Of a stretch of 64,000 nucleotides of DNA, positions 1-64,000 are shown one piece after another (positions within the stretch are counted from its first letter, which is position 1; the number at the start of each line of letters is the position of its first letter). Origin of the DNA: Cristatella mucedo (taxonomy: Eukaryota > Bryozoa > Phylactolaemata > Cristatellidae); assembly GCA_009760855.2 (NCBI GenBank), contig WPIO01000002.1:10366501-10430500 (forward strand), written 5' to 3'. A model generated the notes under the pieces. That model searched no databases and was not told the origin of the DNA. It saw only the letters and a list, made by a program, of their open reading frames with translations. A program made the position numbers and the translations under genes.

Positions 1-412
1 CAAGTTTGAGAGCGTAGAGAACAGAGCTGATAGCTAAGCAGCACATGCAGCATCACCCCGACTGAAGTGACAGTCAAAGACTTCTGCAGTCACTTATACA
101 GTCTTCTCTTCTTGTTAACTATACTTCCAAAACAGCATATTAAATTGTATGAGAATCATATCAGCTCCACAGTCAAAATCTGCCTACTTTCAGCTACATT
201 ACATTTCTAAAATTCAGGCTTATTTAGATGGATACCACGTCCAAGTTGGTCCATGCATTCGTGACATCCTGTCTCGTCTTCTGTAACTCACTGCTTAGTG
301 GCCTACCGGCATGTGCGATCAGGCGATTGCAGCTGGTGCAAAACTCCGCAGCTAGGCTTGTCTGTCGTGAGAGTCGCAGCTGCCACATTACACCACTTCT
401 CGCCGACCTGCA

Positions 413-487
413 AATGTAAAGCGCCTAGAAAGAGATTAAGTTCTCTGAGGGCGCTTTATCAAGTACATTATTATTATTATTATTATT
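413..487 (+). mobile_element. 75-bp L2 tail-only insertion nested in an older L2 copy
   Basis: The insert contains only the last part of the L2 3' end (AATGTAAAGCGCCTAGAAAG to (ATT)n). It interrupts the codons between LLADL and HWLPV. The 7-bp sequence ACCTGCA is present at 406-412 and again at 488-494, as expected for a target-site duplication. Removing the insert restores the reading frame. Confidence 0.85.
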
Positions 488-965
488 ACCTGCATTGGCT
501 ACCAGTCAAGCAACGGATCGACTTCAATGTTTTGTCGCTCACTTTTAGGTCCCTTCATTCTCTGGCTCCAGCCTATCTCTCAGATCTACTCCCCTACCAG
601 GCCAAGCATCATACCACCCGCTTTTCGGAATTTAACAGTCTACAAGTACCTCGTACAAACCTCAAATCCCATGGAGACCGTGCATTTAGTTCGTATGATC
701 CCAAGGCCTGGAACTCCCTCCCTACTTGCGTCAGAGCATCCCCTGACTTGACCACAATTAAAATAACTTGAAAACATACCTATTTAGGACAACATTTAGT
801 GGATCCCTGTTATTCGTCCTTCACGTGCTTATGCGTGCTGACACTGTGCATGCTGCCACTAACCACATTTTCATGCTGACCCAGTGCATGTCACCATTAA
901 CCATATTATTCATTTTGTTTATTTATCACGCATGATATTACTCACCATTCTATTGCATTTCCCTT

Positions 966-1238
966 TGCTGCAAATGTAAAGCGCCTAGAGAGAGATTGAG
1001 TTTTCTGCATGCTGACCCTGTGCATGTTATCCCTAACCTTATTATTCATTTCGTTTGTTTTTCAAGCATGATTTTACATTCCATTCAATTGCATTTCACT
1101 TTACAGCAAATGTAAAGCGCCTAGAGAGAGATTAAGTTCTCTGAGGGCGCTTTTTCAAGTGAATTATTATTATTATTATTATTATTTTCTGAGGGCGCTT
1201 TATCAAGTGCATTATTATTATTATTATTATTATTATTA
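966..1238 (+). repeat. Repeated L2 3'-UTR and tail segments with three tail motifs
   Basis: The motif AAATGTAAAGCGCCTAGAGA occurs at about 971 and about 1109. After the first, the 3' UTR (CATGCTGACCCTGTGCATG) starts again instead of a terminal (ATT)n. A third tail fragment beginning TTCTGAGGGCGCTTTATC follows the array at 1163-1186 and ends in a second (ATT)n at 1211-1238. Template jumping or repeated insertion at the same tail could produce this. Confidence 0.7.
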
Positions 1239-1664
1239 AAGTTTTTCACAATCTAGGCTCTCTCTCTCTTAACATTTCCAAAATGTAATGACGGAAAAGA
1301 CTCCTTGCTAGTTATAGGTAAACCGCTGGTTACTTTGAAACTAAAAACCTGACTCAAATAGCACGGTCCTCATATATTCTGTATCACGTGCATTGATTGT
1401 AGGTACCTAATTCCAAATTTACTTTTACTGGATTAGTACGTTAGGTGCTTGTTATTAGTCATGTTGTTTGCTTTTAATAATGCTGAGCTATGTCGTGCAA
1501 CAACTCAGGCACATACCTGTGGCACATAGATGGATCAAAACGGCACTCGTCGAGTATCCGGTCGATGTTAAGCAGCCTACAGTCAAGTCTGGCAACATTT
1601 GCTTACTTAAAATAGCTAAGTTTTGGGCTTGCTTACACAAAGACACTAGCATCGCGATATGATT
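1239..1664. other. No recognisable feature
   Basis: AT-rich sequence with only a 64-codon open frame that has no recognisable motif. I see no repeat shared with the rest of the window here. Confidence 0.4.
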
Positions 1665-1835
1665 TGCATGACTCTGTTACTAGCCTGTTTGCCACCCGCT
1701 GCGCTAGGAAGCCTACATACAGTTGATGCAAAACTCGACACCAAACTTATCTGTCGTAAAAGTGGCTAATGACACATTACACCACTTCTCATTAATCAGC
1801 ACTGGGTGCCTGTCAAGTAGCATACCGACTTCTAG
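1665..1835 (+). mobile_element. Highly diverged L2 LINE relic
   Basis: The stretch around TGATGCAAAACTCGACACCA, followed by ATCTGTCGTAAAAGTGGC and CACATTACACCACTTCTC, follows the L2 codons for LVQNSAARLVCRE and HITPLL. It is interrupted by substitutions and small indels and ends near the codons for the PVKQ region. Only about 170 bases are alignable by eye. Confidence 0.6.
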
Positions 1836-2139
1836 ATACTATCATTAACCTTTACACCCCTCCCTCTTTAGCCAGCAGCTAATAACTATTTGTAGCTAAT
1901 TTGTAAGTAATTCATATAGCTAGGCCCTAGCTATACGAGTTAGTTACAAATTAGGTCTCCCATCGAAACGCTTGGTCGTTTGTCTTTGGTGGTCAACTAT
2001 TTGTGCTCGTCATCAACTTCTCGTCACTAGCCACTCGTCACTAACTAATTCCTAGAAAACACATAAGCTGATTGAACAGCCTCGTTTGTATAGTTGCAGA
2101 AGACCGTTAAGGGTTATTTGTCCCACCACTTGCAGCTGG

Positions 2140-2250
2140 CAACAACGGAACGCCTCATCGGGATTCGAATCCTGGCCTCCATATCCATGTTAGCCCTGGA
2201 CTTAACGATCGAACTCGTTAAGTCCTGAGCTAACACTGCTCCTCCAAGAC
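2140..2250 (-). mobile_element. tRNA-derived SINE relic with hairpin
   Basis: Read on the minus strand there is a TTAGCTCAGG A-box-like block, then the T-arm-like CAGGATTCGAATCCCG, whose stem is perfectly paired. The spacing is longer than in a true tRNA and there is no acceptor stem, so it is a SINE head or tRNA relic rather than a functional tRNA. The intervening sequence forms the palindrome described at 2190-2233. Confidence 0.55.
2190..2233. repeat. 19-bp-arm palindrome (hairpin)
   Basis: The arms 2190-2208 and 2215-2233 are reverse complements apart from two positions. The inner 11 bp (GGACTTAACGA / TCGTTAAGTCC) pair perfectly around a 6-base loop. Confidence 0.8.
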
Positions 2251-2739
2251 ATTATCTTCAGTTGCTATGATCCCTGAGGTGTTTTTTCGTCGGCTTGATG
2301 ACAAACTCCATTTAGCTTGCAAATATAAAGTATTTCTTCTTAGGAGATTAATGCATTCCTCCTTCGAAAGTTTCTATCTATATCACTCAGCCATGGTTTC
2401 GCCCAAGGTGCTTGACTTTGACGACCGAGGTCCCTATAAAGATGTGTATTTCTGCATAGAGGTTTATATCCAAACCTACTCATCAACCTAACGAATTAAT
2501 CGTGGTTAAAAGTCTCCAAACTGGCTTTTTCATCAGTTAATTCAGTTAAAATTTAATGGAATGCAAGTCAATTAAATATAAGCCCCTAAAGTATGGGAAT
2601 ATTGTTTGAGGCATTAATTTATTGGTCGTGACCGAGACCTGGCTGAGATTCTTTCAACAATCTACAGTAAAAGAAGTCATAACAATACTAGCTGATTTAA
2701 AGCCTATTTTTAATAGTGACCAAAGTCCCTTGATGGCTA

Positions 2740-2860
2740 TCACCACCCCTTGCAGTGGCAATAAAGGATTGCCCTCCATATGATTTGACTCACGACCTTG
2801 GGACCGAGGTGGTAAAAAGCAACCACCTTACCTAGTGCACCATTACGGCTCACCAATACA
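2740..2860 (-). mobile_element. tRNA-derived SINE relic
   Basis: On the minus strand the sequence reads GAGCCGTAATGGTGCACTAG, then CAAGGTCGTGAGTCAAATCA. This follows the A-box to B-box layout of the better copies at 14.7 and 15.2 kb, which share the CGAGGTCGTG block. It is degraded, and the 3' tail is not clear. Confidence 0.5.
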
Positions 2861-2939
2861 AGCCAATAATATAGAAGTTTCTTTTTCCTATCGCCATTTG
2901 AAATTAAAGATGGTGGTATCCTACTTGAATGATTGAGAA

Positions 2940-3127
2940 CAACTCGCTCTAGCTCACAAGGTGCTGCCGTGGTTTCAATCGTACTTGCAGGCTCGGCTTA
3001 TATCCGACGCGTGGGGTAGTGAAGTCTTACCCAGCAGACCTGTCATCTGTGATGTTACATTAGGGTTTATTCTCGGTTTAATGCCATTCCACATATATCT
3101 GATGCTCTGGGAAATACAATGCTGGCC
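2940..3127 (+). mobile_element. LINE reverse-transcriptase fragment
   Basis: The translation reads VLPWFQSYLQARL, then a diverged ..LPSRPVICDV..GFILG..PFHIYL. This follows the order of the LINE RT block WFRSYLSGR...VPQGSVLGPVLFTVYTL seen at 49.1 kb. The conserved Pro-Gln-Gly is lost. It ends where the next, inverted LINE begins. Confidence 0.55.
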
Positions 3128-3513
3128 AATAATAATAATGATAATAATAATTCACTTGATAAAGCACCCTCAGAGAACTTAATCTCTCTCTAGGCGCTTT
3201 ACATTTGCTGTAAAGTGAAATGCAATTGAATGGTAAGTAAAATCATGCTTGAAAAAACAAACGAAATAAATATGGTTAAGGGTGACATGCACAGGGTCAG
3301 CATGCAAATGTGGTTAGTGGCAGCATGCACAGTGTCAGCACGCATAAGCACATCAAGGACGAATCACAGGCACCCACTAAATGCTGTCCTAAATAGGTGT
3401 GTTTTTAGGTTCCTTTTAAATGTGGCCAGGTCAGGGGATGTTCTGACGCAGGTCGGGAGGGAGTTCCAGGCTTTGGGAGCATATGAACTAAATGCACGGT
3501 CTCCAAAGGATTT
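3128..3513 (-). mobile_element. L2 LINE 3' end, strongly 5'-truncated
   Basis: The element starts at its (ATT)n tail (AATAATAATAATG on the plus strand) and passes through the TCTCTCTAGGCGCTTTACAT tail and the 3' UTR. It ends in the last codons of the ORF: DRAFSSYAPKAWNSLPTCVR, then TFKRNLKTHLFRTAFSG. Truncation is at about 3513, within the codons for LKSFG. A typical dead-on-arrival insertion. Confidence 0.88.
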
Positions 3514-3770
3514 ATCAGAAGCGGTTGCCAGCAGCGTTATTAAAACTAAAATCTGAGGGTAGAAGTCTGTCATGTCCGGATAATGCTGACATCACGACGG
3601 AGATAAACTTTAGTGCATTAACGACGGTAAAAGAAATATACTTGCTACGGATTAGATAGAGAATTTCACGGGCAATAAGGTGGCCAGTGCATCACTGTGT
3701 CAACGTCCATCATAGAACTCCGTGTTGTGAAATAGGGAAACCTCCCATATTAATTGGGATGCCTGAATTT
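3514..3770 (+). repeat. T1 repeat, segment B relic
   Basis: This stretch shares ordered blocks with 5.04-5.35, 16.1-16.45, 18.0-18.27 and 54.05-54.29 kb: a TAAAATCTG block, GCTGACATCACGACG, ..AATTTCACGGGCAATAAGGT and later GTTGTGAAATAGGGAAACC. No coding content is evident. Function unknown. Confidence 0.5.
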
Positions 3771-4349
3771 ATAAATTAACATTAGCAAAAACTGGAAGTA
3801 GATAACGTGCACATTTCTAGTACTACTGCCTTTGCCGAAGAAATACTCCAATTGAGTTGCTATTCTTACTGTGACGAATGCATGACGCGAACGCTTGCCT
3901 GCTGAAAATCAGCGAGGAGTAGCCTTCACGCCACAACTGACGTTTTCCCTGAGTATTAAGGGCACACAGAACATAAAAGTTTGCAGCGTCTGGGCTCTCC
4001 CCCGAGAAAAACAGGTGAACGTAATATGTGTAGAAGGCGGGGATAAACAGAACACCTGGCAAGCATTGGTTACCGGAAGCTACAGCGTCCTAGAGCGCTC
4101 AGGCTGCAGGGGCACTGAATCAAACTTAGGCATTATTTTTTAAGGATTCTGGCTCATTGCATTTGATCGCTACTTTTATAACACAGGGCGAGTCCGGTCA
4201 GTGACCTAGGCTGACCTAGTAATTCGAGGTGCATAGAGTAGCAAAGTAGATTCAGTGACAAAAGTCCTTTTACTACAAGCTTGATTTTAAATTTTATGAA
4301 ACGGTAAAGTTTTCTAAACCTGGATATTTATACTGATTTTGTATTTTTA
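3771..4349. other. No recognisable feature
   Basis: Opposed small open frames of about 80 codons overlap at 3823-4143 without any motif. I found no repeat partner in the window. Confidence 0.35.
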
Positions 4350-5515
4350 GAACCATTAATCAAAAGCTTCTGTGCACTTGAAAATTCTCGATACGATACG
4401 AAGCCAGCCTGACTTCAAGCATGCTCGATATTGGCAGAGCCAGGGGAATAGTTAAGGGAAGGTCCATGATCAGCCGGAAACAGTGATTATTTGATGAAGC
4501 GATAATATAGCCACTCTTCATTTGGCATCGTTGTGCGCTACAACTGATTTTGGCGTTGCAACAAAGCCTGGCTGGCACTCCTCCGAGTGGAGCAGCAAGT
4601 TTCACAGTGGATACGTTTAAATAATAAGCCCCGGGATCAAGCAGGCAAGTATTCAGCACGATTAAGTGAATATTTCTAGCTAGAGATCTGGTAGCTCTGG
4701 GTGTATTTTTGTGCTCGAGAATTTTGGCATAAGCATAATTCTAGCTCATGGATTTTTTAAGCCTACGATACCACAAAAGTCATCAGCTTTGTTTATTAAT
4801 TTTCTTGCAAAGAGTTGCAATGCACCTGGAAAGGGATTTAATTTCCCCAGGGTGCCGAATAAAATCAGTAATATTATTATAATTTGTACGTAGTTCTTAG
4901 GTCACTTTCTTTAGGTCATCGAAGTAAAACTATTATTACAGGCATCCTACCTAACAATTTAAAGTGCTTAGCAATCATTTAAAATTTGATGAAACGCTTG
5001 TTTCTCTAGGGAAGATACACCACATAGTTTAAGCACCAATGGGTATCAGCAGCAATCCCAAAGATAAAATCTGCGGATAGCCTAATAATATTGAGCAAGT
5101 ACATCTGGCTGAATGATGAAGCTGGAACTTCAGATCGGTAATGGGGGGAGTGGGAACGAACTGAATTCGGCTAATATTGAGGATGTCATTGGCGATATGG
5201 TGACTGATGTAGCGCAGATGCAGAACATAGTTAAAGCACTATGTGGTGAAAAAGGGAAACCGGTTACGTGAAACAGCAAAGAACTCGCAAGAGCAGATGA
5301 TGTGCAGATTTCATATGCCGTTGCCCTTCCTGAAGATGTTATATTAAAGTGATTGTTCTTCCTTTGACAAAGGCTCGATGTTGAACATTACATTAGGGCT
5401 GGAAACTGCCAATAAGCCTGCCTGAGGCTCCTACGACTTGGCTGGCTAATTCGATGGGGTTAATGGTAATAACATTTACCGGGATTAAGCAGGCAAGCAC
5501 TCAGGCCGGTCCTTT
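4350..5515 (-). repeat. T1 repeat, long copy
   Basis: Read on the minus strand, this is colinear with the plus strand at 45.3-46.6 kb. Segment A (5515-5370) carries TGAGTGCTTGCCTGCTTAAT. Segment B (5350-4910) carries AAATCTGCACATCATCTGCT. Segment C (4910-4700) contains an L2-like tail variant (CACCCTGGGGAAATTAAAT). A further segment (4660-4350) carries GAATACTTGCCTGCTTGATC. The first and last segments resemble each other, so the element has an internal A...A' duplication. A 99-codon open frame at 4360-4659 has no known domain and probably arises by chance. Confidence 0.75.
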
Positions 5516-6414
5516 GCTTCGCTGTCTTCACGGTTGCAGCCTCCAGTTATGTCATCGCAAAACACACTCGACAATGAAGAGAGACATTTTTTTAATAGAG
5601 AAACCTTAAATTTTTCGAACCTCAATTTGGATTTCGTGTATCTTAGTTTCAGCACAGCCAATAATCAGGGTGATATTTCCTCGTGCGCTTGGTTTTCGTC
5701 CGAGGCGAGTAAATACCTCATCTTATAGTGTGGACTCCACCCCAGATACAGAACGGCTTACAGCAGACTTAATATACCTGTTCAAACTCATTAAAAGCTT
5801 AAAGAGCATATATACAACCAGTGCAGGCAATACAAGCACAGAATTAATGTCTCTTTAAAAAAAATTAGACCGAGTGCGTTCAGTTAGAAATGCACCGTAA
5901 AACCAAGAATTCCCTGCTGAAGATGTCATGACATAAACTCATTCGAGGACAAGCCAAGCTAAAAATCAAGTGTCCTGCATTGTATTAGCCCATACCTGTC
6001 GTGCATGTGCTTTCGCATACTTGGATTTGTCAAAAAAATAATGCTAATACATTTGAATGCTTCGTTTCTAGCAGATGTGTGATTCCCATAAACAAATAAC
6101 TGTTCTCTTAAGACGCTTTAAGAATGTGCTGTTAGTAACTATCCCGTACTTTGATTGTGGGCTATTCATTTCGGCGGAAGGCCCAACAACAGTTGCGTTT
6201 GAAATCCTGCGTATTTAATCAATCTTGTACCTTAGGAACTATCGATCTCATCGCTAATTATACTGATGCAAACTATTACAATGTAAACCCTTTACTTTAG
6301 TCTATACCGCCAATAGTATCAATAATTATATGATACTGGGGCAGATTCAGAGCCAATCTGAACGGGCATAGAAGCAGTACCAAGCCTCCTGACACTTCTT
6401 CTGATTCAAGACTC
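5516..6414. other. No recognisable feature
   Basis: AT-rich sequence with two overlapping open frames of about 60 codons at 5534-5858 that carry no known motif. No LINE, SINE or shared repeat was recognised. Confidence 0.35.
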
Positions 6415-6869
6415 GAATAATTTCATGGAACAAGCTCTATCGCTTCAGCCTACGGGTCAAGAAAGGTTTGCATCCGAATTAGTCAGGCCGAGCTCTTCAA
6501 TTATGTTACTGATGCCTTATGGTTCTCTCCTTAGCTCAACGCCTGAGTTTTCATCGGGAGCTACAAAATTTTTCCCACTCTCTGACTGGCTGCTCTCATG
6601 ATAGACGGCTGGACTCTATTCGGAAGAGATTTAAGTAGAAACTCTGGGCAGTGATGGGTCGGGAGTCGGTTGGGTGACTTTTGGTAAAAGGTACAGTCTA
6701 GAATATCCAACGCTTTGAATGGTCAGCTGGGCACAAGTAAGCAAAATGTGTCAGCCGTTCTTCTATCCATCCTGCTATTGACATTAATTTAAGTAATTAA
6801 CGAAGGTTTTGTATAAATATGAAGTAAAAGAAATGTGAACAACTTTTTCTGGGTTCAAAAACTAAGATA

Positions 6870-7905
6870 TAATAATAATAATAATAATGCACTTGATAAA
6901 GCACCATCGGAGAACTCAATCTCTCTCTAGGCGCGCTTTACATTTGTTGCAAAGGGAAATGCAGTTGAATGGTGAGAAAAATCATGCTTGACAAACAAAC
7001 AAATGAATAACATGGTTAGGGGTGACATGCACTGGGTCAGCACGCAAAAGCACATGAAGGACGAATCACAGGGACCCACTAAATGCTGTCCTAAATAGGT
7101 ATGTTTTTAAATTATTTTTAAATGTGGTCAGGTCAGGGGATGTTCTGATGCAGGTCGGGAGGAAGTTCCAGGCTTTGGGAGCATACGAACTAAATGCACG
7201 GTCTCCAAAGGATTTGAGGTTTGTACGGGGTATTTGTAGACTGTTGGATTCCAAAAAGCGGGTGGTACGATGCTTGGCCTGATGGGGTAGTATATCGTAG
7301 AGATAGGCTGAATCCAAAGAATGAAGTGACCTAAAAGTGAGCGACAAAACCTTGAAGTCAATCCGTTGCTTGACTGGTAGCCAGTGCAGGTAGGCGAGAA
7401 GTGGAGTAATGTGGCAACTGCGACGCTCACAACAGACAAGCCTAGCTTCGGAGTTTTGCACCAGCTGCAATCGCCTGATCGCACATGCCGGTAGGCCAGC
7501 GAGCAGTGAGTTGCAGAAGTCGAGACGGGATGTCACGAATGCATGGACCAACTTAGATGTGGTATCCTTATCTAAACAAGCCCGAATTTTAGCAATGTTA
7601 TGAAGCTGAAAATAGGCAGATTTGACTGTGGAGCTGATATGGTCGTCTAATTGGTCGCCATCCGTGTGCGGATGTTATCAATACATGCTGCAAGTGAGTT
7701 GAGAGAATTCGAGGTGCTCGAAGGCAGGGAGGGATCAAAGCAAATGTACAACTGAGTGCCATCCGCATAGAAGTGAAAGCCTAGATTGTGCTTGGAAATC
7801 ACATCAGCAAGAGGGAGTGTATAAACCGTGGAAAGAACCGGACCTAGTACGGAGCCCTGAGGTACGCCATATTTCAGAGGTACCTCAGATGATCTTTGTC
7901 CATTC
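6870..7905 (-). mobile_element. L2 LINE copy with inactivated YADD motif
   Basis: The element runs from (ATT)n at 6870-6890 through the 3' UTR to an RT fragment. The translation on the minus strand shows GVPQGSVLGPVLSTVYTL, then FYADGTQLY. The second catalytic Asp of the usual FYADD is Gly (GAT GGC). About 190 bases are deleted near 7645-7660, so the frame jumps from RTRMATN to the STVKSAY region. The C-terminal part (7066-7551) is open and close to the copy at 49 kb. The 5' end is truncated at the codons for the VNGQRSS block. The equivalent place in SD1 copy 2 (about 59.0 kb) has no insertion. Confidence 0.9.
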
Positions 7906-9282
7906 ATTCCAGTGAGTTTGATACTATTGAGATTTGCTATTTTGCATCCGTAAGCACCTCGCAGACGTCAATTGCACGGCATTTGGATCTCACGAAAGTT
8001 ATTTTACTTGGAAGTTTAAAACGGAAATATACTTTAAAGTTTTGAATTTTTTCTGGTGCTGCAGTTCTCTTTCTACCCTCGCTCCTCGTATTGTGAATTA
8101 CGTCTTTTGACGTCGCGGTAGGCGACTGGACAAATCGCACAGTATTTGAAAAGCAATTTTGCACCTATTTTGATCACTGTAAGTGCATTTGGTAAGGTTT
8201 AGATTAACAATAAGCTGAGGAAGTGGTTGATTTGAAATGAATAAATTACTTTAAGAAATCAAAATGATCATAAAAATTCTGCATGTCATGCACCACATAG
8301 TCTTCTGGCTCGGATATATTACTCTCAGACTAACATTGACGGCATGTCCTGATCTTAAGAAGTTCAAAGATAATATGAAATCCCACCTATTCCACACAGC
8401 CTTTGCTCTGTTCTGTTAAATTGATCAATTTTGTGGCTGTGCATTATGACACAGTGCACCCAGTGACTAAGGGCTACGGCGACATGCTTCTGCCTAGCAC
8501 CACAGTGGACATGTTATTCTCGTGGGCTCGGTGCCAACCGGTATACGGCTCAGTTATCGTTACAAACCGGGGATCCTAGCAACCAGTTACCGCGATTTTT
8601 TATGAACATACTTTTCTTAGCCTTATAATTGTCTACTTTGGTTTTCTTGCCGAAGAAATTTGTTACTTTTTATAAACAGCTGGTGATTGCTTTTATTACA
8701 GGAAGCTCAAACATTAACATGGAACGGCAACAAAATCAAGGTAATTGTAAGTATTGCAGCAATAAGATGTCTGCTTCTATCTAGGATTCATTAGCACAAT
8801 TTGAGGATTGCTTAGGCGTGGGTGGGTGAGTGAGTGGGTGAGGTTAACGTGCATGGGTGAGCAGCTGCTGGACTTCTTAATACTTTGGCTGCTACTTATC
8901 TCAGAGAGGGATTTTTGCGAACGCGCCACCAGGGTTTTCCTTAGCTAGTACTTTCAGAGGTATTGCCTTTTCTAAAGTTAGAAACTATCGGCTGCGCACA
9001 CAGCCGGCATGTGCACACAGCGGGCATCGATAGCTGCAGCCGATGCACTGGCAAATTGCATTTGATAGCTGAGCAGTCTAAAAGTATTCCTTAGACTATA
9101 ACTGTATTAGTCGTACAGTTTTTCAAAGTAGGCCGTACTGACCTATCTCTCTGCAGTGCTTTTTCAGCATCAGAACGTAAGCGTAATAATTGCTATATAA
9201 AGTATGTTTACATTCTTGATAGACATAATTTTGACTTTGACTTCCACTGAACCAGTAGTAAGCTTCTAATGCTAGCTAATTT

Positions 9283-9552
9283 GTAATAATAATAATAATA
9301 CACTTGACAAAGCGCCCTCAGTGAATGCAATCTCTTTCAAGGTGCTTTACATTTGCTGCAAAAGGAAACGCGATTGAATGGTGAATAATATGAATGTAAA
9401 AATGTATGGATCAACTTAGATGTGGTATTTTGTATCCAAACAAGTCCTAATCTTAGCAATATTGTATGTAGCTGAAAGTATGCAGACTTGACTATGACGC
9501 TGATGCGGTCGTCAAACGAAGTGTCACTTTGGAACATTGTACCCAGATTTCG
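9283..9552 (-). mobile_element. Short L2 LINE with internal deletion
   Basis: (AAT)n and the tail (CTTTCAAGGTGCTTTACATT on the plus strand) are followed after about 60 bases by the codons for KLIHTF and upstream RT C-terminal residues. Most of the 3' UTR and ORF end is therefore missing. The corresponding site at 60.31 kb lacks it. A short TGTA stands at both edges and may be the target duplication. Confidence 0.82.
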
Positions 9553-10079
9553 TGTATTAAAATTACCCTGACGTCTATCTTTAGCCCTTTGGTAAAAACA
9601 GCATCTAATCCTCTTGATTTTGCCCCTGACACTTGGCTCTGAAGGAAATCCGCTCAAGGCTCACACATTTGGTCCACTATTGGCAAGGTCTTCCTCTTCT
9701 TTGGAAAATATGGATCACGTAAGGCGATTGGGGCTTCATGCACCTCGAAGCTGGTGAACGGACACGACTTAATTTAGCAGATCACCTTAATATTTTGGCA
9801 AGCGATTGGAGCACAATTTTAGTTGGTGTCAGGTTAGTGCAAGGGCGTAGGGAAGAGATCTTAAGATAATGCAGCCCACATTTGTCAGACTGAGCGGGAC
9901 TGGATCAGTCGTAATTCAAGTTAAAATATTCAAGCATAGATAAGCGCACCAAGCCTTCTAAAGTTTATATACTTAATATTGAGAAACTTTGAGCTTTCTT
10001 ACATATTGATACCAGATCTAAACTTTCAATGAACTATTCACACCAAAATTCGTCATCAATGATTTATTGCTTTCAAATT

Positions 10080-10960
10080 GAAGTTATTTAACCTGAGAAG
10101 ATCTAGTATTCGTCACGCTGCCCTGGTTTTGGCTCTCGGTACTCTCTTTGCAGACCAGGGTAATTGATTTTAGCCCTGAGGCATATCCGATGCGCCTGTA
10201 TTGTAGCTTATTTCTCTGAGGGTGCAATAACAATTAATTATAAATATGCATGTATATATATATATATATATATATATATGTTCATTGTCGACGGCACTGT
10301 ATTCATTGTTGACTGTGCTAAACATACTTCTAGACCCTTGGGCGTACCAATTTTAAGTTCATGCTCGGTTTACCGAGGGTCCTTTCATTTGGCATAATGG
10401 GTAATAACATTTTTAGAGGCATTAAAAACGTCAGAGATTCTTTTAAGTAAACCTACCGATAAACGCAGTGAATTACTCCGTCCTAAAAGTCAACAAACCT
10501 GCTTTAAAAACCCGTACAGTTGAAAAGCAAGCATGAAAAGGTTCAGTTTCATGGGAAATAAGCCTAGCAATAAGGAAAATAATTCTTTCCGAAGCCTTCG
10601 ATTTGTCGACCATCATCTGGCTGAAATCTGCCGACCGATACTGCACAAGGGACACCGTCATTGCAGACATTCTTTGTTTTCACGTATCGTTGGACACTTT
10701 TTACTGCGATATCAAACTTGAGTGGTTATGAACGACGGTCAGTCTGGCGAAGATGGTTCTGGTACCACTCAATTCTTACTTGTATGACCGCGTTTAATCC
10801 TTTTCGAGCGTTGGTCACGTCTCATCCATCAATGATCAGTCACCCCTGGAGTTATAAAAAGATTTAATAGTTAGATGTATTTGTGTAAGACTATTTTTCT
10901 ATGAAATTGGCCATCATTTAATACTTATAATACTTAGCTGGATTTTTGTGGTTTCTTTTT
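10080..10960 (+). repeat. R1 repeat inside SD1, with (TA)n
   Basis: This is colinear with the minus strand of 42.5-41.6 kb and of 52.1-51.1 kb, and with 61.8-62.4 kb plus. Shared blocks include CTGAGAAGATCTAGTATTC, TTCTCTGAGGGTGCAATA (an L2-like tail), CCTTGGGCGTACCAATTTTA and CAGTGAATTACTCCG. The (TA)n at 10254-10278 stands at the same relative place as the AT arrays in the 42 and 51.7 kb copies, so the microsatellite is an ancestral part of the repeat. Confidence 0.75.
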
Positions 10961-11049
10961 AAATAGTGTATAAGTAACTATTGGAATCGCCTGTACAGAC
11001 TCGTAGACTAAATGCTTCTCTTGCACACGCTAGATTCTGAATGTCGACT

Positions 11050-11600
11050 GACTTTCAAAAACTAAACTACAATAAGCCAAGCTCCATCTTACACGAAACT
11101 TGAAGCTTGCGGCTGGACTAGAGGACTTGACTAATCCTATTGGTGATGCTACATTGCAACCGCAACCACGGGCTCGGAATTTAGTTTATCTCTTTGATAA
11201 CTAATTTAAATTTGCATGCTTGATTGTGAAAACAGATTTCGAAGCTATTCATCGCGTTCTATCCAGATTAAAGATCATGGAAAATACACTTTGTGGCTTT
11301 CCTCAAATGTAAGTGCCTTTCTGTACTGTCAAAGCAGGTATCTGCAAGCCCACCTTGCAGAAAGCTACCAAAAAGCCATTACGACCCTGCAGCTACGGAC
11401 GAATACGGCTGCAAACCTGGCCAAAACGTGCCAGAAGTTCGTCCATGTGATTCCTTTGTGAAGTTCAGCGATGGCTCCTGGTCGATCAACAGACACTTTA
11501 CGAAATGCCATGTTTATTTCAAAAGGTCCCCTTGGCTTGGCTTCTTCATACCTAGCTGAAATGGCAAATCCGTTTTATCCTCCTTGTGCCCTCAGGTCCA
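11050..11600 (+). mobile_element. Family 2 LINE reverse-transcriptase relic
   Basis: This aligns with the minus strand of 51.1-50.4 kb and the plus strand of 62.45-62.98 kb. Blocks include CCTATTGGTGATGCTAC, TTGCAGAAAGCTACCAAAAAGC and GGCTGCAAACCTGGCCAAAA. In the better copy at 29.6-30.2 kb the same region encodes SLGVVFDN...MAARLVFKSQW...PLLKELGW, the C-terminal part of an L2-like RT ORF. Here the frame is broken throughout. Confidence 0.6.
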
Positions 11601-13170
11601 CTGTGAAAGAATAAAATTGCTGATCCATGCTTTGCTTACAAAACTTGATGGAAACTATTGCTCTGCAGTTTCTCAACTGCAAAAATCACCCCCTCAGTTC
11701 TCATTCAACGACATGTACTCTTCTAAAGCCACTGTGGCACATAATTTCACCGAATCATCATCGCTTCGGAGGTGTGATGGCCTTCTACGGAATTCAAGAT
11801 TTGAGAATCCCTGCCTGTTTGGTCTGGTCTTTCGGCAGCTTTTGATCACCTATCACCAAAAAAGCGTCAAGCATATCGTTTGGGCATCTTTCTAGCAAAT
11901 CACTACACAGGCTTGGGTCGTATCTTAGTGGCAGATTACGGAGTATTGACGAGAATGGATATTGATCATCCGATTTAGAATCACTGAAGTGGTGAGTATT
12001 CAGTCAGGGCTCTGTGCTCCGCTTCCTTTTTTCTTTCACGGTGTAGACTTTCATTCTTGCCAATGCGATTGCCAAGCACAATCCAAGCTTTCACTACCTT
12101 GCTGATTACACTCAGCTGTACCTCGTCTTTCATAATAATAACAATAATGCACCTGATAAAGCGCCCTCAGACTCTAGCCCTCCAGTGCGTCTAAATTTTT
12201 TTCTACTCTACTTCTTCTATTTATTTACTTTTATTTCACTCGTCCATTCTATTTCTTTACTCTTTTATCTTTTCCTTCTATTCTTTCAACGTATATTAAT
12301 TGACAACCGAAAATGGATGGCGGCAAGCTTTTAAAATTGAACGGCGATATAACGAATTAACTAGTTATGTCTAAAACCAAGAGAGATTCAGGTAAGGAAA
12401 CACTTCAAACACTGCAAATCTGCTCTGCCGGCATATGTCCTGTTGCATCTGCACGTAATCTAAGTGTCTTGTTCCACAGTGACCTGTCAGTGGATGACCA
12501 CATAAGCTTCAAAGTCACGTCTGCCTACTTTCAGCTACATTACATTGCTAAAATTCGGGCTTGTATAGACAGGAATACTGCATCCATATCGGTCAATGTA
12601 TTTGTGACATCCCGTCTTGACTTGTCCGGGTGTATGCCATCCGCCTAACTAGCAAATGGGCTCGACCGGAACATCTCGTGTAGCATCTGCAACGAAGCTA
12701 GGTGTACCTTTAACCTAAACGTATTACCAAATGAGAACATCAGCTCTACAGTCAATTCTGCGAGCTTTCACCAACTTAGTATTGCGAAAATTGAGGCTTG
12801 ATTAGACATGGGCACGGCAGTCAAAGGGTTTATGAATTCCTCTCATGGACTTTGAGTGACTCATTACTAGTGCTTCTTTCAGCCAAGGCTATATGAAGCT
12901 TAAGATTGGCGAAAACTCAGACAGTTAAGACTGATCTGCCACAATCGTCGGAGCGGACATATTACATCCATTTACACTAATGTAGACTAGGCGCTTATCA
13001 AGCACTGTATCTTTTTAAAGACGCCACCATTCACCTTTGGGTCCCACCGTTCTCTTGCTCCGGCATCCTATACGAATCAGTTTTACATCAGGCTGAGCAC
13101 CATGTGATCTTTGACCTTGGGCAGTATATTACTTGCGCTCCTGGCTAACTTCAATCACTCGGAGACATTA
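11600..13170 (+). mobile_element. Composite LINE with T-rich insert (plus copy)
   Basis: This chimera of family 2 and L2 RT segments has the same structure in two inverted copies (39.9-41.0 and 47.5-48.96 kb). In order: a block CCTCAGTTCTCATTCAACGA...CACATAATTTCACCG (11690-11750); an RT motif block from about 11925; a pyrimidine-rich spacer (about 12185-12300); then KLLKLNGD-like and ICPVASARNL codons. There is then a jump back to a second ASARNL-like block at 12680, and a degraded L2 C-terminal part. Frames are broken. An L2 tail-only insertion sits at 12133-12172. Confidence 0.65.
12133..12172 (-). mobile_element. L2 tail-only micro-insertion
   Basis: About 40 bases reading, on the minus strand, TCTGAGGGCGCTTTATCAGG followed by a short (ATT)n-like run. 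They separate CTGTACCTC..CTTTC from CTCTAGCCCTCCAG, which are nearly adjacent in the two sister copies. No clear target duplication. Confidence 0.65.
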
Positions 13171-13640
13171 TCAGTTTGTGTATGCTCTCAAAGCTGGGAA
13201 CACATGACTGGCTCCCGTCGCATAATTTACTGATTTTATGGAATACGATATTTCTATCTAAAAGCAGCTGTAAGCCTATTTGCTCCAGGCAGTCATGGCT
13301 CAGTCATGGCGATTTTTCATTTGGTGCTGTTGCCGTAATACAACTGGGGACGTCATGACAAAGGAAAGAAACTAAATGGTTTAATCGTAATACAACAGTG
13401 GAGTATGCTTTTCTCACCTATGAGTTGAGCTTGCTTACTCCGGGACCCTACTTACCATCGGCCGGTAGTGCCATCTTGGGTGTTTTCACCTGCTTACCTG
13501 AGTTGGATACATGTCGTAAATGTTATTAACTATGACGTATTTACCCTCTTGCAAAAAGTAACGTGTTGTAAGGCATCCTATATAAGATAAAGACCTCATA
13601 GTGCGCTCTATGCAATTAGCATAATTAAATTGTATGCATC
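13171..13640. other. No recognisable feature
   Basis: Mixed-composition sequence with a 60-codon open frame at 13176-13358 and no family match. Confidence 0.35.
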
Positions 13641-13649
13641 ATTCCCTAG

Positions 13650-14400
13650 CCGCATTTCTACCGTGGTGCTCAGCTTCGAGCTATCGCCGCAGTAACTTAG
13701 GTCGGCTTGCCATCGGTACGGTTGTTCAGGTTCCCACATGTCATGTGAGCTGATGAAGCGCTTGTGAACTTTTGCTAGGCCAGTGCCTTTTATCCGAATT
13801 CGGCCACCACCAGACGTTTTTCTGGATTTTATTCCTTCCAACTTCAAAGTCTGACTGCTCAAAAAGGATATGATGATGTGGCTAGAGCGATCACTCAGAA
13901 AGGTAAAGCACTTCGTCAGATTATTAGTGCGCCATATATCTGGAAAGCATAGTCAAGGCAGCAACTGCTAACGGCTGTGGTCATCGTTTCTGCTTCGAGT
14001 GTTTGGAAAAATGGGGCAAAAGGAAACTTTAATGCTCCCTATGCAGCCAAACCTTTACTTCTATCGTATATGCGGCTGAAAATGGTGCCAGAACTTCGTG
14101 CCCTGTTACTCGAAGCCACGGAAGACCGTAAAGCGACTGCTCCTACTACGGTTCAGATGGTGACTCAGAGTTCAAATTTGAGGACCCTTCAGCCAGCTTA
14201 TTTAAATTTGTGTTACTACGTACAGATGCCTATGGACATGCCTACAGCTACATCTACCGTGGACGAGGACTCGAACAGCATCGGCAGCAGCATTGGCAGC
14301 AGCAGCAGCAGCTTGAACATAATCACCGGAAGGAGAAGCTGTAGCAGGAGTTAAAATAAGACACCGGCAGAAACTTATATTACTTCGAGTGACCCACAAA
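13650..14400 (+). pseudogene. TOPORS-like RING gene copy, broken
   Basis: The 5' part (CTCAGCTTCGAGCTATCGCC, then GTCGGCTTGCCATC) matches the leaders at 39.85, 47.1 and 53.05 kb. The RING frame (13929-14044) reads CAIYLES, then NGCGHRFCFECLEKWGKRKL, a stop, CSLC. One zinc-ligand Cys is Tyr, and stops lie before the RING and between the last ligands. The codons continue as QTFTSIVYAAENGARTSCPV; then a frameshift moves coding to the frame at about 14226, MPMDMPTATSTVDEDSNSI, and a Ser/Gln repeat tract. The splice acceptor seen in the other copies is TTCCTTCCAA here, without the AG. Known TOPORS proteins are ubiquitin/SUMO E3 ligases; this copy cannot encode one. Confidence 0.82.
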
Positions 14401-14654
14401 CTTTGAAAATTATAGCTAAACTAAATGAACAGTGCCTAGCAACTCCAAGACTCAACTACGCATGCACTCACAATCACTTACATTCTCACACACTCACCCA
14501 CGCTCACACTCGCCGCCGAAGCTTTTCTTAGAAATAATGAACGTAACGATTTAATGGATAAAGTAAGAAAGAAAGGTAAAACCACAGAGTCTTTCACGAA
14601 CTTCTGGCAGGCTAAGACGGTCAAAAAAATAATTCTAACAAAATAAAAAGTATA

Positions 14655-14795
14655 TTTTATTTGCATTGCCCTAAGAGAACTTAGCCTCTATTCAGGCGCT
14701 TCACATAAACCACGGGACTTGAGCTCACGACCTCGGCCAGACCTTGATTTGGATGAGCATATTAACCACTAGGCTAATCCAGCACGGCTTTCCTG
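14655..14795 (-). mobile_element. tRNA-derived SINE with L2-type 3' tail
   Basis: Minus strand: TTAGCCTAGTGGTTAATATG (A box) and GAGGTCGTGAGCTCAAGTCC (B-box region), then TGTGAAGCGCCTGAATAGAG and AAGTTCTCTTAGGGC. The last two blocks are the L2 LINE tail. SINEs that borrow a LINE tail are mobilised by that LINE in other animals; the same is inferred here. Confidence 0.78.
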
Positions 14796-15134
14796 AGTTT
14801 AGAACGCCGAGCTGGAATCTAGACGCTTCAATGTTGCCACCGCGTCGAATGGTGAATTTCTCAATTTCTGTCCAAGGCTTAGGGCAACGCGCCACGACAC
14901 GCCAAACTATATTAAAGCGGAAAATTCTAACGTCAGCTGAATCAAAGAAGGATGAATTTTAATTCCTAACAACCGTGGTGACATTTAGTTCTCTGAGGGT
15001 AACATATCGTTTCACAATGTTAGGAATGCTGCGTCTAAATAATAATCTTCACATGATAGTAGAGTATTGTAAGAGCCTCGTCTGCTAGATATCTCTGCCG
15101 CTGTCGATAAATTTATAATAACGTTATATCTCTA

Positions 15135-15287
15135 ATTCATCTGCAAAGCAACATAAGAGAACTTAATATATATTCATATATACATATAGTACAAGGCTCG
15201 AACCCACGACCTCAGTCATAAAATCCATTCAACTTGATCCTGGTCGAGGTTAGCACCTTGACCGCTCGGCCAAACCACTAAATCATT
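15135..15287 (-). mobile_element. tRNA-Leu/Ser-like SINE
   Basis: Minus strand: TTTGGCCGAGCGGTCAAGGT is a good A box of the Leu/Ser tRNA type, and GGTCGTGGGTTCGAGCC is a perfect B box. A (TA)-rich linker and AATATATATTAAGTTCTCTT, an L2-like tail core, follow. The acceptor stem does not pair, so this is a SINE rather than a tRNA gene. Confidence 0.8.
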
Positions 15288-15961
15288 CTTGAGCGAAAAT
15301 AATATCACCAGATCATTAGGCACTTCACCACTAAAATTGTTTAGGTATTTTTAGAGGCACAACTCGAAGAGCTACCTGGACTGTCCATGTAGTTTTCGAG
15401 TAAGCATCTAAACCCACGGAACCTAGGGTTTCATTCTCTGCTTCAACTTCCTTTCAAAACCTTAATTTCATTCCACATTCTTGAATCTCTCTAATCAAGT
15501 TAATAAATTCACTCTATTGCTGAGAGTAAAACTTTTTCAAAATTAACCTGCTGGGAGCTGGCATTTTGAGCAGGCCAGCGATCGCTGGACGGCCGAAGTT
15601 CTAAGTGATTGTGCCTTGCTCGAGTGAGCGTTCAAAGATTAAGATTAGTTACCTCAAGAAGCTGCTTCAAACGGCCACTGGAGGGAGAGGGTTACTAGAA
15701 ATCGCTGGTGGAACAATCTCTGAGCTCGGCTGAGTAGCGAAATACCGCGAAGTCTGTGCCATCTAGGCAATATCGGCAACAAATACAGCCACTCGGCCGG
15801 CAACATAGCTGCTCTGGGTGACTGGTTAAATTAGTAAGAATAATAATGTAGAGTATTCATAGCATCCACAGAGAAAAAATTAGCTCCTTGTAGGAATTTT
15901 ACAAATAATGTGGGTGCTAAAATTGTGCATGTAATCACTTGACTACAGATATGCTTCTCTA
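15288..15961. other. No recognisable feature
   Basis: No open frame of note and no recognised repeat until the L2-like tail at about 15970. Confidence 0.35.
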
Positions 15962-16015
15962 CAACGAAGATGTAAAGTGCCCAGAAAGAGATTTGTTCTC
16001 TTAGGGCTCTGCTAA
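15962..16015 (+). mobile_element. Isolated L2-like tail
   Basis: GATGTAAAGTGCCCAGAAAG, then AGATTTGTTCTCTTAGGGCT, matches the L2/SINE 3' tail. No LINE body is visible next to it, so it is either a tail-only insertion or the end of a degraded SINE. Confidence 0.6.
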
Positions 16016-16079
16016 ACATGTCCTATCGCAAATCATGAGGAATTTACTCAATGGTTGCCATGATTAAGAGCATCGTCCA

Positions 16080-16560
16080 TCCAGGGGCAGTTATACCCGG
16101 TGGCTTATGCAGCAATATTTAGCAGCAGCGATCCAAAAAAGCCGACAACCTCGTGCGAGCAATTCTGACGGATTACAACGGAGCCCAAAGTTCAGTACCC
16201 CGACGGTGGCAATAGAAATGAACCTCATACGGCTGATATACATGATTTCAATGAGTAAAGTGACTAATGTAGCACGTGTGCGGACCCTAGTCAAAGGTCG
16301 ATGTGGTGAAATCCGGGAAACCTGTTACGTGGCTTGAAAATCGTTTAGGAATTACGTGACAGCCCATAGCTGGAAGCACGTAATGGGTGGATTTTGAGTG
16401 CAGCAGTATTTACTGAAGATGGTGTAATGAGGTGAATATTCTTCCTGTGAAGACGGCTTACCTTGAGATCACGCATGTAGCATTGGTGCAGCAAGCTTTA
16501 GGTGCTGTAGTTTAGGTTTCCAAAAGTCTAGTCAGCCTGGCTTGAGAGCTTCGGCTGGTG
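16080..16560 (+). repeat. T1 repeat, segment B and flank
   Basis: This is diverged from but colinear with 5.04-5.47 kb: AGCAGCAGCGATCC, GTGACTAATGTAGCACGTGT, GATGTGGTGAAATCCGGGAA and ACTGAAGATGGTGTAATGAG. The last block equals the inverted-repeat arm of the 45.6-46.8 kb element. Non-coding. Confidence 0.6.
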
Positions 16561-16597
16561 CAGCAACTTTTGAGATTATGGAAAATAGATCTTCAGT

Positions 16598-17110
16598 TCT
16601 CATGCACAGGGTCAGCAAGCAAACATGCTTAGGCCATGCACAGTGTAAGCACGCATAAGCACACAAAGCAGGAATCGTGTGGACTCACTAAATGCTAAAG
16701 TAAAAAGATGCGCTTTAATTCCTTTTTATATGTGGTCAAGGAGATGCCGTGAAGTAAGTCGGAAGTGAGCTCGAGACTTTGGGAGCATACGATGTAAAAG
16801 CACAATCTCCAAAGGATTAGAGGTTCATACGCGGTATAGGCAAGCGATTAGATTCCGAAAAGCGGGTGGTACGACGCTTAACCTGCTGGGGGAGTAGTTC
16901 TGACAGGTAGGCTGGAGCCATAGAATGAAGGGACATAAAAGTGAGTGACAGTACCTTGAATTCGATGTGCTGCTTGACTGGGAGCCAGTGCATGTCGGCA
17001 AGAAGTGGTGACATGGGGCAACTGCTACGCTCACGACAGATAAACCTAGCTGCAGAGTTTTGCATCAACTGTGAGTGCCTGATTGCGCAGGCCAGTACTG
17101 AGCGTAAATA
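16598..17110 (-). mobile_element. L2 LINE, 3' UTR and RT C-terminal fragment
   Basis: Minus-strand codons read CAIRHSQLMQNSAARFICRE, HWLPVKQHIEFKVLSLTFMS and APAYLSELLPQQVKRRTTRF. These are homologous to the copy at 49 kb at moderate divergence. The open frame spans 16817-17143. The 3' part is rearranged: the tail and (ATT)n are missing and the 3' UTR starts near 16598. Confidence 0.85.
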
Positions 17111-17515
17111 GTCCCCAAACCGAGATATAAGCCGATAATACATGTATATCTAGCTCACGTGGCTCGTTGCATTTCAATACAAAGTGCATGCACTGCCTGT
17201 TGATAAGGCAATGCATGAACCTTTGCAGAACTAGTGGCCTTATTTATGCTTACTGTGCCTATAAAATAGGTTTATCAAAGCACCGGAAAACTCTGATTGT
17301 TTTCGAAAGTTAAACTCGTGAACAAGAGTCTTGCCATATCTAATTGAATGCTGTCTACATCCACTGACGTTTCGAGCTCAGTGTTTCTGGAAGAGATTGA
17401 GTGACTGAAATACCGGTATTACCTTACGTGCAATGAACCTACCACACAGTGCTTTAGAAGACAATTTTTATCAATATATTTATGAACATATTTATATATA
17501 CGTATACGTATATAT

Positions 17516-17517
<2 letters not shown>
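17111..17517. other. No recognisable feature before the microsatellite
   Basis: No LINE, SINE or coding similarity recognised. Confidence 0.35.
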
Positions 17518-17589
<72 letters not shown>

Positions 17590-17659
17590 ACACACAGAAA
17601 CACACACACACATATATATATATATATATGTGTGTGTGTGTACACACATATATATATAT

Positions 17660-17731
<72 letters not shown>
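17518..17731. repeat. Compound (CA)n-(TA)n-(TG)n microsatellite, self-complementary
   Basis: About 65 bases of (CA)n at 17518-17584, slightly interrupted at 17585-17610, are followed by TA-, TG- and TA-rich blocks and then about 70 bases of (TG)n at 17662-17730. The CA arm and TG arm are reverse complements. The open frames in this region consist only of repeat codons and are not genes. Confidence 0.95.
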
Positions 17732-17733
<2 letters not shown>

Positions 17734-17914
17734 GTGCGTAACATATGTATCCTCAAAAAAGGCTCTGCAAGCACCTCACTTAAGGCCTCTGTGTAGATTC
17801 TGGCTGCCCTGCTCTGGGTAAAGGTTTTATTCTCTACGGCTGCTATATAAACGATCTATTATTATTATGTTATCATTTGTATCTACTTATTCAGTTTTAT
17901 TTTGAAAATTACTT

Positions 17915-18275
17915 TCTTTAACGTTACATAACTGCTAATACCGTAAGATTTGCGTCTAGCCATGTAAAGTGTCAAGCAATACTTCAAGCTTGATTGAAGA
18001 ATTCCTTCACTTAAGTGCAGGTTTCAATCCTCTGGCGACGGGCACACTTTAGAGTTTAGGCCGTAATGATCATCAACAGCAATGCCTCAAACAAAATCTG
18101 AAGAGAGCCGGCGCTTTTTGTGCAAGTAACCAAATAAATAACATTGACAGAGACGACTGGAAACTCCTGTGCGACGGCACTAGGAAGGCACTTAGCATGG
18201 ATAAGACAAAGGATTTCAGTGGCGATAAGCTGACCAATGCAGCACATATCCAGATTCACCATTTTGATAGCTTAT
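17915..18275 (+). repeat. T1-like repeat segment next to LINE endonuclease sequence
   Basis: This is colinear with 53.96-54.29 kb: GATTTGCGTCTAGCCAT, GATTGAAGAATTCCTTCA, ACTAGGAAGGCACTTAGCAT, GATTTCAGTGGCGATAAGCT. It shares the AAATCTG...GCTGACCAATGCAGC blocks with the T1 segment B copies. It passes directly into L2 coding sequence at the same point in both copies. Confidence 0.65.
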
Positions 18276-18556
18276 CTGACGCCTTTAGCACTGAATTTCG
18301 TGCATAGACTGACTGATTGTCTCTTGTGGCTCGTGAGCATGGCCCTACCTACACCAATGGTCACACACCCGGCCAGATTTTCTCATACAACTAACTGCTC
18401 TTTGTAATGACCAATTATTACCACATCCTGCTTATATGACCAAATACAGATCTCATTCAGTCTACGATGTGTGCCCTCTTTCTCCTCCACCAAAATCACC
18501 TCAGAATGTCAAAACCTTAAGATCCTTGATATTGATACGGTCCGTACGAGAATACA
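18276..18556 (+). mobile_element. L2 LINE fragment: end of endonuclease to start of RT linker
   Basis: The translation, with stops, reads DAFSTEFRA, then SLVAREHGPTYTNGHTPGQIF, SFLLHQNHL, then LD..TVRTRI. The order matches the more complete copy at 56.26-56.54 kb, where GPTHIKGHTLDQI is the conserved end of the LINE apurinic-type endonuclease. It ends at the inverted LINE starting at 18557. Confidence 0.7.
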
Positions 18557-19340
18557 TAATGATAATCATAGTAACACACTTGATAAAGCGAATCCACAGA
18601 ACTCAATCTCTTTCTATAAACGCATTACGTTTGCAGCTAAGGAGACACTATTGGATGGTTAGTGGTAGCATTCTCGAAAAACGACAAGAAAAATATGGTT
18701 AGGGGTGACATGCACAGGGTAGGCATGCAAGTGTAGTTCGTGGTAGCATGCACAGTGTGATAACGCTTAAGCACTAACAGGACGAATCGGAGGGACCCAC
18801 TAAATGCTGCGATAAACAGTTGCGTTTTTAATTTCCTTTTAAATGTGGTCAAGTCAGGTGATGTCGTGACGCAAGTTGGGAGTGAGTTCTAAACTTTGGG
18901 GACTTACGAACTAAAAGCACAGGTTGAAAAAGATTTGATTTGAGGTTCGTACGAGGTATAGCTATACAGTTAGATTCCAAAAAGCCGGTGATACGATTCT
19001 TAGCCAGATATGGCAGTAAATCTGACAGATAGGCTGGAGCCAATTAATGAAGGGACCTAAATGTAAGTGAGAAAACCTTAAAGTCGATACGTTACTGGAC
19101 TGGTAGCCAGTGCAGTTTGGTGAAAAGTGGTGTGATTTGGCGACAGCAACGCTCATGACGGACAAGCCTAGCTGCACAGTTTTGCACCAGCTGTAAGCGC
19201 CTGATTGCACAGGCGGGAAGACCAACAAGCGGTGAGTTATAGAAGTCATAGCGGGATGTCACAAATGCATTAACATACTTAGATGTGGTATCCCTGGCTA
19301 AGCAAGACTAAATTTTAGCAATGTTATCTAGCTGAACTTG
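18557..19340 (-). mobile_element. L2 LINE, 5'-truncated, frameshifted
   Basis: From a degenerate (ATT)n tail (TAATGATAATCATAG, plus strand) through the 3' UTR to RT C-terminal codons such as APAYLSDLLP, AKNRITGFLESN and the QNSAARLVC region in another frame. Several frameshifts. It ends near the codons for DDHIS/STVKSAYF at about 19336. Confidence 0.85.
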
Positions 19341-20240
19341 AAAAAAAGCCCGGATGATGAAGCAACACCTGTTTACCAGCTGGTTAGTGGAAGGAACATT
19401 TCCGACCTGTATTCAAGCCACATCAGAGGCGGACCACAGCTGTGCACCGGCCCGCTCCAATGGTACATGTAACCTCTGCACGGCTGTCCCGACGATACTC
19501 TCAACAGCCATTCACCAGCGGGTTGGCAAAATACCAGTACCAGCCTGTACCCGACCCATGTCGCTGACATAATCAGGCTACACATAGGACGATGGAAAAG
19601 AACGACCCAAATGTTATTTCTACCCGTCTCGCCTATCAGCACAAGCAGCTCCGATGCCCAACTAGCAATCAACGGCGCTAGGTAGCCTTGTCTCCCGCCT
19701 GCTGCTGCTGCACCGGTTCCCATAATGCAGCTCAACGTGACCAAGAGGTTTCAGGTGGCAATGGACATGATCGACAGCATGAAGAAGACGCGCGGTCAAC
19801 TGCCCACCTCGCCAAGGGTCGTCGAGAAATACCAAGCCGATCCCGATAGTCAGCCGCCGACAGACGAAGATGGCGAAGTGCACGTAAACAGTTTCAAGAC
19901 ATGGAATAGCTTATGGACCAAGGAATTCAGGCTGTAGGGGCTCGTCATTTGAGCGAGCCGGCCGACTTCGCAGCCGCTGGAGGACAGGAGCCTGCAGTTT
20001 AGCGCATGCACAAGAGTACGCTTGGATGATCTGACTGAAACAGTGGGTCAGTCGAGGCAATCGACTTGGATGCCGCCTGGCTTGAATCAGACGCCTGGGC
20101 CGATGGCCGCTCTCTGGAGATACCTACAGACGAAGACTGGCTCCTGGCGATGGTGGTCACCCATCAACACGATATTCCTAACCTCGGAGCTTCATATTTA
20201 TACAATAAATAAATCGATGAATAATGATACACTTGTAATT
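19341..20240. other. Unrecognised GC-rich region with coding-like segments
   Basis: Unlike its AT-rich surroundings, this stretch has two plus-strand segments that look protein-like. One is 19725-19937, beginning MQLNVTKRFQVAMDMIDSMK. The other is an acidic, Trp-rich C-terminus at about 20056-20214 (EAIDLDAAWLESDAWADG, then EIPTDEDWLLAMVVTHQHD), ending at a TAA that overlaps an AATAAATAAA polyadenylation-type signal. The second segment extends back in the same frame to about 19913 but with three stops. I do not recognise the family. It could be a decayed gene end or an element ORF. Confidence 0.4.
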
Positions 20241-20304
20241 AAGTTTAGTCTGAACTGTCGGAAAGTCGTTAAGCCTATAAAAGCTGAGCCGAATATGGCA
20301 GCAA

Positions 20305-20410
20305 GGCTGCCCTTGTTAGGCCCAGAAGTGAAGGTGCTCGCCTTGAATGATTGAGGTCAACGTGCACACCTTAAAAGCCAAAATCGTGGGTCAAGCCCTG
20401 CGGACTATGT
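20305..20410 (+). mobile_element. tRNA-derived SINE relic
   Basis: GTTAGGCCCAGAAGTGAAGG and TGCTCGCCTTGAATG form an A-box region. AATCGTGGGTCAAGCCCTGC carries a B-box-like GGGTCAAGCCC. No tail was recognised downstream. Confidence 0.55.
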
Positions 20411-21264
20411 AAAGACCCTAAATACAAATATAAGTCTCATAGGGCGATTAACACGTGAATCACACAAATACATGAATCCTTTAAGGCTAAAAATCGAAGA
20501 AAATCAGCCACGTGTCTCAGTTTGCTGACCGAGTTGTGGCGGATTCCGGTTGATCAGAAGATGCAAAGTAAAATTCTCACTCCAACCCAAAATAAACCAC
20601 ATGATTTGGATCACTATCTAGCTGAACCACTACACTCGTTTTAGCCTCCTCGCGCTCTCATGTTCTCTATGGAGAATAAATTAGCTGTTCTATGCTTTCA
20701 CTTTAATGTCTTAAGCGACAGAAACTTTGGCTCTGCAGGTTGCGTGATTTGTAGTTCACAAGCACAACTCTTAGGCACCAATATTCCGGAAGCCTGCCAT
20801 ATCATTTCCTGCCGTTCTGAGCTGCTACTTCGAAGGAACACACATTATCGACTGAGTGAGCTCATGACCGAGCTGTTGATTATACCGTCTCTTTATTAAA
20901 TTGTACAAAGTCGGTTGGCTATCGCAGCTGCACCAAAAGCAGCATAGCATTTAAGTGCAGTATAGAACATTCTCCAGCACAACACCAACTCGGTCTTGAT
21001 GGAATTGTGAAGTTACTATACAGGTACATACATGATATTTGACTTCAGAGCCACCTGTACATTATTACCAGCTGCCTGTAATGACTGCTCTGCGTTCCGC
21101 CCTCCTCCTCGCCGTATTTATCTCCCTGCGGAGTTTTCCACTGATTTATCTGCTCGCGTACGTACTTTGCCAACGGCAAAAGTCCAACGCCTGTTCACTT
21201 GTATGCACACCAAAGCTCCACAGCAGATGATTCGTAGTAGCGTATGCCAATTGCCCTCTGAAAG
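20411..21264. other. No recognisable feature
   Basis: Small open frames (20660-20899, 21032-21230) carry no motif. No shared repeats seen. Confidence 0.35.
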
Positions 21265-21390
21265 TGGTTCTGTCACCCGGGGTTGGCACAGGAGTAAGGT
21301 GCTCGCCTCTGACGACAAAGCTAGTAAATCGAGCTCAGCTGTGCATATGAAACGCTTGGATAGAGATTAAGTTCTATTTAGACGCAAAAC
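21265..21390 (+). mobile_element. tRNA-derived SINE with L2-like tail
   Basis: GGTTGGCACAGGAGTAAGGT and GCTCGCCTCTGACGAC resemble the A-box half of a Leu/Ser-type tRNA. The element ends in ATGAAACGCTTGGATAGAGA, then TTAAGTTCTATTTAGACGC, a variant of the L2 tail hairpin. Confidence 0.6.
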
Positions 21391-22729
21391 AAATGAATTA
21401 TATTTCTTTTTCATTAATAGGGCTACATGCATGCAGTTGGTCTCATCAAGTGGCTTTACCTTGCTTTAAGTTTATGTTCAACTATTTCTTAACTCAGAAG
21501 CTTGCCGTGGCAAACAACATCAGTTCTCAAGCAGAACAGATGGGCTTTTGTTGTTGCTTGTACTTTGCTGTAGTTGACAAGTATTTAGATGAATTGTCTT
21601 CAGTTTTGGTGAAGCAGCAGAGTTTTTGGTAATATCATCACTGATCATAGACTGGCTGCCAACTTAAAATTAAAGTAAAGGGCGGCTGAATCAATAGCAT
21701 AATGTATATATCAAGAAATAAAGGGAAATCCAAGAAAGTTCCTAGTTCCTTGCAAATTTAACCACTAACCAATACCTTCACAGATGCACGATTTCCCCCT
21801 GCATGTTCAAAAAATGTCCACCCTTGCAGTCGAAACGTGTGGGCCTAAAGCCTAAGCGCTGCTGTCAAAGCGTCCCAGCCTAAGGCCAAAATATCTGGAA
21901 CAAAAATGATCCAGGTCGAGACGTCTGATACCAGGCCGAGCAAGAGAATCGTGACCGGCTGGCGGTTGCAATGCTTCGTGGGAGAGCCACTGGTTTGCTC
22001 ACGTGCGAGTGTTGTCGCCAGATACGGTATCGTGGAAGAAAAAGACAGCTAGCAACATATATGCAATTTTTGTTAATTAATTACGTGATTAATGTATTAA
22101 AGTCGCTTATATTGCAGTAAAGTACCCTTGGACAGAGTTGCAATCCAGCATCGGTTCAACTTAGGACTAAGCATTAGCAGATGCATTCAGGAATTGGAAC
22201 TTGAGAGCTGAGTCTCGGAAATGATACCGTGGGCTAAATTGCGAAGTTGAGCTAGCAGAAATGGTCACGGTGGCAAGACGCCACACGATGAATGCCAGTG
22301 CCGTCTTGCAGAGAAAGAGGCGTCTAGCTACGACACTATGCTATGAGTAGCTCCGTCATTTGCGAGCTAATGGGTAGCTTAGTGATATTCGTTGCTGCTG
22401 CTGCTGCTGTTCCTTTCATTGCCCGTTGAAGCACTGACTCGGCGAGTCGGTGCAAAGCAGGACCCATTGTTGGCCGTTCGAGGAAGAGCTACCCGAAACC
22501 CTTTCGGTTCCGTGTCTTGTTGCTGAGCGACCGGTCGTCTGTGGCCACTTCCGTGATTACGGCTTTGAGACAGAGAAGTGTGACCCGTCCTGCTGCATCG
22601 ATTTTGCGAGTGACTCGCAGTCTGACGACTACCTGCAAACTCGCAGCCCGTCGTCAGCCGTCGCGTCGAAGACTTTGTGCCACTCGTAGAGTTCGTCGTG
22701 CTCAGTGACTGACCAACTCGGCTGCTGCC
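21391..22729. other. No firm feature; possible downstream part of the 23-kb gene
   Basis: Nothing is recognised from 21391 to about 22400. From 22400 to 22729 the minus strand continues, in a shifted frame past the stop at 22730, with Ser/Arg-rich codons (STSGTKSSTRRL, RQTASHSQNRCS, SQSRNHGSGHRR). This could be decayed C-terminal coding sequence of the TOPORS-like copy upstream. A (GCT)n run stands at about 22391-22410. Confidence 0.35.
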
Positions 22730-24120
22730 TTAACGGCCCCTAGACGTCGTGGCACCACGGGCAAGCTCTGTAGTTCTTCTGCATCCTGCTCTGGATGCAG
22801 CAGCAGCAGCAGCAGCAGCTGCCAGAAGGCTTCGACAGTGGCTACGACGGCCTAACTCGTCATCGTCTGATTCTGCTGGCAGATCGCTGATGGATGTCGA
22901 AACCGACAGCGCTCCGGCCCTGAAGGCAGCTGCGGCAGTCTCAACTGCAGCGGCAGCAGCTTTGGAAGCAGCTGAAACAGAAGCTTTAGCTGCAGCTGCA
23001 ACAGCAGCGGGAGAAGCAGCAGACGAGAAGCAGCAGGTGTAGCAGCAGAACCTGCCAGAGCGGCTGAGATGGCCGTCGTAGTCATCGCTCTCGCTCGACG
23101 AGTTGACAGGGGCTGATGGCAATGAGGTCGTGGACAACAACCGGCTAGCACGGCTGCTGCCCTGACGGCACCCAGATGTAATGGCGCCGAGCGCACTCTC
23201 TCTTGCTCTACTGCTTTCTGCCCTGGGTGCAGCTGCTGCCCCCAGAGGGCTGCCAGAGTGGCTGCGATGGCCGACATAGTCATCGTTCTCGCTCGGCACG
23301 CAGACTGGCGTTAGATCGCTCCACGGCCTTTCTTCGCCAATTATCAGCACCTCGGATGAGCCATCTGAATCATCTGCAGCAGGGCTGAAGTTATCGAGCC
23401 GTACCGAAGAAGCTGCAGCAGCCGTTGAACGGACCGGCTCAGGCTCGGGCTGACGATGCACAGACGACAGCCTACTAGCAGCCAATCGAGCCGCACCGGG
23501 CACGGACACTGCTGCATCACACCCTTGATTCGTTGTTCTGTGCAAGGCATTTGGCAAGGAGTTCGCCGACGGCAGAAGCAAAGTAGGCACCGACCGCTTA
23601 ACAGATGACGAAGAAGCCCATTCGTCGGACTGCATGCATTCATGGCGCCTTCTACGACGTGCGTTAAACAGCTCCATATATTGAAAACGTCTGCAATTAT
23701 TGGCAGATCGCTGCTAGAAGTAGACGCAGTTTCGGTCGTGGACAGTGCCCCGGGGCTGGAGGCATTTTCATTACTCGAAACTGCTGCAGCAGCAGCTGAA
23801 GTAGTTGCAGTTGCAGCAGCTGAACCCAAACCAGCAGCAGCAGCAGCAGCTGGACGAGCCTGTGTGCCACCAGGCATCTGTCGACCGCACTGAATGGGCT
23901 GCTGGTAAGCCGGGCATGGTATACAAGGTCGACTGAGCGAGGCCAGGAACGAGCCCACTCGCTCTTCCATTGGCTCTGTCTCGATGTCTGTGACGTCAGT
24001 CTGCCGAAGAGCAAAAGGGGGTAGCCTACGAAAATTGGGTAAAAAATCAAGTATTTTTTTAAGTGGTCTTTTAAACGGTAAATATCTCAGGAATGCAATA
24101 CAAATTTTGACGATCGACAA
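22730..24120 (-). pseudogene. TOPORS-like gene copy, C-terminal Ser/Ala-rich and SIM region
   Basis: Two overlapping frames (24120-23344 and 23677-22730) together read as one low-complexity protein, so at least one frameshift or an unrecognised intron lies near 23.65 kb. Upstream: poly-Ala and the SDLPIIAD block. Downstream, 315 codons stay open. Features in order: RRRRR; PEPEPV; AADDSDGSSEVLIIGEERPW, an acidic-plus-hydrophobic core like a SUMO-interaction motif; ENDDYVGHRSHSGSPLGAAA; ESDDYDGHLSRSG; SISDLPAESDDDELGRRSH; poly-Ala. The acidic/Arg-Ser module is present three times. The SIM block recurs at 43.1, 52.65 and 63.9 kb. The RING exon lies 3 kb upstream on the same strand (27.1-27.6 kb), with a MULE between. 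TOPORS proteins have this order (RING, then Ser/Arg-rich tail with SIMs); the assignment is inference. Confidence 0.65.
23318..23383 (-). other. SUMO-interaction-like motif block
   Basis: Encodes DDSDGSSEVLIIGEERPW: a Ser/Asp-rich stretch followed by a four-residue aliphatic core (VLII) and acidic residues, the classic SIM layout. It is the most conserved block between copies: V/A-[IL]-[IV]-I-x-E-[ED]-[RK]-P, followed by (G)MPVS in three of them. Confidence 0.6.
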
Positions 24121-24632
24121 ATAACTAGAAAATTAAAAAAAAAATCAAAGACCAAGATGTCGTCTAACAGGAAATATACCGGAAGTGAGTAAATGGCGTT
24201 CTTTTTTATGATTTTCGCTCTGAATTCTGCATGATTTGCTTAACCAGACCGATAAATACGCCAAATAGTAACTTTTTCGCTAGAAGAATGAAGTAAATAA
24301 TGGTCATATGCATCATTAATCTATCTGTACAAGTAAATTGTGTGGGGGCACCTGCAAGGTCCGATAGCATGTGTAGCAAGTTTGACCGCGTAGCTATACG
24401 CAAGCTGCCTAGCTATGCCGCATTCCCTGGTGGTAACATCACGGCCAAAGCCTATTAATGCAATGAGTTCCTTGACTGTACTGTTTCCACCACAGCTTCT
24501 AACATATTTGCATTATGACTGAACCGGAAGTAATGCAGGCGGCGTCCCCCAGACGACTGTAAAGCTATAGCATAATCGCCGGCAGGGAAAGCCGCAAACA
24601 GCTGTTGCTATGGAGGTTGACCTCTGAGCCGG

Positions 24633-25952
24633 ATGCATACAGCCAATCCAATATCCACTTCCGACCCCTTGTTATCTGCCGCCATTACATCTAACAGCCA
24701 GGTGTTGGACGTTCTCCCACAAGCTTCCAAGATGAGTGGTTCAATGCAATGCTCGCTTCGTTCTTCAACTATTGGGCAGTGCACGGCTGGTGCTGTGAGT
24801 GCAGGCCGTGATGCAACTCGAGTAAATGAAGGAGTTTTGGTGAGTAATGTAGGGGAATCGTGCGGCCCTCGGAAACGTGGATGATCGAGGGAACTGCCGG
24901 TTAGGCCCGCGGGTGGTGTCGCCACGCCCACACCCAAAACACGACGGATAGTGAAAGAGAAAGAAGAGAACGAGGGTGACAATTTCCTGTTTGGAAATCG
25001 TATTTTTGATGTTGCCGCACTGGCTACGGCGTTGATGGCTTACGCTCGGTGCCCTGCTTGTAATAGCCAAGTCTATTGTAGGGAAACGGACCTAGTGGGT
25101 CTTGCGAGTACGGTTGTACTTAGATGTAGGAGCCGCATTTGCAAAAAATAGCTTAACATGCCTTTCTATCCGTCCCTTAGCAGGGAAGAGATGAAAGCCT
25201 TGCTAGCTGCAAATAAAGAAGACAGTGAGAAGATGATGGTTGCCAAGCAAGGTCGTGTAAGGTCGACAGAGCCTGAGCTGCCCCCGAACATTCAGGCAAT
25301 TTATGCTGCTAGGAGCGTTGGGCTAGGAAGAGCAGGGGCTGAAAGACTTTTTGGGTTTTTAGATTTGCCTCCCCCTATCCCATCTAAATGCTACACAGAT
25401 TGTGTGAAAGCAATTGCAGCTGCAGCTACGAAAGAGGCTGATCTGTCAATGGTGAGAGCTGTTGAAGAGGAGAAGGCTTTGGCTAACTCGAGTGATATAA
25501 CCATCGCCGTCGATGGCACGTGGAGGACCCGTGGCTTTCAATCGAAGCATGGAGTAGCAACAGGCACTTCCCTTAAAACAGGAAAGGCACTAGATGCAGA
25601 AGTGCTCTGTGTAGCATGCAAGGTTTGTGAAGCTGGTAAGCGAGGAGAGCATGACTGCGATAAAAATTTCAGTGGCACAAGTGGTGCAATGGAAGGGGAA
25701 GGGGCAAAACGTATGTTTGAACACTCGCTAGAAACCTGTGGTGCACGTTATCTTATGTAGCTAGGGGATGGTGATTCCAAAGCTTGGCAAAGTGTAACTA
25801 AAGCCAAACTATATGGAGAGGATGTTCATGGAGGGATACGACAGGGAATCCAAGAGAGCTATTTTAGCAAAGGCGAAATACAGCCTCAAGAAGAAAGATG
25901 TACGTAGGAAGCCTGTACAGAGGCAAAAAAAATGATAAGGCATACTGCTCAG
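24633..25952 (+). pseudogene. Mutator-like (MULE) transposase with three in-frame stops
   Basis: One reading frame carries the whole protein: a Ser-rich N-terminus from 24633, NRIFDVAALATALMAYARCP with CPAC and later Cys ligands (a zinc-binding block), and KALLAANKEDSEKMMVA. These are followed by DITIAVDGTWRTRGFQSKHG, a Cys-rich EVLCVACKVCEAGKRGEHDC, FSGTSGAMEGEGAKRMFEHS, and LGDGDSKAWQSV. AVDGTWRTRG and LGDGDS hold the first two catalytic Asp positions of the Mutator-like transposase domain family widespread in animals. In-frame stops are at 24882, 25149 and 25758; the last replaces one residue just before LGDGDS. I see no frameshift before about 25830. The third catalytic residue and C-terminus are not recognised. 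The element lies between two TOPORS-like parts on the other strand. Terminal inverted repeats were not found. Confidence 0.85.
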
Positions 25953-27105
25953 GTGATGGACCATTTATGTAGATAATTAGAAAACCCCGAGAAAGTAAGC
26001 CGAGTTGCTCACGTGCCTGTCTGCCACTGTATACTGTCCGAGCTGAACAGAACGACTGCCTTTTTCAAGGCAATTGTCGATTTTTGCATTATGCAGCTTC
26101 TGCTTCAAATATATGCCAGCATTATTGGTCTCTTGGTTGTCGGTTGTCTTTGTTTGCACTCGCCAAAACTTCCGGTTTTGGCAATGGAGGCTGCAATGAT
26201 GGATGCTGGCAAAATGTTGTCAAAGCACAACTTTCATCCATATCGATGAATGCTGAGACTCGTAGCTCCTCCAGAAAGTTAAATAAACATCATCTGCAAC
26301 TGCATTCACCACTGAATGCACCACGGACTTTCACTTACTCCATGTTCATTCTTGCTCGTTGCAGTTGCTTGTTACCACTGTTAGCCTTATAAATTTACAG
26401 CTTCGTCAAAACTCGGCCGATCGATGTGAAATTCGAAATACATGCTCTTAAGTATGTGTTTCGATGTTGTATGTCAATAAATATATTAACAATCATGTTA
26501 TTCGTCACCTACATGCTGGCAGCTTTTGGCAGCTTCAGTTGGCTTGTCTGAGTGCTGTCACAGCAGTATTACTTGGTACCTGGTACATTGTACAACTTGG
26601 TCGATACTGGGCCGATCTGTGTAAAACTTGGAATAAAGGTGGAGCTCACCTGTCTCCACACTCCCCCCCCCTGTGCATCTAGGCATGAGGGGTGTGTATG
26701 TATATAATGTGCCTTTCACAAAGTGACCTTGGATTGTGTTCGTGATGACAAGTCAACAGTTTGAGATGTCCTAATTTTTTTTTTAAAGTTGGTTGTAGGG
26801 GGAGTGTGCAGTAGAATGTCTTGCATTTTTTGAGTGGTTTGCTGTATTTCTACAAAAACATTTTCTGGATCGGAAAACTGGAGCTGCCTTTTACCAGCAG
26901 TGCTATACACGACCTTGGACTTTTTAAAGGTCACCAGAAGGTCAAAACATTAGCTACATTATATCAAACGATAGCTAATGCTACCAGTGTTCTTTGTGCC
27001 AATTTTCATGCCAATCAGTTTACTGGTCTTCGTACAATATTTTTTAAACATGATTTTGGAGGGACAACTCCCCCTATTGGCGGCCATTTTGAGGGATAAC
27101 TCCTT
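25953..27105. other. No recognisable feature
   Basis: Possible remains of the MULE 3' part or of the interrupted TOPORS-like gene. Two diverged copies of a short block (AACTCGGCCGATCGATGTGA at 26410 and TACTGGGCCGATCTGTGTAA at 26605) stand about 200 bases apart. No coding assignment. Confidence 0.35.
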
Positions 27106-27582
27106 CTACTGGCCGACTCCCCCCCTCGTCGGTCGATGCTGCTGCCTCCGACGCCGGAACAAAAGCATACTTCCAAAGTGATCACTGCTATTCTGCCGAG
27201 ATGACAATGCGGCCTCATTGTTTAACTCATGGCTTCTACCCAAAATAGGCAGGGCTACTGCTGGTAGTCTTCCTGCCTGATGCTCAGCAGCAGTAGGAGC
27301 TTGCTGGCTCTCACGAACAAAGTAACGATGTGGCTCACTGTTTTCATAAAAATGTGTTAACGAGGTAAAGGTGGCCTTGCAGAGGTGGCATTCCGGCTTA
27401 CTTACACTCCATTCTGCAAGGCAGTCAAAGCAGAAGCGATGAGCACAGCAGCTGGGACTTGCCGAACATGTAATGCTGTCCATGCATATAGTGGACGTAC
27501 GATCGGACGAAGTGCTGGAACTTTCCAAGCGACCGCTGACCGCCACCTCGTCGGTTCATTGCTGAGCCGACAGACTGAAAAG
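27106..27582 (-). pseudogene. TOPORS-like RING exon, degenerate
   Basis: Behind a splice-acceptor-like TTGTTCCTTTGCAG (AG at 27583-27584) the minus strand encodes ESSSTSSDRTSTICMDSI, then CCAHRFCFDCLAEW, SKPECHLCKATFTSLTHFYE and RESQQAPTAAEHQ. The His, the FCFDC pair and the final CHLC are kept, but the first RING Cys is Ser (STIC where the 39-kb copy has CAIC). One extra base near 27540 shifts the frame relative to the other copies, and a TGA stands in frame upstream. The tail RRRRRQQHRPTRGG is basic. TOPORS RING fingers share the HxFCFxCxxxW spacing. It could once have formed one gene with 22.7-24.1 kb. Confidence 0.78.
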
Positions 27583-27717
27583 CTGCAAAGGAACAAATTG
27601 CGAATGAACGTCGGGTTGTGGCCGACCCCTGAAAACAGCTGCTGAAAACCTCTGGACAGTTTTCTCGGTCTGACCACAGACTGCATGGCAATAGGTAGCT
27701 TTTCAGTTTCTTCCGAA

Positions 27718-28215
27718 TCTCACTAAATCAGGAGATGATATGACGTAAGCCGGTACTTCGTTAAAACCTTTAGGAGCATTGCAACTAATAGTAAGGTCTT
27801 TAAGGTAATTATAGTTAGTGGCACAAGTAATCGACCGTTAGTCATGTGGCGTGACGGGAGGCCCGATGTACAACTAATCCATATATCTTGGCCTAAGCTA
27901 AATATTGCTGGTATCTGCGAGGGATAGAATCTCAAAGTTGACCTGCTACTTGACAGGCACCCATTGCAGAATAGTGAGAAGTAGTATGTGTCGACGTATG
28001 CGACCGATAAGTCTAGCTGCCGAGTTTTACAGCCATCGCTAGCTTCACCGTGCACTGGCAAGAAGACAAGTAAGTAATAAGTCATAAGCGTCAAATCACC
28101 GTGGGACTAATTCATGAAGATGATCTTGTGTCCTTATGTAAACAACTTAAGAACAAAAAAGTTGGCAGACTTGACTGTTGAGCTGATGAGGTCTTTTAGT
28201 GAAAAGTAATGATAC
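27718..28215 (-). mobile_element. L2 LINE relic (RT C-terminal part)
   Basis: The plus strand shows AATCAGGAGATGATATGACG, GAGCATTGCAACTAATAGTA and TTGACAGGCACCCATTGCAG, then the leftward block TTGGCAGACTTGACTGTTGA. These are reverse complements of L2 codons for SPDL, SYAPKA, HWLPVK and STVKSAY. Much diverged; no open frame. Confidence 0.7.
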
Positions 28216-28227
28216 CTAATAATACAT

Positions 28228-28455
28228 TAGTTATAGAATCCTCAGAGAGCTCAATCTCTTTCTAGGCACTTTCCATTTGCTGGTATGGAAGCATGGTCGA
28301 AAGGTTAGGGGTAGCATGCTCAATGACAACATAAAGCATAATATAGCTAGAGGTGACATGCACAGGGTGAGCATGCAACTATAGTTGGTGGCAGCATGCA
28401 CAAAGTGAACGTGCATCAGCACATGAAGGACGAAGCACAGGAACCCACTAGATAC
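28228..28455 (-). mobile_element. L2 LINE 3' end, tail and UTR
   Basis: AGAGAGCTCAATCTCTTTCT, then AGGCACTTTCCATTTGCTGG, is the tail, followed by the 3' UTR (GACATGCACAGGGTGAGCAT) and the last codons (GGAACCCACTAGATA). (ATT)n is reduced to AATAATACATTA. Confidence 0.78.
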
Positions 28456-28599
28456 TTAACAGGTCAGTTTCTTTTTACCAGTCTCTTGGTCTCTTCTTTT
28501 TCTCTATCTCCCGAATCTATTGGTCGCCATCTTGAGCGTAACGGAGGGACGAACTTTCTCGCTTTAGTTAGTAGAGATCCGGGCTTATCGCCGTGTGCG

Positions 28600-28720
28600 A
28601 ACCGAAAGCCACTTAGGCTTGGAGTGGGCTATAGAAAACTTTCAAGCAAAACACCATCTTAGTTATTGCGGCTGTATGGAATTACAGGAGATACATACAT
28701 ATCGTTACGTTACAATATCT
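28600..28720 (+). mobile_element. Family 2 LINE 3' tail
   Basis: CTTAGGCTTGGAGTGGGCTA, then AGAAAACTTTCAAGC and TGGAATTACAGGAGATACAT, matches the minus strand at 29.46-29.34 and 41.22-41.12 kb, which follow family 2 coding sequence. This is the conserved 3' end of that LINE. Confidence 0.6.
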
Positions 28721-28899
28721 ATCTTGGAGTAAAAAAGCTAGAGATAATATCTGCTCGATCGTCACAAGGATCGCGTGATGCGTTCATGACATGTATTGTC
28801 AGCTAAATATATAGTTGATTTTTGGATTTAACTTAATAGGTAGGATGTTTTCTCGGTCTTTCGACCCAGTATTTTTTTTAGCAATCTCCATGGAAATTC

Positions 28900-29291
28900 T
28901 ACTGTTTAACATCTTAGATCTGGATCGAACGTAATTGCTAACAGTAGAACCTTCTCCGTGAAGCCTTCAAATTTTAAGAACTTATCAAAGAGGACACCTA
29001 AATTCCAAGCTAACTGTGACGCTTGCACTAAAAAATAGCCAATAAGAAGAGCGAAGTATCTTAGTCCGGCAGTATGCTGTAAGAATAGGCTCGGTGTTAA
29101 TATCATTTAGTTTAAGAAAGTTAGCTGACATCCAGAATCAAATATCTGCAAGGCAAGCATCCATTCACTACGGGTAATTCCTATACTTTAAATATTTAAA
29201 AATAAAAAATAGTTTTACATATATATATATAAAAATATATAAATACGTGTATATATACACACATATATATATATATATATATATACATATA

Positions 29292-29325
<34 letters not shown>

Positions 29326-29352
29326 TTGGATATCGTCAGCATAACAGTGATG
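28900..29352 (-). mobile_element. Family 2 LINE fragment with YADD split by an AT microsatellite
   Basis: Minus strand: HHCYADDIQL is encoded at 29352-29322, then about 100 bases of AT-rich repeat (29322-29217), then codons resembling SANFLKLND and LGVLFDKFLKFEGF. The last block is the family 2 counterpart of SLGVVFDNCLNFQSF at 30.1 kb. The copy thus starts near the catalytic motif and lost its frame through the microsatellite and other changes. Confidence 0.6.
29217..29322. repeat. AT/ATGT microsatellite
   Basis: Alternating TA runs with interspersed ATACACAC and AAACATAT units. Confidence 0.95.
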
Positions 29353-29354
29353 TA

Positions 29355-30290
29355 TCTCCGTCTGTAACTCCACAAAGTCGTAAAGACCACGTGGGTGTTA
29401 CGCAGGAGAGTTTTGTATAGCCCACTCACAGCCTAAGCTGCTTTCGGTACGCATTCGGTAGCCAACCTACTTCGTCTTACGCAACAAAGATATAGTCGGA
29501 AGCATAGCAGAGTCAGGAGAGCAGTTGAGGTAGTGAGTAGCATGGAAGTAGCAGCTCAGGACCACTGAAAAGGATGACCCATTGTCGGCAGTCGGAGAGT
29601 AGTTGTCGTTGCGTAAGAATTGTGGAAACGAGTTCCACAGTCAAGGACCTGCAGAGCTAAAGCTTCTGTCGCCAACGGTCTTTAAGCGGAGGAAAGGAAC
29701 AGCTAATTTATTGTCTACACAGAACCTGAGAGCGCGAACAGGCTGAAACTGGTGCAGCAGTTCAGCTAGGTACGAAGGAGCCAAGGCGTGGCGGGCCTTG
29801 TGTGTCAGCATAAGAACTTTGCTCTGGATCCGTTGCTGAACCGGCATCCATCCTAGCTCTTTTAGTAATGGATATACGGGCTCAAACCACTGTGACTTGA
29901 AGACTAGCCTTGCAGCCATATTCATAGTCAGCTGCAGTGGCCTAATAGCTGTCTTTAGCAGCCCAGTCAATAAGGAATTGCAATAATCAAGCCAAGACAG
30001 AACTAAGGAGGCAGTTAAATTTTTTACAAGCGACTGTAGGAGACAGCTCCTAATCTTGGATAGGGATCGGACGTGATGGTTAGCTGTAGAAGCAGTCTTC
30101 TGAATGAAGCTTTGAAAATTGAGGCAGTTGTCGAAAACGACACCTAAACTTCGAGCACGTGGTGATGGTCGCACAATAGCATAACCTATTAGAACAGCAA
30201 AGCCTTTTAATCCATATATATGTGATGGCCAATGTCATGAGTCCAAATAGCGCTTCTTCAGTATAAATTGAGAACAGCAAAGGACCTAAA
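29355..30290 (-). mobile_element. Family 2 LINE, RT C-terminal domain and 3' UTR
   Basis: This is the best family 2 copy. An open frame of 177 codons (30174-29641) reads ARSLGVVFDNCLNFQSFIQ, HHVRSLSKIRSCL, WLDYCNSLLTGLLKTAIRPL, MAARLVFKSQWFEPVYPLLK, LGWMPVQQRIQSKVLMLTHK and ALAPSYLAELL. It is homologous to, but clearly distinct from, the main L2 at 49 kb (LPACAIRRLQL, HWLPVKQRIDFKVLSLTFRS). The frame opens into DRSFSSAGP. A 3' UTR ends with GGCTGTGAGTGGGCTATACA. The upstream part to 30290 is in other frames. Confidence 0.78.
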
Positions 30291-30399
30291 ATTAACCTTT
30301 GTGCAACTGCACTGGTAACTGGTTTGGCTTTCTATGATTTACCTGAAAGCTCGAGCACACCACTTTGGTCTTAAAAGGCCATTATCTTGGGTCAAAATA

Positions 30400-30530
30400 G
30401 AGCGGACTGACATATGATAGAAATCCTCAGGAGAATCAACTTGAATTTACTAAAAAAAAAGAGGGCTGTCCATAAAACCTCTAGAACCATTGTCAAAGAC
30501 ATAGCCCCAAATTGGAACTCTTGTAGATAC
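30400..30530 (-). repeat. R1 repeat fragment
   Basis: The plus strand ATCCTCAGGAGAATCAACTT, then AGAGGGCTGTCCATAAA and GACATAGCCCCAAATT, aligns with 42.41-42.51 kb and 52.01-52.10 kb. The orientation is the same as in those copies. Confidence 0.6.
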
Positions 30531-30548
30531 CTAGTAGAGGGCACCGGC

Positions 30549-30837
30549 GTTAATGTGGGTTCAGAGGCGAAGCCAGGAGTAGCAGCTGCAACTCCTGTCC
30601 AGGTAGGTGGGAACTAAGTCTAACACCCGATCCGGCGGCCGGCGGCCGTGCTTTCTTTTCGGCTTACCCCTTGGTGCTTATCAAAGCTGCACAACATCTG
30701 CCTTGGGGATACGCCCCCAGGACAACTGTAAACGGGTCTTGGGGGCCCCCAAGAATCCCATACTACCCCTGCCATCCAATCCTTGCTTCACCTCTGCTGG
30801 GGTTGGATGGCTCTTAAGGGTGCAGGTTAATGTGGGT
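30549..30837. other. GC-rich segment flanked by a 12-bp direct repeat
   Basis: GTTAATGTGGGT occurs exactly at 30549-30560 and 30826-30837. The 265 bases between are GC-rich and unlike the AT-rich surroundings, with a CGGCGGCCGGCGGCC run. No coding or SINE signature is recognised. It could be an inserted element with its target duplication. Confidence 0.5.
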
Positions 30838-30879
30838 GCTCAAATAACGATATTCCATTTACAAGTTGCAGTTACTTAG

Positions 30880-31765
30880 AGAACTTTGGCTTTTTCATGG
30901 CAATTTATATAGCGGGTAGTTAGGCACGATGAAAAAAGAGACTGACTGCCTGACTGGCTTCAGAAGCTAGGAATTCAAACTTAAGTCGAACCGATTCATT
31001 CCTATCAGTGCCCTTCTCTCTGCCCCTGCAAGCACTGCCCACCGACTGAAATTAAGCACCAGAGGTGTCTAGCTGTGTCACCTAGTGTGGCACCTAGCTG
31101 TCACCACTTGCCTGCCGAGTGTTTTATTTGCCTATGGCAACTGCAAACAGTGCCTGCCCTTCTCGGTGGAGAGCCCAAATTTAGCCAATCGTTATTTTCC
31201 TTATGCACTTAATACTCGGGAAAAAAGTTGCAAGGTAGTATAAATACTGCTTCAAGCTGACTTACAAAAAACTAGCATTAACGGAGTCCATACGTCACAG
31301 GAAAAACTGTCACTTCATTTGACGATCTCTGGTAAAGGCTGAGTTAGTGGAATCCCCCCCCCCCATTATCAGCTTCTAGCTCTTCGCTAGTGTGTACACA
31401 ATAGATTCGGACTTTCCAAGCCATATAATAGGTTTCCATTTTTCAAAACATGGAGCTTCAGTTATAGTCAGAACCCGTGCTGCATGAGTCACCTTATCAT
31501 CCCTGAAATCATCTGCATTAGCAGTACTAAGTGAATGCCTATTACTGTCGTGAGCTTACTGAAGCTCCAGCGCCATGCAATGTCAGCAGAACTTAGAGAA
31601 GATTGTCGGCTGTATCAGATTTTACTCTCGCGATCGCAGCTAATAACGATTGCAGCATAAACTGCATGGTGTATCTGCGATAAAGAAAAAATTGGTGCAA
31701 TCGAAAAAATAATTGCTTATCACTTTGCATTGCTGGAAAATATTTCCACAATACTAGTAGTATTA
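30880..31765. other. No recognisable feature
   Basis: No long open frame. A C10 run stands at about 31356-31365. Confidence 0.35.
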
Positions 31766-32110
31766 ATATGACAAATAAAGCGCCCCAAGAGGGCTAAATA
31801 ATAATAATAACAAATAGTTCACTTTTACAGATCCTTTAGAGAATTGAATCACTATGCAGGTGCTTTGCCACTAGGCGTAAGATAAGCTATAAACAAAAAT
31901 GAGGACATATATGGTATCATGCATAGAAATATTCGCACTAGCTAGAATCACGTTTGCGAAAGCATTCTCAAGCACATCAATAGACTATCAGGGTAACCAG
32001 AACTCTGGTAAATACTATTCACCGAATTGTTCTAAGGTAAGAACTAAAAGCAAACTTGAAAAATTTACCGGTAAGTTCAGTGGGACAACCAGTAATGCTC
32101 ACCGGAGCAC
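31766..32110 (+). repeat. L2/SINE tails and T1 repeat fragment
   Basis: TAAAGCGCCCCAAGAGGGCT with (AAT)n, and AGAGAATTGAATCACTATGC with AGGTGCTTTGCC, are tail remnants. From 31898, GAGGACATATATGGTATCAT, then CTATTCACCGAATTGTTC and AAATTTACCGGTAAGTTCAG, is shared with 36.39-36.60 kb; the first block is also shared with 46.24 kb (T1 segment C). Confidence 0.6.
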
Positions 32111-32119
32111 ACGTGTCTT

Positions 32120-32730
32120 TGGCTAAGACTTTAAAGATAACAAGTCATTACTGGCAGATGTCGATGTCGAATGTGAGTTCACGACTTTAGGCTCGTACGA
32201 GCTGAAGCTCAGATTGCCATAACATTTCCCTTTAGTGAAAGCGATGGCTAGACGAGCGTAGGTTGAGGAGCACGTGATTGGAGAGCACACCGAAAGATAA
32301 AAGAGGTCGGATAGGTAGGCTGGTGCCGGCAAAATAAGCAACTTTCAGGCCTGAGTAGTTATCTTGAAGTTGATTTGATTCTTGATGGGGATTCAGTAAA
32401 GCTCAGACAGAAGCGATATAAATTGGAAGCAACACCGTTGATGGGAAATCAGGCGATCTGCTTAATTCTCACATTAGGAACAGATGATTAAAGGCACGGG
32501 TCGCTAGTTTTGAATAAATGGAGTGGCAGTAATCTAGACACGATGTCACCAACTCGTGAACTAGCTAGTCTGACTTACTTTTGCCTCAAAAGGCTCCGAT
32601 GCTGGTCGGGTGAAGGTTGGCCGACTTGGCAGTGGCGCCAATATAGTTATCCAATGACAGATCGTTTTAAAATAGCGGGTGTACGTCAACGAAGCGATGA
32701 CAGGTAAACCAATGTTGAGGGTAAGGTCTA
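32120..32730 (-). mobile_element. Diverged LINE relic (family 2-like)
   Basis: The minus strand encodes PAPAYLSDLFYL, then GNLSFSSYEP and NSHSTSTSASNDLLS. These are diverged versions of APAYLSDLLP, DRAFSSYAP and the final LINE codons. Further upstream, a block around GTGTACGTCAACGAAGCG can be followed to about 32730. The frame is broken. Confidence 0.5.
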
Positions 32731-32764
32731 GCAACTTAAGGGCAAAGTTTAGGTTGGTTTTTCA

Positions 32765-33605
32765 TTCCATATCAGCTCCACAATCAAGTCTACCTACTTT
32801 TGGCTGCATAATACTGTTGAACTTTGAACATGCTTAGACATAATACATCCAATAATAATAATACATCAAAATAATAATAAGGATAATACGTCTAAATTGG
32901 TCCATGCATTTGTGACATCCCGCCTCGACATCTGTAGCTCACCCCTCGCTGGTCTCCCGGTGTGTGCAATCAGGTGCTTACAACTGGTGCAAAACTCTGC
33001 AGCTAGGATGCAAAGTGCCTAGAAGGAAATTGAGTTCTCTGAGGGAGCTATGTCCAATTTACTATTACTACTATTATTAGGGTCATCTGTCGTGAGCTTC
33101 TCAATTGCCATAGCACATAACCTCTCGCCGACCTGCATCGGTTCCCAATCAAGCAGCTCATTGACTTCAAGGTTCTGTCTCTTACTTGTTGTTCCTTTCA
33201 TTCTCTGGCTACAGTATACCTATCGGAGCTACTCCCCCACCAGGCTAAGAATAGCACAACCTGCTGTTCCGATTCGAATCGTTTAGCCGTACCTCGTACG
33301 AACCTCAAAAGCGTTGGAGAGCTTGCCTTTAGTTCCCATGCTACCAAAGCCTAGAACTCACTACTGACTCATGCGCAACGTTCCCCGACATGCCGACATT
33401 TAAAAATAAACTTACAACGCACCTGTTTATTACAGCATTTGGTCATTCTATGTGGTGCATTTTTCGTGTGCATATACCTGCTTATGCTATGCCTGCTGAT
33501 TTCGGACATTACCACCAATCATTTGGTAGCGCCTTCTGCACAGCATCTGTGAAGAGCACACAAACAGGTCTAGTTCTCTGAGGGCGCTATGCAAGCGTAC
33601 AACTA
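32765..33605 (+). mobile_element. L2 LINE relic with nested tail insertion
   Basis: It starts at ATATCAGCTCCACAATCAAG and runs through codons for VHAFVTSRLDICSS, GLPVCAIR, QLVQNSAAR, and in shifted frames FILWLQYTYRS and RTNLK. It ends with the tail TCTAGTTCTCTGAGGGCGCT and a short (ATT)n at about 33605. Two interruptions: AAT-rich sequence at about 32853-32893, and a tail-only insertion at 33008-33077. Inactive. Confidence 0.82.
33008..33077 (+). mobile_element. 70-bp L2 tail-only insertion
   Basis: ATGCAAAGTGCCTAGAAGGA...TTCTCTGAGGGAGC...(ATT)n-like splits the codons for NSAAR and LVCRE. TAGG flanks it at 33004-33007 and 33078-33081. Same arrangement as at 413-487. Confidence 0.75.
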
Positions 33606-33949
33606 TTATTATTTGTATCATCATCATTGATGTTTCAATTCAGTAACCTCGCTGCCGTACTGTTCCGTAAAGGAAACGATACCATCTCTTTATACGATTG
33701 CTCGAAATGCCTCAAACGAGACTACAGCAGCATCAACGTTTGTTGAACTCATCTAAAGCTGCCTTTACACGGCAGACTTTCCGACATATTTGAGACAGAT
33801 TTCCACTGATTTGGGATACCACATCATCTTACGGCACAATTTTTTGAGCGGAAGAGCTAAGTCTACAGACTCGTCAGGATAATTGGTCTCAACTTTTTGG
33901 CTCCTTGATCCAGCCGACCAATCAAGACCCCGAGGCTCGTCACGTTCAG
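33606..33949. other. No recognisable feature
   Basis: No coding or repeat assignment. Confidence 0.35.
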
Positions 33950-34660
33950 TGCACGGCTAAAATAGAAATGGCTGACATTCATAGGTTCGGGTATTTTGAG
34001 GCGATCAGAGCAAGTCCTTGAATATGGGATGCTAATGTGTTGTAACCAATGAGTCATTGTTTACCATATAGAATACCCCGTGCTTCTGTTTACCAAATCC
34101 ACCAACAAACCCGTAACGGTGAACATTACTTAGCGTTATACACCCGAATACCCATAACGTGCACATTACTTGGTGCTGCTCCCTTACCCTAAAATGCTTT
34201 TCTATAACGCTTTTTATTTATATTCCTCTCAAACTCCTCTACAATGATGAGTGCAGCAACGAACTCAACTTGAGCCAGTGTTTACTTGGCGTCTTTTCGG
34301 GGAAACCCTCTTTCATATCAGCCTCCCGGATTTAAGCAGGGGCTGTAGGTGGGACTAAGTGGGCCATACAATCTGTCGTGGGAGGGACTAAATATGTCCT
34401 GTAAACGTCGTAACTGAGGGAAAGTCTGCGTCTGTCATGAGAAAAGTCTACCGTGTAAATGCAGCATAAGTATGACGAGCTCGGCTGACAGATCATCATA
34501 CAGGCTTAAAAAACTTTTGCACTGCTGAGGCTACCTCAATGTGTGTTTTCCCATTAAGGAGTTAACATGCCTTTTTAGCCTGTGGGACAGCAAGCACAGC
34601 TTCGAACACAAGGAACTACAAGGAAATACTTGTACAAGAGGAACTGACCGCAGCTGGTCG
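33950..34660 (+). repeat. R3 repeat, copy a
   Basis: Diverged, non-coding. Shared blocks include ACCAACAAACCCGTAACGGT (also 36.71 kb), TCCTCTACAATGATGAGTGC, GGAAACCCTCTTTCATATCA, GCCTCCCGGATTTAAGC and GTGTAAATGCAGCATAAGTA. Class unknown. Confidence 0.65.
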
Positions 34661-35640
34661 CACTTGGTACTGCTCCCTTACCCAAAAATGCTTTTTTAAA
34701 ATCCACATCTTCATTTTATATTTATATTCCCCTCACACCCCTTTAAAATGATGCGTGCAACCACGAACTCAACTTCTACCGGTGTTGGCTGTGCATCTGT
34801 CCGGAAACCCTCTTTCACACCAGCCTCCCGGATTAAATCACGGGTTGTAGGCTGGACTGAGACTGTCATCCAATCCATCGTGGGCTGGACTAAATCAGTC
34901 GTGTAAACGTCGTAACAGATGGAAGGTGTGCATCTGTCAGGAGAAAAGTCTACCTGTAAATGCAGCTTAAGTATGTTCAGCTCGGCTGGCAGGTCATCGG
35001 GTAGACTTAAAAACCGTTGGCATTTCTTAAGGTACCTCAAGTTTTTTTTTCGTTATTGAGTTTACATGCCTTATTATCCTTTCGGACAACAAGTACAACC
35101 TCTTACACCAATTCACGAAGGAGTGGTCATAGCTGGTTGAGCAGCCTCTGGCAACAACTATGGCAATTTGGAAGCAATCACGGACCACCTGGGTGCATAC
35201 ACCATCATTGTACGTCAAGTTGGGCCTAGTGAAACAAGTTTACACTGGTCAAAATAATGAGTCAACAACCATCGAGCACTGTTCAAACCTATTTACTAAG
35301 CCGTCTAAGGATAAAGCATGACGAATATTAAAAATTCACCGAGGCCAACTAATGAGTGCAGGTGAGGTTGTGTGCGTGTGTGTATGTGCTAGTGTGTGAG
35401 TGCGTTCGCTTCCGCATACAGGCATAGCAGCAGCCGTTGGAGTGTCCTCAGCTCACATAGTAGCATATTCCTACTAAAACTGTCTTTAGCCTAGAACCTA
35501 CCTTCTACCTTATTTGGCAATCAGCCGTACTACATGAAACTGTAATTTCTATCTCTGTCAGTCTGGTTACCTACTTACCCTTGCCTTTTCCCTATCCACC
35601 TACTATCTAAATACCTATCCGGTTTTAAACATTGCCGATA
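34661..35640 (+). repeat. R3 repeat, copy b
   Basis: This repeats the series ACTGCTCCCTTACCCAAAAA, GCCTCCCGGATTAAATCACG and GTAAATGCAGCTTAAGTATG, then extends further than copy a: GAGTGGTCATAGCTGG, AATAATGAGTCAACAACCAT, GTGTCCTCAGCTCACATAGT and TCTATCTCTGTCAGTCTGGT. The same order is seen in copy d at 37.4-38.6 kb, so R3 is at least 1 kb long. Confidence 0.7.
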
Positions 35641-35645
35641 ATGAT

Positions 35646-35648
<3 letters not shown>

Positions 35649-35725
<77 letters not shown>

Positions 35726-35726
35726 C
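35649..35726. repeat. (CA)n(TA)n microsatellite
   Basis: About 52 bases of CA followed by about 24 bases of TA. It stands at a site close to R3 sequence. Confidence 0.95.
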
Positions 35727-35839
35727 ATATATACACACGCACGCGCACGTACACACTCAGATAGCAGAGAGACAAATACAACCGAGAGAAGTGACATTTT
35801 TATTGCACTTCACATGCAGTAAAAAGTATCGAAAGTATC

Positions 35840-36130
35840 GAAACAATTTTTCCCGGATCAAGATAATGAGTCAACAACTATCGAACACCGTTGAAACCTG
35901 CGGGCCTAGACTTGCCGGCGCGGCCCCCTTCCTCCTCCTCCTCCCACAGCGCTCGTGATGACGCACTCGTGCCACACTCGCTCGTACTGTGGCCGAGGTG
36001 AACCGAACAGAGAACACCCGAACAGAGCCCGCAGCCAAGACGAAATCGTGCAAGCCGCTCTGCCACGGGGCTCTCCATAAAAATGAAAGCCTAGCTTGTG
36101 TGTGGCAAATACATTGGCAGCATGGCAATC
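35840..36130 (-). other. R3 fragment and GC-rich block with tRNA-like start
   Basis: 35850-35895 (GATCAAGATAATGAGTCAAC) is R3. On the minus strand, GTGGCAGAGCGGCTTGCACG is a good Leu/Ser-type A-box half, but no convincing B box follows, so I only suggest a SINE. Open frames on both strands here are GC-driven. Confidence 0.35.
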
Positions 36131-36229
36131 ACATCACTGTTTTACTGGAGCAAATGGGAAACCACAGTTAGTGTCTGCTGCTGAGGAGTGAATGATTTGC
36201 ACTTCTGAATATCGAACCTGGTTTGACAA

Positions 36230-36390
36230 AGAATTATAGTTCGGCGAACATTACTCGTTACTGCTCACTTACCCAAAAATGCCTTTTTGAAACGCTCTTA
36301 TCTTATCTTCATTTTATTTATATTCTCCTCACACTCCTCTACAATGATGAGTGCAGCCGTGAACTCAACTTCTGCCGGTGCAGACATGAA
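36230..36390 (+). repeat. R3 repeat, copy c (partial)
   Basis: ACTGCTCACTTACCCAAAAA, then ACACTCCTCTACAATGATGA and GCAGCCGTGAACTCAACTTC, matches copies a, b and d. It ends where T1-like sequence begins. Confidence 0.65.
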
Positions 36391-36745
36391 GACATGTATG
36401 TACGGTATCACGTGTAGAAATATACAAGCAAGCTACAAGCACGCCTATGCCAGCATTGTCGAGCACACAAAGGTAAAAATACATACACAATAAAGAGAAT
36501 ATCTGGGCTGCCAGACTTCTGACATATACTATTCACCGAATTATCCTTGAGGTAAGAACAAAAAGTTCACCAAAAACAATTACCGGTAAATTGAGAAGTC
36601 TACCGCACGTCCGAAAAAAATTGGGTGACATTCGTAGGCTTGACTATATTGAGGTAGTCTGAGCCCCACATAGATTACCCCTACGTCTGTTTTTCAAATC
36701 TACCAACAAACCCGTAATGGCGGACGTTACTTAACATTGTAGCCA
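36391..36745 (+). repeat. T1 fragment followed by R3 start
   Basis: GAAGACATGTATGTACGGTA, CTATTCACCGAATTATCC and ACAATTACCGGTAAATTG are colinear with 31.90-32.08 kb. From about 36610, TGACATTCGTAGGCTTG and CCAACAAACCCGTAATGG match the left part of R3 copy a (33.97-34.12 kb). The T1-R3 junction is therefore shared in part by the two loci. Confidence 0.55.
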
Positions 36746-37414
36746 AAATCTAGGGGTCAGAGGCCATTTCCACCAAGGGCCGCAGCGCTCAGGTCGTGTG
36801 GCCGTTCGCCTTGCCACTGAGCTAGGTCAAGACGAGCGGCCGTCAAGTTAGCACTCTTTATAATTTCGCATGTGCCAACAACAGGGGAATTAAAAAAGCC
36901 TAAAGGGGTATTCTACACAAAGTAAACTATTAGGGCGCGAGACAACGGAGCGAGCCCGTACAAACTAGTCAGTAAGTCGGCTTCAGCAGTCCTGCTGTTG
37001 TAACAACTCCGTTTCGATAGTACAAGCGTACGCCGTCAAAGACCCGGCTAGCTGAGTAGCTGCTTGGATGGTCGGAGTCGACGTATACCGCAGTCGAGAG
37101 CTTCAGCCGAAAGACGCCTGCTCGTGGGGGTCCACGAACGCGCTGCAGGCGGAAGCCACAACAACGAGCGTGCTATCTGACTCCGCTCGGGCCTTGGTTA
37201 CTCGGCGCCTTGCCTGCGTGGCCGCATCGTCGGAGCACGTCTGCACCTATCCAGGTGCATAACTAGGCGAGAACGGGAACATTCAACAACACGACTTACC
37301 GGGCCGACTTTCCTTACCCAAGAGCCCCGGTGACCTCTCGTCACCGCACATCCGACCATGCCCATCCGGTCAGGACCGGCCATGCCGGACGCACGCGCAT
37401 GACTGGGCTCATTA
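36746..37414. other. GC-rich unassigned region
   Basis: A minus-strand A-box-like TGACCTAGCTCAGTGGCAAG near 36829 suggests a degraded SINE. A 64-codon open frame at 37068-37262 and an antisense frame at 37198-37434 carry no motif. Base composition is higher in GC than the flanks. Confidence 0.35.
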
Positions 37415-38096
37415 CTTTGTCCTTCCTTACCCAAAATGCTTCTTAAAACCCCATCTTCATTTTATTTCCATATATTTTTCTCACACTCCTCTACAGTGAT
37501 GAGTGCAGCGGTGGACTCATCTTCTGCAGGCACTGGCTTGGCGTCATTCTGGATAAACCCTCTTTCATACTCACCTCCCGGATTTTAGTGTGGGCTGTGG
37601 GCATGAATAAGTTGGCCGTCAAACCTGTCATGGGCGGGACTAAATCTGCCACTCAAACGTCGCAATGAACGGAAAGTCTGTGTCTGTGAGGAGGAAAGTC
37701 TGCCGTGTAAATGCAGCTTAAGAATGATGAGCTTCGGCTGACGAGTTATCGTGCAGGCTTCAAGAGAGTGGGCATTCCCGAGGTTTTTTCTTTTTCTTCC
37801 TTCGTTACCAAATCAATGCATTCTTAGCCCGTCGGACAGCAACTACAGACTTGAACACAAGTACACGAAGGAGTGGCCGCAGCTGGTCGAGCTCTCCACG
37901 AGAAAAGCTATGGCGATTTGGAGGCAACCGGAGTGCATGCACAGCCACTGCACATCAAATAGGCTTTATGGAACAATTATTTATGGGTCAAGATAATGAG
38001 TCGCCAACCTTCGAGCACTGATGAAACCTGTTTCCGAAGACATGTAAGGATAAGGTATGGAAAAACTTAAGAAGATCGTTGAGGGCAACTGATGAC

Positions 38097-38156
<60 letters not shown>

Positions 38157-38224
38157 TGAGTGTGTGTTAGTGTGTGTTAATGTGTGGGTGTGCATGAGAG
38201 TGTGAGAGTGTGTGATTGTGCATG

Positions 38225-38255
<31 letters not shown>

Positions 38256-38278
38256 TGAGTATGGGTGTGCGTGAGTGC

Positions 38279-38312
<34 letters not shown>

Positions 38313-38600
38313 CTGCATGCACTAGCTCTTGCTTATCTCGCGAGATCCTCCTTGCTACGAGCTTCACCCCATGCTGCACATCCCACACTTCCAGCATCAG
38401 TTTTGCCTTCAGCCACAGCAGCCGTTAGACTGTCCTCGGCTCATAGTAGTATGCTCCCACTAAAATTGTCTTCAGCCTGAAACCTGCCTCCCACCTTAAT
38501 TGGCAGCCAGCGGTACGAGTAGCAATTTCTATCGCTGCCAATCTTATTACCTACCTACCCGTACTACCTCACTATCCACAGTCACATTGTAGTCAACGCC
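37415..38600 (+). repeat. R3 repeat, copy d, containing a TG microsatellite
   Basis: Longest R3 copy: CTCCTCTACAGTGATGAGTG, CACCTCCCGGATTTTAG, GTGTAAATGCAGCTTAAGAA, AGGAGTGGCCGCAGCTGGTC, AAGATAATGAGTCGCCAACC, then (TG)n at 38096-38312, then GACTGTCCTCGGCTCATAGT and TCTATCGCTGCCAATCTTAT. Copy b has a shorter TG-rich stretch at the same place (35.36-35.40 kb), so the microsatellite belongs to the element. Confidence 0.72.
38096..38312. repeat. Interrupted (TG)n microsatellite
   Basis: TG runs with GTGAG and GTTAG interruptions. The overlapping open frames of Thr-His or Val-Cys codons are artefacts. Confidence 0.95.
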
Positions 38601-39047
38601 ACATTATTTTGTGTGGCACTTCGAGTACCCCTCATCCCTTTCTTCTAGAAAGCTAGCAGTAAGCCAATGGAACGTGCAATGAAAACGAGCCTGCAGTTGT
38701 ACAGTTCAACAGAATATTGCAAACGTTTCGAAAACCACCCATCACACGTCTTCTATTCCAATGCTTTGATAGCCTAATTTGGGACGTGCAGTCCATACAA
38801 ATAAAAACCACTAATTCTGGATCGTTCACGTATTGCCTGCTGATAACAGTTTAATTAATGAAAAATATGGCAATTTAACTATTCATGTACTTAGGCCTTT
38901 ATTGCAGTGCTTTGGCTATAAATGCCTGCCAAACATCTCCTCAAGTCTTGTCAGAGCTTCGTACCAGCGTTTGGCCGAATAAGAACTGAACGAAGGCAGA
39001 TGAATTTAAGCATTGACTACGTAGGGCTATGCAGTGAAGTGGATTTG
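38601..39047. other. No recognisable feature
   Basis: No open frame or shared repeat recognised. Confidence 0.35.
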
Positions 39048-39860
39048 CTACACACTGTCCACTTTGTATTTGTGCTGAGTCTTTGGCTCACTCAAAGTAA
39101 TTATATAAGTAGCTGCCGGCATGTTAGCTCCTGCTCCGCCTGCTTCCGGTGCTGCTTCCGGTGCTCGTGCTCGAGGAGCTGCTGCAGCTGCAGCAACGGC
39201 GCAAGGTGCAGCATCGGCAGTGACTGCTGCTTCTGCTGCTTCTGCTGCTTCTGCTGCTCGAGTCCTCACCCACGGTAGATGTCGTTGCAGGCCTATCCAT
39301 AGGCGTTTGCTCATAGCCAAATTCATCTGAATAATCTGATGCTTCCTCGGTGCTGAACTCAGAGCTGCTGTCCGAATCATAGTACGAGTAAACGCTTTCC
39401 GGCGTTCCAGGGCTTCGAATAACAGGGCAGGAAGATTTTACACCATCTTCAGCCACGTATACGATAGCAGTAAATGTTCTCCTGCATATGGGGCATCCGA
39501 GGTTCCTTTTGCTCCATTTCGACAAACACTCGAAGCAGAAACGGTGATTACAGCTATTAGATGTTGCTGGCTTAACTATGCTTTCAAGACATATGGCGCA
39601 CGAATAATCGGAAAAAGTGCTGACCCTTTCTGAGTGATTGCTGGAGCCACCTCGTCGGCTCTTTGTCGAGCAGTCCGAGCTTGACGCTGCAAGGAATACA
39701 AGCCAGAAAATAGTCTGGTTGTCGGCAAACTATGATAAAAGCCGCTGGCCAAGCAGAAGTTCACAAGCATTTAAGCAGCTCAAAAGATTCGTCAGAACCT
39801 GAAAGACGGTGACCCTGGCAAGCCGACCTCAGTTACTGCAGCGACAGCTTGAAGCTGAGC
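39048..39860 (-). CDS. TOPORS-like RING-finger protein, best-preserved RING exon
   Basis: The minus strand is open without a stop from 39729 to 39124 (201 codons). The exon most likely begins at 39686, directly behind GTATTCCTTGCAG, a canonical splice acceptor. Order: DCSTKSRRGGSS; RING with all ligands (CAICLESI, then SNSCNHRFCFECLSKW, then LGCPICRRTF, about 39600-39490); TAIVYVAEDGVKSSCPVIRS; acidic YYDSDSSSEFSTEEASDY; then a Ser/Arg repeat. The HRFCFECxxKWSK spacing is that of TOPORS/ICP0-type RING E3 ligases. At about 39.27 kb a trinucleotide-repeat tract begins; the Ser frame stops at 39124, while the next frame reads poly-Ala and PAATYI. That block resembles PAETYI in the 13.6-kb copy, so a slip may separate the true C-terminus. 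No ATG lies in this exon, so a 5' exon would be needed. The leader to 39860 is shared with three other copies. It may be functional or a recent pseudogene. Confidence 0.72.
39686..39700 (-). promoter_or_regulatory. Predicted 3' splice site of the RING exon
   Basis: Minus strand GTATTCCTTGCAG with the AG at 39688-39687. The equivalent sites read TTCCTTTGCAG at 27.59 kb and TTCCTCGCAG at 46.95 kb, all followed by a conserved region about 20-30 bases before the Arg-Arg-Gly-Gly-type codons. In the dead copy at 13.8 kb the AG is lost. Confidence 0.55.
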
Positions 39861-39889
39861 ACCTCAGTAGGAATGGGCGTTATTAATAA

Positions 39890-41010
39890 TGTATGTTATT
39901 TTTAGCACTAAAGCTTCATCTGTTGCTTACGATATTGGTGTTTACGGTACACATAGATTCCTTGCAGATGCTATAGGAGATGTTCTGGTTTAGTGAGTGA
40001 AGCGGGTCGCATACACCCGGGAAAGTCGAGACCAGATGTCGCAAATACATGGACCAATATGGAAGTATTATTCCTGTCTGTGGAAGGCCGAATTTTAGCT
40101 ATGTCATGTAGGTGAAAGTGCGTGGGCGTGACTGAAGCTTATGTGGTCGTCCACTGCAATGTCAGTGGAAAAAGACACCAAGATTACGTGCAGATGCAAC
40201 AAGACACTTGCTGGTTAAGCAGATTTTGAGCGTTTGAAGTTTTCAAATTTCATAATCGCATTTTGTTGCAGCTGTAATTAGTTATTGGTTATCGCCATTC
40301 AATTTTAAAGGTTGCTGCCATCCATGTGAGTTGTTAATCAAAACATGGATAAAGAAAAGCAGCAAAAGAAGATTCAGAGAAAAATAGAAATAAAGAGTAA
40401 AATAAATAAATAGGAGAAAAGTACTAGACAGAATTAGTTCGACGTGCTCGAAGGCTAGGTGTGATCAAAGCAGAGGTACAACTGAGTGTTTCATTTGCAT
40501 TGCAGTGAAAGCTTAGATTGTGCCGGGCAATCGCATCGGCAACAAGGAGAGTCTATATCGTGAAAAGAAATAGACTGATTCACAGAGCCCTGAATGCAAA
40601 TTCTTCAGCGGTTCCCACTCGGATATCTAGTACTCGTTCTTTCTCTCACTCAGGTACGGCCTCAGTCTTTGTAGTGCTACGCCAGAGATTCCCGAGCGAT
40701 ATGCCAGAAGCTCGTTTGGTGATAAGTGATTGCAAGCAGCCAAAATGTTGAAACAAACAGGCGGGGAGACTAACTTTGCATCCCTAACAAGGACGTTATA
40801 GCTCCGAAGTGATGAGTCGGTGAAATGATGTGCTACAGTCGGCTTCAGGCAAGTACATGCCTTTGAAGGAGAACTGAGGATGTGAGTTCCATAGTCTAGA
40901 ATTTGGTGCATATATTATAGATAATACTGAGCTCTGCAGCCATCGCTGCTCCTTTAGCAAAGGATTCGTATGAAAGAACCTCATTTTGGCCAGCCTTGCA
41001 GCCATGTATT
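39890..41010 (-). mobile_element. Composite LINE with T-rich insert (minus copy 1)
   Basis: Minus strand, from 41010 down: CTCAGTTCTCCTTCAAAGGC, CACATCATTTCACCG, codons LSPNELLAYRSGISGVALQR, and TTGTACCTCTGCTTTGATCA. A pyrimidine-rich spacer (40.42-40.33 kb) follows, then ATGGATGGCAGC, TGCATCTGCACGTAATC and a second jump near 40.0 kb (GAACATCTCC). Same order as 11.6-12.7 and 48.96-48.1 kb. Confidence 0.65.
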
Positions 41011-41580
41011 CGGAGCCAGCTGCATAGGCGTAATTGCTTTTCGGTAGGGCTCTGCAAGTTTGACTTGCAGAATACCAGCCTTGTCAGTACAGATGGGTAA
41101 TAAAATGTTAGGCAATGTAATGTAATGTATCTCGGTCTGTAACTTCACAAAGCCAAAAAGACTATGTGGGTGTTGCCGGAGAGTCTTATATAGCCCACTC
41201 ACAGCCTAAGGGACTGTTGCTACGCATTCGGTAGCCAAAAGTCTTCATCTCTCGCAACAAAGAGAAGGCGGGAAGCATAGCAGATTCAGGAGAGCAGTTG
41301 AAGTAGTGAGTAGCATGGAAGTAGCAGCTCAGAACCGCTGAAAAGGATGAGCTATAGTCGGTAGCGGTAGAGTAGTTGCGATTTCGTAAGAATTGTGGAA
41401 GCCAGTTCCACAGTCTAGGACTTGCATAGCTAATGCTTTTGTCGCCAATGTTTTCAAGTGAACGAACCGAACGGCTAACTTATTGTCCATACAGGACCTT
41501 AGGGCACCGAGGGAGCTAACTAATATAGCAACAAACCATGGCCGATTCCATAGCAAAACTGTTTTACACAAATGCAGTTA
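41011..41580 (-). mobile_element. Family 2 LINE fragments
   Basis: Codons SLGALRSCMDNKLAVRFVHL on the minus strand correspond to RALRFCVDNKLAVPFLRL at 29.7 kb. The 3' UTR with AGGCTGTGAGTGGGCTATAT follows, then a junction near 41120 into another family 2 piece (GTCAAACTTGCAGAGC). The frame is broken. Confidence 0.7.
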
Positions 41581-42188
41581 AGTATTGAAGCATTTTATAA
41601 CTCCATGGGTGACCGGTCATTTATGGATTATACGTGACCACCACAGGATTGAACACGATTATACAAGTAAGATTTGAGCTGTGTCATTACCATCTTTGCT
41701 AGACTGATCGCCGTTCTCAACCATTCAAGTGCGATATCGATATTGAAATTTTCACACAGTGCGCGGAAGAAAGAAATGTCTGTCAGGATAGTGTCGCTTG
41801 TGGTCGGTCGGTCGGTCGGCAGATTTTAGCCAGATCATGGTCGCAAAACTTGGCCAACAAAAACTTTCTTATTGCTCGGCTTATTTCTTATGAAACTGAT
41901 GCTTTTCATGCCTAAGTTTTAACTGGACGGCCAGCTAAAGTGGTTTAGTGATTTTTACGTCGGAGTAATTCACTGTGTTGATTAGTAGGTTTACTTAGTT
42001 GCTGTTTTTAACTCCTCTAACATTTTTACATCCGAATGCGTCAAATGAAAGGCCTCTCGTGAAACAGAGCCCGAACTTACAATTGGTACGTCCAAGGGTA
42101 TAGCAGCATCTTTAGCACAGCCGAAAATGAATATATATATATATATATATTATAAATATTTATATATTTATAAATATATATCGTGTTG

Positions 42189-42219
<31 letters not shown>

Positions 42220-42505
42220 ATGTAAGTGTATATGCATACAATTAGCACCGTTTATATGCGTGTATATATGCCGATTTATAATTTACTAGCATAGCACCTC
42301 AGAGAGATTAGCTCAAATGCAGGCACTTCACATATGCCTTACTGCTAGAATCGATGATCCTGGTGTGAATAGAGAGTATTGAGATCCCAAACCGAGGAAG
42401 TATGACAAATATGAGATCTTCTCAGAAGAAATAACTTGAATTTGAAAGCTGAAGGAGGGCAGCCCTTGAAGCCTCACGAAGGTTTCCCCAAGACAATAGC
42501 CCCAA
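41580..42505 (-). repeat. R1 repeat, downstream of a TOPORS-like segment
   Basis: Colinear with 51.11-52.10 kb (same strand) and, inverted, with 10.08-10.96 kb. A (TCGG)n-type run GGTCGGTCGGTCGGTCGG stands at about 41808-41825. AT microsatellite at 42130-42216. An L2/SINE-like tail (GTGAAGTGCCTGCATTTGAG, then TAATCTCTCTGAGGTGC, minus strand) lies at about 42335-42290. Confidence 0.78.
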
Positions 42506-42697
42506 ACTCGACGAAACAGTGCTTCACAGACTCGACGAGACAGTGCTTCACAGACTCGACGAGACAGTGCTTCACAGACTCGACGAGACAGTGCTTCACA
42601 GACTCGACGAGACAGTGCTTCACAGACTCGACGAGACAGTGCTTCACAGACTCGACGAGACAGTGCTTCACAGACTCGACGAGACAGTGCTTCACAG
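42506..42697. repeat. 24-bp minisatellite, eight units
   Basis: Eight consecutive 24-bp units starting ACTCGACGAGACAGTGCTTC; the first unit differs by one base and the others are identical. The homologous place in the duplicate at 52.1 kb has only one diverged unit. The open frames across it on both strands are by-products of a repeat length divisible by three. Confidence 0.97.
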
Positions 42698-42829
42698 ATT
42701 GAATGGCTCGTTAGAGCTCGACGAGTCAGAAAGTGTCCACCATCGTGAGATTTCCTTCAGAGTCAAGCTGCCGAGTCAAAAGTTAGAAAAGCCTGGAATT
42801 GTTTTATCTAAGGTCTAAAGTGAGATGCC

Positions 42830-43214
42830 AGGTAGCCTTTTACGACCAGTGAAGTGAGTGTCTCAAAGTCAGGTGACTACACTTAAACGCAACGTCCGTC
42901 TGCTGTACGTGAGCGACAGCGTGGCGGCAGGTGAAAATGCGTTCGTTTGAAACCACGGGATATAATGGCTGCTGCCTCGACGCTCCTAAATGTGTTGGCG
43001 CTTCATGCATATTCCTTACCTCTACTGCTTCGTGGTCTGGGTGCAGCGCCAGCAGAAGCCCCCAGGGGGCTGCGAGAGCGGCTACGACGGCCGCCATCAT
43101 TCTCGTTCGGCAAGCTGACTGGCATGCCATCACCCGAAGGCTTTTCTTCGGCAATGATTATGGCTTCGGATGAGCTATCCGAGTCGTCTGCAGCGTCAGG
43201 ATCAGCACAAAATA
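42830..43214 (-). pseudogene. TOPORS-like SIM and Arg/Ser segment
   Basis: Minus-strand codons read DPDAADDSDSSSEAIIIAEE, then KPSGDGMPVSLPNENDGGRR, SRSRSPLGASAG and PRSSRGKEYA. This is homologous to DDSDGSSEVLIIGEERPW...GSPLGAAAAPR at 23.3 kb. The frame ends at a stop near 43003; the RING part is absent because an L2 3' end is joined directly upstream at 43214. R1 follows on the same strand. Confidence 0.75.
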
Positions 43215-43590
43215 TGGTCAGTGGTAGCATGCAGAGGCACATAAAGGAAGTTTCACAGAGACCCGCTTAAAGCAGTGATAGCTATATGTACAATTAGTAA
43301 AATGTCAAGTCAGGAGAATTCGTGACGCAGGCATGGAGTGAGTTTCACGCTTTGGGAGCATTCGATCTAAAGGCATGGTCTCCATAGGGTTTGAGATTTA
43401 TGCAAGATATGAGTAAACCATTCGTTTTTAAAAAGGAGGTGGAAATGTGCTTAGCCAGATGGGGCACTAGATCTCACTGGGAGGCTGGAGCTAAAGAATA
43501 AAGAGACCTACAATTGAGCGTGAAAACCTTGAAGGCAATGCGTTGCTTGACTTTGAGCCAGTGCAGGTCGGCAAGAGTGATGAGATGTGG
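43215..43590 (-). mobile_element. L2 LINE fragment joined to TOPORS-like sequence
   Basis: Truncated 3' UTR (CTACCACTGACCATATTTTG, minus strand) and C-terminal codons (plus strand shows GTCAGGAGAATTCGTGACGC, TTTGGGAGCATTCGATCTAA and TTGCTTGACTTTGAGCCAGT). Tail and (ATT)n are missing: the UTR stops where the SIM segment begins. Confidence 0.78.
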
Positions 43591-43760
43591 CAATAATATA
43601 GCAGTAATAAACCATAGTCAATGACAGGTACATGACATGTATGCTGCTCAGGCAAAGCTCGCCTACACATTTAAGACAGCAATCGCAGCAGATGGATCTC
43701 GGGTGAGCGACGCGAACTAAACCATGCACTGCTGAGAAAGGCATTCTGGACTGTAGATCC
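43591..43760 (-). repeat. Module M at a conserved L2 junction
   Basis: AACCATAGTCAATGACAGGT, then ACATGACATGTATGCTGCTC and GCAGCAGATGG, recurs at 53.85-53.95 kb (same strand) and inverted at 62.99-63.10 kb. In all three it is joined to the L2 codons just before HWLPVK. Unassigned. Confidence 0.65.
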
Positions 43761-43860
43761 TCGTTTTACAATTAAGCTATGTCGTTCTTGTTCTTAGTCA
43801 CGACGTCCTCGCATTCACAATGCACAGAAGCACAACATGACAGGTGACGATAGGACTTAG

Positions 43861-44960
43861 GGTCGAAATTTAAATGAAGTCGTCTCTTTCCAGCAACTTC
43901 GAGTTGCATCAAGCCCCAATCGCCTTACGTGATTCATTTTTTCAAAAGAGGAGGAAGACCAAGCCAAGTGTGGGCCAAGATGCGCATGCCCTGAGTGGAT
44001 TTAATTTAGAGCCAAGGTCAGGGTCAACATCTAGAAGAGTAGGTAATTTTTTTACCAGAGGTCCAACGGTAGACGGCAGGGTAATTTTAATTGTTGTTTT
44101 TACGTGCTACGCTCTGACGCTAAAAAAAACGCTGCAGAGTCAGCTCATCATGGGCTACGTTGAAAAACTGCGAGGCATATCCCCTTGTAGTCTAAGAAAC
44201 ACTTTTAGACTGTTGAGCTATCAAAAGCAATTCGCTAGTGCATCAGATGGAGTTATCGATGCCGGCACAGCCATTAGTTTCTAACCTTAGAAAGGGCAAT
44301 ACCGCTGAAAGTTCTAGCTAAGTAAAATCCAGGTGGCGCGTTCGAAAAGAATCTCTCTCCTAGATTACTAGCAGCGGAATCATTAAGAAGTCTAGTGGCT
44401 GCTGACTGATTCACACATGCAGACGATTAAACAATTCGCAAATTAAGGTGATGAATCCTAGAAAGATGCAGACACCTTACTGCTGCAGTACTTACAGCCA
44501 TGTTGATTTTGTTGCCGTTTCATGTCAATGGTTAAATTCACTGCAATAAAAACAATAACCAGCAGTTTATACGAAGTAACAAATTCATCCGAAAAGGAAG
44601 CAGAAATAGACAATTACAAGGCTAAGAAAAGCAAGCATAAGCTCACAAAAAATCATGGCCAGTGGTTGCTAGAAGCTATGGTTTTTAGCCTTCACTCAGT
44701 CGTACACCGGTTGGTACCGTGCACAGAAAAATAGCAGTTCCACTATGGTGCTGTGAAAAAGCATGTCACCTTGGCCCTTCACGGATGCACAGTCTCATAA
44801 TGCACAGCCACGCAATTGAACTATTGAATAAGAAAGAGCAAAGGCTGTGTGGAATAAGTGTGATTTCAAATTCTACCTGGGCGCTGTAAAATTATGTCGT
44901 CGATGTTAGTCTGCTGCTTGTAATATGTACGAGCCAGAAGAGTTAAATTTTCTAAAGCGA
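43861..44960 (-). repeat. SD1 repeat, partial third copy
   Basis: Inverted relative to the other two copies: CCTTACGTGATTCATTTTTT, CTGAGTGGATTTAATTTAGA, GGTCAGGGTCAACATCTAGA, TAGTCTAAGAAACACTTTTA, CCAGGTGGCGCGTTCG and GGCTGTGTGGAATAAGTGTG. All are colinear with the reverse complements of 60.5-59.4 and 9.73-8.27 kb. The 136-codon open frame at 43874-44284 lies in non-coding repeat and is probably spurious. Confidence 0.75.
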
Positions 44961-45284
44961 CATTTAGTCCATACTTGTATTGCTTGCATTGATTTTGATT
45001 ATGTTCATTAAGCTATCAACGAGTTAATACAGGTAGATAAAGTCTACTGTAAGCCGCTCTTCGTCTGGATGGAAGCCCACACTACCGGATGAGCTACTGT
45101 CGTGGCTCGGACGAAAACAAAGCATACAAGGAAATATTACTCTGAATATAATAAGCTCTGCTAAAATAAAGATACACATACATCCGAATTGAGGTTCACA
45201 AAATAATTGAAAGTTTCGCCATTGATCCCTCGTTATTGTCGAGAATGTTTTTCAATTACATAACTAGGGGCTTCCTCCGTTAAG

Positions 45285-45592
45285 GCAGCCAAGCAAAGGA
45301 CCGGCTGAACTGTAAGACCAAGGGCTCGAGCCAGCTGAGTGCTTGCCCACTTGATCCCAGGGATTTATATTACAATTAGCCCCTGTACAATTAGCCAGCC
45401 AAGTCTAGTGAACCTAAGGCAGACTTATGGGCAGTGCCGAGCCCAAATGTACGGTAATTATTAAATTAATGTATGCTGAATTTATAAATTGTTAACATCT
45501 GCTTAATTATCTTGCCTGTTGCAAAATAGCGGGAATAAGTCAAATAGAGATTAAATTAATAATTGACGATCACTTTATTCTACCATCTACCA
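45285..45592 (+). repeat. T1 repeat, segment A and AT-rich flank
   Basis: GCAAAGGACCGGCTGAACTG, TGAGTGCTTGCCCACTTGAT, TTAGCCAGCCAAGTC and GCAGACTTATGGGCAGTGCC match the minus strand of 5515-5390. A block resembling the inverted-repeat arm (CACTTTATTCTACCATCT) also stands at 45570-45587. Confidence 0.65.
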
Positions 45593-45619
45593 TGGAATGT
45601 AAGTACACATATATGTATA

Positions 45620-45673
<54 letters not shown>

Positions 45674-46682
45674 TGATAATCACTTTATTCTACCATCTTC
45701 AGCAAAAGCTACGGCACGTGAAATCTGCTCATTACCTGCTTCGCCGTCTGCAGTGATTTATAAAACCGGTTTCCTTATTTCAGCACACAGTGCTTTAACA
45801 ACGTTATGCACCTGTGCTACAGTGGTAACTATATCGCCAATGGCATCCTCTATATTAGCCGCATCGAGTTCATTCCTACTCCCGCCATTAGCGATCTAAA
45901 GTTCCAGCTTCTTCATCCAGCCAGATTTACTCGCAGAACGTTGTCAGGCTATTTGCAGGTTTTAATTTTGGGATTGCAGCTGAGAACCACTGGCGCTCAC
46001 ATTATACGGAGTATCTGCCACTAGAGAAACGAGTGTTTTATTAAATTTAAATGATGCATAAGCATCTTAAATATTTAGGCAGGATGCCTATATGAATAGT
46101 TGCAATTCAATGACATAAAAATGTCACTTAGGAACGATATAACAGTTAAAATAGTTAGCTTTTTATTTGGCACGCTAGGAGAATTAAATATTTACCCACG
46201 CGCATTGCAACTCGGTGCAAGCGAACTATTAAACCAAGATGAAGACATCTATGGTATCATGGATAAAAACAACCATGAGCTAGAATCGTGCCTATAGCAG
46301 AATTCTCAGGCACCAAAAACAGCCAGAGCTACCAGATCGCTAGCCAGAAACATTCATTGAATCGGGCTGAATACTTGCCTGCTTGATCCCGGGGTATATT
46401 ATTATTGAAATGTATCCGCTAAGAAAGAATAGCTATTCCACTCGGAGGAGTGTCAGCGAGGCTGTATGACAGTGCCGAATCCAATTGTGACGCACAGCGG
46501 GCCCGAATGACGAGCGGCTACATTATCGCATCATCACATAATCGATACTTCCGGCTGATCATTGTTCTCCGGCCCTCTAGGGGAAAGTGTCGAGTATGCA
46601 CAAAGTTAGGCTCGCTCCGTACCGTATCAAGATAAAGCCTTTGCTGAAGATGGTAGAATAAAGTGATTATCAATATATATAT

Positions 46683-46730
<48 letters not shown>

Positions 46731-46731
46731 C

Positions 46732-46762
<31 letters not shown>

Positions 46763-46789
46763 TATACATATATGTGTACTTACATTCCA
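45593..46789. repeat. T1 segments B-C between long inverted repeats
   Basis: The left arm (45593-45706) and right arm (46640-46789) are reverse complements. The inner 34 bp (45673-45706 / 46640-46673) match perfectly. The outer 30 bp (TGGAATGTAAGTACACATAT...) are also perfect and are joined to the inner part by (TA)n/(TG)n or (CA)n. Between the arms, segments B and C are colinear with the minus strand of 5.35-4.35 kb. No transposase-like frame is present, so any mobility would be non-autonomous. The right outer arm runs into TOPORS-like RING codons. Confidence 0.85.
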
Positions 46790-47130
46790 AGCAGGAAAGA
46801 TGATCGCCGATATTAGCAGTTGCAGTGTTGACTATGCTTTCTAAATATTTGGCTCACGAATAATCCTACGAAGTGGTCAACCTATCCGAGTGCTCGCTGG
46901 AGTCACCTCGTCAGCTCTTTGTCGAGCAGTCAGACTTTGTAGCTGCGAGGAATAAAAGCCAGTAAAACCTCTGGTTGTCGTTGAACCCGTATAATTTGCT
47001 AGACAAGCCTTAGTTCACAAGTGTTTCAGCAACTCACAAGACTTGTGAGAACCTGAACGACCGTGCCTCTGGCAAGCCGACCTCAGTCACTGCAGCGATA
47101 GCTTGAAGCTGCGACCCTCAGCAAAGAATC
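46790..47130 (-). pseudogene. TOPORS-like gene copy: leader and start of RING
   Basis: Minus strand, 47130 down: AGCTTCAAGCTATCGCTGCA, TGAGGTCGGCTTGCCAGAGG, acceptor TTCCTCGCAG, then codons SDCSTKS, RGDSSEHSDR, YLESIVNTATANIGDH and LSCLEC. Stops precede the RING and several ligands are replaced. The coding sequence is cut after LEC by the inverted-repeat arm at 46789. Confidence 0.75.
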
Positions 47131-47539
47131 AGCTCGGAAATGATAAAATTAATAATAATGCTCATTATAGACATCACACTGTGCCGTGTTTATCTTTTAA
47201 TCGGTTGCCTTACCACACGTTTTGTGTTGCAAGAGGGGCAATAAATGACATAGTTAATGACATGCAAGGCATGTATTCTACTCAGGAAAGCATGCAAAAA
47301 TACTCAAGACGGCACTACTGGCCGATGGTAAGTAGGTCCCTGAGTGAGCAAGCTGAACTCACAGGTGTGAAAAGCATACAGGTACGTCCATTGTTGTATT
47401 ATGATTAAAACATGCAGTTCCTTTTCTTCGTCACTACGTCCTCTGTTTTATGAAAGCACAACGGCATAAAATAAAAATTGCTCGGACTGAGCCAATGCTG
47501 TCTGGAGCAGGTGGTCTTACAGCTGCTTTTAGATTGAAA
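47131..47539. other. No recognisable feature
   Basis: An open frame at 47103-47408 has no motif. Confidence 0.35.
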
Positions 47540-48960
47540 TATCTCACCCAAAACAATAAGGAAATGACCTGGTGCTAGCCGGTCATCTGTTCGAAGCTTG
47601 GGAGAGCATGTAAAAACTAATAAGGTCTATAAGGGATTAACTGTAGCTAGGATCTCAAGTGTCAGACTGCCAAAGTTCAAAGACCATGTGGTGCGAAGCA
47701 TGATGTAAAACTAATTCGCATTGTAGACCAGAGCGAGAGAATCGTAGGACCTAAAGTAGAGCGGTGGCATCTCGTAGCAATTACAGCGACTGATAGCCGT
47801 CCAGGGTACATTTATGTTAATTGATGTACGATGTCAGCTCCGACGACTATCATAGATAAGTGTAAACTGTCAGGTTTTCCGCCTGTTGGAAGCTTTATAT
47901 GGCCTTGGCAGAAAGATGCTAAAGTAATGAGCCATGGAACTCTACGCTGGGAAATCCTAATTACTTTGATTGTTGTGTCCTTGTCTAATCAAACCTAAAT
48001 TTTCGCAATGCCAAGTAGTGGCAAGTTAGCCTAATTGACTGTTGATCTGGTAGGCTCGTTTGGTAAAGCATTTATGTTTATGGTACGCCTAGGTTTCTCG
48101 CAGATGCTGCAGGAGATGTTCTGGTCGAGCCAGTTTGTGAGTTAGCCTGATCGCACATACCCAGACAAGTCGAGACGGGATGTCACGAATACATGAACCG
48201 ATAGGATGTGGTATTTCCCTCTATGCAATCCCAAATTTTAGCAACATTATGTAGCTAAAAGTATGTTGACGTGATTGAGAGGCTTATGCGATCGTCCACT
48301 GACATTTTGGAAGTGAAACAAGACACCTAGGTTACGTACTGATGTTACCGGGCATATGCTGGCAGAGCGGTTTTGGAGCGTTTGATATTTCACATTTCTG
48401 AATCGCGATCGGTTTCAGACGTAACAAATTGATTGTTTACATCACTATTGCATTTGAAAAGCTTGCTATCGTCCATGTGTGGTTGTCAACCGATACCAGG
48501 AGAAAGGATATAAGACAAAGAATATAAAGAGTTAAGAAGTGGCAATAACGAGGAAAACAAATAGCAGATAAATAGAAGAAAAACGGTAGAACGAATGAAT
48601 TCAACACGCTGGAGGGCTAGGAGATATCTATGTAGAGGTACACCTGAGTGTCGTCTGCATTGTGGAGAAAGCTTAGGTTGTGCCCGGGAATCGCATTGGC
48701 AAAAAGGAGAGTCTATATACCGTAAAAAAAGTGTCCAAATGCCCCGGCGAATTTTGAGATTCTCATGATGTGATGGGGGATCAAAACCTGCGGAAAGATT
48801 GAACCGAACAAGCAGAAAGGCTAAACAACTTTGCATTCCTAAGAATGCCGTTATACCTCTGAAGCTCCGATGACCTTTGAAGCGATTTGCTCACAGTCTG
48901 CTTCAGGATAGTACACGTCGTTCAATGAGAACAGAGGAAGTGAGCTCTGGAGTCAAGGAA
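47540..48960 (-). mobile_element. Composite LINE with T-rich insert (minus copy 2)
   Basis: From 48960 down on the minus strand: TTCTCATTGAACGACGTGTA block; RT-like segment; CCTAGCCCTCCAGCGTGTTG; pyrimidine-rich spacer (48.61-48.50 kb); ATGGACGATAGCAAGC; AGTACGTAACCTAGGTGTC; L2 codons; a jump near 48.13 kb (CAGAACATCTCC, then TGCAGCATCTGCGAG); then a second, degraded L2 C-terminal part to about 47540. It follows the plus copy at 11.6-13.17 kb nearly base for base in order. Confidence 0.68.
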
Positions 48961-48964
48961 TAGC

Positions 48965-49058
48965 GGAGCAATAGTTTACGTGGCCGAAGCTTTTTAAGCG
49001 AAAATAGGTATTAGCCAATTCTATCGTTCCATAGAGAACCTGAATGGACGACGAGGCG
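48965..49058 (-). mobile_element. Family 2 LINE, 3' half of a split copy
   Basis: Minus-strand codons TPRRPFRFSMERNW-like correspond to QPVRALRFCVDNKLAV at 29.7 kb and continue the frame SYLAELLHPF from 50.38 kb once the L2 insertion 49064-50369 is removed. Confidence 0.7.
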
Positions 49059-49063
49059 TAAAC

Positions 49064-50369
49064 TGGCATCACTGGCACTGCTCTGCAGTGGTTCAGGTCC
49101 TATCTCAGTGGGAGACTCCAGAGTGTTGACGTGAATGGACAAAGATCGTCTGAAGTACCTCTAAAATATGGAGTACCTCAGGGCTCTGTGCTAGGTCCGG
49201 TTCTTTTCACCGTTTATACTCTCCCTCTCGCTGATGTGATTGCCAAGCACAATCTAGGCTTTCACTTCTATGCGGATGACACTCAGTTGTACCTTTGCTT
49301 TGATCCCTCCCAGCCTTCGAGCACCTCAAATTCTCTCAACTCACTTGCTGCATGCATTGATGACATCCGATCATGGATGGCAGCAAATTTTCTAAAACTA
49401 AACGATGATAAAACTAACTTACTAGTTATGGGCAAACCTAGTGTTATTCAGAAATTGGAAAGGCTGACTTTCAAAATTGGCTCTGCCAGCATATCTCCAG
49501 TTGCATCAGCTCGAAATCTAGGTGTCATATTCCAAAGCGACCTCTCGTTAGACGACCACATCAGCTCCACAGTCAAATCAGCCTATTTTCAGCTTCATAA
49601 CATTGCTAAAATTAGGGCTGGTTTAGATAAGGATACCACGTCCAAGTTGGTCCATGCATTCGTGACATCTCGTCTCGACTTCTGCAACTCACTGCTTACT
49701 GGCCTACCAGCATGTGCGATCAGGCGATTGCAGCTGGTGCAAAACTCTGCAGCTAGGCTTGTCTGTCGTGAGCGTCGCAGTTGCCACATTACTCCACTTC
49801 TCGCCGACCTGCACTGGTTACCAGTCAAGCAACGGATTGACTTCAAGGTTTTGTCGCTCACTTTTAGGTCTCTTCATTCTATGGCTCCAGCCTATCTTTC
49901 AGATACACTACCCCATCAGGCAAAGCATCGTACCACTCGCTTTTCGGAATCCAACAGTCTAGAAATACCTCGTACAAACCTTAAATCCTTTGGAGACCGT
50001 GCATTTAGCTCGTATGCTCCCACAGCCTGGAACTCCCTCCCGACCAGCATCAGAACATCCCCTGACCTGACCACATTTAAAAGAAACTTAAAAACATACC
50101 TATTTAGGACAGCATTTAGTGGGTCCTTGTGATTCGTCCTCGATGTGCTTATGCGTGCTGACACTGTTCATGCTGCCACTAACCACATTTGCATGCTGAC
50201 CCAGTGCATGTAACCCCTAACCATGTTATTCATTTTGTTTGTTTTTCAAGCATGATTTTACTTACTATTCTATTGCATATCACTTTGCAGCAAATGTAAA
50301 GCGCCTAGAAAGAGATTAAGTTCTCTGAGGGCGCTTTATCAAGTGCAATATTATTATTATTATTATTAT
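49064..50369 (+). mobile_element. L2 LINE, youngest-looking copy, with target duplication
   Basis: 1306-bp 5'-truncated insertion: RT C-terminal half, 3' UTR, the tail AAAGCGCCTAGAAAGAGATT ... TTCTCTGAGGGCGC, and (ATT)n. TAAAC stands at 49059-49063 and at 50370-50374. The flanks are the two parts of one family 2 LINE frame. It begins at the codons GITGTALQWF. Confidence 0.92.
49065..50132 (+). CDS. L2 reverse transcriptase ORF, C-terminal half, open
   Basis: The frame is open from 49065 to the stop at 50130-50132, about 355 codons, although no ATG stands at its start because the element is 5'-truncated. Motifs in order: WFRSYLSGRL; GVPQGSVLGPVLFTVYTLPL (RT palm motif B); HFYADDTQLY, the catalytic motif with both Asp (about codons 66-75); LKLNDDKTNLLVMG; ASARNLGVIFQSDLSLDDHI; then the C-terminal LDFCNSLLTGLPACAIRRLQ, HWLPVKQRIDFKVLSLTFRS, FGDRAFSSYA and LKTYLFRTAFSGSL. 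The endonuclease and RT fingers are missing, so it cannot retrotranspose alone. It is the reference against which the other copies were read. Confidence 0.9.
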   Translation, partial: GITGTALQWFRSYLSGRLQSVDVNGQRSSEVPLKYGVPQGSVLGPVLFTVYTLPLADVIAKHNLGFHFYADDTQLYLCFDPSQPSSTSNSLNSLAACIDDIRSWMAANFLKLNDDKTNLLVMGKPSVIQKLERLTFKIGSASISPVASARNLGVIFQSDLSLDDHISSTVKSAYFQLHNIAKIRAGLDKDTTSKLVHAFVTSRLDFCNSLLTGLPACAIRRLQLVQNSAARLVCRERRSCHITPLLADLHWLPVKQRIDFKVLSLTFRSLHSMAPAYLSDTLPHQAKHRTTRFSESNSLEIPRTNLKSFGDRAFSSYAPTAWNSLPTSIRTSPDLTTFKRNLKTYLFRTAFSGSL

Positions 50370-50374
50370 TAAAC

Positions 50375-51110
50375 GGATGCAGCAGTTCAGCTAGGTACGA
50401 AGAAGCCGAGCCGAAGGAACCTTTCGAGTTAGACTTATAATTCCATGCAAGGCATATGATTACATAATCATAACTATAGAATTGAACCATGTAGACCCGT
50501 CTAAGTTGGACTTGGAATTTCGTCCTGTGTCCGTTGATCTACCAAATGCAATCCCATATCGTTCAGCAAAGGAATAGCATCGACGAACCTCTGGGATTTT
50601 TGGGTCTGCCTTGCAGCCAAATCCATCACTAGCTGCATAAGTGTAGTTGATTTTTGGTAGCGTTCTGCATTGTGGACTTGCAGAATAGAATGAAAGTTCA
50701 GGTAAGCGATCAAATTTTGGCAAGCCTCAAAGTATATTGATAATGATCTTCGATCTAGGTAGAACGTGATGGCTAGCTTTGACACTTGCCTTCCCAATGA
50801 GAGTCCAAATTTAAAGTATTCATCTAGGGGGAAAATTAAATTCCGAGCGTGTGGTTAGGGTTGCAGCTGTAGAATCACCAATAGGAAAGGTTGGGTCCTT
50901 TAGTCGAGCCGCACGCTTCGATATTCGAGTGTGAATGAGCTCGGTTTTATTGTCGTTTAGCTCGTTTAGTTTTCAGAAATTAGTTGACATTCAGAACCTA
51001 ACGTCTGAAAGGTAAGTATTAAGTCTCCGATTCCGTGCAATTGATTTAAACAGTTGAAAGATTTTAACAGAAATCTCACAGATCCAGCTAAGTATTATCA
51101 GCATAAAACA
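50375..51110 (-). mobile_element. Family 2 LINE, RT middle part
   Basis: Minus strand: a diverged FYADN-like catalytic block near 51095, codons for NDNKTELIHTRISKRAARLK, LAARQTQKSQRFVDAIPLL and SYLAELLHPF. Several frameshifts. It continues upstream without a gap into R1, so R1 and family 2 coding sequence are one element or a stable chimera. Confidence 0.68.
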
Positions 51111-51709
51111 ATAACCAATTCTATAGAAAAATCGCTTTACACAAATACAGCTAAGTAGGGAATACTCTTATAACTGTACAGGTGACTGGTCATTGATGAA
51201 TAGGATGTGACCAAGTCTCAAAAAAGGATTGAACGCGGTCATAAAAGTAAGATTTGAACGAAGCTATTACCATATTTGCTGGAGTGATCGCTGTTCTCAA
51301 CCGTACAAGTGCGACATCGCTGTAAAAAGTGTCAAACGGTAGATGGAAGAACGAAATATCTGTAAGGATAGAATCGCTTGCGGTCATTTGATTGGAGATT
51401 TCAGCCAGATTGGGGTCGACAAATGGGGCAAGAATATTTTTCCTTATTGCTAGGCTGATTTCATATGAAACCTATGCTTTTCTTGCATACGTTCTAAATG
51501 TACAGCCTGATTTATCGGGTTTAGTGACTTTTAGATCGGATTACGACACTGGGTTGATCGGTAGACTTGTGCATAGAAATTGGTAACGTCTTTGAAGCCT
51601 CTAAACATGTAATATCCAAGTGTGCCAAATGATAGCCCCAAAGAAACGGAGGTTTAACTTAAAATTGGTTCGTCCAAAGATCTAGCAGTATGTTGATCAA
51701 AGTCGACAA

Positions 51710-51782
<73 letters not shown>

Positions 51783-52100
51783 ATATATATATATGTGCAC
51801 CTAATATGCATCGTTTACGAGGAATATATATATATTTATTTATTTATTTATTTATATGCAAACTTATAATTCATTTGGTAAAGCACAGTCAAATAAAAGG
51901 GTTTCAGTTAGGCATCACACGTCTACCTTATGGCTAAAATCAAAGACCCCGGTCTGCAGAGAGAGTATCGAGAGCAAAAACCAGGTCAGCATGACAGATA
52001 CTGGATCTTCACTGGAGAAATAACTTGAATTTAAATGCGGATATTGCGCAGCCCATAAACGCTCCTAAATGTTTCCCCTAGAGAAAAGCCCCAAACTCGA
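51111..52100 (-). repeat. R1 repeat, second minus copy
   Basis: Colinear with 41.58-42.51 kb: GGTGACTGGTCATTGATGAA, TGCCAAATGATAGCC, AGCACAGTCAAATAAAAGGG region, CTGGAGAAATAACTTGAATT and AAAGCCCCAAACTCGA. AT microsatellite at 51712-51796 and (TTTA)n at about 51834-51855. Confidence 0.78.
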
Positions 52101-52369
52101 AGTCGCCGGGAGAGTCCGATTTTGCTTCACCCGGTTGCAAAGCTAAATGTTCCAGAAAGTTGCCCGCATGCAGGAAAATTTCCGTTAGAGTCAAGCAGCA
52201 GATTAAAAATTCGGAAATATCTCAAATTAATTTTCTATAGCCTAGAGCGAGGCGCCAGGCAGCCTAAAAATGCGCAGTGGCCAGCATTGATATTAACTAC
52301 AGAAAGTGTCTCAAAGTCTGGCGATTACACACAAACTCACCGTCCGTCGGCCTTCGAGTCGTAGGCGAG

Positions 52370-53070
52370 GCAGCTGGTGGGAGTGCATCCGTGGGCACCG
52401 ACGAACAGACGTGGCTGCTGACAGGAAGAGCCCTAAATGTATTGGCACTATGCAGATTCCTTACCTCCACTGCTTCTCTTCTTCCAAAACCGCCTTACCT
52501 AGTGTGCCATCTCTTCTTCCACTTGCTTCTGGCGCAGTAGCAGCAGCAGCCCCCGGGGGCTGCCAGTGTGGCCGTAACCACTCTCGGTCGACGAGCTGAC
52601 TGGCATGCCATCGAGCCACGGCCTATCTTCACTAATGACTATCACGTCGTATGAGCTATCTGAATCGTCTGCAGCACTGCTGAAGTCATCGAGTGGTGCC
52701 GAAGAAGAGGCAGGTGCCGCTGAGTGCACCAACGTAGGCTGGGCAGTCAATTCTCAGATGACAGCGTAGTAGTCTCCACTCGAGCCGCACCTGATTCGGG
52801 AAATGCTGCATTGCACCGTATCGTATTACCCAGACGTACGCTGTACAAACAATAAGAAGAAGCCCTCAACCTTCGTGAAGAATCACTGAAGCCACTTCGT
52901 TGGCTCGTTGCTGATCTGCCAGATAAAAACTCTGCAACTGACACGAACCCGAACAAACGTCAAGTTGTAGCTAAATCTCAAAAAAGCAACAGCACCAGTA
53001 GAAGTTCACAAGCGAGGGAGCAGATTGTCTGACTTTAGAGAACCCGACGTCACTGCAGGACAAGCTTGAA
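52370..53070 (-). pseudogene. TOPORS-like gene copy lacking the RING
   Basis: Minus strand: leader block AGCTTCAAGCTTGTCCTGCA at about 53070; codons SATSQRSGFSDSSRR, matching the region just before the RING in other copies. The sequence then goes directly to codons resembling NTIRCNAAFPESGAARVETT (compare CDAAVSVPGAARLAASRLSS at 23.5 kb), LDDFSSAADDSDSSYDVIVI, SEDRPWLDGMPVS and GHTGSPRG. The RING coding part is missing by internal deletion. Frameshifts lie near 52745 and 52540. R1 follows downstream on the same strand. Confidence 0.75.
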
Positions 53071-53229
53071 GCTGAACTTACCGTAGGCATACAATTCGCT
53101 AAAAAGGAACGAATATGGTTATAAATATTAGGAATGTAATAATAGTTACAACAATTATTATGCATTTGCTGTAACTGTAGCACCTGACGGGTTCTCATTA
53201 CCTCCGTTTGGATACTTCACTGCTAATTT

Positions 53230-53830
53230 CAGAGAGTTGATAGGAATAACAATAGTAATAATATAATCGATATAGCTCCGTTAGAAAATCCATCACTTTC
53301 TAGGTACTTTATATTTTTTAATATTTATATATTTAATTTATATATTATAATATTTTATATTTTTTATTATTCGTAAAGAAAGCGCGATCGAAATGATTGG
53401 TGGTGGCAAGCTAGATACACAACAAGAATAGCATGGTTAGGGGTGACATTAACAAGGTCAGCATGCAAGTGTGGTTAGTTGCAGCGTGCACGGGGCGAGC
53501 ACGCTTAAGCAGATACATGAGGATTCACAGTGACCCACTAAATGCTGTGACAAGTAGATGCGTTTTTATTTCCTTTTTTGTTGCGTAAAGTCAGGAGATT
53601 TAGTGGCACAGGTCGAGAATGAACTCCATGCTTTGGGTGCATACGATCTGAAGGCGCGGCTTGTACGTGTTATAGTTCAACACGTTATTCAGAAAGGAGG
53701 ATGAAACGATGCTTAAGCAGGTGGGTGAGAAGAGCTGATGGGTAGGCTGGAGCCGAAGAATGAAGAGATTTCATAGTGAGTGATAAAACCACGGAGTTGA
53801 TGCGTTGCGTGACTGGGAGTCAGTGCAGGT
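53230..53830 (-). mobile_element. L2 LINE, 3' UTR and C-terminal relic
   Basis: Degenerate AT-rich tail (53230-53380), then GGTTAGGGGTGACATTAACA, ACCCACTAAATGCTGTGACA, CATGCTTTGGGTGCATACGA and GTGACTGGGAGTCAGTGCAG on the plus strand. It ends abruptly at the module M junction. Confidence 0.8.
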
Positions 53831-53960
53831 TCGTGTGTCAATAATACAGTAATAATTAACCATAGTTTATGACAGGTTCATGTCATGTTTGTAGCTTAGG
53901 CAAAGTTTGCTTAAGCACTTACGATTGCACTTGCAGCAGATGGTTAGTAGGACCCCGTAA
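53831..53960 (-). repeat. Module M, second copy
   Basis: TCAATAATACAGTAATAATT, ACCATAGTTTATGACAGGTT, TTGCACTTGCAGCAGATGG. Colinear with 43.59-43.70 kb, with the same L2 junction. Confidence 0.62.
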
Positions 53961-54290
53961 GCATTGCATTACTACTATCGTAGGATTCGCGTCTATCCAT
54001 ATAAATTGCCGAACAATAATTGAGGTTTCATTGAGGAATTCTTTCCTTTATTGGAGGGCATATATCCTCTATGGTAGAGCTTATGAAGCAACGGTTACGG
54101 ATTATGAATACAAAAATAAAATCTGCAGGTACTAGTCTGTCTTCAGCAAGTGCGGCAACAATGCTGGCATTACGACGTAGCTGGAACTTCAGCGTGCTGA
54201 CGAGGGCACTAAGAAGGCACTTACTATGGCTAAGACAGAGGATTTCAGCATCGATAAGCTGACCAATGCAGCACAGGTTCAGCTCCACCA
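53961..54290 (+). repeat. T1-like segment joined to LINE endonuclease
   Basis: Colinear with 17.92-18.27 kb; blocks TAAAATCTGCAGGTACTAG, GCTGGAACTTCAGCGTGCTG, GATTTCAGCATCGATAAGCT. Passes without a gap into L2 codons at CATTTTGATAACG. Confidence 0.65.
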
Positions 54291-55400
54291 TTTTGATAAC
54301 GTATGTCACGCTTTCAGCACTGAATTTTGTGCACTGCCTGACTCATTGTCTTTTGTGGCTCATGTGCACGGGCCTACTCCCACTCAACCAAATTCCCTCA
54401 TACAACTGTACTTTGTCATCACCAATAATTACCAAATCCTGCTTATCTGACCAAACGCAGATCTCATTCAGTCGATAATGTGTGCCATCTAATTCCCACT
54501 GTCCTGCTTCTACAATGCATTGACCGGCTGCTGCCATACATAACTAACGTCAATAATACGTCGTTAGTCTCGTGTCATGTCCCAGCACTTTTAGAAAGGC
54601 TCTAGTCGGGCTTCTAGTCAGGATAGCAACGCTAGACCAAGAGAACTTCAGCAACTTTCGCTCAGTGTCCCTTCTACTGTTCCTATCAATGACACGGGAA
54701 CGAGTAGTTGCAGACCAGCTGAATTCATCTATTTATATTTCAAACAATGCTAGAAATTTCCAGTCTGGTTTTGGAGCTAATTATTCCACAGAGTCGGCAT
54801 TGTTTCTGATGTCCAGGAATGCACACACGGTTAGAGTGTCTCCAATTATTTTGCTATATCTTCCTGCATCTTTTGATACCATCGATCACCAAGTCCTTCT
54901 TGACCGCCCCTACTCTCGCCTGGAAATTTCTGACAATGAATTGCTATGGTTCAGGTCATATCTCAGTGGGAGCCTCTAGAGTATTGATATGAATGGAAAA
55001 AGATCGTCTGAGAAACCACCGAAATGTGGGGTACCAAAGGGCTCCGTACTTGGTCCTGGTCTTTTCACGGCTTATTCTCTTCCTTTGGCCGATATGATTG
55101 CTAAGTGCAATCTAGGTTTTCAATTCAATGTGGATGAAAATCAATTGTACCGTTGCTTTGACCACTTTCACTCCACCACCATGTCGAATCCTCTCAACTC
55201 CCTTGCTGCATGTATTGATGACATCCATGCATTGATGGCAGCACATTTTTTCAAAATGAATGAGGATAAATAAACTCACTAGTTCTAGGCAAACCAAGTA
55301 GCATTCAGAAATTTGATAGCTTCAAGCTCATAATCGGCTCTGCTAGCATGTCTCCTGTTGAATCTGCACGAATTCTAGGTCACATTCTCGCCTCCTGACA
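54291..55400 (+). mobile_element. L2 LINE copy: endonuclease end and RT, internal deletion
   Basis: The reading frame gives HAFSTEFCALPDSLSFVAHV (end of endonuclease). Then, after a deletion relative to 56.46-57.14 kb, RIATLDQENFSN, FRSVSLLLFLS, RERVVADQLNS, SGFGANYSTESALF, PASFDTIDHQVLLD and WFRSYLSGSL. The next frame gives CGVPKGSVLGPGLFTAYSLP, FNVDENQLYRCF (the YADD is replaced) and KMNEDK, ending near 55400. The missing part is about 670 bases. Confidence 0.82.
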
Positions 55401-55499
55401 TAGAGTGCTCTTACTTGAGTTCATGTTCGTTGCAGAATTCTTCCGAAAACCGAAGTTCTTGCAAACATCGTGTACGGAAACGATACATATAAGACTTTT

Positions 55500-57905
55500 T
55501 AAAGTTATTCTGCTTGGTATTTGACTGTAGCGCGTACGAAATTACATGCATGTGGATATACAAAGGCTTATCGCTTCCGGCTGCTGGGTCTTCCATGCCT
55601 GAGTCTGCCTTAGCTAAGCCGGCGGCTAGGAACCTGCATGTTAGTTATGATCGTCAGCAGCTTTCATCACTTCCTCATTGTAGATCAAATGCATTTCTAG
55701 ATATTGATGCTTTTTCTAAGATTCGTGAACTATGCATTTACAAAAGAAAAGCGCCCCTGAGCCGCCACGGTGGCCGGAACCGCCAGCTCAGACGCCTCTC
55801 TTTGGGCTGGAACTGCTAGACGAGTACCCACTCGTTTGGTATTCCTAGTATTGTCTCAAACCGCTCAGCACGTTCCCCGACATGTGTCATTGTGAATCTC
55901 TCTAACTTAGTGGTCATCGGACCTGTTATACCTCCATCGGCCTGTCATACCTCCATCCGAAAATTAAAGAGCGCCAACTGATTTATCATTCTTTCACACC
56001 CCTAGATCCATCAAAACTGGAGTTGGAGTTGATGTTATCGTGCGCTCTAATTTCAACTTCAAGCCATTTGCAGTACCCTCGAAGCAGTCTTTTGAATGAA
56101 TTGTCTTGGTCTCACCCAAAAACAAGCTACCGATGGTGGCAGTTGTCTGTCACACACCAGATACCAAATCCTCCTTTATATAAGATTTCTCCGATCTCAT
56201 TTCGATTCTGTGTGCAAGAAATCAATTCTTCCTCGTTATTGGGTATTTCAACGTTCACTTTGATAATTAATCTGACGCATTCAGTACTGAATTTCGTGCA
56301 TTGACTGACTAGGTGTCTCTTGTGGCTCATGTGCATGGCCCTACTCACATCAAGGGTCACACACTCGACCAGATTTTCTCATACAACTGCACTTTGTCAT
56401 CACCAATTTTAATCAAATCCTACTTATCTGACCGCATGCAGATCTCATTAAATCTACAGTATGTTCCCACCTCCTTTAAAAAATCACGTGAATCACGAAA
56501 CTTCAAGACCCTTGACATTAATACTGTCCGTGCGAGAATATCTGCTTCGCCTCTGCTGCTCAGTCCTCCTTCCGATCTGTCATCATTCGTAGAGAGCTAC
56601 AACACGACACTAGCTGACACGCTCGACGAGTTTGCACCTCTGACTAAGTACACTGTGCACCTTCGCCCAGACGGCCTATGGTTTACAACAGACATTGAAC
56701 TAGTCAAGTCTACTAAGCGCAAGCTTGAAAAGCATACAAAAGATCAGGACTGACTGTCCATCGACAGGCATATGAAGACCACTGTAGGTCGGACCAATCG
56801 ATTCTAGCAAAGGCAAAGTCCAGCTTCTATAAAAATATTGTTGAATCACAGATGAGCAATCCAAAAATGCTGATGTCGACGATCAACCATCTTAACCGCT
56901 CCCAGGTTAGCTCCTTACCTGATGATCCTTGTGATGATCTAGCCGATCGCTTCTCTCGATTCTTTGTGCAGAAGATAGACAAGATCGGGGAATCTATCCC
57001 TGCGATGACAACATCCACACGAGAATGCTGTACCCCGATTCCTGGCTGCACCTCAATGTCTACATTTAAGCAGGTCACTAGTGATATAGTCCTGAAGCTC
57101 GTATCTCAATCAAAGAAGACAACAAGTCCTCTGGACCCTATTCCCACTGCCCTGCTCCTACGTTGCATTGATCTGCTGATGCCATGCATAACTAACATCA
57201 TTAATATGTAATTAGCCTTAGTTCATGTCCCAGCATCTTTCAAAAAAGCTGTAGTCAGGTCACTTCTCAAGATAGCGACACTGGACCAAGAGAACTTGAC
57301 CAACTGCAGCCCAGTCTCCCTTCTACCATTCCTATCAAAGATACTGGAACGGGTCGTGGCGGAGCAGCTGAACTCATATATTGCCACCTCAAACCTTCCG
57401 AGTAAGTTCCAGTCTGGCATTAGAGCTAATCAATCTACACCGTCAGCATTGCTTAGGGTGTACAACGACCTACGTTGGAGTGCAGACATAGGTAGAGTGT
57501 AACTTCTTGTTTTGCTCGATCTTTCGGCTGTTGTTGATACTATCGATCACAAAGTTCTTCTATAGTGCCTCTCATCTCGCCTGGGCATCACCGGCCTTGC
57601 TCTACAATGGTTCAAATTATATCTCAGCTGGAGACTCCAGAGTATTGAATACGCACCTATTTAGGACAGCATTTAGTGGGTCCCCGTGATTCGTCTTTCA
57701 TATGCTCATGCGTGCTGACACTGTGCATGCTGCCACTAACCACATTTGCATGCTGACCCTGTTTATGTCAACCCTAACCACGTTGTTCATGTTGTTTATC
57801 AAGCATGATATTACTCACGATTCAATTGCGTTTCCCTTTGCTGAAAATGTAAAGCGCATAGGAAGAGATTGAGTTCTTTGAGGGCGCTTTATCAATCTTA
57901 TTATA
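55500..57905 (+). mobile_element. L2 LINE, longest copy: ORF2 start, endonuclease, RT, 3' end
   Basis: ORF2 N-terminal side at 55630-55815 (YDRQQLSSLPHCRS, then RKAPLSRHGGRNRQLRRLSL). Endonuclease in broken frame at about 56000-56400 (KTGVGVDVIVRSNFNFKPF, IGYFNVHFD, GPTHIKGHTLDQI). Linker 56400-56750 (DINTVRARIS, DGLWFTTDIELVKSTKRKLE). RT from 56852 (PKMLMSTINHLNRSQ, SPLDPIPTALLLRC, SFKKAVVRSLLK, LLPFLSKILERVVAEQLNSY, FQSGIRANQSTPSALL). At 57640 the codons LQSIEY are joined directly to the last ORF codons (CTATTTAGGACAGCATTTAG). About 1 kb with PQGS, YADD and the C-terminal domain is thus deleted. 3' UTR, tail and short (ATT)n end at about 57905. Confidence 0.85.
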
Positions 57906-57919
57906 ATTATTATTAGGTA

Positions 57920-58492
57920 TCATGTTTCAGTGGCCTTTCATCATACGACCACATAAGCTCCACAATCACGTCTGCCTACTTTCAGCTACACAACTTTGCT
58001 AAAATTCGGGCTCGTTTAGACAGTGATACCACATCTAAGTTGGTCCGTACTTTTGTACATCTAATCTGGACTTCTGTTACTCTATTCATGCTGGTCTACC
58101 AACCTGTGCAATCAGGCACTTATAGCTGTTTCAAAACTCTGCAGCTAGGCCCTTTTGTCGTGAGAGTTGTTGTTGCCAAATCACACGAATTCTTGCCGAC
58201 TTGCACTGGCTCCCAGTTCAATAACACATTGACTTCAAGGTTTTGTCGCTCACGGTTAGGTCACACCATTTTGTGGCTCCACTCGACCGATCAGATCAAC
58301 TGCCCCATCAGGCTAAACGTCGTACCACCCACTTTCCTGAATCTAACTGTTTACCTATACCTAGTACAAACTTCAAATCCTTTAGAGACCATGTCTCTAG
58401 TTGGCATTTTCCCAAAGCCTGAACTAACTCCCGACTTGCGTCACGACATCCCCTGACTTGAACAATTAAAAAAGAAAATAAAAATGCACCTA
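57920..58492 (+). mobile_element. L2 LINE C-terminal fragment
   Basis: ACCACATAAGCTCCACAATC, then codons in shifting frames for DTTSKLVRTF, QPVQSGTYS, and ATTAAAAAAGAAAATAAAAA near its end. Joined at 58492 to the start of SD1 copy 2; the 3' UTR is absent. Confidence 0.8.
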
Positions 58493-60849
58493 TTACTTAT
58501 ATAATTCATTAAACAAGCTCTATAGCTTCAGCAGACGGGTCAAAAAAGGTTAACATTGGAATTAGTCAGACAGTTAATCTTGTTCTTACGTCTCAGTTAT
58601 TCTCTTCAGCTCAATGCCTGAAATTTCATCTGGAGTCAAACAAATTTCCTCAAACTCTAACTAGCTTCTATCATGATAGACATCTGATCTCTATTCGGAG
58701 GGGGGTTAAGTAGAGACTTTTTGCAGTGAGGGGCCGGGAGTGGGATGAATGACTTTAAATAATAGGTACAGTCTAAAATATCCAACGCTTTGAATGGTCG
58801 GCTGTGCACGAGTCAGCAAAACGTGCCAGCCGGTTGCTTGCAGTCTCTTGGTTTTATCTAAGAACAAAATGTACTTGCATTTACTTCAGGAGTAGAACTA
58901 AAGTAAACTGGCATTCTTGAGGTTCTTGTATCCATCTTGCAATTTATTTGATCAACTCAATAGCATCTTCTGTTAAATGTGACTTCTTAGGTTCAAAAAT
59001 AATATATTTGTAGCATCTGTGAGTTAGGTTATATTGAGATTTGTTATTGTGCATTGTTAAGCAAGCACATTGCTGTAGCCAATTACACAGCATTTTGATG
59101 TCACACAAGCTAGTTTACTAGGAATGTTAAGAAGATATATCTGAACGTTTTAACGTTTGTTCTAGTACTACAGTGCTCTTCCTGCAATAACCCCCTGTAA
59201 TGTGAATTATGCCATGTGTAGTTTTAACAGAGAGGTAGGCGACTGGATAAATAAACAGTATTTCTAAAAAAACATTTCATAAATAGCTTGATCACTGTTA
59301 TAGCGTTTGGGAAGTATTGGATTAGCAGTCACCTCAGGAAGATTTTATTTTGAACTCAATCTATTATTCCATGCAATCGAAAGGATCATAAACGCCTGCA
59401 TCTCATACACCATATATTCTTCTAGCTCAGAAATACTACTTTCAGACTACCATTGACGACATGGTTTTTACAACATCCAGACAGAATGGGAAATTAAACC
59501 TATTACACACAGCCTTTGCTTTGTCATTTTAAATTCTCAAATTGTGTGACTTTGCACTTATGAAAGTGTGCAACTCGTGACTAAGAACTACGGCGACATG
59601 CTTTTGCACAGTACCATAGCGGACCTGTTATTTTTGTGTGCTCGCTTGTCTACCGGTGTACATCTGAGTGAGGATTACCAACCATGGGTTCTGACAAACA
59701 GTGACCGTGATTCTTTCGTGAGCATGTGCATGCTTGTCTCATAATGGTGCATTTCTGCTTTCTTGATGAAGCCATTTGTTACTTTGCATAAACTACTGGT
59801 TGTTGCTTTTTATAGCAACGAATTCAACCCACGAAATGAAACGGCAACAAAATCATCGCAGCTGTATGTACTGCAGCAGTAAGATGCCTGCTTTTTTTCT
59901 TGGATTTATTAGCTCAATTTGAGGATTGCGTATTTATTTACGCACGTGTATGAGTCAGCAGCAGCTTGACTTCTTAGTGATTAGGCTGCTAGTAATCTTG
60001 GTGAGTGATTTGTTTCGTACGATCCATCACGATTTTCCTTCGCTATTAGAGAGGTATTGCCTTTTCTACGGTTACAAACTGGCAGTTGTACATCGGAATA
60101 GCCGGCAGTGATAAAGGCATCCGATGCACTGGCAAATTGCTTTTGATAGCTTAAGAATCTAAAAGTTCTCCTTAGACTATATGCACGAATGAAGTAACTT
60201 CCTCTGAGCTTAATCTCTGTAGTTTAGACTGTAGTATGTCTTGTGTCAACTACATTTCTGCTTATGGTAGACATAAGTTTGGCTACTACTGAATCAGGGG
60301 TCAGATTTTAACTCTGGATAATTTTATATTAAGATTACCCTACGTATAAATTTAGCCATTCGTTACAAAATTTATCTACTCTACTAGATGTTGACCCTGA
60401 CACTTGGTTCTGAGAAATCCGCTCAAGGGGTGCACATTGAGCCCACACTTGGCACGGTCCTCCTATTTGGAAACTGTGGATCACGTAAGGCGATTGGGGC
60501 TGCACGTGCCTTGAAGCTGCTGAAGAGACACGACTTCATTTAACATACCACACTAAATTGTTTGAATAGCAGCCTTGAGTACACATTTAATTAATGTCAG
60601 TTGAGTGCAAGACCGAGGAGAAGAGGTCTTAGGAGATGCAGCTAGGAGGGGCTAGAAGGAGCTAGCATTCGTCAGATTGAGCTGGCCTGACTTCAGCCAT
60701 CATTCAAGTACAGATATTCAAGCATGGGTAAGCATATCACGTCTTTTTAACTTTTGCATACTTAATATTGCGGAAATTTACACTTTCTGATATGGCGATG
60801 TCAGATACGATCGGTAAATGAATCAGTCACCCCGAGATTCTTCAATGCT

Positions 60850-61620
60850 TGATTACTTGGCTGATTTTCATCCAGTGCGTTTTGACGCCAACAATTGGTG
60901 AACAACTCATCACCAAGATTTATCCGTCGTAAATTTCAAAACTTAAACATTGCAACACGATACAAACACTCGTTTGTAGATCCATCCCTTTTGATGCTCC
61001 AGCCGAGTGATCTGAATTATCTCCGCATCTGGCATACCACTGAACGAAGAACACGTCAGTAGCTGACGTCGCATACTCCCCTGATTTAAAACGCTTAGAA
61101 AAGAAGATATACATTCGCCAGTTCCTGGAATCCTTGGCTCTGTCCTTTGGTCATTTTGAGCTACCCTGGATTTCTAAAGTGAGGACGATGGAAAAAGCTC
61201 CAAGAACGACGTGGTTTAATTTTAATACAAGCGATGACGGTCCTTAATTCCTGTCTCTTAGGAGTTGATTATTGACACATCACACCGCTTCTGGGTAAAC
61301 TGCACTGGCTCCCAGTCATGCAACTCATCAAATTCATGGTTTTCACATAAAATTATTGGTCGGTTAATGCTTTGGCTTTAGCCTATATATCAGATCAAAC
61401 ACCCAACCGGGCTAAGAATCATTCCAAGAGTTATATGAAACTGAATTATGAAATTACGAGACTGAACTGTGTACCGATATATTATACAAATCTAAAATCT
61501 TTCGGAGATGCCTTTAGATCATATGCTCCCAAAGCTCACGGCGCAGGCTGTAAAATGCTGGCTAATGTTAATTTGTAAGCTGCCCCGCCATCTTGCTTTA
61601 CTTAAATTTTAGACTTGTCT
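60850..61620 (+). mobile_element. Sequence extra to SD1, containing an L2 fragment
   Basis: 61265-61560 encodes HITPLLGKLHWLPVMQLIKF, then ALAYISDQTPNRAKNHSK, and TNLKSFGDAFRSYAPKA. This is an old L2 C-terminal part. The rest of the extra segment is not recognised. The first SD1 copy has no counterpart between about 10.05 and 10.08 kb. Confidence 0.6.
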
Positions 61621-62262
61621 GACTCTGACGCTTGAATCTAAAAGGAATCTCCTAAACGGGGGCATGTTTCTGGAAAGTGGAGATCCAATGAGCCATTCAG
61701 CCCTGGGAGGTACGGTCGTACGGTCCAGTGCGGCTATACGACTTTAAGTTCGGGGCTATTGTCCAGGTGAAAGCATCAGGAAGATTTAAGGGCTGCCTTC
61801 GGACAGCTTTCAAATTCAAGTTATTTTTTCTGAGAAGATCTAGTATTTCAAGCAGCCACGGTTTTGGCTCTTGATACTCTCCCTACAGACCAGGATCATC
61901 GATTCTAGAAATAAGGCATTCGTGAGGCGCTTGTATTGTAACTTATTTCTTTGAGTGGGCTATACAAATAAATTATTTCAGAGACATATACTAGAAGCCT
62001 GTGATTTGAGAGCAACGACCATCGTCTGGCTGAAATCCATCCGCCATCCGACCATACAGAAGCTACTCTCGACGACTTTTATTTTTTCCATGCATCGTTT
62101 GACATTTTTTATAGCAAAATCTTGCTTTAATATTTGAGAACGGTGATTAGACTAGCAAAAAAGGCATGGTAGTAACCAAATCTTACTTTATGGCCGTGTT
62201 CAATGTTTGTTCCGTGGTGGTCACGTCTCATCAATCAATGACTAGTCACCCCTGGAGTTATA

Positions 62263-62291
62263 CTTTATCAAGTGAATTATTATTATTACTA
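62263..62291 (+). mobile_element. 29-bp L2 tail-only micro-insertion with empty site
   Basis: CTTTATCAAGTGAATTATTA and a short (ATT)n lie between TTATA at 62258-62262 and TTATA at 62292-62296. The SD1 copy at 10.85 kb reads GGAGTTATAAAAAGATTTAA with nothing inserted. Confidence 0.8.
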
Positions 62292-62959
62292 TTATACAAT
62301 AATTCAATAGTTACCTGTATTTGTGTGAAACTACTTTTCAACAGATATGCCATAGCTTGGTGCGGATAATACTTGACCTGATTTTTGTGATTTTCCTTTC
62401 AAACATTATTACTATTTGAATCTCTTGCAAGAACTCGCAGAGTAAATGCTGATCTTGCAGACATTACATCCCGAATGTCAGCTACTTTGAGAACCACCGA
62501 GCTCTTTCCACCATGTGGCTAACCTAGAGAACTTAGCTCTTTCTATTGGTGATGCTACAGTGCAACCATAAACATGCATTCGAATTTACTTTCCCTCTTT
62601 GATAGCTACTTTAAATTTGGATGCTTTATTGTGACGAGAGATTCTGAAGCGAGCCATGGCCTTCCATCCAGACTCAGATTAATGACAACATACTTGGAGG
62701 CTTGCCTAAGATTTCAATGCCTCCCTGTACTGACAAGGATGGTTTTCCATAAGTCCGCATTGCAGAACTCTATAAAAAGGCATTACGTCCGTGCAGCTAG
62801 TCACGAATATGGCTACCAGGCAGAGCAAAACGTCCCAGAGATTCGTCCATACGAATCATTTTCTGAAGGACCAGAGATGCCTACTGATCGACCAATATAT
62901 ACTCGTAGAAAATGCAGTCTAACGCAGATGAAACTACGTTGTTTAATTATAATACCAAA

Positions 62960-63110
62960 GCCGGCGTATTTGTATACTTTTCTCTCCGGGGATCCTACTA
63001 ACCACCTGCTGGGAGTGCTGTCTAAGTGTTTAGGAGAACTTTGCCTAAGCAGCATGCATGTCATGCACCAGCCATTACCTATGGTGTGCTACTACTCTAT
63101 CATTGCCACC
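62960..63110 (+). repeat. Module M, third copy
   Basis: CCACCTGCTGGGAGTGCTGT, AGCAGCATGCATGTCATGCA, ATCATTGCCACCGAGCC. Inverted relative to 43.6 and 53.85 kb and joined to L2 at the same codons. Confidence 0.62.
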
Positions 63111-63865
63111 GAGCCCCTCTTCTCGCCGACCGAAATTGGCTCAGAGGCGAATGACGCATCGACTTCAAGGTTTTCTCTCTAACTTTGAGGTCCTTCCTTC
63201 TTTGGCTCCAGCCTAACAATCAGGTATTCTGCCCTACATGGCTAACCGACGCTCTAACCGCTTTTCGCGTTCGAACTGTTCACCCATCTCTTGTACAACT
63301 CTCAAATCATTTACAGACCGCACCTTTAGATCCTATGCTCCCAAAGCAGGGATGTCACTCCCAAACCACTATGCGGCATATCCTGACGTGACACGTTAAA
63401 AAAGAAAATTAAAAGCCATCTATTTATCATAGCATTTAGTGTCCCTGTGAATCGTCCTTTATATTTTTATGATTGCTGACAGTGTGCACCCTGCCACTGA
63501 ATACGATTCGACTTCAATGTTTACACACTCTCTTTTATGTACCTTCATTCTTTGTCTCCAGGTTGCTTAACAGATCTATTGCCGAACCAGTCTAAGCAAC
63601 GTTCCACCGTTTTTCGGTATTAACCGTTTACCTATACCTCGTACGAATATCAAATCCTTTAGAGACCGTGCCTTCAGATCGTGCGCACCCGGAGCATTGA
63701 ACCCACTCCCGACTTACTGCAACACACATCATGAATTCTCACGTCTAAAAAGTAACTAAAAACTCATCCGTTTATAACGGCAATTAGTGTGTCCCTCCGA
63801 AACGTTCTGTAGTTGCATCACGGTACTCACACTGTTTGTGCTGCCAGCAACAGCACTTGCTTGCA
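63111..63865 (+). mobile_element. Two L2 C-terminal fragments in tandem
   Basis: The first (63111-63490) carries TCGACTTCAAGGTTTTCTCT through ATTTATCATAGCATTTAGTG and the start of the 3' UTR. The second begins again at about 63505 (CGACTTCAATGTTTACACAC) and runs to a truncated 3' UTR (CACTGTTTGTGCTGCCAGCA) at about 63865. Frames broken. Confidence 0.75.
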
Positions 63866-64000
63866 GAATCTGGCGGTGTAGACGATCCGCATAACTCATC
63901 CGATGTAATTATCATTGGTTAAGAAAGGCCGTGGAATGATAGCATGCCAGTCAGCCTAGCGAGCGACAGTGATCCTAGCTGACAGCGATGGTGGACGTCA
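63866..64000 (+). pseudogene. TOPORS-like SIM segment, cut by window edge
   Basis: Codons ESGGVDDPHNSSDVIIIG, a stop, then ERPWNDSMPVSLASDSDPS and a second stop. Homologous to the SIM block at 23.35, 43.17 and 52.65 kb. The L2 3' UTR is joined directly upstream, as at 43.21 kb. The rest lies beyond the window. Confidence 0.72.

Follow-up and report, generated by a model that had tools for sequence, protein, structure and literature searches.

The window, a 64,000-nucleotide stretch of Cristatella mucedo DNA, very probably lies within a lineage-specific birth-and-death cluster of TOPORS-derived host genes, mostly decayed and cut up by mobile elements. The gene copies are homologous to TOPORS, are confined locally, share flanks, and are decayed. 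In this view, an early TOPORS paralogue that lacked the conserved middle domain but still had an N-terminal RING, a SIM/'RTP' block, and an Arg-Ser-rich tail underwent repeated duplication at the level of genomic DNA, all inside about 0.53 Mb of a single contig (C222). Stops, missing zinc ligands, deletions, and LINE or Mutator-like insertions disrupt most of the copies examined and almost every copy in the window, while a few have open frames. Judged by its likeness to TOPORS, the protein, when intact, would most likely share that protein's role of a SUMO-directed ubiquitin ligase, with the RING recruiting a charged E2 and the SIM binding SUMO-modified nuclear proteins.

Gene copies in the window

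The first-pass annotation reported at least eight copies of one gene-like sequence in both orientations. With nhmmer models built from copies of the family, we found homologous sequence of the kind described at all eight sites, with matches on both the + and − strands. The repeat is therefore real, but the eight sites are pieces of about six gene copies rather than eight genes. Four are RING-exon pieces (13.65, 27.3, 39.2, and 46.8 kb), and four are SIM/Arg-Ser pieces (22.6, 42.9, 52.3, and 63.8 kb). The RING model was made from six copies, including those at 13.65 and 39.2 kb, which match by construction (13650–14352, + strand, E 4.6e-217; and 39875–39175, − strand, E 2.1e-229, respectively); the other window pieces were outside the model. 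The SIM model was made from ten sequences, including the copies at 22.6 and 42.9 kb but not those at 52.3 and 63.8 kb. Independently of the model, blastn with the 39-kb copy matched the sites at 13.65 kb (E 1.7e-134) and 46.8 kb (E 4.5e-72), and more weakly those at 27.4 kb (E 1.8e-7) and 52.8–53.0 kb (E 9e-5). Ten strong RING matches were counted on contig C222.

The RING-exon copy at 13650–14352 (+ strand) belongs to subfamily C and is broken, as seen from its blastn match, translation, and ligand table. It has seven in-frame stops in aligned codons 18–135, and zinc ligand 2 is changed to Tyr. A subfamily B copy is spread over two pieces on the − strand. The middle part and the SIM/poly-Ala/Arg-Ser part occur at 22608–24030 (tblastn with the L010 frame, one of two long copies described below, E 6.4e-44; also ORFs and nhmmer). 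Two frames are open in this piece, one of 262 and one of 327 codons, and the match to the 713-codon copy switches from one to the other; its SIM/Arg-Ser nhmmer match (23482–22608) consists of two modules. The RING piece at 27274–27645 (tblastn with the L010 frame, E 3.6e-20; nhmmer 27645–27325, E 4.3e-39) probably belongs to the gene at 24.0–22.6 kb, as its 5' half. It is open, but zinc ligand 1 is replaced by Ser, as read from the alignment.

Another RING piece, at 46779–47132 (− strand; nhmmer E 4.8e-107), is the 5' part of the exon; its translation contains stops and it is truncated within the RING. The SIM/Arg-Ser block at 42853–43298 (− strand; identified by nhmmer, the LINE junction, and genome search), in which LINE sequence covers the first 80–100 bases, is probably the 3' half of this 46.8–47.1 kb copy. 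The estimate of about six copies depends on these two pairings, which we infer because the 27.3-kb RING and the 22.6–24.0 kb C-terminal part, like the 46.8-kb RING and the 42.9-kb SIM block, lie on the same strand and in the right order. A further SIM/Arg-Ser block at 52302–52774 (− strand) is in two pieces (nhmmer E 9.5e-36 and 8.6e-34), and at 52830–53087 on the same strand there is a weak fifth RING piece (nhmmer E 1.5e-15), a remnant of the 5' part of the exon. The block at 63755–63974 (+ strand; nhmmer and LINE junction) is a LINE-SIM chimera that runs past the window to C222:10430738.

Relation to TOPORS

The homology to TOPORS proposed in the first-pass annotation holds: the RING and the SIM/'RTP' block match the canonical TOPORS of the same genome. 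This gene has a 959-codon frame on contig C63, and its region 45–330 aligns at 34–39% identity to TOPORS proteins among the matches listed. By BLASTP, the C63 protein matches the frame of one long copy, L011, in the RING (E 8e-19) and in the SIM/RTP block (62% over 40 amino acids, E 1e-8). A TOPORS-type RING profile made from C63 and 15 TOPORS proteins detected the L010 frame (E 1.4e-21) and the 39-kb copy (E 6.6e-17), both of which were outside the profile. The cluster RINGs share with TOPORS the N-terminal C3HC4 arrangement and the pattern W-[AS]-K...CP[LI]C. In the long copies, a downstream V-I-I-V...RT(P/S)..LSSSES block and an Arg-Ser-rich stretch were also recognized by eye.

A tree built on 58 columns of the RING places all five of the cluster sequences included on one side of a branch with support of 85/91; this branch is under the starred support threshold, and the tree carries flags for long branches. 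A protein query with L008, a part of the 713-codon frame, returned 14 proteins among the best 7998 candidates; all 14 have Pfam PF26084 and match over 8–12% of the query, corresponding to the RING. Search with the C63 region returned 164 proteins; PF26084 is present in each of the 120 listed, and among those that carry a source name, most go under the name Topors. The whole C63 frame as query gave zero matches, probably because the search was swamped by low-complexity words. None of the matches listed in the protein searches was recognized as a relative of the cluster itself.

The family differs from TOPORS in two respects. First, the middle domain conserved between C63 and the compared orthologues was not found: a profile of this domain (C63 residues about 194–326) matched C63, which is in the profile, but not the L010, L011, or 39-kb frames. 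In six-frame translated cluster DNA, excluding the 10.356- and 10.536-Mb copies and 10.19–10.37 Mb, the best match had E 0.57. Second, there are many copies at one locus, most of those examined being broken. Among the Topors papers listed in literature searches, no title or abstract opening describes a TOPORS gene cluster.

Open copies and selection

The copy at 39124–39729 (− strand) has a 201-codon open frame with a C3HC4 RING (ORF list; Pfam zf-RING_2, E 1.3e-9), and is the sole copy in the window with an open RING and all eight zinc ligands. Among the six aligned subfamily C copies, it alone is stop-free with no zinc ligand lost. By eye, a TTGCAG acceptor precedes position 39686, the probable start of its exon. 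A SIM scan of the window found no SIM block behind this RING frame.

Two diverged copies have long open frames, of 713 and 668 codons. These lie at C222 10.006 and 10.130 Mb, 0.24–0.36 Mb from the window, and are 90% identical; by eye, both have a splice acceptor at the same place. In their frames, L010 and L011, the RING and a SIM-like motif are present in one polypeptide. In these motifs the long copies resemble the SUMO-targeted ubiquitin ligases RNF4, RNF111, and TOPORS, which have a RING and an acidic/hydrophobic SIM-like motif, whereas no SIM block follows the best RING copy of the window.

A number of the copies, the RING-only frame at 39.1–39.7 kb perhaps among them, might be active ligases under diversifying or conflict-driven selection, although we consider this unlikely. 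The two long open frames have dN of about 0.05 and dS of about 0.04, compared with no significance test. Their dN/dS of about 1.2 could reflect such selection; relaxed constraint also fits a value near 1, and at this ratio no constraint is visible since their separation. The 39-kb copy, with its eight ligands, favors active function further, in that 15 of its 34 private changes in codons 18–135 are synonymous (p 0.004 to 0.035, depending on the assumed transition bias), as are 8 of 18 in the RING alone (p 0.03 to 0.10). However, these belong to twelve tests per transition-bias assumption, with p values uncorrected, and broken copies show the same synonymous lean (c498, 15/39, p 0.017 to 0.11; c443 RING, 10/23, p 0.018 to 0.08). 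The lean may therefore date from the ancestral gene. Within subfamily C, dN/dS in the RING is 0.41, versus 0.87 and 0.99 in shifted frames (15 pairs, six copies). Behind the RING it is 0.59 (0.71 and 0.73 in shifted frames), and before the RING 0.66 (1.85 and 0.63); in neither of these two segments is the control clear. Continued function of some members overlaps with a birth-and-death cluster, and the two are not exclusive.

It is improbable that the open-frame members form a new, fast-evolving class of SUMO-directed ubiquitin ligases, derived from TOPORS by loss of the middle domain and renewed by local duplication, possibly under the pressure of conflict with viruses or mobile elements reliant on SUMO-controlled chromatin. 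If expressed, the open copies would provide a natural test of a TOPORS-like protein lacking the middle domain.

Genomic distribution and mobile elements

We searched the genome with the RING-exon, SIM, and upstream-flank DNA, for which the best 40 of 45, 40 of 54, and 40 of 4538 candidates were scored, respectively. Thirteen of 67 RING-exon matches are at C222 10.380–10.526 Mb, and 12 of these extend past query base 136; the other 54 all fall inside query bases 1–136, a low-complexity Ser/Ala-coding stretch. For SIM DNA, 24 of 41 matches are at C222 10.409–10.537 Mb, 16 are in query bases 1–102 (the LINE part), and one is at C222:13308280. Eleven of 65 flank matches are in the cluster, with the other 54 within query bases 84–690 (the LINE part). 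Among the scored matches, no RING-exon or SIM DNA outside the low-complexity or LINE parts was found off contig C222. The RING-exon DNA search is blind to diverged copies, as those at 10.006 Mb, 10.130 Mb, and 27 kb were not returned, and the confinement of older members therefore rests on protein searches. These add diverged copies at C222 10.006, 10.130, and 10.356 Mb, along with weak relatives at C464 2107696–2109041 (a match partly in an acidic stretch) and C44 2595944. The C464 and C44 relatives and the SIM-region fragment 3 Mb away on C222 count against confinement to a single place.

LINEs are abundant in the window. The longest reverse-transcriptase frame, at 49062–50132 (+ strand; ORF; Pfam RVT_1, E 6.8e-14), served as the reference for LINE junctions. 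The LINE chimeras noted in the first-pass annotation are real: at 43.3 and 63.8 kb, the LINE continues into the SIM block, in the former case from an ORF fragment at 43303–43575 (− strand, same sense; LINE comparison and junction). No LINE is joined to the SIM blocks at 22.6 and 52.3 kb, and a LINE tail occurs ~470 bases upstream of the latter. Just upstream of the 39-kb RING exon is a divergent LINE reverse-transcriptase fragment (40022–40567, − strand; tblastn E 6e-11 and 9e-10), with 29–37% amino acid identity to the 49-kb LINE ORF. Its DNA has the same placement in other local copies and, by itself, is dispersed genome-wide. A Mutator-like transposase fragment (25152–25760, + strand; Pfam PF20700, E 9.9e-30) separates the RING half of the subfamily B copy from its C-terminal half.

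The first-pass annotation suggested gene capture or a transposon-borne E3 ligase. It is highly improbable that the gene spread by transposition as the cargo of a LINE or DNA element. Copies do occur in both orientations, one contains the Mutator-like fragment, and in half of the examined SIM copies (7 of 14) a LINE adjoins the block at roughly the same position. However, the other seven have no LINE there, and the RING and SIM DNA is local, apart from the one fragment at 13.3 Mb, rather than dispersed in copies with constant ends among the scored matches. Inverted repeats at 23.9–27.4 kb are eight short, imperfect pairs, the longest 21 nt at 76%, although the Mutator fragment does lie between the arms of one pair (24030–24049 with 26988–27007, 20 nt, 75%). 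We also considered LINE 3' transduction but rejected it: the LINE match in the chimeras ends at reference 50166–50199, ~170–200 bases before the inferred family end near 50370, and so is not a complete LINE end with transduced flank.

The evidence points instead to duplication of host DNA, because the local copies share flanks and LINE junctions, while the same LINE segments are found genome-wide without the gene. Pairs of subfamily C copies have colinear flanks in common, mostly 66–80% identical (repeats unmasked), and carry the same insertions within one region, as in local segmental or tandem duplication. The family thus consists largely of decayed local duplicates, which the first-pass annotation had named as evidence against its proposal; the exceptions are the two long open copies nearby and the few weaker relatives elsewhere. 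Spread of processed TOPORS mRNA copies by LINE machinery, for which the abundant LINEs and the location of the main coding part in one exon could be cited, is barely credible and is contradicted by the shared non-exonic flanks, homology upstream of the presumed splice acceptor, and confinement to one region.

Local expansion followed by decay is thus possible for a TOPORS-type gene, and insertion of mobile elements into a cluster of duplicated genes can mimic the pattern of a transposon-borne ligase. In local confinement, shared flanks, a mix of open and broken members, and mobile-element insertions, the cluster resembles other locally duplicated birth-and-death clusters, with no fundamental difference from them; the gene family is the unusual part.

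Repeated TOPORS-like sequence in the window

The first-pass annotation reported at least eight copies of a TOPORS-like, gene-like sequence in the window. Models made from copies, including two RING and two SIM copies of the window itself, recovered the repeated sequence at all eight named sites. RING pieces (from the RING exon) occur at 13.65, 27.3, 39.2, and 46.8 kb, and SIM/RS pieces (the SUMO-interacting motif block with an Arg-Ser stretch) at 22.6, 42.9, 52.3, and 63.8 kb; the models also found a weak RING-exon remnant at 52.8–53.1 kb. When the 39 kb copy (open frame 39124–39729, minus strand) served as query, blastn without any model also matched the remaining RING pieces of the window. 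Strand and order suggest a putative pairing of these pieces into about six gene copies, of which some are interrupted by insertions. A Mutator-like transposase fragment (25152–25760) lies between the presumed halves of a subfamily B copy.

Relation to TOPORS

Contig C63 of this genome carries a canonical TOPORS, a 959-codon open frame whose RING and middle region align to vertebrate and insect TOPORS (alignment of 16 chosen proteins). Cluster sequences resemble it in the RING and in a V-I-I-V...RT(P/S)..LSSSES block. A profile of the TOPORS middle domain found C63, itself in the profile, but had no significant match to the cluster (the 39 kb frame and those of the two long copies, L010 and L011; the window; 9.99–10.19 Mb; and five 10 kb stretches). 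C63, L010, L011, and the 39 kb frame pass Pfam cut-offs for generic RING models only, and PF26084, present on matched database proteins, was not returned for C63 by the Pfam copy used.

Genome-wide distribution

The assembly searched comprises 572 Mb in 688 contigs, and the window corresponds to C222:10366501–10430500. A search with an 87-residue RING probe (44/44 candidates scored) returned 22 matches: 10 at 10.006–10.526 Mb of the window's contig (C222), the C63 gene, and 11 weak RINGs outside these loci. With a long probe taken from the 713-codon copy (56/56 candidates scored), there were 23 matches: 18 at C222 10.006–10.537 Mb, a further one on that contig at 13.308 Mb, two on C464, and one each on C63 and C44. 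In DNA searches, the RING and SIM exons of the window are local. Thirteen of 67 RING-exon matches (best 40 of 45 candidates) lie at 10.380–10.526 Mb, seven of which, query included, cover RING codons at least partly; the other 54 are low-complexity. For the SIM exon, 24 of 41 matches (best 40 of 54 candidates) are local, 16 fall in its LINE part, and one is the 13.3 Mb fragment. Copies that have diverged further, among them the ones at 10.006 and 10.130 Mb, escape these DNA searches.

The match at C222:13308280–13308704 is an isolated piece of the SIM region without the LINE part, 3 Mb off the cluster. Weaker protein-level relatives off C222 (C464:2107696–2109041 and C44:2595944–2596237), one within an 800-codon open frame, are possibly older family members, or may reflect chance likeness in acidic and RING parts.

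Probable duplication of genomic DNA

Flanks were compared among ten copies with repeats unmasked, using pieces that scored 60 bits or more and had similar offsets. Subfamily C pairs have colinear flanks in common; for instance, the copies at 13.65 and 46.8 kb align over ~2 kb at 73%. In the pair of long copies, 5.4 kb is shared at 90%. Upstream of the 39 kb copy, the flank contains a LINE-like fragment. Six additional local matches pass from the unique left side into this fragment, and four extend rightward beyond it. Off the cluster, the LINE part alone was matched (54 of 65 matches; best 40 of 4538 candidates). In seven of 14 SIM copies examined, a subset of 30 model-match rows, the LINE is joined to the SIM at about the same point, short of its inferred 3' end, and no off-cluster match crossed this junction in the SIM-exon genome search (best 40 of 54 candidates). 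Copies also share DNA upstream of the presumed splice acceptor. The shared flanks, common LINE junctions, and shared sequence upstream of this acceptor point to a spread by duplication of genomic DNA. Retrocopying is at odds with the shared flanks and the sequence upstream of the acceptor, and LINE transduction with the cut before the LINE 3' end.

A pea aphid duplication table includes a Topors-like gene (PMC7475028), so duplicated Topors-like genes have precedent, and the process seen in the cluster is a known one of which it adds a further case.

Just outside the window and downstream of a broken RING copy, a tandem array spans 12 kb at 10.445–10.457 Mb (C222:10444900–10456660), with about nine SIM/RS units and five short pieces. 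Aligned parts of the units are 75–89% alike, and several contain stops.

Coding state and constraint

The two long copies, located at 10.006 and 10.130 Mb, are open over 713 and 668 codons (L010:3127–5268 and L011:2847–4853), and their predicted proteins are 90% identical. Between them, dN is 0.051 and dS 0.042 (NG86), so no constraint is visible since their separation. Their flanks differ by 9.6–12.8% and the coding part by 3.9%, for which gene conversion is one possible reason. At 10.356 Mb, a frame of 632 codons matches the long probe from residue 123 onward; neither the RING-probe nor the long-probe genome search reported a RING there.

Among six aligned subfamily C RING exons, only that of the 39 kb copy is free of both stops and lost ligands; the other five carry at least one of these defects. 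Outside this alignment are the 46.8 kb copy, which is truncated, and further pieces located at 10.466, 10.492, and 10.509 Mb. RING dN/dS is 0.41, below shifted-frame controls of 0.87 and 0.99, which suggests that the source gene was under constraint; before and behind the RING, such controls were not clear-cut. Changes private to the 39 kb copy tend to be synonymous (15/34, p 0.004–0.035). Since two broken copies share this lean, it is no proof that the 39 kb copy is functional, and we consider the rival reading of a functional, fast-evolving cluster unlikely.

Predicted activity

In human TOPORS, tolerance of 5-aza-dC requires the RING and SUMO-interacting motifs, and interaction with modified DNMT1 requires the latter (PMC11183266); a TOPORS fragment ubiquitinates SUMO1 fusions, dependent on one SIM (PMC12002637). 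Because the long cluster members, like TOPORS, retain both RING and SIM parts, their predicted activity is most likely that of a SUMO-directed ubiquitin ligase. Behind the RING of the 39 kb copy there is no SIM block; this copy would encode at most a putative RING-only protein.
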